From the NCBI GenBank assembly GCA_022496805.1, contig CM040103.1, forward strand, positions 638,001 through 702,000: DNA of 64,000 nucleotides, read 5' to 3'. This document shows positions 1 to 64,000 of this stretch, one piece after another. The notes beneath the pieces were generated by a model, which had not been told where the DNA came from, searched no databases, and saw only the letters and a program-made list of their open reading frames with translations. The translations under genes were made by a program, and so were the position numbers. This DNA is from Pohlia nutans. Taxonomy: Eukaryota; Streptophyta; Bryopsida; Bryales; Mniaceae. The first letter of the stretch is position 1; every line of letters begins with the position of its first letter.

Positions 1-922
1 GATTCTTGGAAGCTTTTGTGTAATTGATATGCATTTTTTAAAATTAGACATAAAAGTATGGTAAATTGACATTATTGCAACATCCGGTCAACTTCCTTGC
101 ACCAATATTGGCACAAAAATGAGTCATACACAAGTTATATTGTCCCGTGTATTGTGGAATTTTTTTGGAGATTGCTCGGGCGATTGGCAAACTATTGTAG
201 TGAATTTGAAAAGCATTTTAGTGAATGGTGGATTGTAGAGTTGCCTTACTTTTTATATGCCATAGAGTCTGCAATCAACAATTTTATAAAATAAATGATG
301 GGATATTCACAAAGCATTCTTATATTTATCCCATTCCTTGTATGGAGTGTAATGGTTGTAACCAATCTTGTGCAACTATAGAATCTTTTCACTTTTGATG
401 TACATTTTAGAGTGGGTATTAAAATTTAGAGGGGGTATTAAAATTTAGAGGAGTGACTTAAGGCGGTGAATCCTATGTATGTCATAATTTTATTTACACC
501 TTGAAAATGTAATGAAGGTTTAAAAAACACTAAATGTGGAAATTAGAACACAAAGTAGAATCATATTATTCCAATATAATATGTAATCAATACTCTCTCT
601 ATCTCACTAAAAAACACCCGTGGTTCTTGGTGTATTCTAACCTAATTCATTTTTTGCCAAAAAAAAGCCTTCCCAATACTTGAAAAATGATTTCTTTCAT
701 AGTTGTATGTAGTTTTTGTGTCACTCTCATTGTCCATCTTCACATTGACATTTGAAAGTGGATAGGGTTCCAATCTGAAGTGTAAAATATAGGACAAATA
801 CTGCAAAAAGAAATGCCCAAAACCATAAGAAAACCTTGCAAAATTAATCTAAAATATGAAATTAAAAATAGAATAAATCCCACTATACAAATGTGATCTT
901 CACATTGACATTTATATAACCC
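1..922. other. AT-rich spacer, no gene recognised
   Basis: The sequence is AT-rich with only short open frames and no splice-consistent coding signal. I see no recognisable gene, RNA or terminal repeat here. Confidence 0.6.
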
Positions 923-1472
923 TTAACCCCTAAAAGCCCGAGGGGTATTGGACAAAACATAGATGTGTTATAATGTGTGCCTTCCATATGTTTGATGAAG
1001 GTTGGTTCAATAGACAAAATGTAGAGTATTATCTTTACAAATTATCCATACGGTCAAACTTCCAAAATAATCTTTAGATCATTTTTTAATGAATTTAAAA
1101 GCATTAACCTTCGAAAATTTGTATAAATTATAATTTTCAATTTTAGAGTTCAAAATTTAGTATGATTGGTTAAAGTTGGGCTATCTATCGTAAACTTCAA
1201 AAAAGCAAGAGAAACGATGGAGGAATCATCATTACTTTCCCCAAATAGCAAATTTTGTAACACTAAGACAATGTTGAGGTGATCTACTTTGAAAAATTCT
1301 CCCGGGTGGAGTTTAACTCGGATTGCCATAATTCAAATTGGGTTGGAAAGTAGACTTGATGTAGTATTTTAAAATATTTTTTATTTTTTCAAAAAATTAT
1401 TTTTTTGTTCCGGGCAGCCCGTTTTTTCCGGGCAGCGACCAGAAAATGGTCGTTTGAGCGCTTAGGGGTTAA
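923..1472. mobile_element. TTAA-flanked miniature element, CCCCTAA ends
   Basis: The segment is bounded by TTAA on both sides (923-926 and 1469-1472). It begins TTAACCCCTAAAAGC and ends GCGCTTAGGGGTTAA, so the ends are short inverted repeats. It has no coding capacity. TTAA duplication with CCCTA-like tips is typical of piggyBac-type elements; assignment to that superfamily is inference. It abuts the next element and shares its TTAA. Confidence 0.55.
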
Positions 1473-2016
1473 TGTTCCGATTCAACACTCTTATCAAAGA
1501 TTTGTTACTAAAAGTTTGATGAAAAATAAAAATGGAGTTGATGTACAAAGCAAAGTTGTAAATGTCAATGTGAAGATAACATTTGTACGGTTGGATGCAT
1601 CATATTTATTATAAATATTTTTTTTAGTTAATTTTGCAAAGTTTTCTATTTAAATTCAATTAAAAATCCAAAAGTAACACAATTTTAAAAAAAAAAATAT
1701 TGTGATGAAATTGGAATAACATGCACTACAAGATGGTATGGTTTCCATTATTTGATTCTACTTATTATGGAGAATCACGTTTAAGGTCTCACTTTTTGAA
1801 CTAAGAATGAAACTTGACATAAACGACTTTTGTTATTTTTCAAAAATTCACATTCTCTTATTTTGAAGATCCATACCATACAAATGGTAGTCAACTAGCA
1901 CAAGAATCAAGAGAATTTTGGATGGATAAAAAACATCACTGAATGTGGTGAAGGGATGCATCAGAAATCATCCAGCGTCTGACCAAAATATGGACGCTGG
2001 CGCATCAAAGAGTTAA
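1469..2016 (+). mobile_element. 548-bp TTAA-flanked MITE (family 2), copy 1
   Basis: Starts TTAATGTTCCGATTCAACAC and ends GACGCTGGCGCATCAAAGAGTTAA-like, with TTAA at both limits. The interior, with conserved blocks around 1515-1590 and 1725-1985, recurs in three other places: 18,418-18,965 (inverted), 36,850-37,402 and 60,095-60,647. Copy length is constant at about 548-553 bp. No coding capacity is evident. Confidence 0.75.
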
Positions 2017-2536
2017 TCTCCAAGTTCAACAATGTCTGATCAAGGGCGTTCTCTAAGGTAGCAGACCCAATTCCCGTCCGAATTTCAGGTTCAACAAGTT
2101 TTATTTTTGGAGTGGCTATCAAAATGATTCAGAAATATGTGCAAAGTTTGTACAAGCCCAATCCAACTTGAACCATATTTTTCAGACTATTATTGAATTA
2201 CTTATGAATTTTTGAAGTTAGAGATGTAGAGGTGCCAAAAACCGTCCACCCCTAAAATGTTCATGCTGGCTACATGAGAATTTCGAGGTCTGACCTAAAA
2301 TGTACGCCCTGTCAGTGGTTGGGAATTGGACCCGGTTGGAAATTGGGTCCTCTACCTCATCTTCCTGGGTGCCAAAACCAAAAAATTGCAACCCACTGCA
2401 GGGTCATTGTATTTGATAAAAGTTGCAAAGGAGGTAAATTTCTCCTGATAAATTGCAAGGTGACTGATTAGCAGATCATCGTGTGGTTGTAGTGACCATG
2501 ATAAAGAAGGGGACTTGGAAAGCAGACAGCCACTGT
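2017..2536. other. Spacer and 3' flank of the carrier gene
   Basis: No coding feature recognised. It probably holds the 3' untranslated region of the minus-strand carrier gene near its right end. Confidence 0.4.
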
Positions 2537-5500
2537 TCATGATGTTCTGTGAAGGACATACTTGACAACTTCATAGAATGAGACTACAATTGCAGTTGAA
2601 GGAGCAGCACGAGCAATGCGGGGCCCAACTCCTGTGAACAACCCACGCATTCCTCCTCTTCTGCAACAACCCACAACCAAATCAACGCTTGGGTGAGCAA
2701 TATTACACCCTTAACCTCAACTATTTTACAAGATGGCAAGAAAGTCTGGGTACTTCCAAAGGTAAGAACAAATATGCGTAGCAGCGAGACTGAAGGATAT
2801 AAATTTCCAAGGAAAATAAATTGGCCCGTTATAACCAGTCTTTCACAAAACAAAAGCCACCCTGGCTCCGTGTATGAGTAAGTTACTTACTGCCAGATTT
2901 CATTTAAAGTCCGTCCAAGAGACATTAACACAGCATTTGCAGGATCTTTCTGTGCAATCAACCACAAAGCCAGGTGTAAACTTTAGAGAGTTCTAAAGAA
3001 GAGAGATTAAAGAATACAAGTGCTAAAAATTTGCATCATCACAACATTCTATAACCCCCGGGTAATCAACCACTGGAGTCTCACTCTCGAAAGCGTGACA
3101 GTAAGCGTAAACATGCGTGGTCTCACCTACTATCCTGGCTTTGGGTCCCTAGAGGTTTTCAGCAGGTGGGGTCCTGATTTTTTCGGGAGACAAAAGGGAG
3201 GTTATTCTTTTCCTTGGTCTGAGCAGGTACAATCAGCGGGTAAAAAGTTCCGATATCCCAAATCTTTGAATCAACAAGTAAAAGAAGTGCGAGACCTTCG
3301 ATACACCCAAATGTTCCACTAGCCAGAAATTCCTACAACCCTTTGAGGACCCGTTTGAGGACAATGATCCACATAGTGGATGCTGGCTCGTCAAACTCAA
3401 TTTTTGCCTTCAAGGTCAACTAAAAAATGAATCTTATCAAGCCTAGTTTCTATATTACTTTTTGATTTTGAAAAATTCCAAACATTGAACATTTTATCAC
3501 ATTTGCAAACTCAAGAGTTAAGGTACTCATTACACCACATTGCATATCCACTAATCAAATCTTCAAACTTTAAATAGTTTTTTTTTTTCATTTTGAGTAC
3601 ACTAGATAGTTTCTGTGTATGCCAAGTGCCCAATCAAGAATTGAGATCGTTTGGAGTATTTATCTAATTATTATGATTTATTTTGCATAATAGAGATTTT
3701 GCACAGTAGAAATTTTAGTTTCAAAAATCCTGAAAAAAAATAGGATGACAAGAAGACCTAATCTCATCTATTAATAACATTCCAAAAATATATATACAAA
3801 ATTAGAATCGGAAAATTGCTCATAACACAGAAGTATGCCCATTCTGCAAAGGATGTGGTCCTCAAAGGGTTAACTAAGTACGAGCTATGACAGTCGCCCA
3901 ATGTCATACCTCAATTTGGTGCCATGTTTTGACAACATCAAGAGGACAAGTAACAGCTGCTGCAATACCGCCTGCGAGCATACCTCCTGCAAAATTGGCT
4001 CCCATCACCCTTCCAATGTGTGGATCAGGGCCCGCAGCTTCAAGAAAAAAACCTCGCACCTGCACATGTTTAAAAATTAGTTCAATAACAAGGAGCAGGT
4101 ATGTTTCAGCGGTAGCATCGGGAGCAGAATCTGCTTTCTTAACAATGATAGACTATGCTTGAATTAAATAATGTGATGTAACCCGTTAACTGCTGCTATA
4201 AGTATTTTCACTGGAAATTTTGTCCTGAAGCAAGATTGCTCCTGGACTACGTTATTTGCTGAAGAAAAATTAGCAAAATTAGCATTGTATAACTACTTCA
4301 CATTCGCCTCAGATAACTACTTCACATTCACATCAGATAATATGGTTTGAACAAAAATGAAGCCAATAGCATGCAGTTACCTATAAAGCTGGTTGTCATG
4401 GAGGACCTTGAAAATGATTAAAATAAGGAAAATGAAGATTCTCAGCATTTTTCTAGACACATAGTGAAAAGGCCAAAATAATGAACATAATGCAACAAAT
4501 GGACTGAATTGTACCTAGAGGACTGGGAGATAGAATGAACGGGAAACGTGAACTTACAGGCTCTACAACACTCCAGCAAATAGCAGAGAATGGAACGTCT
4601 CGGGCAAGCTGTGCTCCTACGCCGGTCCACATTACCCTGATTCTCTGCACTGCCACCAGCAAATTTGTCTCATTCAAGGAAATAATCTACTAGAGAGCAA
4701 CCTTGGACACATTAAATGAAGATTCCCGTTCAAATAGCAACAGATGAACTTGCTGAATAGACTCCTACCAAGGACGAGAAATCTTACATCGGCCTCTATT
4801 TACCACAGTAGAATTATCTACACTACGTAAGACTGCGACTATTCCGGGCAGTTTTCCAGTCCTTGGATCTCTTTGAGCCTGCAATGATGCAAAAATTGAA
4901 TTGAATAAGATAGAGAGAACTTATTCTGACCCTTCAAGGATTTTCGACAACCAAAACTGCAATAATAAATCAGGATTTTGTAGGCACTGTAGGAAGTTGG
5001 AAATGATGACTTTCACAGAAGAAATTTCAGAAAATTCATGATTTATAATTCGGAAAAATGTGCAAACAACAAACTTGAGTTGATACCTTTTTCCAACTCT
5101 CTAAAGCCATGTACTTGTGAACATGCCAAGTGCCTAAACATGACCTAGAAACAAGCAATTGATTGACAAATACACGTAAATTGCATGTGGGGTTACAACC
5201 TTAAAGGGACGGTTTAAGGCACCTTTTATGGAATGGAATTGAGGGTGGGAATGGAATTCTCATAAACAAGTAACCTCAACCAAAGGATGAACGCGCACGC
5301 TCGTCAGTCACATCCACGTTTGGGCATGTTCGCTCTTAAGACAAACGCCAAAATCGCATTCTAAAGGTAAAAAGAGTGACTGATTCGCAATTCTTGCTAA
5401 AAATTATTACCTGCATACGAGTCTTGGCAAGCTCAAGAGGCGAACACACAATAACTGCTAGAGATCGTGCAGAAGAACCAGCTAACAGCGGTGCATATGG

Positions 5501-6910
5501 CTTCAGATCCAGAGCGTTTTCATCAGAATATCGACAAAGGGCTTCTCGAAGTAGGTCATAACATGGCAGATAGATTCCAACCTGGTTCAATCATTTCAAC
5601 GTATTATCTATCTGCATATAGACCCACTGAAGAAGTGAAGAATAATGATGAACAGATGTGGGCTTTGTACAAAACTAGACAAGGCTTTTACTAATGAACC
5701 AAACTGGGAATATTATTACATGTCGTTCATTTAAGGATCAGTCTTACACATTCCTGACACAAACCGCACAGTAATCATGGCACAGAAACAAACACGAGGC
5801 ACTGAAACAATGAAAGAACATACTGTTGGTACAGAAATTGCAAGGGAGGCATTGAGTCCTCTCCACAAGCGAAAAAATCCCTCCTGCATACAAGAACCTG
5901 TTAGAAACATCTATTGATATGTATGTAGCACGTACATTGCAAATCAAAACCGCCCAGAAATGAATCGCACAAAGAGAATTGGCTCTTCCCTAAGAGATTT
6001 AATACAAGTCTACTATGTATAACTAGGGCCTACACTAATTGCCAATACTTGCAAACTGAGAACAGAGATAGTGATCACCACCTCACGAGCAACTCTACTC
6101 ATTACATCAAATGAGTTTTTGTATTGTTGGCCAGGAGGGGGACAATAAGGAGATACTCCTGCAACAGAAGCTCGAGGACATGCTGGCGGACACCTTCCAT
6201 CCACAGATGCCTGTTAAAATTTCCCAAACTAGCTCATCTCAATTCGGGATCCAAAACACGCGGCCACTAACACTGCGTTTCTGAACAGAAGAGCCAATAC
6301 ATTGAAAACTACTATACAACCAAAAGAGTTCTTCCAAGGGCTGTAGACGGATCGATGTAAGCCTAGTGGTGAGTTACTACAAGTTTCCGAGGAAATGAGC
6401 AAAAATAATGCAGATCGTTGAAATATCCAGTTTAACAAAAAGAAAAAAAGAAAAAAAGAACGTGTTGATACCAGTCTCTAGATTGGGCTACCTGAAACGA
6501 TTTCAAACCTTCCATTTCACATGCCTGCTGATAAGTTACTCCCGCTCCTTGCGCTTGGAGTCTAGTCTGCACAGACACAAAGCTATCAAGACGTCCCCAG
6601 AATATCTAACAACGCTGGTGCGCCAAAGAAAGGTCCTTTGACACGCTTTCAAAAAGAAGCACTTTTGAGAAGAAAAAGGAAACGAAGGTACGCTTAAAGA
6701 AAGGCCCTGATTCTTTAAGCGAACGTTAGTGTGAAGTGGATACGGACGTCCACTCCAATAAGATTTGACAGCGGGTTATAGACCCACCTTAGCAACATCA
6801 AGAGGGTTGACAATAACTGCCGAAATGACTGCAGCTCCTGCAGCTGAAATAGCCTTTTCTTTCAAATCCACATTTCTGATAGGGGCATCAGCCATTGCGA
6901 CTCGCCCCAT
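2537..6910 (-). CDS. MTM1-like mitochondrial carrier protein (ten coding exons)
   Basis: Ten minus-strand exons join with GT-AG introns into one open frame of 344 codons: 6910-6788, 6566-6492, 6210-6082, 5883-5824, 5581-5411, 4878-4822, 4644-4558, 4059-3910, 2949-2891 and 2660-2537. The product is a six-helix inner mitochondrial membrane carrier. Its three carrier signatures are PLDVAKTRLQ (about residues 36-45), SPLELAKTRMQ (about 176-186) and CPLDVVKTWHQ (about 272-282, with Arg replaced by Trp). A Cys-rich loop (CPPACPRASVAG) and the stretches VGIYLPCYD, GAQLARDVPFSAICWS and VSFYEVVKYVLHR match the plant MTM1 subfamily, linked to manganese superoxide dismutase activation and cofactor transport. 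The start at 6910 is the first Met of the exon; an upstream non-coding exon is likely. This is the only clearly intact ordinary gene in the window. Confidence 0.9.
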
Positions 6911-7961
6911 CTTCGACCCAAGCACGAACCTTATCTCTGCAGAAAAGGTCTATTGGATAGAACCCACCCTGAGAAGAATCAAGTGCAACTGCAAATTCTA
7001 GAAGCCGGAATGGATCCACCATTGCCTCATTCATTGACTTCCCAAGCACACTGGTTCAATTGATCTTCCATTGCTCTTCACTGGCAATTTCAAAATGTGT
7101 CCTGCCAATGGAGGGAGACAGTTAAGATTTCCGTCACAACGTGAACATCTCATGACAATCAAAAGCTATATTGTAACTTAAGGTAGGTTCCTTTTGAAAA
7201 GTAACCCATTTACAATACAAGTGACTTGTAATAAATGAGGTCCTATCACAGTCACAGATGCTTCCATGAGATACATTGTAGAATACTCATGATTCAAGGA
7301 AAATTTGGGCTTGTGATTGGGACCCTACTTCAAAAATTTATATATACAGTATCAAAATAATGCATTGAAATTCTCTCGAAATGGGGACAAGGCCCCACAC
7401 AAAAACATTCCATGCTAATAATGGAAACCACGGTAATAGGTCCGGTTATCAAGAGCCACTGTTAAAGATGGAAACATACCTTGTGTTGCAGACCAGATTC
7501 TGTCTCTACGTAATCAGGGTACTTCATTTTCGATTTGCCATAATCATTCCCTCGAATTGCTGGCACTGCAGATTTCAAAGCAAAAATATTGTAGCAGTGA
7601 CTATCATTCCCAGCCTTTACTTCCCCTCTACCTAAGCTTAACACTGATGAGAGGAAAGATCAGTAGTATGAAGCTTGCAAGAAAGAGAAGTGTGCTAGCA
7701 AACCCGCGTACACACAAGAAAGAGAAGTGTTTGATAACAGTACCTGGTCAGGTTCCGATCGCAATATTTTGAATAAGTGAACGTCACAACTCAAAACCCT
7801 AACTAGCTCAATGTCGCACTGAGGGCAATGCATGCAGAATGAATTGAGGCCATCACCAAAATCCGCCTGTAATTCTCATTTTTCCGCTACAGCATCCGTC
7901 ACCGAATTCTCAATTACTATCGATCATTCAGCTCCTCCAGAGTCACCAAAGCCGAGAGACA
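6911..7961. promoter_or_regulatory. 5' leader of the carrier and probable bidirectional promoter
   Basis: An acceptor-like TTCTGCAG just upstream of the carrier ATG implies a 5' non-coding exon farther right on the minus strand. The interval ends at a plus-strand ATG at 7962, so the roughly 150-bp region before it may serve divergent transcription. I could not place a TATA box. Confidence 0.35.
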
Positions 7962-8066
7962 ATGGCGCCCTCGGATAACAAGGCCGGCTTTCGCTCAGCT
8001 CGCATATGGAACACTATTCTCATTGAAAGAGGACGTGCTGTAGGCGTGACGTTCAGGAGTGGGCAG
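7962..8066 (+). CDS. First exon of an unrecognised gene, divergent to the carrier
   Basis: A 35-codon open exon (MAPSDNKAGFRSARIWNT at the start) has a good start context (acaATGGCG) and ends exactly in phase before CAG|GTAAAC. I do not recognise the protein. No convincing second exon is visible before the pogo-like element at 8.73 kb, so the gene may have been cut off by that insertion or may have a long intron spanning it. Confidence 0.4.
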
Positions 8067-8729
8067 GTAAACCAATTCACTACAACCTGGCTCTTCATGA
8101 TGGATTTCAAATTTCAGAAACTAGCTCCAAATGCTAGTGAGGAGCAAACATACAGTAGCTTCCATTCGTAATTTATGAACACACGTTGATAATTACAGCC
8201 TGGGTTCTAATTCATTCACCGATTCTTAAAATGTACGTTGATTTCACCATTAAGTAGGAAACACATGACGCATTGTAAGACGATCACCTCACTCGGCTGC
8301 GTATTCATACAGAACCAAACGAAAGGATCACAAATTACTGATTCGTATATACAAGGAAAAAGACGAGAGTATGATGATCCCATGGTCATCGAGAACGCCT
8401 GAATTCACCACTCTAAAAATCCCTCACAATTGGAAGCTCTCCATCGCCGCATCCTCGCGCCTTTTCTGGTGCGTTTTCTGGTTCTGTGGAGTCCTTGGGA
8501 TGCATGCGCCTGCCCACTGTATGTTTCGTGCAGTGGTTGAGAATTTCGTGTGGTTCATTTTTGAGGAATTTTGCTGAGTGCAAGAGCTGGCAAGGCAGCA
8601 CAAGGAGCACGATTAGGGTTTAGGGCTACACAAGAGCATTCATGGCTTGGCACGAGAAGCCTTCAAATTGGAAATCGGCCCGCCGGGTGATGATGCTGCG
8701 GCGGTGCTTGACTTAGAGCCGGTTTGTTT
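8067..8729. other. Intron or spacer without recognised gene
   Basis: A moderately GC-rich stretch around 8,370-8,650 has short open frames but nothing recognisable. It could be intron of the 7,962 gene. Confidence 0.35.
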
Positions 8730-9150
8730 AAGGTCATGCCACCTATTATCGGGCATTTAAGGAAATATGCTGGATGCAATGATGCGCTGGACCTGGAAAT
8801 TTCACCATACCTTAGGAAATAGTAGAAAATCACAGTGGAAGTGCAATTTTATTTTTTGATGTAGTACTTAATTTATAGCAAATTATGAAAAACAAAACCA
8901 TAGCTTCCGATAGTAGTGCATAGGCTACATGTATTTTCGATCAAAAGTTCACCTAATTTGAGTACCATACACGGCTATTACTGTGTAGGAGGAACTCATA
9001 ATAAGACGAAATAAGTCTATGACCAGGCATGCTTATCTGTAAAAAGCATGGTGTAAGACTGCAAAAAGCGAACAAGTGGAACCAAAAGCCGGGAGCCAGT
9101 GATCTTCTGTGCATGTGGCCAAAAGTGGAATATCGAGGCTTGGGAGTCGT

Positions 9151-12012
9151 TCAAGTGGGCAACGGCTCTGCAGTTACGGGCTGGCAAGATGTTGAACCAG
9201 GCGGGCGGGACGTTGAACCAGGCGGGCCATGAGCAGCACGGGGCGGGCCATGCAGAGCACGGGACGGATCATGCGGAGGGTACGATGATAGGTCCTCGTC
9301 GACCTGGAATTGCGGATCGCAGGCGTGAACCCATGGGGGCGGCGTTGTCGACGGAAGACTGTGGGGATATGCAGTTTTGAATTTCACCGCGCGGCGCTTT
9401 GCAAGCCTACGCGCCATGTTCTCCTTGCACAGGGGAGGCGACACACTACAAAATGGAGCGTGGTAATCGTTAGGGGCTGGGATGGATGGATTCTTGACTA
9501 TGCTTTGAAGTCGCTCGCCCGCCTCTCTGATCGCATTGTTTGTCCACTTCGCTTTGAAAGCTGCACGTGATTTTTTTGCAGCCTCTCTCTCTGCTTTTTC
9601 CACAGTCTTCCGTGCTTGTTCATTCTGCCTGTCGATGCGCCGTTGCTCAGCTTCTTGTTTGCGTCGCTCTCCCTCTTTTCTAGCAGCTTCTCTCCGAGTT
9701 GCTTTTTCTTGCATCGCTGTCATGTAGTCATCAGACGTTAGTAATATTGAGCGTGAGTAGTCAACAATCGGGTCACGGGGGCGCTTGCGCAGGGTTGTAC
9801 TTGCAATTTCAGGTAGCCGGAGTAATCTACTGAGATCTCGTTGTGATTCTTCGGGTGCCGCTTGCTGTCATAGGCTTCGGCGTTGCAGTTGAGGTTCAGC
9901 GCCTTCGAGATCAGAGGCACCTGCATCGGATTCGCCGTCGGAAGAGCCACTCTCGATTGCGTCTGCCTGCTGTAGCTCTGGGCCGACATAGAAGTGTTGA
10001 CGTTCGGGTTGGGTTTTGGGGACGCGCTCTCCTGTAATTTCTTGAACCACGGGGTCTACAGCGGCGCCCTCGCCATCAGACTCTGACTCTGCATTGGAGA
10101 CGTCGCTTTCTTCACTTTCTCCATCTGAGGCCTCGGAGTTGGCAGCTTGTCCGTCCCTGCTGCTTAGCAAAAACTGCTCTGAAGGGCCCATGTGCCGATC
10201 CATAGCATTGGCGTTGAAGGGATAGATCCCTGTTGCTTTGAATCCCGAAGTGATGTTTCTGTGGGTGAGTGCTCTTTCAAGTGCCTTCGATACCCACATT
10301 GCTAAAATTTGTTTACTTGCTCCTTTCCCTCTATTATTCACTGTCCAGGCATCTCTGTAACGTCTGAAGTAGCGTTTGAAAGGTCCAAATACACTAACAT
10401 CTAGTGGTTGCAGACGGTGGCTAGTGTGACTAGGCAAAGTCAAAAGATCCAAACCAACTTCTCTACATTTTTGAACTACTTTGAGTGTCACATGTGAGTT
10501 GTGGCCATCCACTATCAGTAAATGACGCCTTTCTTGTGAGATCCCGCCCTTAGTTTCTATTGATTTAATAAAATATGAGATCCAGTGTGAGAAAAGTGTA
10601 GTTGTCATCCATGCTTGTTCCTGCATGGCCATGGCAGCTCCATCTTCACACAATGCTACATAATTCTCTCTGATTCGTTTTCCACGAAATATGTAGAACA
10701 CGGGAATGCTCTCCCCTGCTGCGTTTACACATGTTAGGTTTGTAAGCCACTCTCGCTCATTTGGCATTAGTTTATGAACACATCTAGAACCTCTTCGTGC
10801 CCACACTAGTCCCCCCTCCGTTTCTGCCTGCCTGTGCACCTGTCTCGTCACAATTCCAGATTCGGTTTGGAGGATAGTTTTCTTTGCTATATAAACTAGA
10901 TAGATTGGAGTAAAAGGATCTCACATTTTCTGGGCATAGACCTTTAGCTCTAAACCTTCAGATTGGCGTAGGGTTAAGTTAGGATGCCTCTTTTTGAACC
11001 ATTTGAGCCAACTCTTCCCTGGAATTCCATCACAAAAGGGGGTGACTCTCTCTTGTGTCAATTCTGCAACTTTAAGACGTAATTGATCAATGCTAAGTGG
11101 GTGTCCATAATCTTGCATCTTACATATGTATTCTTCTAGTGATTTTTCTTCATTTTCAGTCAAAACTGTTCCTGGCCCTTTTTTCCTCTTCAAAATTCTG
11201 CCATGGACATAGTAAGCAAGTGTACTTTGTAGAATGTCAAAATGTTTGGCAGCTGTTCTAATTTTACTTCCTCTCTCAACTGCTGCTAGAGCTGCACGAA
11301 GTTGTTCATCTGTCCATATCCCCACTTTCCGTTTACTTGGATTTCCTCTCTGGTTTTTGTTTGTGCAACCCAGGTCCAGCTGCCTACCTCCGTCACTGAT
11401 GTGTCGTGCATTCAAGTCCCGCTCCCTCGCGGACACAGTACCGAAATCGACAAAGGCCCCCCCTCTACGGCTTAAAGTCGTACCTGGTGAATGCACAGGT
11501 TGCAGTCCTGAATCGGCGAAGTAGGTAGCTGATGAAGTTGGCCGCGTCGGAGGCACATCGATGAAGCCCGGAGTTGCTGTCAGGTCTCCATCACCGAATT
11601 GTTTGTCACTGCTACCTTGTGGAGATCGCACATGTTGCAGTCTTGAATCACCGAAGTAGGCAGTTGATGAAGTTGGCCGCATCTAAGGGACGTCGCTGAA
11701 GCCCGGAGTTGCGAGCGGAGCTGCTGTCGGGTCTCCATCACCGAACTGATCTTGACTGCTACCTTGTTGCAGCAGGGCCCGTTGTGGCCGCGGGGCGATT
11801 ACTGTTGCGGAGCTTACAGCCTCCAAAGCTTGCAGCCTTGCATCATGATCTCGTTGACGTGCTATATTCTCACCTTCACATGTACTGTTCTCGTAATTTG
11901 TATAATTGAACAATACCGCAGGCAAGCTTAGGGGATCAAAAGCAGTCTGTCTTCCTGGCCGCGTAAAATTGCTCCCACTACGTCTGTACATCACAGTATA
12001 GCTAAACCGCAC
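9151..12012 (-). pseudogene. Pogo-like transposase, degenerate
   Basis: Reading from 12,012 downward there is an N-terminal region with internal repeats, then a Psq/CENP-B-type helix-turn-helix around 11,380-11,200 (KVGIWTDEQLRAALAAV) and a second DNA-binding helix region ending near 10,930. The DDE domain follows: first Asp in RIWNCDETG (about 10,830), second in LLIVDGHNSHV (about 10,510), third in SHRLQPLDVSVF (about 10,410). The acidic, then Lys/Glu-rich tail runs to 9,151. Breaks: an in-frame TAG at 11,683-11,685, a frameshift just before the PENVRSFYS block near 10,925, and a shift in a G run near 10,805. All the blocks fit the pogo family, but this copy cannot make a full transposase without correction. 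A TATA-like TTTTATATA lies about 60 bases upstream of the first Met. Confidence 0.85.
11515..11780. repeat. Direct repeat of about 139 bp inside the transposase N-terminus
   Basis: Two tandem copies (about 11,515-11,652 and 11,653-11,780) encode the repeated peptide pattern FGDGD..A.PGF.DVP..RPTSS. The left copy has intact PPTRPTSS where the right copy has a stop followed by MRPTSS, consistent with C-to-T changes. Confidence 0.65.
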
Positions 12013-12101
12013 TCATAGATCGTGACATTGTGAAGCTACACAAAAATTCTACCACCCTCAAGTGCCGCACATATATAAAAACAATTTTACACACTCATCA
12101 G

Positions 12102-12215
12102 CAGAAGCTTAGTGTCAGCAGAAGCTCAGGTTCAGCAGAAGCTCAAGTTCAGCAGAATTCAGCAAGAAGCTCAAGAATTCAAGAAGAATTCAAGAATTCA
12201 GCAGAAGCTCAGGTT
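12102..12215. repeat. Low-complexity CAGAAGCTCA repeats
   Basis: Degenerate short tandem copies of CAGCAGAAGCTCAGGTT and AGAATTCAAGA lie upstream of the pogo-like transposase start, inside the element. Confidence 0.6.
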
Positions 12216-12632
12216 CTCAAGTGCACACACATCTCAAGTGCACACGCATCTCTCAATCCATGATCAGGAAAAACACAACCTTCAGCACAGCATGGCTCAC
12301 TCTTAAAGCACACGGGGCTCACTGTCAAAGCACACGGATTTGAATCCTGAAACATCCATTGTGGCACCTAAAATCGGCTACATTAATTGCCAATTCCACT
12401 TGTATGGACATGCAAAGTCCACCATCTCACCAAATCTCTGTAATTAAGCAATATGGCTGCTGAAATTAAAGACACCCCTAAACCGCACATTTTCATCCTA
12501 CTTCCATTCACTCAGTCACCTTATTTAGTGCATATAGATGACTGCACGTCCATGGGGATGAACATTGACGGCCACATGACCATTTCTAGGGAACGCTTAT
12601 GGGGGGCGCACGATAATAGGTGGCCTAACCTT

Positions 12633-13006
12633 GTTGTCTCTGCCCCTACAAGGGAGAGACCACGAAAACGCTGCGTTTTAGGAGTTAGTGAGGAGTTAGT
12701 GAGTTAGTGAACAGTGACACTCTGAGTCAAACTGTCAGAAATCACCACAATATCTTTTTTACTTCCTGTTTTTACATTTACTTTTTACCTTTTAACGATT
12801 TTTACCACAATGTTTTTACTTTCGCCTTCTCAATTTTCCCCTGAATGTTTTAACCTATTGCTACAAGTTACATAGTTGGACAGTAAAAACATTTGTTTTT
12901 AAGGCAGAGACTACGCGACTAGCCGCTTATTACTAGTAAAAAGTACTACGTGATCATTCTGGTGGCGCCACGTGTTGCGGCGGTCCACTTGTCCCTCTAT
13001 TGCATA
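12633..13006. other. Spacer
   Basis: No gene, RNA or clear repeat recognised. Confidence 0.5.
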
Positions 13007-13711
13007 AGAGCATCCCCACTCCGACACGCTAGAGATGACTCGCTCAAATTATTCATTTACATTTGAAAAGCCCTTGCACTTAGAGCATCCCCACTCCTAC
13101 ACGCTACAAATGACTCGCTCAAATTATTCATTTACATTTGGAGGGCCTTTGCACTCACACTCCCCCACCCATGGAGGCCCCTCACACATCAAAAGTGCAC
13201 ATTAAATATTCAATGGACCAATCACAAGTAGAATGTGGGGATTTAGTCAATTAAACAGTGATTTATTTAACTGAATAATGATTTGGAGGGCCATTTTTTG
13301 ACACGCTAGGATCTAGAGTCAAGAGCCATTTTGCAAGGGCCTTGGGCACTTTTCATTTACTTCTTGACTGCAAGGGCCCTAGGAGGGCTTGCGGTGGAGC
13401 TGCTCTTACACTCCCTTGGAGCAGCTCCACCGCAGCTCCAAGGCTAACTCCAGAAGTAAATGAAAAGTGCCCAGGGCCCTTCCAAAATGGCTCTTGACTC
13501 TGAATCCTAACTTGTCAAAAAATGGCCCTTCAAATCACTATTCAGTTGACTAAATCCCCACATTCTACTTGTGATTGGTCCATTGAATATTTAATGTGCA
13601 CTTTTGATGTGTGAGGGGCCTCCAAGGGTGGGAGAGTGTGAGTGCAAGGGCCCTTCAAATGTAAATGAATAATTTGAGCGAGTCATCTCTAGCGTGGAGT
13701 GGGGATGCTCT
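13007..13711. mobile_element. Large foldback MITE (hairpin) with AGAGCATCCCCACTCC ends
   Basis: The whole segment is a near-complete inverted repeat. The left arm starts AGAGCATCCCCACTCC and the right arm ends GGAGTGGGGATGCTCT, with arms about 300 bp long meeting near 13,410-13,425 around GGAGCAGCTCCACCGC. The first about 70 bp of the left arm are duplicated (13,007-13,082 and 13,083-13,150). It has no coding capacity. Such hairpins are typical non-autonomous elements and small-RNA sources. Confidence 0.8.
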
Positions 13712-13825
13712 CATCCTTGGAGGCTCCTCACACATCAGCAATGCATATTAAATAGTCAATGGACTAATCACAAGTAGAATGTGGGGATATAGTCAACTAA
13801 ATTGTGACTTTTGGAGGGCCGCATC
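13712..13825 (+). mobile_element. Truncated second copy of the foldback MITE arm
   Basis: CATCCTTGGAGGCTCCTCAC through GTGACTTTTGGAGGGCC repeats the 13,170-13,290 portion of the left arm with about 10 percent differences, directly abutting the right end of the complete element. Confidence 0.6.
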
Positions 13826-13860
13826 TCAAATTCTTTAAAATTTTGAATCAATATTTCACC

Positions 13861-13915
13861 ATTGTTGAGACAACATGACGAACACAAACTAGCCACACAA
13901 GGTTGTCTCAACAAT
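13861..13915. repeat. 14-bp perfect inverted repeat
   Basis: ATTGTTGAGACAAC (13,861-13,874) and its exact reverse complement (13,902-13,915) flank a 27-bp spacer. It could be the tip of an element or a hairpin. Confidence 0.6.
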
Positions 13916-13948
13916 GTCACAAGTTATATTGACTCAATGTTGTCAATC

Positions 13949-14070
13949 AAAGGTATTGTTTCAATAATTCCAATATAGTGGTGTAGGAATATTGAATCAA
14001 CAATTATTCAAAGGTATTGTTTCAACATTTTCAATATGGTGGTGTAGGAATATTGAATCAACAATTATTC
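13949..14070. repeat. 61-bp tandem duplication
   Basis: Two copies of a unit beginning AAAGGTATTGTTTCAA and ending GAATCAACAATTATTC lie head to tail with few differences. Confidence 0.7.
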
Positions 14071-14548
14071 ATGGTTGGATTTTTTGTTTTGGACAATCTT
14101 GTTGTAGTATTTACAAGATGTTTGTTGAAACAATATTGAACAATTTGATATGTACACAATACAATCACATTATAGTGTAAAAATTGAAACAACATGGAAA
14201 TCATTTGCATGATATTATTTGCTTAGTTGTCACAATGATGTCACTTCATATTTGCCAATATGTCCAACCATGATATCAACATTTAAGGCTTTTTGCAAGA
14301 ATAATCCACATTCAAGCAGAGACTTTTAAATTATTGAGAGCAAGATATTAAGTCAACTCTTAGAGCACAATTCAAGAATGAAAAAAAAATCATTTAAAGA
14401 AGAAAAAATGTATATCTCAATTTGTTCTTTAATGCGTATTTGCTTTACTTCATTGTCTCCATGAAAAGAAGGAAAAGAATAAAAAGCTAAGTACACTAAG
14501 TGGAAATGTCAAAGAAGGAACTTTTGATACAATATGTGTAAACAGGAT

Positions 14549-16570
14549 CTAGACGTAAGAATGTGTAAGAAAGAACTGTTGGTATAGACGTATTCTGACT
14601 GGTTTGTCAGGCTTGTGAACCGGCTTGTCACTTGCAAGCCGGTTGAGATCTGCATGAAGGAGATTCACATGTAACCTATCACCAAGGACCTCTGTGACTG
14701 TGAAGGTCAAGGGGAATCGCATTGTTACTGCAATCTGACAATCTTCCTTTCCTGTCCCTAAATCCAATACAACAAATTAAACAAGAAGAAATCATGAATC
14801 ATATTGTCACTCAAGTTCAAGAACAAAACCATTTGGAAAAGTTCACTTGAATTTCTTCTCAAGTGAAGGATCTGGGTCGGAGTTAATCTAACCGATTGAA
14901 GCAACATCAATCTAACCAAACAAATAATTTTCCACTCACCTTCAATCACACAGATTCGTTTCCATTCCAGAGGTGCAAGAAACATGACTGTCAGCTCCAA
15001 ACTCGTCATCAGCTCCAAACTCGTCATCAACTCCAAATTCGTCATCCAAATTGCCATTCATAACAATCAATACCCGTTGCATTTGACTCCGAGACTGCAA
15101 CAATCTTTTCTCAGCTTCTTTCATCATGCGAAGCTCATTGTACATGTCCAAGGGATTGAGATTCTTCCCTACTATGGCCAATTCAAGCTACAATATAGAA
15201 AAATCAATTATGTCAATTAGGTCACTATAACATGATTATTAAGCAACAAATTTGATCTAAATGTGTTTCAATTGAAATTTTTAACTTAACACATGGAGGA
15301 AGAAACCACCTTAAGCAACTGTTAGGCTCACATGATCCACTTTACTATACTTTTCTCCATGAATAGCTCTTCCTATAGCTCCATGGAAGGCTGTCAATCC
15401 ATAGGGATCAATATGTCCATTAGCATTTATCGATTTTCGCCATGAATCGTCTACCATAGACATTCCAAAGATACCCTAAATGAGTATTTAATTAATAAGA
15501 GTAATAGGAAGCAACCAGTTAACCTTCAACTAATTAGCCTTCAATGGAATTCAAACTTACCATTGACCTTTCATCAAAGTTGATAAATAGGCAATAAATA
15601 ATCAACTACAATCATCTGGAATTGAGCAACATTTCTATTCGACACCAAGAGTGTATTATCAACACCAACAGACCATCCTTTGATCAAAATTGACAAACAA
15701 AATATAACTACTAGTGATCAACATTCACAATTATTGAGTAACAGACTATTGAGGTAACACACCTTCCTTTAGCACTTGGAGGTCTTCATGCCATTTGTTT
15801 ATCAAATCACATAGAGCACCAAATAGAGGTTTCAGAACACCAAGAAGAAAATAGAGCTTGTCCTTTGCATATCTTGTCAATGCTCCTCGTCTATTGGCAA
15901 CATTTCCCAAGACCAAGTGTCGCAAACTATTAGCCTCTCCAGGCAAGCCCCACTCTTTCAAGAAATCCGCTTTGATATATTGATCTTGGTGAGCATTAAA
16001 ATTTGTAAGTATTGCCTCGATCAAAGTTTCATCAGAAGGGTACATGCTTGAAAAACAAGTGTTCCCAAGTAGAATCTTGGTAACGATATCACTAACGTGC
16101 CGTTGTAAAAATTCCAAACAACGGGTGTTAAGATCCTTTCAACATCAAAATCCACATCAACAACAAGGTATTTTTATCTTAACAAGGTAGTCCACTAACC
16201 TTAACATTTTCTCGATTACAACAAGGTAGTTTATCTTTACTCTTTTCCATGGCAACGCTAAGGGACGAAGTTAGTTGCTCCACTTGTTTGCGCAAGGACT
16301 CATTATCTTTTAGCACTCTCTGGTAGTTGAGTCTCTCATATGCAGTAAGCCGCAAATGTAGGTTGTCTCTGGAAGCTGGGCGGATTTGTGCTTGCGTCTG
16401 AGGTGGAGGATGACGGGCATCGGGAGAACGAGGGTCAATCGGTAGGCGACTTGCTTTAGCCTCTTGAACAAGGTTGCTAAAATTTGGTGGAGGGTTGCCA
16501 ACATTTGGTGGAGGATTTAGTGCAGCGGGAATGTGATCCTGAGGAATGTTTGCACGTGGTCTACCCACCT
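14549..16570 (-). CDS. Unrecognised multi-exon gene, coiled-coil near N-terminus
   Basis: Exons that all join in phase 0 are 16,568 (or further upstream)-16,200, 16,135-15,761, 15,475-15,332 and 15,187-14,942, with GT-AG borders. The product is at least about 378 residues. It starts with a Pro-rich segment (ALNPPPNVGNPPPNFSN) and a short coiled coil (ERLNYQRVLKDNESLRKQVE), then a helical region (KILLGNTCFSSMYPSDETLIEA), and ends with three short DDEFG repeats. The last exon stops at 14,942 just before a strong AAG|GTGAGT donor, so another isoform or a decayed end down to 14,549 is possible. I do not recognise the family. The consistent phases argue for a real gene or a recently active mobile gene. 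Confidence 0.5.
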
Positions 16571-16979
16571 CTTCATGAGATTGTACACCAAGCCAAACAT
16601 GTGTTCGAACGCTTTATGCTGCTTGCCTTGTACAAGCGGCATTACTTTTGGTAGACTAGACCCGGTGTGAGGTTTTGCGCTGAACACCAATTATGGCTTT
16701 TAATCCATTTTGTAAGCCAGATTGGCTGGGTTGGCTAATGGTTTTTGGTGCCATTATTCTTAGTCAAGATACTGCAAAAATCATAACACCTTAATTGCAT
16801 CATTGTATCTCAGTGATGAGGATCATGTTTTCCACTACATTATTTAAGCAAGGGACATTTCAAGCTTGTTATATAAAATTGAACTTCACTTTCATCTTGA
16901 GCACTCTATTTTAAATACAATGCAACTTCTACATCTATTCATCTATAGTCCTTATGAGATGAAGTGATTAGAATCTCAC

Positions 16980-17077
16980 CTTGAGTGCAACAACTTGGCG
17001 AAACTCTAGATCAATTGCACGACACACATCCCCGTATGATCCTCAACCATGTTCTTGCAATTTGTATCGGCTTCCCA
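16980..17077 (-). pseudogene. Protein kinase N-lobe exon fragment (MAP-kinase-like)
   Basis: In one frame this 98-bp exon-like block, bounded by TGTACAG| and CAAG|GTGAG, reads SRYKLQEHG-stop-GSYGDVCRAID..VVALK. This is the glycine-rich loop and the VA[IL]K lysine strand of plant MAP kinases, where SRYKIQEVIGKGSYG is usual. A TGA sits in the glycine loop, and no other kinase exon is visible nearby. It could be a captured gene fragment or the relic of a lost gene. Confidence 0.6.
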
Positions 17078-18417
17078 CTGTACACAAACAACCATGAATT
17101 CAGGCCAACATGAGAATTCTTGTCACTAGTTAACTAATACATTTGCAGGTTGTAAGGTCACACAACCACTGTGTAAAAAATAAAAATCTATTGAAATACC
17201 ATTTCTAAACTAATAAGATAAAGGATACTGAAGCCTTACTACCATCTCTTTTATTGACCCTGTTACCAACAGAAACTCATTACTTCCAATATATACACTT
17301 ACATGAAAGGAGTGTAAGCAAGACTCAATAGTTAAGTGTAAGCAAGACTTGGCGAAACACTATGAAACATGTTTTGAAACCAAAGAGCGTGCACTAATCC
17401 ATCTAGAAAATCCAATATAACATCTCCATTTGAGATATTCAAAGCTGTAGACTATTGATAACTAAGAAACAAACACTCTCAATAGGTGCAATCGCCAAAA
17501 CGAATCCAATAACATGAAAGAACATAAGCGATCCAATTTAACATAAAAATGCACAGGTTAATCTTATTGTTAGACTCAATTTCACGGTTAAAAAGAGAAC
17601 TACACCTCTGTCATCAAATAGTGTTTACTAATCCTACTAGAAATTACAAGATGACGATAGCACCTTAGCAACAACATCTCCATGAATCGATCTGAGAATG
17701 AAGTAAGAAGAGGAAAGAGCACAAGCGATCCAACAAAAGAGAGAAATTCTAATTAAGCACTGCAGTTAATTTGCGATGTATGTACATGAAGGAATATCGA
17801 ACAATTGCATCCTATGCTAATAGTCTCGCGAAGAAATTGAATACAGCGCAAGAAGAGTAGATTGCACGTGCTCTCGACAGCCATAACTCTCGACCGCGAA
17901 TTGAAATCAAAGTCTTATACCCGAGCACAACGCAGAATGTATCACCACATCAAAACTTACCTCCGAAGCTTTCATTGTCGCGTTCAACAAGAGCAAGAGC
18001 AAATCCAAACAATGAAATTAAAAATCAACTGAGAAACTTAATGTGGCACAGAAAGAGAAGGGGAGCACCTCGTGAAAGGAATGCATAAACGGCCGGGCGT
18101 CGGTGGTGAGGCACAGCAGGAAAGTGATGGACGGAGCATCGCACGGAGCTTCGCAGTGGCAGCTATGGCGATTGCAATTTCTACAACAGCAATGCAAGGC
18201 GGGACAAGGACTCCACAAGCACACAAATGGCGTGGTTGAATCGCGATCGGCAAGTGGCACTCAACTGCGCTGTCAACCAAGGACGAGACGTGTGGTTTTT
18301 TTTTTTTTTTTGAGTAAGTTTTGTATGGACATTTTTTTTTCAAATTTATTTGTTGTTTGACCAACACGTGGAATGTTCTTCACTAATTTCATTTTAGAAA
18401 TAAAATTTGGTCCCAAC
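17078..18417. other. Spacer with a possible 5' exon at 17,961-17,975 (minus)
   Basis: A minus-strand ATG at 17,975 gives MKASE followed by an excellent donor GAG|GTAAGT, so 18.0-18.3 kb may be a 5' untranslated region of a minus-strand transcript feeding the kinase fragment or the 14.5-16.6 kb gene. A run of 18 T (about 18,296-18,313) is present. Nothing else is recognised. Confidence 0.35.
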
Positions 18418-18965
18418 TTAACCCTTAGACGCGCCTGCGTTCACTATGTGAACAAAAAACAGATTCAAACTATTCTCCTGACTTCATACATGGACAGTTT
18501 TCATCCATCCAGATTTCTCTTGGTCCTTGTGCTAGTTGACTATCATTTGTATAGTGTGGATTTTCAAAATAAGATATTATGATTTTTTTAAAACAACACA
18601 ATCGGTTTATGTCAAATTTCATTCTTAGTTCAAAAAATGAGACCTTAAATATGATTTTCCAAAATAAATAGAATAAAATAATGGAAACCATACCATCTTG
18701 TAGTGCATGTTATTCCAAATTCATTACAATATTCTTAAATTTTTTTGGGTTAATTTGGAACTTTTAATTGAATTTCAAAAGAAAACCTTAAAATTTTAAT
18801 TTAAAAAAATTAATAAAAAAATATGATAAATCCAACCGTGTAGATGTGATCTTCATATTGACATTTACATATTAGGTTTGAAAATCAACTCCATTTTTGT
18901 TTTTCATCAACCATTTTAAAGGACATCTTTGAAAACAGTGTTTAATCGGGACGTTAAAGGGTTAA
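18418..18965 (-). mobile_element. 548-bp TTAA-flanked MITE (family 2), copy 2, inverted
   Basis: TTAA lies at 18,418-18,421 and 18,962-18,965. The ends TTAACCCTTAGACGCGCC and, inward from the right, TTAACCCTTTAACGTCCCG are short inverted repeats. The interior matches the 1,469-2,016 copy in reverse orientation, and the length is identical. Confidence 0.8.
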
Positions 18966-20126
18966 TTATGTTTTTCACAGTATGAGCAATTGAATTTGTC
19001 ATTTAAAAACCATGAATCCTTGGTCCTTCAGGGGTTCAAGGACATACCAAGCCTCACGCAATTCTGCGATCCTTACGTCGCTTCCACGGCGCCACTTCCA
19101 CACGTTCCATCCGTCACAAATGCTCTCGCACTCATGTTGTCAACTCGCACTCATGGAGTCACGCAATTACTCTCGCTCCACCAAAACACGGTTCGGGAGG
19201 CAAGCTTGCTCATCAGGTTAGGTTACAGTATTGTAGGATCATATCAATTATCCCGACACATTTTTCACTCTAGCATTACGTTCCGGTCTCATCTGACACG
19301 ATGCATTAACTTACAGAGGAACTGCGTGGATACAATGTTCTCTATTCGTGCGGGAAGAGGTTTAAGGTTGTATCTAAAGATGTATCTCATATAGTGTGCA
19401 TTTTGTTGTAACTTGATATGTTGTGCTTGCATTTTAGTAACTAAGTAGCGAAGATATTTGTTGAAAATTGGTTTCATCTATAGTAGCTTTTGGTCTGGGC
19501 GGAATTTAGGAGGGAGGGATTGAGGTACGTAGGTTGACGACGTTCTTGTTTTCTGTACAGGTTTAGAAAGTCCTCGGGGTTTTTCTTGTGTTTTTCAGGG
19601 AGCATCAGAAAATTAAGTGATTCTATGCATCAGAGAGCTATACAGTTCCGAAAGCAGCAAGCCTCGTGTCCTGCTTGCTTGCCGTGTCCTGCGGAGTGAT
19701 GAAGTCGAATTGAAATTTGCTATAGGATGCTGTGGTTTGCATTCCTGCGCTGTATGCAGGGGTGCTAGTATGTGAGCCCAAGAGCGGAGAGCGTAGGATT
19801 TTTTGAGATTTTTTTCAGGCAGTTAAGAAAAGAACCTATGACCGTGGGACGAGGGTCTATGACTGTGGGACCATCAGGAATAGGGATTGAGTGATTTAGA
19901 GTTATAAATGTTGTATCCATGCAAAATTAGGTTGAATTTTATATCAGTGTTTAGGGTTCAAGGGTGAGCTCAATCGTGATGTAGGTGAACGTTGTAGAAA
20001 GTATATATCAATTCATGAATGCATCACGGACCACAAAAGACAGTGACGTGAAAAGAGAATGGTGCTATGAGAACCAAAGTGTAGTGGGCCTTTTAGTCTC
20101 ACTACCAATCATAAAATAACATAGGA
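18966..20126. other. Spacer without recognised gene
   Basis: A 134-codon plus-strand open frame at 18,990-19,394 has no recognisable domains and looks like chance. Nothing else is supported. Confidence 0.45.
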
Positions 20127-20143
20127 ATGCAAAGTACATTACA

Positions 20144-20721
20144 CTACGAGGAGTCATCAGAGGAGTCCTCATGTGTAGAAGATGATGTTCTAGAAAAAGA
20201 GCTAGAACTATGGGTGCGAGATGACTCCAAGGCCTCTAAGTCCAAGAACTGTAAAACGCCGGTATCAGCTATTCCCTCAGTCATGTCTACGTCATCCAGG
20301 CTATACTCTGCAAATGCCCTAACTAGTGGCTCTACGTACACCGGGAGCTCAAACCGTTTCGGGAGACTTGGAAAGAACATCCGGGCAGCAAAAAAAGGCT
20401 TGTGTCGAGGAGGGCTCATTCCAAATGAGAAGCTATAACACATATGGATAACATTAGTACATTTAGCTGCATGAAATCAGTTCAGAATCAAAGAGCATGG
20501 GAATTTGAATTAAAACAAACTTACTTACTCGTACATCTTCTCTTGACCTGCGATGGTACGACCTCCATATTGTCTGGGTCCTGAGAACGCTTCGATCCGG
20601 AAGGCTGTGGCGATGGCATGGTAGCCTTTGCATGCGCCAAAGGAGCGATGAGAACATCAAAGATGGCCTTGTCTTCTTCTAAAGCCACAATGTGGCGATT
20701 GACATTCCTGCAAGCTATCAA
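20144..20721 (-). CDS. Hypothetical two-exon protein, Ser/Asp-rich end
   Basis: Two open segments (20,721-about 20,529 with donor GA|GTAAGT, and about 20,435-20,144 with acceptor TTATAG|C) suggest a small spliced minus-strand gene. The second segment has PPRHKPFFAARMFFPSLPKR and an acidic Ser-rich end. The phases do not join cleanly at the sites I chose, so splicing is uncertain. Function unknown; it lies head to head with the broken ORF at 20,748. Confidence 0.3.
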
Positions 20722-20747
20722 CTGTTACAGAAGATGGAACAGTCTGG

Positions 20748-22180
20748 TTGCTTAGGCCGGGTAGATATAGAGCTTACGGTCTCACGGATTGCCTTAAGGG
20801 CGCATCCACTGAACTCCTAACTTCGAAAGAGTCTTCCACTTGCACAATGCAAACAAGTCTGCCGGCTCACGTGAAAGTTGAGCCAGGGTTAGAGACAATT
20901 TTTGAACTGAGTGACGATGAAGACCCAGAGAGTCTAGATCACAATCCCTTTCTTCCTCCTTCTCAACCCAATCCTCAATCTTCTGCAGGCAGTTGTCCGT
21001 CCACTAATAAGCAGCCTACCCATTCTCCATCTGACAATCATAGTGTTGTCGAATGCCTGAAACTACTTGTGGCTAGAAAGGGCTCTAGGAATGTCTTCAA
21101 ATAGATTGACTACAAATCTACAGATATTAAGCAAGTCCAGTTCCTCCCGCCTCAGTACAACAGAGATGTCATTTTTGAGTTCCCTCTGTTGAATTCCTGT
21201 TCAAAACCCAACAAAGCAAAGCAACTACGTGGCATGGACAAACACTATGACGGCCACGCATGGACCCGTACTCACACGTCAAACATTGTCAACGACTTAG
21301 GTTTGATATTCCGTACCTCGTCTTGTTGCGGTCATCTGCGATGTGAAAATGTCCAGTGTCATTATCTAACCCACATACATCGCACGGCAACTGTTAACGA
21401 AACAGAATGGGATGGAGTACCATCTTTTGTTTTTGATGTGGGGTCTAATCCTCCTAAAGGATCCACTCTAGTTTGCAAATGCTGTAAAGTTCCTCCCTCG
21501 TGTCTTGCAACCTGCGATGCCAAAATCTATTACGTTCTAGGTAAAGACAGCAGGACTAGAGCTTGTGTTCATTTTGGAACTCACAACCACCCTGTAGAGG
21601 TCGGGGCCTATCAACCTTCTCCCTGTTGACTTGTCAACCTATGCAATTCCAGCATTCCCTGATGAAGTTCCCAAGCAACGCCACGGCAAGAATGTCCGCC
21701 GCATCAAGAAGAGCCCATCCATCAAGCAAGCCAACAATTGTGCCAGTGCTAGAGTAGTCAAAGGTCGTCTAAAGAAGGTGGACATGGTTCCAGTCCCTGC
21801 CCTAGGTCACCTTGGATTCCGGCACGCCTTCGATGATTCAACAATACAATCTTACAATTTCCCAATTCCCAGACTACTTTTGCCCTTATTTCAAGGAAAT
21901 GCTGACTAAGGCAAAAGGGGGCCGCAGTCAATGGGCTCATTGCAAACATTTGTATTTTGTCTTCACGGTCATTTGTGGGTTTGATGCGGATGTAGATGCC
22001 TTCATACATGCACCGACTCTTAGTTTCAACGAAGTTAAGCTAATTCTTGAGACAGGGTTGTTGACTCACCCAACATCTAAGAGTAGTTCAATATTTCTAG
22101 TTCCATTGTTGACATCGACATTCTCTTCAAATCAATGCAGTAGTAGTGAGACTAAAAGGACCACCACTGCACAGTTTTAA
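20748..22180 (+). pseudogene. MULE-like transposase N-terminal region, frameshifted
   Basis: An acidic N-terminal part (20,748-21,101) is separated by one in-frame TAG (21,102-21,104) from a conserved block with paired Cys and His: CCGHLRCENVQCHYLTHIHR, then LVCKCCKVPPSCLATC, then CVHFGTHNHPVEVG. The last resembles the WRKY/GCM-type zinc cluster found in MULE transposases. The frame then shifts near 21,625 and again near 21,900, ending in a block around AHCKHLYFVFTVICGFD. Family assignment rests on this motif pattern and is moderate. No long core DDE domain is visible. Confidence 0.5.
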
Positions 22181-22239
22181 ATTCGCGTTCTATTCTTCAT
22201 CCAACTATGGAATTTGTTCAATTTTCCAACTCAACCTAT

Positions 22240-23045
22240 AACTGGTATAAATCTTGAAAGGACCTTTCCAATGGACATCGAAGCAAACATTATTCGCGGA
22301 CATTAAAGCAGACACTAATCTTGGGAGTGGAGCTAAACCCAAATTTTTTTAGAAAATCTTCAACACCACGGCAGGGGCCCCAAAGAGGGGGGTGTCGCCG
22401 GCGAAGCCTCTCTGGGCCCCCCCGGCTTTTCACCCCAGGACGCGGCATGGCGACACGCCGTAAAGCTGTCGCATTCAAAATTTCTTCAAAAATTATTTTT
22501 TCTTAATTTTCTGCTCACAGGATTGGTTTTTCATCTTGCGGGCACAATTTTTGTCAGTTTGGGGCGTGTAATATACCATTGGAAAGGTCTTGAGAGTACC
22601 TTTTCAAAAAAAATTGAGACTCCCCTAGGGGGGTGTCGCCGGCGACGCCCCCCCCTAGGGTGGTCCGGCAGAATTGTTTGTTTCTTAATTTTCTGCTCGC
22701 ACGATTTGTTTTTCACGTTGCGGGCACTATTTTTGTGAGTTCGGGACGTGTAATATACCGTTGGATAGGTCTGAAGAACACCTTTCAAATGGTGTATGAG
22801 ACAGCCCTAGGAGACTGTTGCTGGCTACACCTATCCCAAGGGGTCTTTAGCTAACTAGGTTTTTTTTTGGATTCGTTGCTCGCATGATTGGTTTTTTAAT
22901 TTGCGGACACAAATTGTTTCAGTCATAGGCGTGCAATATACTGTTGAAAAGGTCTCAAAAAAACCTTTCTAATGATATATGGGAACCCCATAGGGAAGGT
23001 GGTGATAGTAACGCTTTGCCCAAGGGGTCTATTGGTGACGAGATT
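22240..23045 (+). repeat. Diverged tandem repeat, about 190-bp unit, GC-rich palindromic core
   Basis: Four head-to-tail units (about 22,240-22,440, 22,441-22,660, 22,661-22,845 and 22,846-23,045) share TTAATTTTCTGCTCGCA.GATTGG, GTAATATACC.TTGGA and a GC core. In two units the core is self-complementary (CCTAGGGGGGTGTCGCCGGC followed by its complement). Similarity decays toward both ends. Origin unknown. Confidence 0.7.
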
Positions 23046-24848
23046 TTTTTTGCTGAAGAAAGAAGAAGTCTTATATCACTTCGAACCTTGTCCATCGACC
23101 CTATCAAGAGGAAGTTTACCTGCACCATTGTTTGGGTCTTAAAGAGGACTACGATTGACAGAAAGGTAAGCAAAGCTATTTAGCTTACCTTCCTTCCTTA
23201 GAGTATTGGCATGTAGGGAGGGATCTTAAGGATGATGCATGGGCAAAGAAGATGAGTCTGGGATCATTTTATGAATACACCTCGCGAGTGCTAGGCTGAG
23301 AGCTGGGATCAGAGTTGGTGGAGGGGTTTTAATACACCAAGGGAATGAATATAGAGTATACTATGCCAATTCGGGCCACAGTGCAAGGTATACATGTGGA
23401 GATTACAGCTTGGACCATCCAGCAGGCTTTGGGCAAAGAGGGGACAAGGACACATACTCTTCATAAGGCTAGTAAGGACTTGGTCCAGAAGTATATGACC
23501 ATGTTTGGCTTGAGCAAGGCAGACCACAACACTGACGTGACCAGGATCAAGGGCTTTTAGAGGTGTACCAAGACAGAGGAAGGGTTTTGGTAGAGATCAT
23601 GTGTGTGAAGAAGAATTCCCTCTACGCAAGCACTGAGTTGCTGGAGAACATCTATCAGGCGAAGAGGAAGGGAGACAACAACTGGGCACCTCTTATTCTG
23701 TCTAGCTTTAGGAGAATGCTCATCCATCTGCATACCAGCCACACCAGGGTAATCAAGGGAGCAGAGCTGATAGATGCCCTGTTGAGGAACTGGTTTCCAT
23801 ATGAGTAGATAAGGAGCCACAGCATGAGAGTTTAGGTGGGGAGCAGGATGGCACTGGGGTCGGGGGGGCTGCCGGATGTAACACGAGTACGACCACCAGG
23901 AGGACTGACACTAGACGTGGCCAATTGAGAAGGCTCCAAGGGGGCGTATGAGACTCAGCTGACCCGACATGAGGGGGACCAAGGGGACTCGGGAACCTGT
24001 CTTCATCTTTGTCAAAATTGACCATTTTTAACCTCCAGTCTTCATCTTCAGCTTGGCCGATGCAGTTGAAAAAGACAGGGAAGAAAATAATGGAGGTAAC
24101 ACCCGTTGCACATGTAGAACCCACGGGTATATTCAAGAGGCTACGGAAGGAGGAAGGAAGACCCAGATACAGAGATAGAACCTCGAAGTCGCTGGACTCC
24201 TAGGAGAAGGAGGAGGTGGAGAGAGGAATCATTACCTCAAGAGCAGAACGAACCCCCCAAAGGAGAAGGAGAAGCGCTAAGTTTGGTATACTCGTAGACA
24301 AGTAAGAACAGGGACAGGACCATATCAGCTTCCTAGTGAGCCGCAGGATTCAACAGTGTCTTGTCGTCGAGGTGCCCACCATTTGGAGGCTCTAGTCTTG
24401 GCGGATCAACAGCAGAAGCGGATCCTAGTGGATCATCAGCAAGAACAGGGCTCGAATGAGCAACAAGAGGAGCAGGTTGTGGAGGCGTGAGGAGTCGGCT
24501 ATGGAGTTACCCTCATACTAGGTAGAGGCAAGGACTTCACGGGAGTCAGGAAGGGCTGGTCAGGTGGCTCTAGGGGACCACGGTAGAGTCATCAAGGAGC
24601 TGGATCAGTTGGTCCAACAGTTACAGGTCGTGTTGGTGGACGCTTCGCGGGTGAAAGAGCTACAGGAGCATAAGGACAGGTATGGACCAAGCTATAGGGA
24701 GTTGGTCAGCATCAAGGTGGGTCTAGAGGAGAATATCAGGGAGGTGGGTCTAGAAGAGAATATCAACGTTTTCCAGATTGACTGCAAAATTTTACATTCT
24801 TTGCTGCAAACACACGGTCTTAGGTGCAGCGGTCATAGGTCCCATTAA
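23046..24848 (+). pseudogene. Degenerate ORF remnants of an unknown (possibly mobile) gene
   Basis: A chain of plus-strand open fragments in shifting frames (for example 23,345-23,560, 23,563-23,808 and 24,564-24,848), with many stops, gives protein-like composition: IHVEITAWTIQQALGKEG, LILSSFRRMLIHLHTSH, and Gln/Glu-rich coiled stretches. I cannot name the family. It resembles a decayed transposon or retrotransposon gag-like ORF, but no pol, protease or LTR is seen. Confidence 0.35.
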
Positions 24849-25664
24849 ATTACTATAAATAGTAAAAATTCTATTTTAAGACTTTTAAAAAAAATAACGG
24901 CAAAACTTTAATTTAGCAAGATTGTATGCTCTCCACTCTCCAAATCACCGCTCTCCGCTCTTACGCTCTCCATTCTACGCTCGCACGGTAGCGTCGTTGC
25001 TCTGTATGTAAGTAAACAATTTTTCATGTTTTTATCAAGTTCTTAGAATCTCAGTTGAGTTAAAGTTCTGATGACCTAGTGCATTTTTACTTGAAGAGCT
25101 TTCAATTAGTTTTCGCCTTTGAACATACTAAGCCCTAAAATGAAGCGTAAAGTGTGAGTAGTACTACTCAAGTTACACTTCAATAATTTGTGTGATGTAG
25201 GAGCGACTGTTCCAGCTTTCCCTCGAATGGCCGATGAGGTAGACTAGGAAAAACAATGGGAAGCTATACTCTGATACTCTTAAATGTGCAAGCACAAGTA
25301 GGAACACACGTGAATTTTATTTTATGATAGCTTGAGTAGGAACAAGGACATTGTAAACTGGATTAGGAATACGATTTTGCAAGTGTAGGAACTGAAGCAA
25401 CCTTGAAAGCCTTCACGTATTTGGATCAAGTAAGCCTCCATTGTACTATTGTTACATGATGAGAGTCATTGCAATGAAGTCTAATTATGTGAACCAGTTA
25501 TGTCGGTTTGGTAATGGGTGGACATTGTGGCTTTGTAGTAGAGAATCCTGAAGTTGAACTTCAAAGATATATAGGAGGTGATTCGAAGCCTCAAATGAGA
25601 CTATATTCTTTGAAGTGAGCGTTGTTTTAACAATGTTGCAACAAGTACCAAGAAGCTAGAAAGA
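24849..25664. other. Spacer and possible promoter/leader of the Plavaka-like gene
   Basis: No coding feature recognised. Short CTCTCCACTCTCC-type pyrimidine repeats at 24,930-24,990 could belong to a promoter. Confidence 0.35.
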
Positions 25665-27150
25665 ATGCCTTGGAGATGCCCTCATTGCGGGTCCTCTGAG
25701 TTCAGTGGATCCGGATTTGCAACCCATGTAAGGCATTGCTCACGCCGTATTAATTCGGGTCAATGTATGCATGTAGCCTTCCCTTTAGGGCAATGGCACG
25801 ATTGGGGTTCCAAAAAGGAACGTCTCACTAAAACAATGTCATTTTGTGACTCATTCAACTTGTGCTAGAAATTACACATTCTCTATTTACATGAATTTTA
25901 TGACAAATTCATGTGAAAGTTGTAATACTCCATCCAAAATACTATTGAACCGGAAAATTTGAACAATTTCGATATTCCTTTTCATTATTTTGTTGTCAAA
26001 TCTAGAACTGTCTCACTTTCCTTTTTAGAGGCAAAAGGAACAATCCGGAATACCGATTTATAGAGAAGTTGTTCATAAACTTGAAAATTAGTTGAAACAA
26101 TGTTTGAGCTATATTCATGTTTAATTTTAACTCTTAATTTGATGTATTACTATATTTCCTTATTTATGAGAGCTCTTGGAAATCACATATTTTTACACCA
26201 TTTAAAAGGACTATGATTTCATAACATCTTCCTTCTAAAACCATATGATATACTTAAATACAAACTTAATAAGGTGCATGCCTAGTTGTTTGAATTAAAA
26301 ACATCATATACATAGTCCTTTCACAACTATAATGTGGTCAGCTGTTGAATATGTTAAATTAAGAAAAATTCAATTTTCGAATTTGACCTATATAGCACAT
26401 GATTGTGGTGTACCAACATGCCTTCTATAACACCATGTAATTTAAAAAAATTTCCAACATTGTTTTCATTTCCGGAAGGACATTTTTCTAAAGTTCGGAG
26501 AGTCCGGGAAGTGATACCCTGATCATGCCATTGCCCTTTAGCCAATTTTGATGCAGGACATGCAGTTCAAGATAGCCCTAACGACCATTTGCATCAAATT
26601 GGGGTTCCAACAACCTCATCAAGAGCCCCTAAAGAGGAAGGGTTGTACTACAATGGTCCAATTGAGAAAACTCCTACTCCACCTCCAGCCTTTGATTCAA
26701 CTTTTCATTTGGTTCAGTTTTTCCGTACCTGCAAGAATATGGAGGGGCTATCAGAACATGATATGGATTCCTTGTTGAACATACTATTTCATCCCGAATT
26801 CGATGTAAAGAAAGTGGTTGTGCGAACTTCAGAGGACGTGAACAATTTTGAGACAGAATTATACAAAGTTGATGATGTAAGTTCTCAATCTTCATAATTT
26901 ATGAAATAACATAAGAAGGTTGAATACTAATTGATTTCTTACTTTTTTTATTTTTATTTTTTAAATTGTTACAAATTAATTACTTGTTGACTTATTGTGA
27001 AACTTCATGTTTTGTAGGGGTGGCAGTCTCATGCGCTGGAAAAAAGAAGCGGTGAAAATCAACTAGTGTTACACTACAAGGACCCTATTTTGGCATTAAG
27101 CAAGTTGTTTTTAGCTCCTGGAATAGCTTGGGTTTCAAACTTCATTCTAT
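25665..27150 (+). pseudogene. Plavaka-like transposase, 5' half (split gene)
   Basis: Three exons join in phase: 25,665-25,764, 26,566-26,876 and 27,018-27,150. The start MPWRCPHCGSSEFSG..FATHVRHC is a C2H2-type finger like that opening Plavaka transposases. Exon 2 has LSEHDMDSLLNILFHPEFDV, and exon 3 has GWQSHALEK..VLHYKDPILALSKL, matching the family's W..H.L...YRDPI..L block. The gene is cut at 27,150 by element A and resumes at 48,291. Intron 1 holds a 749-bp TIR element. Plavaka proteins are best known from fungi (EnSpm-like superfamily), so this is a plant relative. Confidence 0.75.
25788..26536. mobile_element. 749-bp non-autonomous TIR element in intron 1 of the Plavaka-like gene
   Basis: The terminal inverted repeats are GGGCAATGGCACGATTGGGG and, inward from the right, GGGCAATGGCATGATCAGGG. 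They are flanked by the 4-bp direct repeat TTTA (25,784-25,787 and 26,537-26,540). It has no coding capacity. Its tip (GGCAAT..CA) and an inner motif AATGTCATTTTGTGACTC resemble the ends of the 21-kb element (GGCAATATTCA, AATGGTCATTTTGAGACTC), and both have 4-bp duplications. It may be a short relative of it. Confidence 0.65.
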
Positions 27151-27177
27151 AAGGCAATATTCATTAAAATGACACAA
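27151..27177 (+). repeat. Left terminal inverted repeat of element A
   Basis: Twenty-seven bases identical to the reverse complement of 48,260-48,286. The same tip, with a few changes, opens element B at 50,053. Confidence 0.9.
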
Positions 27178-27394
27178 AATGGTCATTTTGAGACTCCCAA
27201 CCCTCTATTGCGGGCGTCCTTTCAAGGATAGTTGTTGAAGCCAAAGATAAAGAAAGGTCGAATTAGATTGATTGATGAAATAAAAGAACTAGTAGTTACT
27301 TTGAGCTCATTACAATCATGGATAAACAAAAGAAATTAATGCTCATTAAATTGAGACAACTTGCACATTTTGAGACTTCCATACACCAACCCAT

Positions 27395-28082
27395 TCAATT
27401 GAGCACATTTGAAGTGAAAAGTATGAAGAGCACACTGATGCCATCATTGCACACACTCTTCTCGAGGGAATCGTCTATGAGGAGGGTGTTGTCCTTGTCG
27501 ATAACAGCCCCATTGGAAATGGAGAACACCCGTTTGGAGAGGTCCTTGAAGAAGATCTCCTTGGTGCCAGACAAGTCCTTAAGGTGCTGCCCCTCTGAGA
27601 TTTGAACCTTAGTGCAGAAATCCTGCCCCATGATCTCGTAGGGTTGTTTGGCGCCATAGAAGAGGAACCCCGCGATAAGCTCCACGGTGGACCTCCTCAT
27701 GGAGCTCCAGACGAAGACATGATCGGCAACCTCGGCGACCATGGCGAGGAACTCTGCCAGACGGGGACGAGTGTAGACAGCCTTCGGGCCAACTACTGTG
27801 GGATGCGACAACGAAAAGAGGTGCATTCCGACATGGTTGACCCGCGCAGATTTTGGGATCTGGGACCTATCGATGCATTGGCAGAGAATGCCATTCAAGT
27901 CGAAAACGATATTCAACCACTTCTTCCGCAGTAGGGACCCTATAGACGATACACTCCGCGGCAGGGTGACTCTGCTACACGGCGACTCTACCTGATCAAG
28001 GCAAACACAGAACAAGTGGAGTTACTTGATTGAACGCAGAAGCAGAGACAGGGGAGGCAGATAGTGGGACAAAGCATTTCAT
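27395..28082 (-). CDS. NIF/FCP1-like HAD protein of element A, 3'-truncated
   Basis: Exon 1 is 28,082-28,026 and exon 2 is 27,991-27,395, joined in frame through CAA|GTAACT and GATCAG|. The HAD fold motifs are KWLNIVFDLNGILC (motif I), FVWSSMRRSTVELI (motif II region) and NTLLIDDSLEKS (acidic motif). This is the order seen in NLI-interacting-factor/FCP1-type phosphatases. The usual DxDxT is DLNGI, so the second catalytic Asp is Asn-Gly and phosphatase activity is doubtful. After VCNDG the protein diverges from the element B copy and stops, losing about 65 C-terminal residues. A deletion next to the left terminus is the likely cause. Confidence 0.75.
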
Positions 28083-28797
28083 CCCACTAAGTGAGGGCAG
28101 GACACCCTCCACATGTGATGGTTTCAGGGGCAGCGGACGGAGCACACTTTTAAGCAATGTCGGCTGGACAAAAACATGGAAAATGAGAAGACATTAGGCA
28201 AGGATATTCAAAAAATGAGCTCCTCATATATTAAATTTACATAGTCAATATATTATACAATCATCCGGTAAAAAAATGTCGCCGAAGGGGCAGCTATGCA
28301 CACATCACAAAACTACATCCGGAAGCCGTGAAACTACACTATCCTACAGGAGGCTGTCGCAACGGGGCGGGTCGAAAGCGCCACACATTCACAGACGAGG
28401 CACTCCCTCCTGTCAACCAAAATGAATAGAAATAAGAGTCTGCATACGGGCAATGTCAGATTGATGGAGGTAGTAAATTACTTCCGTCAAGTGGCATCCC
28501 GGCGACTCATCAATATTCATAAGGGTTTGAAAGGTCAGGGGAGTGTACCTGATCTAGGAGACTGTGTGAGTCACTGTCGACGAACTCCTCGGCAGGTACG
28601 ATCAATGCCGGCTCGGGCTGAAGCAGCGGAGCGTCGTCTTCGTAGTCTACAAGCTCCTCATCTAAGGCAGGTGGTGGATAGCCGCCGACCTCTGCATCGG
28701 CATGCGGGGGAGTCGACCGCACAAAATCGAATTGAGTCTCGGCCTCAGCAGGCAGGGCGAGGGAGGCATCCTCGGGACTTGGAGGAGGCGTAGCAGT

Positions 28798-29729
28798 ATC
28801 CTCGAGTCGAAGATGTCCAGAATTATCCTCGAGTCCAGGATGTCGAGAGTTATCCTCGACTCGAGGATGGTAGTGTACCGGGGAGGTACGCGCGGGGATC
28901 TCTTCATGAGGTTCGTTCAGTTGAGCCCGAGAGGGAGCGTTGCCGACGGAATCCCGAGAAGCAGGAAGCGCTGCAGCAGATGTAACCGCAGTTGGAGCAG
29001 GCAAGGAGCAAGACATATCCTCGGGTCGAGGATCACGAGGAGCATCGTAAGCGGGAAGGTGGAGGCCCAAGTCCTGAGTACCAGGGGTGGTGCTCACCGC
29101 CAAATTTATGGGCCCAGCAGACGGAGTAGAAGAAGCCGCGTTTTGGGAGCTCCTAAGGTCGTTTAAGTACTTGGCCCTCAACTCTGCCATGAATTCCTCT
29201 CTGGCTTTGGCCTCTGCATCCAGTTTGGCTTTGGCGAGCACCTCATCGTACTGTAGTTTACGCTTTGCCTCAGCCGCCTCCAACTCCTGAACCTTTCTCA
29301 TCAAGGCTTCCTCATTCTCCCTCTTCAACTTCTTCCTTGCTAGTTTCTCTTCCGACCAGGAAAGCTCGTAAGCAACGCAGTCGTTCTCTTTGCCATCGAC
29401 AGAGGTCGAGTTGCCTTTCATTACTTTGAGCTTCGCGATTTGCTCTTCGATGCGTTCAATCTCACTGGTGGACGACGGCGCAGGGCGTGCGCTCGGTTCT
29501 GAGACAACTTTTGCAACTGAAGTAGACGGTGCTGGCTGATCGTCGTCGGAGTCACTGAGCTCTATATAAGCAGCGGAAGCAAAGTCGTCAGCAATCGCCT
29601 TTCCCTTGTCCCGACTCCGCTTTGGGGGAGGAGGACCAGAACAGCTCGGTGGCGCTGCTTCTTCGGATTGCTCAGGAGCAGGAGGAGCAGGAGGAGAATC
29701 CATGGCGCGAGTATCCTCGAGTCGAGGAT
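28798..29729. repeat. Five A-type palindromes inside the coding tail of the ParB-methyltransferase gene
   Basis: Seventeen-base sites lie at 28,798-28,814, 28,825-28,841, 28,852-28,868, 29,017-29,033 and 29,713-29,729, the last a perfect ATCCTCGAGTCGAGGAT. Three lie at 27-bp steps and are translated as PRVEDN, PGLEDN and LRLEDT. Element B has three B-type sites in the equivalent tail. Confidence 0.85.
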
Positions 29730-30316
29730 CCGGGGCAGGAGAACTATGGGCCGATCGACCTTCTACGGCTCTAGGTCTTTGGGGAGTCTGTTTCCTTGCC
29801 GCCCGAGGCTTCTCCGTCGTGAAGTCGGGATCGTCATCCTTGTCGGAAGCTCCATCGCTCGACGAGCCGTCCTCATCTTCTCCATCATCTTCCTCCTCGC
29901 TACGCTTGCCAGGAAGATGAGTCCCGTACTCGTCGAACTGCCCATAGACGTCCTCGTCTTCCTCGTTGCGCTCAAGATCCGCTCGGTCACGGTCCTCCTC
30001 GTCAAGGTCCAGCTCCGCATTCATGTCCTCTAACTGTTGGTGTCAAGCATCACTGGACCGTGCAGGAGGGGGTGATGACTCCTCGTTGCTGGAGCGCAAG
30101 ATTGCCGCTGTAACGGGCTTGATGTAATTCCCCATGTACGGGGAATTTCCGAACAGGAAGTCCTTCATGTCCAGGGACTTGGCCTTCAGCGCCAAGGATT
30201 TGAGTTTGTGTAATCCCACGTTGCTGGCGATCCCGTAGTAGTGCAACCCATACATCTGCAGCGTCAGCAAGTGAGTGGTTAGTCATCTATATGAAAAGGG
30301 GGCACGGTATAGGTAT

Positions 30317-30893
30317 TTAACCCCTAACTGCCTAAGCGTCCATTTTTTGGACGATGTACAGATTTCATCCGTATATTCTCATCCGTCATGCACTTTTTGC
30401 AGTGTGGAATTTTTACTGTAGATTCTATGGGAAGTTAGCTTCATGCACGTGTGATCCGATTAGAAAGGGGATGATTTGTGAATTTTTTATGCCTCATTTC
30501 ATGTTGTAGTGATTCACCCAAAATTTTGAAGATTTCAGTGTTAAAATGCTCCAAAAAAAGTCAACTCATAAAATTAAGCAACCAAAAAACCTCCAAAAAT
30601 CACTACACTTAGAGTATTACATTTCAACCAATCACAAAGAATTTTATCCGTAGATTGTCAATATCTTATTCGTAATTGAATTACAAAATAATTTTGAATT
30701 TCACGTTTCAAATTTTATACAAAATTATTGGTAATAGCAATCATAGATCTAACCATATGGATAGAATCTAAAATTCATAATGTACAACTTCTATTAGTAT
30801 ATCAAGTTCAAAATATCCCTCTAGATTGCATTTTATAATGCATCTTTGCAAAACTGCCGAATTTGGAGAGGGCTCTAGGCATTTAGGGGTTAA
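30317..30893 (+). mobile_element. 577-bp TTAA-flanked MITE (family 3), copy 1
   Basis: Begins TTAACCCCTAACTGCCTA and ends TAGGCATTTAGGGGTTAA, with TTAA duplicated at both limits. It lies in the second intron of the element A ParB-methyltransferase gene. Related copies are at 61,302-61,881 and, inverted, at 40,847-41,437. Confidence 0.85.
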
Positions 30894-30905
30894 GCTTGGA
30901 GACTT

Positions 30906-32611
30906 ATCCTCGACCCAAAGATAGAGGAGTGAGAGCAGAAATCTTAAGGAAATGGCACTTCAAATGCACAGACGTGAACCAAACAAACATGCAGTGCACG
31001 CATTAAAACGACTGGAATTATCTTCGAGTCGAAGATAACAGCCCAGAAATGGTGGAAGGCACTACCTTTGCAGCCAGCATGCACTTGGCACCCGTGTAGA
31101 CGCCAAAGAAGTTCTCCCCTGGAGAAGCGAAGTTCTGGATGATGTCCAAGTAGAACTCCATCCGCAGCTCGCTTGAGTTCGATCGAAACTTGGACTCGTG
31201 GTTCTCCCGGGGATCATTGTAATAGGTGATATTGGATGCAACGTACTCTGGCTTGATGAGCCCAGGAATGTACGACGGTACATCTCGCTGATAAAAGAAG
31301 TGGAGATTAACGGAGGGCAGCGCAGCCTGCCGAATCGGAATGTCATATAGCCACTCAGCTTTGCATGCTTTGTAGACGGAGTGCTTGTATTCCCAGTCCT
31401 TGAAATGAACACCGATGAACGCAGTCGCCGCTGCGTCATCCCATGTGTCCGCCGTAATCCAGAGCCATATTTTCGGGTCCTTTATTGACGGGTCATTCAT
31501 CTGGTGGAGCTTCTCGAGGAATGGCATAATCGGAGCCGGAGCGACAGGGTTGTCGGATTTTTTGTGCTTTGGAACGTCCCGGAGATCCGCAATCCCCAAG
31601 CTCAGAGGCCTGGTATTGGGAGCGTAGTCCCACGACGCTGGATTCATGACGAACGCCATGGACGGTCCGTCATGGGCACGAAGTTGAATCTTGCCGGTCT
31701 GCTTTGGTACGTGTTTCTTGAGCGAAACAAAGCGACTAAACATGTCTCTCAACTCTGTGAATTTCTCCCCCATCTCATCTGCCCGCTGGTTGACAGCCTT
31801 GTTTGTCCGGCGCATCGCGAAGTAAGTTTTGCTGGGAGTGGCGAGAAGAAAGTCCCACGTCGCTGAGGAGAAGGAGCACGACTTCTTCCAGTCTCTCCAT
31901 TTCTGCCTGTCGATGTTGCCGTCGTCCTTTACAAATGTGAGGGACTTGTCAGCATTCACCAACTCCTCCAGAATGACCTTCTTGCGCTTCCGGCGCTCAA
32001 CCCACTCACTAGCACAGTAGTTGTCCAGCACCGGCTTTTTCGATTTGAGAACGGAGACTTTAGGGTATGGCAGCGTTCTTTTGGGGGTCCTCCCGCGCAA
32101 ATGTTGCACGTATGTCTTGAGGTCGTCGTCTGTAAAGTGCCCCATGTGCTTGAAGAACTCGCGCTTCAACTCGTACCTTTTCTCTCCGCCCTTGTTCTGT
32201 TTGTAAGGCAGGGACGTATCCGGATTGATGATGTCCCCGTCGGTGTACCTGGTTAGAAAATCTCCCACATGGCGTAGTGGTCATCTTCCAGCGTCATGAT
32301 CGTGACCTCATGTTTGATATCAGCGATCCCCTTCACGTTGTTTCCTTCTTTGTTGGGATTGATACTCTGAAATCGACTGAGGATCATGGTCACGAAGGTC
32401 TGCAAAACAGTCAAGACCATATCTGATGTTAGAGGCAGATATTGATCTGATTATCCTCGAGTCGAGGATAATGTCTCCATTTTTCAAGTGCAAACCGCTA
32501 GTCTCAGGAGCACATCACGAGATTATATACAGTTAGGAAATGATGGGGGTAATGATATGAATGTTTGGAATTTGAACTATTCAACGAAGGCCTTATCCTC
32601 GAGTCGAGGAT
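30906..32611. repeat. Four A-type palindromes in introns of the ParB-methyltransferase gene
   Basis: Sites lie at 30,906-30,922 (degenerate), 31,020-31,036 (ATCTTCGAGTCGAAGAT), 32,453-32,469 and 32,595-32,611 (both perfect ATCCTCGAGTCGAGGAT). The first pair is in intron 2 and the second pair in intron 1 of the coding region. Element B has sites in the same two introns. Confidence 0.85.
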
Positions 32612-34124
32612 AATTTATCATACAATGTGATAGTATATACCTGCCACTTATGTGGTGCTTGGATTGCCTTGTTCCCCCGGACCCGTGCCTCTGCCCCATT
32701 CATGGTTGGCCATTCAAAGTGTATCCAGATTAGACGACCGCTGATGATCTGGTTGCCCCATGTTGGTTGGGCGTGTTCGAGGTGCTTGGTGGTGTTATAG
32801 AATTTTGAGATGTTGTGCAGGTTGAGCGGGTCCAATGTCCAGACGATGTAGGCGTCCCACGTTCTGAGCTCTTCACGCCGCTTCTCGTCACATTGCCCTC
32901 TCTGCAGCTCCTTTGAAGCTGTAATGCTATGCTGGCCGTCAATAATTATGAATTTACCAAGCTGGATGTCCTCCCATTTGGCAGGTGGTTTCTTTAACAA
33001 CTTCATGTCATTGTCGACGGGAGTGAGGCACACGATCTGCCGCTGCTTGATGTCTGCAAATTGAAGGAGCTTATTCTTGCACGTCTCCAGCATATGCTTC
33101 TCCAGCTTTCGGATGATGTACTCCTCATGTGCTGGAAAGCATTGGTTGATGGATACCGGGAATTTTGCTTCCTTGCCAAAGATGTAGCAGTCACCGTACT
33201 GCTCCCAGAACTCTTTGCGCTATTGCGCGAACTTCAGGTACTCTGCTGCTGGCATTGGCTCTTCGGTAGGTCTTCTGTCCAGCTCCGTCAATGCGGAACC
33301 CGAGCTACCAGCAGTTGAGGGTCGTGCGGCATTTGTTGAATTCCTCCTCTTCTTCCTCACTTTAGCTCCCGGAGCATCTTCGGCTGTTGACACTCGGGGA
33401 TTTGAGCGGGCTCTCTTACCCCCACTGGCGCGACTACCTCCACGTGGTGTTCCCAACTGGGATCTGTTTTCGTCGCGAGATTCTGGGTCGCGGGGTCGCC
33501 TTTCTCGGATTGCTGAGGCGGGCGTTCTCGTTGATTGTCTACCCGCGTGTTTGTCCAGCGACATCCAGATCTGGTTAAGCTTTCGCGACAAGATTGTTGC
33601 TTTAGCATTTTTCCATTCGCTGAATTTCTCGAAGGCTTGCTTCAATTCTAGTGTGGATTGGCTCATGGAAGTGCTGAGGTCGTCCATGTCAAACCTCGGC
33701 CCATGCTCGTGTACTTTGATGACCAGGGAGTGGAGGTGAGATTTACTCCTGCCGCTGTCATCCATTTCGTTGAGGGTGATGACAAGGTAATCGCTGTGGT
33801 AGGAGTCGACGATTGTGACCTTCTCATTGTTGTTCCACACTAGGAATCCGGGTCCTCCTTTCTCAAGGTGCTTCAGGTAGACATATTTCTTGAACTGGCT
33901 GACCCCGAATGTCCAAGCTTCCACGCAGTCCTTGAATTTCCACAGAGTTCCGTGGGTGGACTCCATCTCTGGTGGGATGAATGGCTCCGACTCAAATGGA
34001 TTCTCAAATGGCTCCATGTATGGAAGAGTTGAGGAATAGTCATAAGTGTCCACTTGAGCCATTCGAATAGATCTGCACATAACATTGGGAATACGGTTTG
34101 TTAGCGATCGCGCAGTCCTATAGT

Positions 34125-34830
34125 ATCTTCGACCCGAGGATTGGTTTTGTGTTTGGGATGCGTTGGGTGTTGTAAGTTATGCGGACCTCATCTTCGACTC
34201 GAAGATAATCTTCTCTGGGTTCGCTATGGTTCAGCTGAAATCATTGTTAGCATTGCGGACTCAGTTATGAGTATCGTCGGGTCTAAGATAAAGCGAAAGC
34301 GTTGTCTAGAATTGCTGGAGGCCACCTGGTTTTCCGATTTATCTCCCGGATATGTTCTGTTTAGTTGATGGTTGATATCTTCGAGTCGAGGGTATGACGT
34401 TGTTATCCTCGATGCGAGGATAATGTTTTACGACTCCTGTGACTAGGTATTGGGATTGCAGCAGCCGGCGCATTGTACGGGTTTGGAGAATTATCTCCGA
34501 ATCGAGGATATTTGTGCGGATTATTTTGCGTGGAGTTACTTTTGTATTGTGTTTTTGTCTCCGCCGTGTGCTTGTGATTGAGATTTATCTTCGGGTCGAG
34601 GATATTGGTACTGGCAGGGATGATAGTTTCTTGTTTTATGTGTCATTCATTTCAAATTTTCATTCCCTGATTGGGTTGGTTGACTGTTATCTTCGAGTCG
34701 AGGATAATTTTTTGTCTGTTATTGGTATTTTATGGTTTAGGGTATCGATTTCTCTTGTGTTTGTAAGATATATCTTCGAGTCGAAGATAATAATGCTCGA
34801 GTGCAATAGTATTATCCTCGTGTCGAAGAT
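34125..34830. repeat. Nine dispersed A-type palindromes upstream of the ParB-methyltransferase start
   Basis: Sites start at 34,125, 34,190, 34,377, 34,405, 34,493, 34,587, 34,689, 34,772 and 34,814. They fit ATC(C/T)TCGANTCGA(A/G)GAT with one or two changes. The sequence between them is unrelated from site to site, so they are not simple tandem expansion. They lie in the probable first intron. Confidence 0.85.
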
Positions 34831-34855
34831 ATGTTTCTTAAAATCCATGAGAACT

Positions 34856-35229
34856 ATCCTGGATTTGAAGAGAATTATCCTCGAGTCGAAGATAATTATT
34901 CTCTAGTCGAAGATAATTATCCTCGAGTCGAAGATAATCATGCTGGAGTTGTTGTTAATCATTTTGGATTTGAAGATAATTATCCTTGTTTCGAAGATAA
35001 TTATCTTCAATTCGAAGATAATTATCCTCGAGTCGAAGATAATTATCCTCGAGTCGAAGATAATCATCCTCGAGTCGAAGATAATTATCCTCGAGTCGAA
35101 GATAATCATCCTCGATTCGAAGATAATTATCCTCGAGTCGAAGATAATCATCCTCGATTCGAAAATAATTATCTTCGACTTCAAGGCACTTTCGCTAATT
35201 TCGAAGATAATTATCTTCCGAGAGTTCAT
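34856..35229. repeat. Array of 18 palindromes in strict 21-bp register
   Basis: Unit starts follow 34,856 + 21n through 35,213. The best units (34,877, 34,919, 35,024, 35,045, 35,066, 35,087, 35,129) read ATCCTCGAGTCGAAGAT plus a 4-bp AATT or AATC joint; the edge units are degenerate. Twenty-one bases is two helical turns, so sites would face the same side of the DNA. Because the unit is a multiple of three, several frames are open here by arithmetic alone. Confidence 0.95.
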
Positions 35230-36300
35230 GATATATTCAGTGTATTGATATAGAAATCTGTAGCTTTTACAAGAAGTCTAACATTCTAAAGTGTGAGGAG
35301 TACCTCTGAAAACCTGGGTGCTTGTCCTTGAAATTCTAGCTCCCTCCTGTGCAATACTTCGAACCCCACCTCCACTTCGAGAAACCCTCGTGCTATGCTA
35401 AATCTGCGAACCTTATTTTATCTCAAATTAGGAACAATACGCTTGCCTTCTGGCCAGAATTTCAAAGCTAACATTACTACGAGATCTCTTTAACCCTAAT
35501 CAACCAAGCAGAACAACATACAAGAAAACTAGCAATTCTGTAGCAATTATGTAGCAATTCTGTAACAATACAAACAATCAAGCTAGAGCAAATGTGTAAC
35601 AATTGTATCATTTTTGAATATAAGCACCCTTAACCCTAAGCTCTTCTTAAAGAATTCCAACAATTCTAATAGTTTTTACAGTATCTGTATCCATTTGAAC
35701 GCCTCTGATACTTAGCACCCTAAACTCTACGGAAACAGAGAAACATGCAAGGAAACAAGCAAAAACAAACAATGGGAAGCAAAAACAAGCAAACAAGCAA
35801 ACAAACAAAAACAAATATTCATGCAAGCAAACAAACAAATAAACTATAAGCTGGACGGTCGAAGTACCTCACGGAAGCTGGACTTGCTCCACCTTCAAGC
35901 ACACACCTCCACAACAGCAAAAACACCAGAAAGAGAGCTTCCACTGCATTCGCAAGTCACTATACCACCAATTGCCCAATCGCCCACTCGCCGAATCAAA
36001 ATGTACAGAGAGGATGAAGGTAGCGTGGAGTCACGCGAGCGTGAGGAGGAGCGGACACGGCGGGGCAGCGTGAAGATGCGACGGAGGAAGGAGGAAAGCA
36101 GCGTGAAGATGCGACGAGCGACAGCAAAAACTCTAAACCCTAAGCGCGCGGGTGCCTGGGAGAGAGATGACCTCCCAACCTGCAGGCTCGGCTTGGGCAG
36201 TTGGCTCGGCTCCGAAGCTTGGTCCTGGCTCGGTACCGAAGCTGAGGTGTTAGGCTTGGCACCGAAGCTTGGCTCCCCAGCATGAGTTGACCAAGCCTGT
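35230..36300 (-). promoter_or_regulatory. Probable 5' non-coding exon and promoter of the ParB-methyltransferase gene (A)
   Basis: A minus-strand donor-like GAG|GTAC at about 35,869 follows a GC-rich segment with repeated GGCTCGG and CCGAAGC words (36,180-36,280). Element B has the same arrangement at 59,530-60,080. This places the palindrome array in the first intron. A 154-codon plus-strand open frame over this segment is probably not a gene. Confidence 0.45.
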
Positions 36301-36849
36301 AAAGGCTAAATGGCAATTCTATTATTTTGAACTCCTAAATGTCCCAGCATCTAGAAACTGGATGACGAACTGATTCAAAGCCTTGCAACTTTCTCAATGA
36401 CGAACTGATTCAAAGCCTTGGAACTGATTCAAAGCCTTGCAACTTTCTCAATGACGAACTGATTCAAAGCCTCGCAACTTTCTCAATGACGAACTGATTC
36501 AAAGTCTTGCAACTTTCTCAAACAACCTCACATGTCTTTCATCACAGTCATATTTCTAAGCCTATTAAATTTTGTACCAATTGCAATAAATCTCTAACGA
36601 TGGAGAATTGTTGATAATATTCGAGAGGCCTCTAAAGGCAATAATGTCAAACTTGTTGCCTGGGTATAATTCCATAGAATTGGTATACAAAGAAAACTTA
36701 CAGATTATGCATCGTGGATTCAACCCGTACGATTTGATTCAAAAATACTATGAACAATACTTTATTATATAAGTTGAAAGGTTAAATAAGATATGTACTC
36801 TGAATTTGAATTTTTTTATGTTTATTTTGTTTCCTTCTCTGTTTTATCC
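36301..36849. repeat. Spacer with 35-bp tandem repeats at 36,364-36,520
   Basis: About four copies of GACGAACTGATTCAAAGCCT plus TGCAACTTTCTCAAT, one partly collapsed, lie at 36,364-36,520. The rest is AT-rich with no gene. Confidence 0.7.
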
Positions 36850-37402
36850 TTTAGCGTATTGATTGAACACTATTATTAAAGATTTGTTTTAAAATGTTTG
36901 ATGAAAAACAAAAATGGAGTTTATGTACAAAGCAAAGTTGTAATTGTCAACATATTAAAGAAAAATGTCTGTATAGTTGGATTCATCAAAATTATTCTCA
37001 ATATTTTTCAATTAATTTTGCACGGTTTTTGCTTGAAACTTAATTAAAAATCCCAAAAAGTAAACAAAAATTGAAAAACATTATAATGAACTTGGAATAA
37101 CACTCAGTACAAGATGGTAAGGTCTCCAATTTTTGACTATAATTATAATTGAAAATCATGTGTAAAGTTTCATTTCCTGAACTAAAACTGAAATATCACA
37201 GAAACTACTCGAGGAACTTTGTTTGTAATTTTTAGAAAATTCACATCATCTTATTTTGAAGATCCATACAGTACAAATGGTACTTAACTAGCACAAGAAT
37301 CAAGAGACTTTTGGATGGATGAAAAATATCACCGTATATAGTGAAGGGACGCGTCAGAATTCATACAACGTCTAGAAAATGAAGGTTGGCGCGTCAAAGG
37401 GT
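36850..37402 (+). mobile_element. TTAA-type MITE (family 2), copy 3, degraded ends
   Basis: The interior matches the copies at 1,469 and 60,095 (ATGAAAAACAAAAATGGAGT, TAGCACAAGAATCAAGAGA, GGCGCGTCAAAGGGT), but the terminal TTAA is lost on both sides. It is an older copy inside element A. Confidence 0.65.
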
Positions 37403-37835
37403 GCACCAATACTAATAAAGGTAATTCTATCAAAACCAATGTAAAAAACAAAATCTTAAATTCTATTTGGAATTCTTAGACACGTCCAACCATTTTTCAC
37501 GAAGAATTATAGATTCTAAGCCTTTGAACTTTTTCATACAACCTCGCGTCACTAATTATCATGAAAGTCCCTTTTTTAGCGTATTTCTTGCGACGTGGAG
37601 CTGTTGATAATTTTGGAGGGGTCTCCAAATGCAATTACGTCAAACTTCTAATAAAATACAAAGAAATGCGTGCCACGATCTCTCAACATTATCCTGTTGA
37701 TATGATCAAAGTATTTTGTAGTACTGTTTGTCGGGTGGACACTAGTAGATTGACATTTCAAATAGACAATTTATTCACGTTGCCACAAACCACGAATATA
37801 ACATAATTATAGTGCATTGACTAAAACACAATAGA

Positions 37836-38805
37836 TTAACTCCTAAACGTCAACACTTGAACCCCTAAATTTCCTTGTGTTTTCAGGAGCTTGAAACCTC
37901 AAAACTGCGATTTTGTACCTCTATGTACTCCCGGGGATGTGAACCAAGTTTTTTTTACTTCTTTTAGAATTCCAACCGTAAGATCTTGTACCTAAGCCTA
38001 TTCATAGCTATTGTTTCAAAAATTGACCGTTGGATGTTTATCATTTGCAAGATCATAACATCCAAAGTTTGTGCAAAAGTTTTTCGGGGCATTGCTTGGG
38101 AGGCATTGTCTCCATAGTGCAAAGGGGGACTTGAAGATTGTTACTCCAAACATTTTGCTCATATTTTTTTCCATGTAGATAACTAAGTTGGGTACGCTCA
38201 TGCAAAATTTTAGAGACTCATTACGCGTTTCAAACCTTCATCCAAATTAATTTCCGGAAGTAGGTATAAAAATGGCAATTTGGTGAAACATGCATCACAT
38301 TAATTGTATTTGATTTTTGGAAAAAATGAACGGTGATTAGGTACCTCTATGATTTTATAAATTTTAGGCGAAATTATTTTTAAAAAATTTCAAAATCTCA
38401 AATTTTGACAAATTTCGAAAGAAATGGATGTGAAATTACAAAAAACCTTGGAGGTTGCTGTTCTTTATTTTGGAGGCTGCCCTTGTCAAGCCAAGAATAT
38501 AATCAACATGGGTCACTTCAAATTTTGAGCCTAAATGTGGTGAAGAGCATGTCTCCAAAAAAGAAATTTGAAAAAATGATTATAATAAAAAGTTTTTTTC
38601 TGCCCCAGTTGGGCTTGAAACCAAAAATTTCAATAAAAAAATTATAAAATCCGAATTTGACTTTGTAATTTTTACCACACACACCTTGTATGTATGACCA
38701 CACCCACGCCAAATTATAGTCTAAAATTCTTAATTTAGACCTTCCATCTAAGCTGCCCGAAACAGCAAAAAGCCATTTTGGCTTTTAAGGGCCTTTAGGG
38801 GTTAA
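37836..38805. mobile_element. 970-bp TTAA-flanked element, CTCCTAAA/CCCCTAAA ends
   Basis: TTAA lies at 37,836-37,839 and 38,802-38,805, with tips TTAACTCCTAAACG and, inward from the right, TTAACCCCTAAAGGCC. No coding capacity. A block near its right end (GCTGCCCGAAACAGC) resembles the end of the 923-1,472 element. Confidence 0.55.
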
Positions 38806-39150
38806 TCAATTAACAGATTCAAATCGTTATCACGTTCGCTAAACAAATTTTAACTTATAGATTTTAGTATTAAATATTGATGGTAATATTAGTGAATCAA
38901 ACCGTATGGATGGATTCATTTGGAATTTAAGATTCAAAATCTAGATGTTTCATTTGGTATATCAATTCCAAAATAATCTTCTAAATAGTCATTTAGGATC
39001 ATTTTTCTAGCACCGTCAATTCCATGGTCATACCTTCATAATGTTGATGATTATCTATGAAAAATTATAAATCATTCAATGTGATATTTAAAGTATGCAA
39101 ATTACAGTGCTTTGACTTTTACAAAAGAGGTGAGGACCTTTAGGGGTTAA
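38806..39150. mobile_element. Truncated TTAA-type element
   Basis: The right end reads GGACCTTTAGGGGTTAA like the neighbouring elements, but no matching left tip is visible. The interior is AT-rich. Confidence 0.4.
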
Positions 39151-40846
39151 TACATATAAGCCTTGTTTAGAAGGGTTTACTATAGGCATTTATATGGGTT
39201 AAAAAAATGACTTTTCGTCTTATTGACCCTAAACTATAAAAGTGTTGAATTACAAAATAAGTTGAAAATTTATTAGGTGAAGAACAACTTCCCATTTACA
39301 GCTTCAATATTACTCTAAAATCAATTCAGCTGAAATATAACTCTTAGAAAAATCAATACTCTTAATTTTTTGAGTAAGACAATAAATTCTATATCTTTTT
39401 GACCGTAACCAAAAAATTTCATTAAAAAGAATTCATTTGAGTATTATAGAATAAGTACAAAATCTCAAATGGTATTTCATTCAAGTACACAAGGTTCTTC
39501 CTGGTTATTCTAGAAATGTGATATACATATGCAAGCAATGAAATTATTCCTTTATTTTGTTCTTCTCCCTTAACTTGATCAGCCAAGCACTTTGAGACTA
39601 CCCTAGACGCTGGACATCTTGTTCAGTCCTGATTTGTGACTGCACGCGGTGTGCCTTTCGTTCTTCGATCGCATACTTCTACACAATTTTTTTTTGCAAA
39701 ACACATAATGAAGTATAGTTAAATAGGATCATTATTTAGAGAGGACAACAACGTACTGACAAACCGCCAAAAAATTAGATACTTCTCACCGAAACATTCA
39801 TTTGATGATTTTCATCGAAGCATTAATGATTTTCATCCAAGGATTAATGATTTGCATTCATGATGCATCCCCCTCCTACAAGTACATCGAGCTCAATCAT
39901 AGCATATGCATGAAGTATATCTTATGTACGTCATGAGTGTACTCTTATCATGTGAATAATGAATTATCATATGAAAGATTGAAGTAAGGACATGATTTAG
40001 GGTAATTAAGTACCTAGGATAGTGCTTATGAATTTCACCATCATGTAGTGCTATTTAAAAATTAACACCAATTATGAGAAGTTTCTTACAATATAAACAT
40101 TTAGGTGTCTTACTTATTTTTACAAATTAAATTGAAGACAACGATGACAAATTATTGAATCCTAAGTAAATTAAGTAACAAACCCCGGGATATGCAATTG
40201 CACATTCTGCTAAAGGGGCAATTAACATATATGTTGTTCAAATTTACAAATTTATTTTAAAGAAATTTAAATTTTGATTTATTTTAGGAAAATAATTATC
40301 AACATAATAGATCACCACGTTCACCCAAAAAATGTGGGGTGTCTTTTATACAAAGTAATTTTAATTTGATATGAGTAATGTCTGGTTTTTTTAAACCAAT
40401 TTTCTGGAATTCTAGATATATTCATAGGATATAGGTGTAATACACCTTAATGAACCTAAAAATATTAAATTATTTCACTATATATAATTATATACATAAT
40501 CTAGAAATTATATATAGATGAAATGTATAGATTCCGAACACGAGACCCTATCAGCAAAGGTTCCAACAATTAACCGTATGATAATTATGAAATTATTACG
40601 TTTTTGGTCATATTCATTGAATAAGTAGCATTTTATTTGTACTTTATAAAATTTGGGTTATGAGTTATTATATTATATTTTATTTGTAGCAGCTCAGAAC
40701 ACATTGCAACCGACATCACCATTCTATCACATGTCACATGCAACTCTAAGTATGTTGGACTTGAATAATAGTATGTCGAATTAAATTTTTATCCCTTCAA
40801 ACCAAATATGTTCATCGCGATTAGTATAGTCTGAAATAATTATAGT
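39151..40846. other. AT-rich spacer inside element A
   Basis: No gene, RNA or clear repeat recognised. Confidence 0.5.
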
Positions 40847-41437
40847 TTAACCCCTTCATGTTCTCACTCTTTTTAAACTTGGCAGATTTAAAAAGATACA
40901 TAAAAAAAATCAAGTAAGACTGAGGGATATTTTGTCTTTCATGAATGAATAAAAGTTTTACATAATTAATTATGGATTCTATCCATACAATTAATTTGGC
41001 AATGGCTATCACCGATATTTGTGTATTATATTACGAACTGAAAATGTAACGATCGTTTGTAACAATTACGATTAGTACAAATAAAATATTGACAATCTAG
41101 TAATGAATTCTCGGGGTTCGGATGGGTTCAAATGTAATAGTCTAAGTGTAGTAATGTTTGGCGTTTTTTACGTAGCATATATTAGGTAGTTCACTTTTTC
41201 AAGAGCACTTTTGGAATAAAATCTTTGAAATGAGTAGTGGAGCACTACAACGTGAAATGAGGCATTGAACTTGCACAAGTCATCCCGTTTCTAATGGGAC
41301 CACACATGCATAATCCAACTTCCCAGATAAGTTTGAAATAAAAATTTCACACTGCAAGAAGTGCATGATAGATGAGAAATCGGAGTTCAAATTCGTTCAT
41401 CATGAAAAAAATGCATGGTTGGGCGGTTAGGGGTTAA
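40847..41437 (-). mobile_element. 591-bp TTAA-flanked MITE (family 3), copy 2, inverted
   Basis: TTAA lies at 40,847-40,850 and 41,434-41,437. The right end reads GCATGGTTGGGCGGTTAGGG, matching the start of the family 3 copies at 30,317 and 61,302 in reverse orientation, with shared interior blocks (AAGTGCATGATAGATGAGAA). Confidence 0.75.
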
Positions 41438-41614
41438 ATGCAACCCATTGAACTAGGTAATTTAGCATTTTTTTAACCATGTGCTTATGACCAAATTTAC
41501 GAAAATCAACGTAAATAAATAAGTTTCAATTTTTATACAAATTATAAATGAGTATTAGTGACGCACTATATATTTTTTCGTATATGATGAATGTTATGAA
41601 TTTAGTAGTATAGA

Positions 41615-41765
41615 CACTACAAGAAACAGTGTCCGAATTGACAGAAACGTGGTCGAATCAACTCGTCTTTATGATAGATTTCTGTCACTTTGGACAAATT
41701 TCTATCAATTCGGACAGTTTTTGTCAATTAGGACATGTCAATTCGGACACTGTTTTCTTGTAGTG
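41615..41765. mobile_element. 151-bp CACTA-type MITE
   Basis: Begins CACTACAAGAAACAGTGTCC and ends with the inverted counterpart ACACTGTTTTCTTGTAGTG, flanked by the 3-bp duplication AGA (41,612-41,614 and 41,766-41,768). CACTA tips with a 3-bp duplication define the EnSpm/CACTA class. Confidence 0.9.
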
Positions 41766-42209
41766 AGATTTGATTGAAAAATCATACTGTAATATAATGT
41801 ATCTACGTAAGTGCATGAGGAAAAAATACTTTCTCATGCGATTAGTCATTGAATTATATTAAATGTAATACTTCTTTATACCTATTTCCGAACAACTATA
41901 TGGATGTGTGTGTATCATATTCAATCCAAAATCCAAAATAAGATTTGGAATTGAATAGAATGATGGAGAAATAATACCCATCAATGTAAATGCATTCAAG
42001 TGGGAGTGCAAGGTACATGCACTAGAGTACCAAGTGCTCTCAAGGAATAGTATGTACATTGGATGAATGGCGGCTCACATGAGATGGAATTCATTTCAAG
42101 TACTCTCCTTCTTCCACATTTCAATATTTGAATGTGTGAACTTTTTCTCATTCCTCATTCACTCCTTCCCCTTCCTCATTCATCTCCTCCTTGTTTTTCT
42201 TTTTTGACC

Positions 42210-42680
42210 ATGGCTTCTAGGCACCCAACCCATGGAGTTTTGTCTCTCCCTTCTCGTCCTCATTCTTTAGAGGAATTAACAGGGTTTTTGTGGTTTGTTT
42301 ACAGTTCCGATGCATGTCGATGGAAGAGAAATCTTCCTCTTCATCCATTGTTGCGAGGGATTGTTAGTGGCGCAGATGATTTTGTTTGGAACTACCATTG
42401 TGGCAAAGAGATGGCACGGTTGGAAGCTTTTTCTAGCGTTTCATATGCTGAAGTAGCACGAATTGTGAACCGTCCTTCTACAGATTTACTTCGTGGAGTG
42501 GCGGTGATAAGAAAGGATTGCAGGTGCGTGCAATTTGACTTATGTGATTGTGCTCCCACAAATTTGAATGGTGGTGGGACCAAAGAAGTGATCGAGATAT
42601 CATCAGACACATCTTTCTATGTCACGGCGGAAGGTGGAGAATCGGATGCGGCATCGGTGGGGAGTAATCGCCAATTTTAA
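42210..42680 (+). CDS. Unrecognised 156-residue protein inside element A
   Basis: The start is chosen at the Met with context gaccATGGCT; the open frame extends upstream to 42,132 but that part is low-complexity. The protein (MASRHPTHGVLSLPSRPHSL) has a Trp/Cys-containing central part and CRCVQFDLCDC, a possible metal-binding cluster, then an acidic Ser-rich end. It lies just upstream of the DUF7869 gene on the same strand. No family recognised; it could be element cargo or a nested insertion. Confidence 0.5.
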   Translation: MASRHPTHGVLSLPSRPHSLEELTGFLWFVYSSDACRWKRNLPLHPLLRGIVSGADDFVWNYHCGKEMARLEAFSSVSYAEVARIVNRPSTDLLRGVAVIRKDCRCVQFDLCDCAPTNLNGGGTKEVIEISSDTSFYVTAEGGESDAASVGSNRQF

Positions 42681-43668
42681 TTTTGACTTTTGCAGCACAG
42701 CTGGGTTACTTGTTTTTGGAAGCGGATTTTGAGTTTAAAGCGGTTTTGATTTTGGTTTTGCAGTGGCACTAATAGTTTGTTTGACATAGCGGCATTGTCA
42801 CTTTCGAGGGACCCAATTTTTAGAATTCAGGAAGTTCATAAGTGATGACTGTAAAAGTGTAGTTGGCCAGCGTGCTCCTCTGACCACAGTGAAAGTTAGT
42901 GGCTTGTAATCGTTTTTTTAATATAGTAACTTGCGAGTTGCACAGTGGCGGAGTGCTTTGCATTTATGTGCGAAAGCCGTTGCGAATTCACTGTAGAATA
43001 GGATGCCGTTTTGGAAAGGCATCCAAGACGGCGGAAACTTTGGGCGCTTCTTCATTCTCATCTCTCCCGCGCGTTCTCATTTTGTATTGCGTCTCTCACT
43101 TTGTTGTCTCCTCCGACCACTCGCCGCTCTTGTCTATCTTGCTTGCGGCCTCTCCCTGTTCTTGTCGCTTGTGTATTGTAGGACTGTTGTGTGCGCTATC
43201 GCGTGACTGAAGCGCTCCGAATGTAAGTGTTGATGTCATTATGTGCCGTATTATTTTGCTGTGTGTTTTGAAGATGGTGTAGGGGGCGACAGGATCTTGG
43301 TTATGGATTGTTTAGCATTACGCTCAAATGTGCAGTTCAATGGTTGTGTGGTTGAATTAGCAGTTCAATTCAGCGGTTCAATCTGTAGGTCAGTGGTTTT
43401 CTGCATTCAGTGCTTGATTAGTTCAGTTGCTGGGGTGCAGACTAGGAGAATGCACATTGCAGGGATTGTTTTCTTATTCATTGAGTGTATGCTCTCTTTT
43501 TAATTGTGCATGCCATTGCTTATATCCCAAGCTTGCGTTAGCTATGCAAATTGGAATGCATTGTGATCCAATGCATTGAAGTGGATACATATTTAATTTG
43601 CAACTCGGAATTGAGTGGAATTGAACTGTTCATGTGTTCCATCGTTTCAAAGCTTGATTCGTTCTGTT
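42681..43668 (+). promoter_or_regulatory. Probable promoter and 5' non-coding exon of the DUF7869 gene
   Basis: A pyrimidine-rich segment (TCTCATCTCTCCCGCGCG, about 43,057-43,075) and a donor-like GAAT|GTAAGT near 43,220 suggest a first exon. The coding exon at 44,852 is preceded by acceptor TTGTGACAG|A. The intron between would be about 1.6 kb and holds the second palindrome cluster. Confidence 0.45.
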
Positions 43669-44780
43669 ATCATCGACTCGAGGATAAGTTAAGTCGTTAT
43701 TGGGTACCTTTATACTGTTGCAGAATGGTTTATCTTCGAGTCGAAGATAACGTGTATATATTCCATGACAAAACATACATTTAAGAGTACCATGGATGTC
43801 AAAGCGGGACACTTCAGTCACAGAACCCATTATCCTCGACTCGAAGATAAGTACAACTGAATATACGACATGATGAACACAAAGTTAATTATCCTCGTGT
43901 CAAAGATAAGTACAACAGAATATACGATACTATTTATTGAGATAAAATTATCCTCGAGTCGAAGATAAGTGCAACAGACAATACAATAGAACTTATAGAG
44001 ACACGGGTATCCTCGAGTCGAAGATAATTTATGAATATATTTACAGTTATCTCATATACCAATGTCTACTACAAAAATCCTGATTGAAAGAATAGAACTA
44101 AACCACTTATCCTCGACTCGAGGATAAGTCACATAGGGTACTCAAAGGAACTGTGACAAGCAAATACATTTATCCTCGAGTCGAAGTTAGGCATATAGAC
44201 ATAAACTGTAGGTAATACAATACGCACCAAGGTAAAATAGTACTATCTAGTAACATTGATGTGACCAGGCCACTTATCTTCGAGTTGAGGATAATTAGAG
44301 GGGTGCGCCATGGTATATATCACATACATAATAAGTTATCCTCGAGTCAAGGATAACATACTCGTATCTTCGATGTCTCATTGTTACATTCGTCCGATGC
44401 TCCGCATTGGACAGTACCTGAAGCATTCAGGGACTAGTTATCCTCGATTCGAGGATAAAGTTGATAGGGACATACTGTCCCCCAAACTATAAACCAGAAG
44501 TCCAGACATGACTTACACGTTATCATCCGTATCCTATAACCATATCCTTGTGTCGAGGATATGGATCACTTTGATACACGTAGGCGCTGACTCTTCTTAC
44601 AGACAAGAAGTGCGCCTTCTGTTTTGGGCTGTCTATGCACGGGGTTCGGTCTGAATGAAATCTGGTGGAGTTTGTCGCTCAGTTATCGTCGACTCGAGGG
44701 TACTATAGACGGTGTTATAATATGCGGACATCCGAGTCTTGAAGCAGTACAGCCAATAGCATTATCCTCGGACCGAGTAT
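43669..44780. repeat. Fourteen A-type palindromes in the first intron of the DUF7869 gene
   Basis: Sites start at 43,669, 43,732, 43,832, 43,891, 43,950, 44,009, 44,109, 44,172, 44,276, 44,338, 44,440, 44,544, 44,685 and 44,764. Four of them (43,832-44,009) are spaced exactly 59 bp in a diverged repeat with GATAAGTACAACAGAATATA-like joints. Most keep ATCCTCGAGTCGAAGAT or its two-fold perfect form. The 44,685 site has a B-type left half (ATCGTCGA). Confidence 0.9.
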
Positions 44781-44851
44781 AATAATTTGGATAGCATTCA
44801 CACCATTACCATGCAGCTCACTGTCTCATACTTGATCTGTCTTGTGACAGA

Positions 44852-47602
44852 ATGGAGACGGTTGCGCATCCACAGTTGGAGCTAAGGGTGCCAACCCTGC
44901 CCCTAGGCGTGACACCATGTGAGGGCGTTCCACGTTCATCATGGACCACGAGGGGCGTTACGATCACCAACGCGGATGGGATCGATGTTGCAAAGGGTAT
45001 CTGCCATAGTGTTGATCCAAAGCTCGTAATTGACACAGACGGTTTGCCTCTCGGCGATGAGCGCGTAGCGATTGACATTGCAGAATCACTCGTTGAGGAG
45101 GAGGTTCCATCCGTATGGATGTGGTCTATGCGATCTTGGCATATCTCCAGGGTCTTCCTCAATGGAGCGAGCTTGTACGACAACGAGCAAACAGCCATAT
45201 ATACGGCAGAGTTGAATGCATCGAGGAGGCGTGTCCGGAAAGGGGTTAGGCCTTACGAGACCACACGCGAGAGAACTGAGCCGGCTACGCCTCCCAAGAA
45301 GGACTTCTTACTTTCTGCCCAGTCGATTAACGCTGTGTCGAGCAATGTCTGTTGTCCTTTAAACTGCGTGCAGCCGTTTCCGCGAGCAAAGATCCAAGCC
45401 CTTCGCACCCAATTATACATAACTGGTAACGTATACTTCCGAAAGCATCTGTTGCTGGAAGTGCACCGTCAAATTCACCGAGATGCGACCGGTAAAGAGA
45501 TGATTACCTTGGAGGGAATTGAGGTGTGCCCTACAGCATGGTGTCTCATTCATTCGGTGTCGAGAGCTATATACCATCGTTACAAGGGTCAAGCAAAATC
45601 TGGTGTGCGCCCGGAGCCGAATGGTAACCTTGGGACAAAGAAGCCCCGCTTGCAAACATTGCAAGCCACTGCCACTCTTCGAACGTTGCTCGAGAACTCC
45701 GCAGATCAGATGCCTCACAAGTCCAAGACACTTCCGTCTGGTGAGAAAGTCGTGTCCATGTGTCTCCCGTCCTCCTTTCGGTGGATCGAGACATTGCCTT
45801 TGATCAATGAGGTCAACGCGCGCTTTGATTTGCCGGATGTGTCATCCAGCGGACTGAGTAGAATTCGTAGCGAGTCTTTTCCCGAATTCGCACCAAAGGC
45901 TCGTGGGGATAGTTTTTCTCGATGTGGGACCTGTGATAGGATTAAACAGCTCCGTTCCGCTTGCACGTCAGGGTCTCGTGCATCCCTCCTATGGACTACG
46001 AAACTCAAAGCCCACATAAATGAACAAAGGGCTCACAGAGAGCTGTATTATGGTAATAGGGATCAGTCTGAGAAATTCCCAAACAAATTACTTACCATCA
46101 TCCATGACAAAATGGACCACTCAAAGACTGCTTCGCCGCATTATTCTCACAAGAGCAAGGCAGTTGATTCCTTCATGAAGTTGCCGGTTGCGGTGACTGG
46201 AATGATTGCGTATGGCCACGGAGACATTAGATATGCACATTATGGCCTCGACATTTATCCGAGTGATTCGAATCATACCGTGGGTTCAATTGCCCAATTA
46301 CTACGAGATCTGGAGAAGCCGCCGAAGTATTCAACGCGGGAGTTGTTCACTGGAAGTAGGTCTTTTGATCTCTCCGAGGCCTTGTTGCTAGGTTCGGAGA
46401 TTTGCTTAGAATCCCTCCCACCTCCTCCAAGGGAGCCGGTCATCGCGGAACCACTCCCTCCCACTTTAACTCTTCAGCTTGACAACGCGTGTGGGGACAA
46501 CAAGAATCGTTGGGTGTTTGCATTTTGCTCCCTCCTTGTACACAAAGGTGTCTTCCGCGAGATATTCATCAATTTCCTCATCGTGGGGCACACTCATGAT
46601 GACATCGATGCCCTCTTTGGTCGATGGAGCCGTAGATTGCGGGAAAATGACTACCCCACGATTCCTAAGCTCATGAAATCATTCATGGATGCTGAATCTC
46701 AGCCTGTCATTCCGCACCTTATTGAGGAAGTCCCAAACTTCAAAGGGTTCGTTGAAGGGTACTTGTGCACGGGTAATGATGCTTTGCAAGGTCATACCAA
46801 TGCTCAACAGTTCAAGTTCTACAAAGATTCCAACGGGTGGCCTTTAATGCAGTACAAAATTCTTTGTACAGACAACGACTGGTTGCCCAAGGAGGGTGGG
46901 GGAATTCGATTGTGGAAGGAGACTGCAGATGGACGTCCAATGGTGCCCAGTGGACAGCCTTGCGCACTGGCCCCGAATCAGATGCGATGCCTTGATGAGA
47001 TTTGCAAAGGCCTTGATGGATTCATTGCTCTATGGGGCACTATGGCTAATGAGGATTTGTCTGGAGAATTCAGGAGGATGAACGAGCCCCTCAAATACTA
47101 TTGGCAGGGGGTGAGATCTGCGCTAACCACGCCAGTTCCGGCGTGGGAGATTTTGCAAAATGGATTTTGGCCATCTTCGAGGTTCGCACCTGAAATGGAG
47201 GACCAATTTTTGGACGACGGGACAGTCCGTGAGGAGTTTGCCGAGGATGCTCCCTTTGTAGGCCGTAGGCGTGACCGCCCAGCTCCTTCATTTCGCGTTG
47301 GTCGTGATGTGTACGCTGGCTATTTCCTCGCGGTGCGCCCTGCAGATGACGACCTCCGACCATTTTGGCTGGCTAAAGCCTTGACGAATCCCAGTCCTGA
47401 TCCTGGACATATGAATTTCATTCAGATGCAGTATTGGACACCTGCTTCACGGCAACACGTCGATATGGACACATATGACGGTTGGGATACGAAAGAGGGG
47501 AATTCTTGGCGGGAGGATAGGTGTTTCCAACCAAATTGGTCCCATACAGATTGTATCATGACAGCGTGGAAGCCGCGTACAAGAAAAGAGACTTCCGATT
47601 AA
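44852..47602 (+). CDS. DUF7869-type protein, probable transposase of element A
   Basis: A 916-codon uninterrupted exon. Cys pairs CCPLNC (about 167-172) and RCGTC..IKQLRSAC (about 357-371) look zinc-binding. The conserved core has DKMDHSK (about 419-425), LQLDNACGDNKNRW (Asp about 544) and FLIVGHTHDDIDALFGRW (about 575-592). These are the signatures of the DUF7869 family, found in lineage-specific multicopy genes of plants, oomycetes and animals, with an RNase H-like DDE arrangement proposed here by inference. It is the only large gene of element A without a stop or shift, and it lies nearest the right terminus. It is transcribed away from the ParB-methyltransferase gene, with palindrome clusters in both first introns. 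Alternative: an accessory gene rather than the transposase. Confidence 0.8.
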   Translation: METVAHPQLELRVPTLPLGVTPCEGVPRSSWTTRGVTITNADGIDVAKGICHSVDPKLVIDTDGLPLGDERVAIDIAESLVEEEVPSVWMWSMRSWHISRVFLNGASLYDNEQTAIYTAELNASRRRVRKGVRPYETTRERTEPATPPKKDFLLSAQSINAVSSNVCCPLNCVQPFPRAKIQALRTQLYITGNVYFRKHLLLEVHRQIHRDATGKEMITLEGIEVCPTAWCLIHSVSRAIYHRYKGQAKSGVRPEPNGNLGTKKPRLQTLQATATLRTLLENSADQMPHKSKTLPSGEKVVSMCLPSSFRWIETLPLINEVNARFDLPDVSSSGLSRIRSESFPEFAPKARGDSFSRCGTCDRIKQLRSACTSGSRASLLWTTKLKAHINEQRAHRELYYGNRDQSEKFPNKLLTIIHDKMDHSKTASPHYSHKSKAVDSFMKLPVAVTGMIAYGHGDIRYAHYGLDIYPSDSNHTVGSIAQLLRDLEKPPKYSTRELFTGSRSFDLSEALLLGSEICLESLPPPPREPVIAEPLPPTLTLQLDNACGDNKNRWVFAFCSLLVHKGVFREIFINFLIVGHTHDDIDALFGRWSRRLRENDYPTIPKLMKSFMDAESQPVIPHLIEEVPNFKGFVEGYLCTGNDALQGHTNAQQFKFYKDSNGWPLMQYKILCTDNDWLPKEGGGIRLWKETADGRPMVPSGQPCALAPNQMRCLDEICKGLDGFIALWGTMANEDLSGEFRRMNEPLKYYWQGVRSALTTPVPAWEILQNGFWPSSRFAPEMEDQFLDDGTVREEFAEDAPFVGRRRDRPAPSFRVGRDVYAGYFLAVRPADDDLRPFWLAKALTNPSPDPGHMNFIQMQYWTPASRQHVDMDTYDGWDTKEGNSWREDRCFQPNWSHTDCIMTAWKPRTRKETSD

Positions 47603-48259
47603 AATCCCTGAGACACAAATCAACATCATCAAAGCATCTATTGACTCGTATGTCTCAGATTCCGTCAGCGAGGCATCCCCGCCTCGAGGATGATTTGTAT
47701 GTAGGCATATGTGTAGGAGAGATTTGTAGTGATTCGTATTGTGTGGATCTAAATGTAGACTGGTGTGCAATACTACAATGGCGATGTCCTTATTGTAGAA
47801 CATTGTATTACATTCATTGAAATTTATCGAGGTGCCTATGCACTATGAATGTTGAATTTTGTATTTTGGTACTGCTTTCACATTACATGTATGGATGGTA
47901 GGACCATATTTGTCATTGATATCTCACTTAGAATAGATCCTCAATTATAAGTGTGATTCTATTTGATTACATCATTGTTGGCTGAGACAAGAATATTATA
48001 ATTGCCTTAGTTATGCCTCGTACCAGTTTGAGAATGGTTGTGTAAACATTCCATTATTGTTGCGTCAACATTCCTAATATTGCTCAAAGAAATGCAACAC
48101 AGGTTTCAGGACTTCAACAATTAAATATGACTACTCTTAATTTAATAGATGACTATGACTGATCCAACGTAGTTAAGTCTCAATTTAATGAGTTGTCTCA
48201 CTATAATGACCGATTATTATCTTCGAGATTTGGGGTCATAATTAAAATGAGACTGCACA
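47603..48259. other. 3' flank and right subterminal region of element A
   Basis: No gene recognised. A degenerate palindrome (CATCCCCGCCTCGAGGATGA) lies near 47,675 and a lone half-site (ATCTTCGAGAT) near 48,219. Subterminal GTCTCAATTTAATGAG near 48,177 is inverted relative to 27,335. Confidence 0.5.
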
Positions 48260-48286
48260 TTGTGTCATTTTAATGAATATTGCCTT
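48260..48286 (-). repeat. Right terminal inverted repeat of element A
   Basis: Twenty-seven bases exactly complementary to the left terminus, followed by the CTAT duplication. Confidence 0.9.
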
Positions 48287-48290
48287 CTAT

Positions 48291-50052
48291 TGTGGAAATC
48301 AATGAAGATGGTGAACGGGTATTTACAACTCCATGTACTTGCCAATGGTGGAACTCAATGGAGGTATTACAATGACTCAACAATTTTGTCATTTGACATA
48401 TCTATTGACATGTACTGTGAATCCTAATCCTTGACATTTGATGTGTTTGTAGACTTTTATAGACTGTCATGAAGTTGTGGTGGCCCCGCTTATGCTTTAC
48501 AGTGATCAAACGTCACTGTCAAACAATAGAAGGATCAACGGTTATCCTATGGTTATGTCAATTGGCAATATTGCTTGTGACTTAAGGGAAGGTGACGGAG
48601 GGCATTGTTTGTTGGTTGTGCTTCCTATTCTTTCAGGTGAACTTTTAAACTTATTTTTTGAATTTTGTCAAAATGGCTAATTATCCTTTATTGATGTCTA
48701 AGTGCATTTTGTGTTGATCTTTAATCAGATTTTCAAGTGGAACCACAACGAAAATTGGAGATCTTTCAAGAATGTCTCGAATTAGTATTGAAACCCTTGA
48801 AGGATGCAAGTTATAGGTTAGTTTTTCTTTTGAATCATGAAAATCAAGTGTTACTACATTTGTGTAACATACTCGTAAATTAGGTAGGTTTTAATAGATT
48901 TTATTGTATTTTATTTTATTTTAAAAAATTCTTGACATTCTTTTGTCTTATGAGCAGTGGACTTGCTTTAATGGACCCATGGGGAGTTCGACAATTCGTT
49001 TATCCACTTCTATTTGTTTATGCATGCGACCATCCCGAAGGCTGTAAGGTAAGTATTCTTTTAGCTCTGCATTTATTTATTTACATATATTTATTTACTT
49101 ATAAATATTTAATTAATTTATAAATATTTATTTACAAGATGCTTAAATATATATTCTAGTATTAATTTATTGATTTATCATTTTATACATTAACTTATAG
49201 TATTTATGACATGGTGATCAAATTGAACTACAGGTTTCATCTACATATGACACCAATAGGTGTCAATCCCCTTGTTGCTTGTGCTTGTGCGGAAAAGACA
49301 ATCTTGGTGATGTTGAATTATCCTTTGCAAGTGGGACAGAAGAAAAAATGCAAAAAGTCTTTCACGCAATGAAATCCTCTTCTACAAAGGTTGCTCAAGA
49401 CTTATTGAAAAAGTGGTCACTTCATTGTGTGTCTGTAAATGCTTGTTCTATTTAAATCCATTAATGATCTCAGGTTGAAACGTTCCAATGTTAATTGTTG
49501 TTAAGGTTTAATTATTTACACCTAAATTGTTCTCAAATTTGTGACAGAGTGCTCTCTGGGGATTTAATGGAGGAAGGACACCCCTTGGCAATCCGTACCT
49601 TTCAATCCATGTTGATGTTCTACATCAAAGCGATATTGGGATTTTCCAAAATGTTGGTGGATATCTTACGCCAATTGGTCAGCCCCCATGTACTACAAAC
49701 ACTTGATGATAGATTAATGCTAATAAAAGAAACTTGTTGATATCCAAATTTCCGAATACCTGGGAATGCAAAAGGAGGCTACTTCCTCTCTCAAGCTAAT
49801 TATGCTGGGTTTGAACATCGGGCTGTGATGCAAGTATTTATTTTCTGTTTACTAGGTTTGTATGAAGATGATATTGTACACACAACAACCCTTTTTGTTC
49901 AGTGGTACATCAAAGCATGTCGGAGTTCTTATCACACAGAGGGTACGTTACAAGAAATGGAACTTCTTATGAAAAGGTATGAAAGTTTGTTTTGGTGATT
50001 TTAATAATTTTGAAATTTTATTTTACTGCATTCAATTTCATGTTTTTAATGC
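48291..50052 (+). pseudogene. Plavaka-like transposase, 3' half (split and frameshifted)
   Basis: Exons continue the gene cut at 27,150: EINEDGERVFTTPCTCQWWN (ends 48,363), APLMLYSDQTSLSNNRRING (48,453-48,636), KLEIFQECLELVLKPLKDAS (near 48,729-48,820), GVRQFVYPLLFVYACDHPEG (near 48,957-49,048), CCLCLCGKDNLGD (from 49,234), then LWGFNGGRTPLGNPYLSIHV with DVLHQSDIGIF. These follow the Plavaka core order (DKT.L...R...P..L.IGN; YP.L..Y.ADYPEQ; PDVLHQ...GVF). A frameshift lies between 49,640 and 49,700, and the GNAKGGYFLSQANYAGFEHR block follows. The next intron was entered by element B at 50,053. Confidence 0.8.
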
Positions 50053-50504
50053 AAGGCCTTATTCGTTAAAATGAGACAAAATGCTCATTTTGAGACCTTC
50101 AAAAACCGAAACAAAATTCTAGTGATGAAATAGTTGTTGAACCCCACGATATGTTGAGCTTGTACATTGAACACCCATCAAAAATTGTGTAGAATTTGAT
50201 ACAATGGACGTCAAGCAAGGCACTCCAGTACCATCCATACATAACATGAAGTGAAAAAGTGATTCGTAAACAGGACTAGAAGTATAAGAATACTTGGTCA
50301 AAAGAGAGAAAGCCTTTTATTTAAAAGTGTGTCTGAATACTATATATTGTGGTAGAATCCTCCGGAGTGAATTTAATATGGAAGTAAAACAAATAGTGGA
50401 ATTTAGGCTGCATTCTCTTCCACAAGAGGCAGTGAGATCCAAAGGAATATATGTACGGCTATTTACGATATCTATTTATAGTATACTCATCTTTATGCTA
50501 AAGT

Positions 50505-50628
50505 CATCACGAATATGATTTGGATTAATATGCTAGCGTAGACACTACTTGACTGATTTTGCGGGACATCACGAATATGATTTGGATTAATAGGCTAGCG
50601 TAGACACTACTTGACTGATTTCGCGGAA
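50505..50628. repeat. 62-bp tandem duplication at the 3' end of a coding region
   Basis: CATCACGAATATGATTTGGA through GACTGATTT(T/C)GCGG occurs twice, at 50,505 and 50,567. The second copy overlaps the stop-codon end of the minus-strand gene at 50,607. Confidence 0.85.
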
Positions 50629-51572
50629 ACGACTTTCGCCGCCTCTTCCGCTTTGAGCTTGGCCAGTCCTCTCAACATAACCTTTTGTCGTTCACTGTAG
50701 TTGGGATTAGGGTTAGCCGCCCAGGCATCGAATACGCTTAGGCTCTGAGCTTCGGTGGCTTTTCGTTTTGACCTTCGAGTGGTTTCCCGGGCCTGAGACG
50801 CGGAATGCGATCTAGACCCTCGAAGGGGCGGCTTTGTCATCGTCGGAGCGAGGGTCTTTGTGTGCGGATGTGGGGTCGCAGTGGATTTGGGCACTAGAAA
50901 ATAGGAGGGCTCGATGAGGATACATTTCTTTACGAGACCTTCTGCAGAAGGGGCTCGCCTGGCTCGCGCATATTCTGCGGGACGAGGATGCCCATCCCTC
51001 AGCAGAAGCACCGTATCGCTAGAAGTGGCCTTCGACCTCAGCGTCCTCGTTCGAGTGCCCGAGGCCACTGTAGCCTTCAATCCACCGGTGACAACAATAG
51101 GAACAGCAGACGGAGTCGGAATCGCATCATCGAGGCGAGAGTGCGCCGGCGCGCCGTCGAATGGGAGGATTAATTTGCGATTCGTTGGGGAGTCCGTCCG
51201 CCGCTCAGGAGAGAAGCAATCCCCTTGACTCGGCGTTGCCCGCTTCAACGGAGACGGGGATTTGGCCGGAGTCTTGACGGGTCCGTGGTCCGGGGGGCTG
51301 TTCACAACGCCCGCCTCAACGTCACCCTTCGAGTAGTCTATCGCCGCAGACGTAGCGGTTTGGGTAGACCGCAACAGGTAAGGTCTTGAATACGGAGCCG
51401 TGTCGCAACTCCCCCCGTCGGACTCGGATCCGGAGAGGAAACTCCGGGTAAGCCGATTCCGCGGTCCAACAACGCGATTGCATCCTTTCTGCAGTACAGA
51501 GATATACCACAATCCCACGTTACCGGACGAAGAACAAGAGCAAAATAGCCTGGAATGGAGAAGGGGGAACAC
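50607..51572 (-). CDS. Unrecognised basic, disordered protein of element B
   Basis: The open frame is 321 codons, but an acceptor-like CTGTACTGCAG at about 51,494 suggests the main coding exon begins there. The protein is Ser/Pro/Arg-rich, with RRSKRKATEAQSLSVFDAWA and a helical C-terminus (RQKVMLRGLAKLKAEEAAK). It could be a nuclear DNA-binding or structural protein. Element A has no counterpart, apparently because its left arm was deleted. Confidence 0.5.
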   Translation of the reverse strand: MFPLLHSRLFCSCSSSGNVGLWYISVLQKGCNRVVGPRNRLTRSFLSGSESDGGSCDTAPYSRPYLLRSTQTATSAAIDYSKGDVEAGVVNSPPDHGPVKTPAKSPSPLKRATPSQGDCFSPERRTDSPTNRKLILPFDGAPAHSRLDDAIPTPSAVPIVVTGGLKATVASGTRTRTLRSKATSSDTVLLLRDGHPRPAEYARARRAPSAEGLVKKCILIEPSYFLVPKSTATPHPHTKTLAPTMTKPPLRGSRSHSASQARETTRRSKRKATEAQSLSVFDAWAANPNPNYSERQKVMLRGLAKLKAEEAAKVVSAKSVK

Positions 51573-51772
51573 GCATGGACCATCGACGGCATAACAAATA
51601 GTAACGCAGAATGGAGTGAAAACGCGGCGACATATGTAAAATATTATTTACAAATGAACATAGGAGACGCAATCAATAGGAATTAGTATAGTCAATGGAA
51701 CGTTATTATCGTCAGAAAAACCCAACGTCCGGAGGGTCTACTCTATAACGCGTCCTTTTTCTATGACTACGC

Positions 51773-52674
51773 CTATCCCATGTTCTTGGACGACTCTCTC
51801 ATGCCATTAATGATGTCCTTCACGTGGTAGTCACCGGGTCGCAAAGGGTTCAGGCCGATTCTATTCTCTTCCACGTATCTGCGCATCTGACCCGGCTGGC
51901 AGTTTGAGTCAAGACGGCATAGCCACGACAGCAGCTCCCCCATGAGGACGTCGTCCTGCCGTTCGTGTTGGTTCCAAGAGCGGAGGAATATAGTGTTCCC
52001 ATTCTCATTGCAAATGCTCTTGGCTGGAGAGTCGTCAATAAGAAGAGTATTGTCCGGGGAAAAGGACGTGTCGCCGCTAACATTGGTGAACAGGTGCTCG
52101 GAGAGGACTTTCATACACAGCACCGCAATGCCGACTTGAAAGAACCTCCCCGGCAAGACCTCTATCTTCGAGATCTGATCCTGGCTCAAGATATCGTACG
52201 GCCCCTTGCAACCCCTAAAGAGGTGCCCCGCGATGGGTTCAGCGTTACGCTTGAACATGGAGGTCCAAACTAACACCCTGTCCGCGAGGGACGATACCTC
52301 GCGGAGGAATTCAGCTATGTTCTGCCTAGCATAGACCGCCTTGGGACCGATGATGGTGGGATTTCTGTGGCTGAGAACATTGTCTTGCAGTTGATACGGG
52401 CTAAATTTTTCTCTGGACGACTTCTGCGCCGTATGACAGAGAATGCCATTCAAGTCGAAGACAATGTTCAGCCACTTCCTACGCGGCGGGGGTAGTACGA
52501 GAGGCACGGTCCTCTGCACGATCTCTCTGCCACCCTCGCATTCTACCTGATCAAAACATCACAACAAAGAGATGGAGTTACCTGTTTAAGCGCAGAAATG
52601 GGAGAGCCAGAGACTGGGTAGGAGCAATCTGATGTCCTAAGCGACTGCGGTCTCTCATTGGAGAGTGCTTCCAT
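51773..52674 (-). CDS. NIF/FCP1-like HAD protein of element B
   Basis: Exon 1 is 52,674-52,582 (start MEALSNERPQS) and exon 2 is 52,546-51,773, joined at CAG|GTAACT, giving 288 residues. Motifs: KWLNIVFDLNGILC, RVLVWTSMFKRNAEPIAG, NTLLIDDSPAKSICNENG, and a C-terminal ELLSWLCRL..QMRRYVEEN typical of NIF/FCP1 phosphatases. As in element A, the second catalytic Asp is absent (DLNG), so a binding or scaffolding role is as likely as catalysis. No internal stops: the frame looks maintained. Confidence 0.8.
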
Positions 52675-53294
52675 TGGTAGCGGACAGTGCACGCAAATAT
52701 TGTTTGGGAGCTGAGCAACAGGCACATTGAGAGGCAAAGACAATTAGGCAGGTGCTCAAATATGTATAACTTCCGCACACTTTATTTACAAAGTCAAAAT
52801 ATTACATCCGTATAATTAACATAAGTCTGTAATGGACTCAAAACTACTCCGAACACTTTGATACACTAGAGTACAACGATGGCAACCACAGATGGGATGG
52901 CCGTCAGCGCTAGGTATTCAAGGACCAGTGATGACATCCTGTCAAGAACGATGAATACAGATGAGAAACGATTACTACAGGATTTATTCTAGCCGTTCGC
53001 ACCCCGACACAAAAATAAAAGACTCCAAGCAACTTGGACTCAATCAAAATCATAAGGGTCGGAGGGCTGTACCTGATCCGGCTCGGCTGGATCCTGCGAT
53101 GGCACGTCTGACGCGGTTGGAAGTTCGGTGTCGTGGTCGTCCGCGCGGTATTCTTCCCCCACCTCATAGTCCACCAAATCCAACTCCATGCGGGAGGGCG
53201 ACTGCAACTCCGACGGGTCCTCGCGAGAGGTTGAGCACACCAAAGCCTCAGGAGCCTCGACCTCAGTCGCCAGTTGTTCGACCACCATGACAGC

Positions 53295-53591
53295 ATTGTC
53301 GACTCGACGATCTTGCGCTGGGGGTAATTCCTCCTCTGTCAATTGGGGAACCCGGACTTCGAAGGCAGACCTCTCGGGAGAAGGAATCCTGAGACGGAGA
53401 CGGAGGAGTGGATGGAACTCGATCCAGAGGGGCCAAGAAGCTGGAATCGTCCGAATCGTCGGGTCGACGATCAAGAGTCTCCACCTGCTCTTGCTCGACA
53501 GCCGGAGCAACGGGAGCGTAAGTGGACGGTAGAGGAGGCGAAGGGTCGGCGGCAATGGGCATTGCATGAACCGTATCGTCGGGTCGACGAT
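53295..53591. repeat. Three B-type palindromes in the coding tail of the ParB-methyltransferase gene
   Basis: Sites at 53,295-53,311 (ATTGTCGACTCGACGAT), 53,455-53,471 and 53,575-53,591 (both ATCGTCGGGTCGACGAT). They are translated as DRRVDN and DRRPDD, in the same part of the protein where element A encodes RVEDN-type peptides from A-type sites. Confidence 0.9.
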
Positions 53592-54995
53592 CGGGGGTCT
53601 CCTCCGAATGATGATCCCTGACCTCAGGAACGGGAGCGCTAGTGGAGGGCAAAAGAGGTTGGGGTGTGTCACTTGGGGGCGACTCAGGAGCAAGCGGAAT
53701 CAATTCCAGCAGGACATTCAAATGTTTGACTATGAATTGCAGCTCCCTCTCCAGCTTGCTCATCTGCTGGGTAGACTTGGCTGCTCGCTGATCAGCAGCA
53801 GCCGCGGCGACAGTAGCAGCTGCAGTGGCCTTCTTTGACTCCTCTAGTTCCCTCTGGATCTCTCCCTTCTGCTTTTGCCTTGCCTCCCTTATTGCCACCA
53901 TTTCCATGTGTTGGGTGAACCAGTCTTTGTCCACCTTGACCCTCCCCCCAGTTTTTTTGTCTATGATCTCTTTCTTGTCATGACCAGGCTCTTTGTCGTC
54001 GTCATCACTATCGCGGTGATGATCGTTTTTGTCATCACTGTCCAAGAGAACGACATCCTTCGGATTGGGAGGACGGTTCGTATCCACCGGGGTAATGGTC
54101 ATATCGTCGTCGTCGTCTCCCGGTGGTTTGTCTTGCACTGCCGCCTGTTCTTCTCCAGGCTCCGGCACAGCCGTCTCCACAGCCTGCTCCATGCCCTCGT
54201 CCCTGGTCTGCAGGTCGCCTGCAGCTAGATTCTTCGTCTCCTCCGCCTGCTGATCTACAGTTTGGAGCAGGGCCTCCTCGATAGCCTGCACCACGACGGT
54301 TTCCACGAACTGCTGGATGTCCTGGTTGAGCTCGGGATCCTCCGGAGAATCACGGAACGACTCCAGCTGCGGATTCCCCGTGTCATGATTGTCAGAAGGT
54401 TGTGATTGCTGGACAACTTGATTACCATACTCTGAGTCCGTCTCATAGTTGTCCTCAGGCTGCTGAGAGGGCTGATCCCGTCGAGCCTCGGCAGGATTCT
54501 CCTCATTCAGCTCATCTTCGCGACCCTCTAACCCGGTATCGTCGCCCTCCTCCTCCATCGCCTGCTCAGGGTTGCCGTCGACACGATCTCGGTTGAGCCA
54601 CAGACGGATCTGGAGTGTGTTCGTGCCGAATTGGTCGATCCCCTCAACGCTCGGATCAGTTGACACATGCGCACCCACGGATTCTGTCTGTCGGACAACA
54701 GATGGAGCAGGGTCTGCTGGAGACACTAATGTCATCGGTGGGGACGGAGGAGAGTCGGAGTGAACGATCATGGGGCTGCGAGAGGCGGGAATCTCGTACC
54801 CGAGGGCGTACAGAGAATTCGAGAACATGAAATCGTTTCAATCCAACTTGCTTGCAAGTCTGGCAATTTTCGTGTCTGCCTTCACGTGTGCCCGATCAAC
54901 AAAGCCTTAGTAATATGCTCCGAACATCTGCACAGAGAACATTACAGGTTAGTCTTCATCGAAATCAATCTTTCTATAACAACCGATTGACTGGT

Positions 54996-56505
54996 ATCGT
55001 CGACCCGAGGATAAGGGTGAGCATTGACGTCGTAAATTATGACAGTTAAACCATAATCATCGACCCGACGATAAGAAATGGGGTATACCTTCGATGCCAA
55101 CATGAACTTCGCCCCCGCATAAATCCCCAGAACGTTCTGCTTTGGAACTGCGCAGGCGTGCAAGAGCTGGAAGTAGAACTCCATGTGGAGTTCAGTAGTG
55201 TCAACTCTCCATTTGGCCTCCGTGTTCTTCGAGGCATCCTTGTAATATTCACAGAGTAGCGGAGTAGTGTATTTCTTCGTCACTAATTTCCGCGCAGCCC
55301 TGGCGAATTTATTGTCTTTTTTGAAAAGAAAGAGAAGTATGACGTCTGGGGCAATATTTCTGCTGGTCACGTTGTTGAACATCTCCCCTCTCCTCGGAAC
55401 GTACGTGGATACCTGTGCCTCATATTCATTGAGCTCGTCTTCTGCAAAGGTCGATGCAGCTTTGAAGTCCTCTTTCCAGGACAGAATAATCAGCCAAATG
55501 TTCAGCTCAGTTACGTCGGGTCAAGGGTATCGGCGAGGAATTCCAGGAAGGGATTGATTGCGCCTGCATTCTCGGTCGGCTTAGTCCTGGGAATTGCGCG
55601 AGCGTCGAGCACCGCCAGATTCACTGGACGAGAAGTGTAGGAGTAAATGGAGCTGGTCACCAGAGCTTTGACACTCATGTCAACTCCTCTGATTTGGACT
55701 CCTCCTGCTGGATCCGGAAGACGGTACTTCAGCGTCATGAACCTCGTGTACATGTGAAGCACCTCCGGGAACGCCGCCGTGTAGTCCTTCGAACGCCTAT
55801 GCCAGCCCTCGAGGCGGAGCCGCTTCACGAAATAATCCTTATTCGGATGCGAGAGCAGGAAATCCCACGTTGCAGACGTCAAGAGGTGCCTCTTCTTCCA
55901 AGGCCTCTACTTCTCAGGATTGACGTCGCCGCTATTATCGAGGAATTTCAGGGTTGGCTTTATGGACATTATATCCTGCAGCACAATTTTCTTGTGCTTT
56001 CGACGCTCGGCCCAATCCGCGGCTGACATGTTGCTGGCCACGAGAATCTTTTTCTTCGGGACTGAGACTTTTGGATATAGCGCACGCCGCCCTGGAGTAT
56101 CTCCTAGGAGATGCTGGGCCACCACTCCGAAATCCTTATCAGAGAACCACGCGAAGGATTTGAAGAACTGCTTCTTCAGAGAAGATGACTTTGGCTTCCA
56201 TTTCTTTCCATCCTTCCCATCCCTGTAAGGCGCTAAGGTTACCGGATCTATCAAGTCCCCGTTGGCGTGCATGATAAGGAATTTATGCTAATGCGCCCAT
56301 AGATGGTCCGGAAGGGTGATTATTTGGATTTCATTTTTTAGGTCCGACACGCCCTTCACCGTTGCCCCGTCCTTATCCGGATTTATACTCTGAAATCTCT
56401 GCACAACAGCATCTGTAAAGGCCTGCACAACAGAGAAATGAAACGTTAGAATTCAAGTGAACGGCTGTATCAGGAGCTGTCGCGATGTATCGTCGACCCG
56501 ACGAT
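54996..56505. repeat. Three B-type palindromes in introns of the ParB-methyltransferase gene
   Basis: Sites at 54,996-55,012 (ATCGTCGACCCGAGGAT, right half A-like), 55,056-55,072 (ATCATCGACCCGACGAT) and 56,489-56,505 (ATCGTCGACCCGACGAT). Two lie in intron 2 and one in intron 1 of the coding region, the same introns that carry A-type sites in element A. Confidence 0.9.
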
Positions 56506-58034
56506 AATGAAAGGGAACAAGAGGAGACCTTCTAGCGGATGAAGCTGTAGGTGGCGTTATTCTTTCTCGTCCTCGCTTCCTCCTTATCGCTTGTTAGACG
56601 TCTGTATGTGGTCCAGATGTTTCTACAGCTTATCATCTGGTTACCCCATGTGGGCTGGGCGTGGTCCTGATGGTTCGTGCAGTTGTAGTACTTCGAGATA
56701 TTCCTTAGTTGATTTGCGTCTCGGGAGTACACAATGTACGCGCTCCACGTGCGGAGTTCATCCCGATGTTTCTCACCGCATCCTCCATTTTGTAACTCTC
56801 TCGATGCGTAAATGCTATGCTGCCCGTTGATGATCATGAACTTTCCCTTCATGAGCTCTTCCCAGGTCCCAGGCCGCTTTTTGAGCAGTTTATGATTGTC
56901 GTCAACCAGCGTTAAACAGACGATTTGCCTCTGCTTTACGTCGATCATCAGAACGAGCTCCTTCTTCACGTCATCGAGAATGTCCCTCTGCAGAGTGCGA
57001 ATGACGTACTCGTCGTTCGCCAGAATGCACTGATCGATGTGGACCGTCTTTACTGCCATTTCATCTAGAAATAGCGCTTCATGCTCTACCCAGAACGCCT
57101 TCAGTATCTGTGCAATCTTTTCCCAATCTGGAATCTTCTCTAGTGTGTCTGAATCGGTTGAGACTGTAGTCAGTGCCGAACCAGAACTTCCACCAGCCGC
57201 TGCAGCTCCAGACGCACTTGTCAGGCTTCGCTTTCGCTTTCGGGTGGACCCTTCAGCCTCTGTATCGGGGGCGTCTCTTTTCTTGCTGGACGTTCTGGCC
57301 TGGCTTGGCTTGGCCTTTCTGCCTCCTGGTCCTCCTACGGCATTCTTTCTCTCAGCTCGCGGAGTTGAGGTATTTCTCTGGGATCGATTTGCGCCTCTCC
57401 CGACAGTGGGTCTCCGCTCTACGTGCTCCATTGCGTAGTGATCGAGTGTCTAATAGATTCGCATGAGTCGATCGGCGTTAGACTTTGCTGTTCCATCCGC
57501 CCATGGAACGTAGCTAAGTTTAGCGAAGTCTTCGTTGAGACTGGCCATGTCCGATCCCCCAAGGAAAGCGATGAGGTTGTCCAAATCGAATTTGCCATGG
57601 CTCTTGTTGACATCGATCACGATTGAGTGACAGTGGTCCAGGACCGTTTCGTCGTCATCGACAGCACACAGCACAATGACGACGTAGTCATCCCGCTGAC
57701 TCTCAATGATGGAGACTTTCTCCTGCACATTCCAATTCAGGTAGAACGTCTTTCCTTCAACTTTGTAGCAGAGGAACACGTAGTTCTTGAATCGGTTGAC
57801 ACCGAAACTCGAGCTGTGGATGTGTTCTTTAAACTCCCAGAGCTTCCCGTAGTTTTCCTGCATTTCGGGGATGAATAGCTCATCCGTCACGGGATACACG
57901 AACGGTTGGAGGTGAGGTGCGGTGGCGGAGTAGTCGTAAGTGTCTTTGTCTGCCATTCTATACAATCTGTGGCATGGTTTAGGAGCAATTGTTAGAGGTC
58001 AATTGTTAGAGATCAATATTGAATTGTCTTAGTA

Positions 58035-58720
58035 ATCGTCGACTCGACGATAGCACTACCATTTGCGTAAAGCATTGGCTTTACAAATCCAATCTCGTAT
58101 TTCTTGTCTGGAGTTATATAGGTTGAGTTGAGCGTATGTTGGGAATGACCCTACACCGGATTCGTGCACATGAAGTCGTGGTCCTGTCAAATCACGGGGA
58201 GTTTTCGATCAGGGATTTCTGAATCGTTGACCCGACGATTCAGTGATCTATCTACCGTTCTTTTTTTAGTGTGTACGTTTGAGGTCACCTTTGCTTTTAA
58301 TAAGCTTTATAATTTCTTTTTGTATATGTTTGTCTTGACATTAGTGTTATAGTATTCGGAATTCTATGTGTTGTTATGACGTTGATAATGCAGATTACTT
58401 GGTGAATCGTCGACCCGAGGATTCGGTCATATTTACAAGTTCAGAGCCTATTTGTTAAGTTCATATTGCCTGCATGTTGCTAATTTGGTGTTAATAATCT
58501 CGTAATTGAAATTCCGGAAGCTATATGTATTGTTTTCGTTCTCCATCTTGTATTTGTGTGTATCGTCGGGTCGACGATATGGCAGAGTGCACCACATTTA
58601 TCATCGACCCGAAGATATGAGTTACTTTATATCAGTGCTAGGTGATTTTTTTAGTATTGTATTGGTTTTGAATGGACTTCAATCTGCAGGTTCTACTACA
58701 TGTATCGTCGAGTTGACGAT
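58035..58720. repeat. Six B-type palindromes upstream of the ParB-methyltransferase start
   Basis: Sites at 58,035 (perfect ATCGTCGACTCGACGAT), 58,223, 58,406, 58,562, 58,600 and 58,704, irregularly spaced in otherwise unrelated DNA. They occupy the probable first intron, the equivalent of element A's array, but with no 21-bp tandem expansion. Confidence 0.9.
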
Positions 58721-60094
58721 ACAGGCACTTGGAATGTACAAAACCCTAATTCATGAACCAAAAGGAGTTACGTTGTTACCTTGTATTTGAAGCTGGGCTT
58801 GGTGTACTTGCGCTTCAAGATGATAGAAATAGAAGAATTGAGTCCAATATTCAGCTGCCATAGGTAGAATGCACGATTACAGCTTACCCAGAAGTACAAG
58901 GAACTAAATTCAAAATCATGCTTTACAAGTAAGAAATAATTCAAGAAACCCGTGGCTCAAGCTTCAATACAAGACCCATAAGAACATGCTGAATTCTTAA
59001 ACCCTAAAACCAGGCTTTGGCTTTGTTCTTGAACAAAGAATTCCTTAAAACAGACAAAACCCTAGAGAACCCTTTCCAGCATACAAAACCTTAACCAAGC
59101 TAAATTATAGACAAAACAAGTACACCAATGCAAATACTAGAACATCCAGTACTAGCAAACAAGACCCTAAAGCTATGAAGCAAGCTGCACAACCCTAGCC
59201 ATGCAATGTAAAACTAAAATAATCCAATAAGGTGAAGCCTGTCAGTGTTTGTGAAAGATAATCACTCAAGGAGTGCACAGCCTTGTCAACAGGGCAACAA
59301 GCACAATCCCATGCACTCACTGTGAAGCTGCAACTGAACAATTGCATCTTGGCGCTCAGTTATAAACACTAAACCCCTAAAGGCAGGCTTCAGTTTTGTA
59401 TCTAAATAGCAAATTGTTAACTCTAATACCCTAAACCCTACAAAAATAGACAAACCCTCCCAGGACTCGCTACATCCAACGAAACATGGACATATTAGCA
59501 ATGCACACGCACAGAAAGAAGAAGGTTGGAGTACCTCAATCACAGGCGCTCCAGCTTGATATTCTTCAACCGCATGCGCTCCACCTCAACTTCAGCTCCA
59601 CACCCAGGTATCAAAAATCTCGCCCTTCTGTACTGAGAACCCTAATTCTAACAATGAACTACTATAGCAAGAGCTCATAAACAAACGCCTAAACGATTGC
59701 AGCAAGAGAGAATACAATAGCACCTAAACTACTGGCGCGTGAATTGAGCAGGAGAGTAACGAACAAGTAGGAAAATTGTGCAGCAGTAGCCAGCAAGGAG
59801 ACGCGAGCTAGAAAAAACTAGAGAGGAGCAGCCGCAGCGAGCACGCGCGGATCAGAAGAGGAGAAACTCGAAATGAACAGAACCCTAGAATTGCGGGGGA
59901 TTGGCGAGGGAGACGACCTCCCGAACCTACGCTGAACCTGGAGGCTCGGATCCGGAACGGCTCGGCTAGCAGGCTCGGCACCGACGCACGCCTCCGAAGC
60001 TCGGCATCGGTAATCGGCTTGAAGGCTCGGTACCGATGCACGCCTCCAAAGCTCGACTCCCAGGCTTGGGTGGGCCGAGCCTAAAATTAAATCC
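58721..60094 (-). promoter_or_regulatory. Probable 5' non-coding exon and promoter of the ParB-methyltransferase gene (B)
   Basis: A minus-strand donor-like GAG|GTACTCC at about 59,537 follows a GC-rich segment with GGCTCGGCACCGA words (59,930-60,080), paralleling 35.2-36.3 kb in element A. Short open frames over it are not convincing. Confidence 0.45.
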
Positions 60095-60647
60095 TTAACC
60101 CGTGAACCTTTGACGTCCCGATTCAACACTGTTTTCAAAAATTCGTTATAAAATATTTGATAAAATCTTAAAATGGAGTTGTTGTTCAAAGCAAAGTTAT
60201 AAATATCAATGTGAAGATAACATCTGTACGGTTGGATTCATCATATTTATTATTAATATTTTTTAATTAGTTTTACAAGGATTTCTCTTGAAATTCAATT
60301 AAAAATCCAAGATTAACATTAAAAATTTTAAAAATAGTGTAATGAAATTGGAATAACATGCACTACAAGATGGTATGGTTTTCACTATTTGATTCTACTT
60401 ATTATGGAAAATCATGTTTAAGGCCTCACTTTTTGAACTAAGAATGAAACTGGACCAAAACCACTTTTGCTATTTTTCTAAAATTCTAAATATCTTATTT
60501 TGAAGATCAGTACCGTACAAATGGTGGTCAAGTAGCAGAAGAATTAAAAAAAATTGAATGGATGAAAAACATCACCGTGCATGATGAAAGACGCTTTAGA
60601 AATCATCCAGCGTCCAGAATCTGGACGCTGGCGCGTCAAAAGGTTAA
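60095..60647 (+). mobile_element. 553-bp TTAA-flanked MITE (family 2), copy 4
   Basis: TTAA lies at 60,095-60,098 and 60,644-60,647. The interior is closely similar to the 1,469-2,016 copy, including CACTACAAGATGGTATGGTT, and the right end reads CTGGCGCGTCAAAAGGTTAA. Confidence 0.8.
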
Positions 60648-61301
60648 TCATACTGATCTTTTGAACAGAAGTACTAGATTCTAGCCTCACAAATAGATAT
60701 TAGCATGAGTGAGTTGTACATGAGGTATAGAGGAGAGGACCTTTGCAAGAATGAAACCTACTTAGCAATTTTCGATCAGTTGCATTGGAAAGCCTCAGTA
60801 ATATTATCTGCATTTCCTTGTGACAAAAGAGTTATTGGAATTACTAGAAAAGTTAATAGATTTGCAAATATGAGTTAGATAAAAGGCATCCTAGATTGTA
60901 CAAGACAATTATATACATTGAAATGTGTTTGTGATCCATTTTTGTACGCTATGACATTTAGAGCTTAACAAACTACAAAATTAATTCATGTCAAGTTCAG
61001 TTACATAAGTTCACGGGTGTTACGAAAATTAACGATTCTAAATATTATCATCATAAAGTAATATAGGTTATTATCATCATCACGATTGTATATATTATCT
61101 TCATAATTTTGAAGAATATTTTGGAATTGATATAGTAAAGTGCAGCTGCAAAAATTTAACGATATATTTACTCTAATTAGTAGAAGATTTAATATACTTG
61201 AAAAGATGACTTGGATGATATTGATTTTAGATTGTACGAGACAATTTTAGGGCTTGAAATCTGTTCATGATTTTGGTTTTAGACGCTGGGATGTTTAGGA
61301 G
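60648..61301. other. AT-rich spacer
   Basis: No gene or repeat recognised. Confidence 0.5.
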
Positions 61302-61881
61302 TTAACCCCTAACTGCCCAACCATGCATGTTTTGCATGATGTAAAAGTTTCATCCGCAATTTCTCATTTGTCATGCACTTTTTGTACAGTGATGTTTTTA
61401 TTGATTTTTTTATGGGAAGGTAGCTTCATGTATGTGTGATCCGATCGTAGAGGGAAACAATTCTTGAAAAATTTATGCCTCATTTGTGTAGCAGTGTTTC
61501 ACTTAAAATTCTAAAGATTTTAGTATATAAAAGTGTTTTTCAAAAAAGAAAGTCATGAAATCAAGCATCCCAACAATCTCGAAAAATCACTGCACCTAGA
61601 GTACTACATTATAAGCCACTACAAAAAATTTCATCCCCATATTGTCAATATCTTATCCATAATCTAATCACAAAATAATTTTTTTATTTTATGTTTCAAA
61701 ATTTATAGAAAAATATTAGTAATAGCAATCATAGATCTTACCGTGTAAATTGAATCTAAATTTTGAAATCTATAACTTTTACTCATGCATCAAGTTTCAA
61801 ATATTCATGTTAGTTGCATTTTAATATGCATCTTTTCGAAACTGCCCAAATTCGACAAAGGTGAGGACATTTAGAAGTTAA
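61302..61881 (+). mobile_element. 580-bp TTAA-flanked MITE (family 3), copy 3
   Basis: Starts TTAACCCCTAACTGCCC and ends GGACATTTAGAAGTTAA, with TTAA at both limits. The interior matches the 30,317 copy (TCATGCACTTTTTG, TGTGTGATCCGAT). Confidence 0.85.
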
Positions 61882-62144
61882 CAAAATACAAAATATGTGA
61901 ATGCCAAGCTCATTCCTAAATGTTTATCAGCGTTACAAAAATTAACAATTCTTAAAAAATCATCCTAAAGTACTTGTAGAAGAATATTTTGGACTTAATA
62001 TACCAAATCGCATCTTAAACTATCTAAAACCTGAAACTAGTTTTCCCATTTAGGCTCTCCGCTCGGCTTATCAGCAAGGTTACTGATTCTATGAACATAA
62101 TACTATATCATGCCAAATTTAAATATATATTGGCATGACTATTA
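61882..62144. other. AT-rich spacer
   Basis: Nothing recognised. Confidence 0.5.
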
Positions 62145-62376
62145 AAGTTAAGTATCTATTAAAATTGATACTACATTTAATTATCTATTAAAATAGATAC
62201 TAAATTGTAGTATCTATCAAAATAGATTCTAAATTTAATTATATATTAAAATAGATATTAAAATACATACTACATTTAAATATCTATTAAAATAGATATT
62301 AAAATAGATTCTACATTTAAATAAATATTAAAATAGATACTAAAGTTAAGTATCTATTAAAATAGATACTAAATTT
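62145..62376. repeat. AT-rich tandem repeat of short palindromes
   Basis: About eight copies of a 27-35-bp unit containing the near-palindrome TATCTATTAAAATAGATA are separated by CTAAATTTA-like joints. Such sequence can form cruciforms; no protein or RNA role is evident. Confidence 0.8.
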
Positions 62377-64000
62377 AGAGAGACTGTATGATCAATGTCC
62401 AATTAGATTCAAAACATGATGCAGGAATGAGGTCTATGGAATGTAAGGTAATCACGATAGCTTGATCAGTAGGAATTCAAAAATTCAAAGTCTAATCAAA
62501 ACGAAAAAAGAGATTGATTGCACGAGTTCTTCTACGTACTTACATAATATATCCCGGTTCATACTTTCACAGTGACATCAAGAAAACAAAAGGCTGGAGG
62601 CCCTAATCTTACCTAAATGTTAATTTTGAAACGCTTTACAATGTCATCACTTGACTGTTTGTGGATCACAAGCTGACCACCTAGTTGCATGTTGGACGTG
62701 GATACAGAGTTCAGGGAGTATGTCTGCTCTTCACTGATTTTCACGTCAAGTTGATACTTTCTCTTACAAGACTTTGTCAAAGATGTAATTTGAAGCCTAT
62801 CTTCGATTTGTTCAGACGACTTTATCTCCGTCTATGTCTTGGGGATACAAAAAAAATCCAACACACAGTCCATTTGATCATAATGTGGAAAACACAATTC
62901 AAAACTGTACTGTACATCACTAGAAGAACATTGCATTTGTTGCTCTAAAGCGGAAAGAAAAATTGAACAAGTGAAAAGACCTCATATAACTTACTCACAA
63001 CTTTTTAAAAATAACCACATCGGGCTCAAATTCTGAAGGTCTTGATGATCACTAGAAGCTTAGCTACAAAATCTGGGACGCTACCTAAGGAGAAGGATCA
63101 AGAAGCCCAAACTTACATTGGAGAGGCAGACTTTCGTCATACCGTAGTCTCTTTCGCAGACCAGTGAATTCCGATCAGGTTGCAGTTAAGCCAACGTATT
63201 GTACTTACAAACCGGCTAGTCACACTTTCTGCTACTAGTAATTAGTATTTTCTACCAACTAGTGACTTTCATAACAATTTTTGCGTGACTTTACTATCAT
63301 AAACATCTATTTCACTTCTTACTTCGTGTAAGTAGTTTAAATAAGAGAAATGTTAGAGAACATTAATGTCAAGCAAAGATTGTTATAAATTATAAGTAAT
63401 GTCATCAACAACAATATGAATTGTTTATATGTTCAAAGTACTTAAAAAATGCACGTAAAGACTTTAAAAGAGACGAACCTGAAGTTTATAACAGATCTAA
63501 GTAATTCTTTATAAATTGAAGCTTATGCAATTATTACAATGAAAACGAACTAATATTCTCATAATTAAGTACTATATAAACAATCAAAAAAATGTTTAAC
63601 TATATAGCGAGACAATGCATTTCACATTAACAATAGGAGTTGACGACGTTACTCTTATAAATTCATGTTGATTTGTTTTAATATTCTTGACGTGTAAATA
63701 ACATTCAAATGAAATGTAATTACTTCCATTATTAATGTTGTAATGTCATTAGTGATTTATTAATCAACTAAAATATTGCTGTTATAATTATAAGTGGGTA
63801 AAATATATAATATTCTATAGTGAATAAAATATATGTAATAGATAAGACTTTAAAACAATTAAATATAGTTATTATTTAAATTAATTACATAGAAGTACTA
63901 TTAAATAAAGTTTAGGGAAATTAAATATAGTTTTATGTGCCTCAAATCTTTAGTAATTTTAAACCTTTGGATTATCGTCAATATTTTTTACGTAATGTAT
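62377..64000. other. AT-rich region, no gene recognised
   Basis: The 87-codon open frame at 62,685-62,948 has no recognisable domain. The last 600 bases are very AT-rich. Whether this still belongs to element B cannot be told from the window. Confidence 0.45.

Follow-up and report, generated by a model that had tools for sequence, protein, structure and literature searches.

Why should two giant transposons lying side by side in a moss genome each be studded with its own version of one 17-bp palindrome, and what would read it? The question arises from a window of 64,000 nucleotides (C19:638001-702000) in the 697,796,988-base genome of Pohlia nutans, within which we refer to the two transposons as elements A and B. 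The preliminary description of this locus had proposed that a protein encoded by each element recognises the sites, as part of a self-recognition, partition-like or methylation system. We followed the palindromes through the window, through the genome and across the proteins encoded beside them.

Palindromic sites in the window

A search of the window with ATCNTCGASTCGANGAT, with up to two mismatches allowed, returned 56 matches, 44 of them in element A and 12 in element B. The corresponding searches of 100 dinucleotide shuffles gave a mean of 0.04 matches and a maximum of 2. The existence of two sister giant transposons, each with its own version of the palindrome, is thereby confirmed. The counts of the preliminary description (more than 40 sites in A, 12 in B) hold when mismatches are allowed, but exact matches to the frame account for only 22 of the 44 sites of A and 1 of the 12 of B, and CGG/CCG occupies the middle of many B sites. 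Outside 27151-48286 and 50053-59000 the window contains no site, even with three mismatches allowed. The statement that sites are confined to the two elements therefore stands for the window, but elsewhere in the genome two MITE families carry them as well.

The two versions differ mainly at the N base pair of the frame. With the centre base left free, N in the half-sites of A is C in 51, T in 36, G in 2 and A in 1 (n=90), compared to G in 19, C in 2, A in 2 and T in 1 for B (n=24). The N pair had been presented as the only difference; the preference is strong, but it is not absolute, and position 8 differs too, being G in 9/24 half-sites of B versus 5/90 of A. Twelve of 57 sites fall within open reading frames. 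Eight of these are located in the two acidic exons described below, and the remaining four, near exon ends, are probably intronic.

Architecture of the two elements

Element A is a giant TIR transposon of 21.1 kb (27151..48286, plus strand). Its 27-bp TIRs are perfect, in keeping with a class II transposon; the left one lies at 27151..27177 (plus strand) and the right one at 48260..48286 (minus strand). The CTAT that flanks both ends is a 4-bp target duplication. Ends in AAGGC with a 4-bp duplication differ from the CACTA ends and 3-bp duplication of CACTA/EnSpm elements, and Pfam detected no CACTA transposase domain in the open reading frames scanned. A second copy of A is found at C19:1126198-1156197, with an identity of 93-99% in pieces; the match reaches position 48290 and stops, and CTAT follows there too.

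The minus strand of A carries an incomplete gene for a NIF/CTD-type phosphatase (27395..28021; Pfam NIF, E 3.4e-7; 42% identity to that of B), an acidic exon (28510..30042) whose open reading frame includes in-frame sites at 28798, 28825, 28852, 29017 and 29713, an exon with a methyltransferase (MTase) fold (31018..32280), and an exon that combines an N-terminal domain with a GQHS motif, termed "ParB-like" (32593..34080), which is broken by an in-frame stop in this copy. The same exon in a relative (P0151) is a single uninterrupted frame of 501 amino acids. The acidic exon is probably the C-terminal exon of the MTase-like gene; the acidic exons of A and B share no significant similarity. On the plus strand, A encodes a DUF7869 protein (44852..47602), which is a predicted DDE-type transposase. 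Among 33 DUF7869 sequences D419 and D422 are invariant and D544, D584 and D586 are conserved in at least 90%. The positions of these acidic residues fit the secondary structure as they do in DDE/D transposases, and we infer that they are catalytic. A literature search, with most subscription journals outside its reach, found no paper naming the domain.

The sites of A gather upstream of its two main genes. One cluster (34125..35166, unstranded like the other site features) precedes the MTase-like gene and includes a tandem array with a period of 21 bp (34771-35178). A second cluster of 13 sites, counted at up to two mismatches, precedes the DUF7869 gene (43669..44701), and its spacing is largely preserved in genome copies. 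A degenerate palindrome, read by eye and with its left half intact, lies near the right end (48219..48235), with 51 bp between it and the end of the element; the corresponding distance of the MITE sites is 44 bp.

Element B enters the window with its left part (50053..64000, plus strand) and runs past it; its left end (50053-50079) is a TIR of the second type, B-type. Its genes, all on the minus strand, comprise a further open reading frame (50607..51647), part of which matches the second copy of A (59% over 86 residues), a NIF/CTD-type phosphatase gene (51773..52558; Pfam NIF, 8.1e-12), an acidic exon with three sites in frame (53263..54837), an MTase-fold exon that is broken and split over frames (54942..56287; 33-38% identity to A by piece), and a stop-interrupted N-terminal and GQHS exon (56532..57998; 53% and 38% to A in two pieces). 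Taken together, the NIF, MTase-fold and N-terminal/GQHS parts of A and B are 33-53% identical by piece. The 12 sites of B within the window (53295..58720) are mostly G-type. Given the in-frame stop in the first exon of A and the frame-split gene of B, neither copy in the window is intact; open frames in the MTase-fold exon exist in other genome copies.

Our coverage of B comprised stretches without its DUF7869 gene and right TIR. One of these, a 2-kb stretch beyond the window (C19:705600-707599), holds six further sites, all G-type (from C19:707304), and matches the region upstream of DUF7869 in a relative, L039, at 77-79% in longer pieces. L039 is 50-67% identical to B, has G on both sides in 17 of 19 sites, and presents a series of sites spaced by 58 bp upstream of DUF7869; as in A, site clusters precede both main genes. 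In another relative, L038, the identity to B is 71-80% for the MTase-fold and N-terminal/GQHS exons, 53-80% for the acidic exon and 85% for NIF, and 15 of 17 sites have G on both sides.

Site version and element lineage across the genome

Exact matches to the frame number 2184 genome-wide, compared to none for the reversed control. The preliminary description had named palindromes spread at similar density outside such elements as an observation that would speak against it, and we looked for them. The first 50 sites listed, all on C1, comprise 19 in giant elements, 31 in MITEs and none elsewhere. Fourteen of the 19 were read inside the fetched loci L001, L038 and L039 and five were placed by their coordinates, four of them upstream of a DUF7869 copy and one next to L038; 29 of the 31 were read in sequence and two were assigned from the list of MITE matches. 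Isolated exact sites were considered as counter-examples and rejected, as those fetched belonged to the two MITE families.

The TIR pattern, with at most one mismatch, occurs at 665 places in the genome (control, 0). Of 100 such places listed, 43 are A-type by our reading and 57 are B-type; same-type neighbours 15-45 kb apart among them form 15 A-type and 5 B-type pairs, 21.6-40.3 kb long. Pairs of neighbouring sites, which by design of the patterns exclude hybrid pairs, define 15 G-type and 18 C/T-type clusters in lists that cover the genome to C4:30,315,970 (G) and C11:159,420 (C/T). Within 30 kb, 16 of the 18 C/T-type clusters adjoin a listed A TIR, none adjoins a B TIR and two adjoin neither; for the G-type clusters, 9 of 15 adjoin a listed B TIR, none an A TIR and six neither (Fisher 4.9e-7 on the 25 assigned clusters of the 33 listed). 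The MTase-like copies show the same pattern. In the region that both lists cover, and within 25 kb, all five copies of the A lineage are near C/T pairs, while 11 of 13 of the B lineage are near G pairs and two are near none; in the longer region covered by the C/T list, a C/T pair is near 13 of 15 A-lineage copies. Whether a site has C/T or G at its N pair goes with the lineage of its element, as marked by TIR and MTase-like protein, with no crossover among the clusters (25/33) and protein copies (16/18) that could be assigned. The predicted segregation is borne out to this extent. The TIR, DUF7869, MTase-like protein and sites are passed on as a unit, so the association is silent on which of the linked proteins reads the site. 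The code is also leaky, as seen in some C-type half-sites of B and in a C/G hybrid site of one of the MITE families.

Conservation of the sites

Conservation was evaluated in 30 DUF7869 loci, which were picked by protein and not by site. The 14 consensus sites are 90.4% identical across copies versus 82.0% elsewhere, a value reached by 1 of 1551 circular shifts, and CpG is kept in 669/804 cells inside sites versus 637/1017 outside; these figures, like those that follow, refer to sites defined on the consensus and to copies that share ancestry. Four loci (L015, L019, L020 and L034, with 6, 2, 2 and 7 sites) are truncated or out of register upstream. In the 26 loci that remain when these are left out, identity is 94.7% in sites versus 84.4% outside (2/1546 shifts as high), and CpG is kept in 634/710 versus 576/930 cells. 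The loosest positions of the site in these 26 loci are position 4 (80%), the centre (83%) and position 14 (92%). The sites are thus under constraint, being conserved above background with their CpGs kept.

Miniature elements that carry the site

The two MITE families were located through their exact sites. MITE-1, of approximately 260 bp, has one T-type site, and MITE-2, of 255 bp, has one G-type site and the C/G hybrid mentioned above. The ends of MITE-2 match those of the giant elements, and the ends of the two families are approximately 82% identical to each other. Each MITE search of the DNA was scored for 40 candidates, all of which were full-length or nearly so. Among 20 MITE-2 copies fetched by sequence, 19 have a 4-bp target duplication and 17 have the exact consensus site at each of the two places. 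In 18 of the 20, a distance of 44 bp separates the right-hand site from the end of the element; the other two lack an exact frame match there. In MITE-1, the site is 44 bp from the right end in 14 of 15 loci, themselves chosen by their exact site, and the last was left unmatched by the script. As the two families share their right ends (~82%), the common spacing of 44 bp is not independent. We dropped MITE-2 as a test of constraint; its 20 copies represent a young burst, 99.1% identical to the consensus both inside and outside the sites.

The MTase-like protein as candidate reader

The MTase-fold domain adopts a permuted Rossmann MTase fold, for which the closest folds are bacterial beta-class N6/N4 DNA MTases. 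The catalytic motif IV, [DNS]PP[YFW], is absent in 41/41 aligned sequences. A D-x-R at residues 232-234 is present in 38 of the 41 and a G-x-K at 397-399, where motif I would lie, likewise in 38, with the equivalence of the motif places deduced from strand order. The protein is predicted to be catalytically dead, and the earlier suggestion of an active methylation system is unsupported on account of the missing motif. The identity as a ParB protein fared no better. The GQHS motif resembles the ParB box by eye only, and profile searches of the N-terminal/GQHS exon against Pfam, PHROGs and PDB gave no ParB match and hence no support for membership; a transposon that resides in a chromosome would have no need of partition. 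For the MTase-fold and N-terminal exons, Pfam, NCBIfam and PHROGs returned no credible family, the strongest PHROGs row (0.0007) coming from one member of 41. In Physcomitrium patens, a single protein (P0149) runs from the N-terminal part through GQHS into the beginning of the MTase-fold exon, so these parts look like one gene. Two overlapping searches of the genome gave at least 103 and at least 93 MTase-like matches, many with open frames. Viral contigs returned nothing with both protein alignments or with the paired-site pattern, and a single 6.7-kb stretch of A, compared with phage records in "near" mode, had no match.

We mapped the site versions on a tree of 31 MTase-fold sequences, in which 16 rows are unlabelled, three are mixed, and most of the labels are translated intron readouts. 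G-type readouts occur in two places, the clade of L038 (five rows) and P0084 inside the clade of A's protein, and the starred branches force at least two G-type changes. The G-type label requires two changes, as few as in 2 of 500 shuffles. The C/T-type labels are not clustered (5 changes; 374/500 shuffles as low), and the three labels together need five changes (17/200). P0084, whose G-type label is a single translated site, is a relative of A's protein from another source, and its position suggests more than one switch; at the N base pair, two changes or more may have occurred. Of the proposal that specificity changed together with all of its sites, the correlation holds, but the change may not have been a single event, and binding itself is putative.

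Interpretation of the palindromes

We propose that the palindromes, which mark two families of giant TIR transposons, are likely self-recognition tags, with a dimer of the elements' own catalytically dead MTase-fold protein as the putative reader; we put the probability of this reading at roughly one half. Lineage segregation and constraint favour the part of the original proposal that invoked self-recognition by an element-encoded protein, and its methylation and ParB parts are not supported. The 17-bp palindrome suggests a dimer, and the presence of distinct versions of an alike site for two families in one nucleus favours element-encoded readers over one host factor. Three features make the MTase-fold protein the first candidate: it is element-specific, its fold is that of a DNA enzyme but lacks the catalytic motif, and its own gene is preceded by the densest array. 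In this mechanism, the N-terminal/GQHS/MTase-fold protein would bind the tags that precede the main genes, those in introns and those close to the right end. Binding would counter silencing, so that the element stays open, and would switch on its genes; it would also license the ends, MITE ends included, for use by the predicted DUF7869 transposase. With their N pairs diverged, the two co-resident families would not serve each other. Which of anti-silencing, activation and transposition licensing would dominate cannot be told from sequence. A fuller version, which we hold only tentatively and as rather less probable than its core, is that of two orthogonal self-recognition codes in one moss genome, where an MTase turned into a non-catalytic palindrome reader would protect, activate and mobilise only its kin, where one base pair of the code would have switched two or more times along the protein tree, and where MITEs would spread wearing the tag.

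The sites might instead be transposition signals akin to subterminal repeats, with a TNPA-like accessory protein that pairs the ends and also regulates at promoter and intron sites. The site 44 bp from the right end in both MITE families and the degenerate site of A near that place (48219-48235) would suit such a role, as would the precedents of TNPA, whose targets, the subterminal repeats, act as cis-determinants of Spm/En transposition, and of soybean, which has two CACTA subfamilies with diverged motifs (PMC2613891). Most sites of the giant elements, however, are found kilobases away from the ends, in front of genes and within introns or coding exons, and the right-end site of A is degenerate; we regard this explanation as possible, on the doubtful side. 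That the DUF7869 predicted transposase reads the palindromes itself is unlikely in our judgement. In its favour, DUF7869 travels with the sites and has diverged between lineages (A and L039 share 52% over the 136 residues in the L039 stretch), and its fold suggests that it would bind DNA. The TIRs, however, are what a transposase should recognise, and they hold no palindrome; the densest array precedes the MTase-like gene.

Two further explanations appear highly improbable. An element that methylates its own sites would account for the MTase fold and for a palindrome with two TCGA boxes, and it is confronted with the absence of motif IV from every aligned sequence and with the D-x-R and G-x-K each found in 38/41. 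Repeats without function, spread by tandem duplication and copied along with the elements, would differ in version only by descent. Tandem arrays are indeed present and many copies are young; yet the excess conservation and CpG retention were found in copies not picked by site, and similar G-type clusters recur in the diverged B relatives L038 and L039.

Comparison with known systems

VANDALs are Mutator-like elements. The closest studied cases are the VANC proteins of Arabidopsis VANDALs and the TNPA protein (PMC5735166, PMC10398659, PMC2613891). VANC recognises YAGTATTAY, a motif of nine bases that is not palindromic, and its anti-silencing activity is demonstrated in Arabidopsis (PMC5735166). 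The likeness lies in an element-encoded reader, here a candidate, and in a motif that crowds the introns, intergenic stretches and upstream regions of the family it belongs to, with tandem-repeat formation and with versions (C-type and T-type there) between close subfamilies (PMC5735166). A lineage-confined motif with subfamily versions is likewise what we find among the clusters and copies listed. The elements studied here differ from VANC in their 17-bp palindrome, their MTase-fold protein, their DUF7869 setting in an element of more than 20 kb and their sites in coding exons and MITEs; anti-silencing here is proposed only. VANC proteins bear DUF1985/DUF287 (PMC5735166), and Pfam found neither in the open reading frames and exons that we scanned.

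The resemblance to TNPA and En/Spm is that of a second element protein, putative here, whose target is a repeated motif that nonautonomous copies cannot do without (PMC2613891). The soybean element Tgmt, a CACTA (En/Spm) transposon of 20.5 kb, is of comparable size, and soybean CACTA elements also comprise two subfamilies with diverged motifs in one genome (PMC2613891). The TIR, the 4-bp target duplication and the site distribution set the moss elements apart from En/Spm.

The ParB/parS systems of bacteria use a palindromic site of approximately 16 bp that occurs in clusters. The clustered palindrome and the short GQHS motif seen by eye recall them, in the face of profile searches that found no ParB. 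METTL14 is a catalytically dead subunit with an MTase fold, and it parallels our protein in an MTase fold without the catalytic motif, possibly retained for nucleic-acid binding, but the closest folds here are the bacterial DNA MTases named above. In the literature searched (titles and the beginnings of abstracts, most subscription journals lying outside) we found no description of these elements. If the proposed reading is true, the DUF7869 domain gains a setting. The at least 103 and at least 93 MTase-like matches, together with the 2184 exact sites, make the co-change of protein and site directly testable by binding. Sequence-specific self-recognition by plant transposons is already known from VANC and TNPA; to our knowledge, no known case combines a palindromic code, a dead DNA methyltransferase as its likely reader, and two versions per genome that differ mainly at one base pair.

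The 17-bp palindromic site often lies directly 3' of the splice donors of the GQHS and MTase-fold exons in the MTase-like gene, as seen on the minus strand past 32593 and 31018. In relatives from other sources the site likewise often sits just past the splice donor, and reading through it there renders it as peptides such as YPRLEDN or YRRVDD. Among the matches listed for the searched genome, 16 of 52 to DUF7869, the predicted DDE-type transposase, fall on contig C23 (16.7 Mb), and numerous MTase-like matches with stops are located on C22 and C23. These two contigs may represent element-rich or poorly recombining chromosomes.

In comparisons of the window with copy 2, the second copy of element A, a repeat about 550 bp long turns up at dispersed places and is roughly 73–79% alike between them (window 1469–2013, 18418–18965 and 60107–60644; copy 2 24994–25533, adjoining the right end of that copy). 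The window also holds a Tc5/pogo-like transposon gene (9151–11682, minus strand; DDE_1, 4e-26; HTH_Tnp_Tc5, 5.5e-11).

A NIF/CTD-type phosphatase gene is common to both giant elements (element A, 27395–28021; element B, 51773–52558). This cargo phosphatase may have RNA polymerase II as its target.
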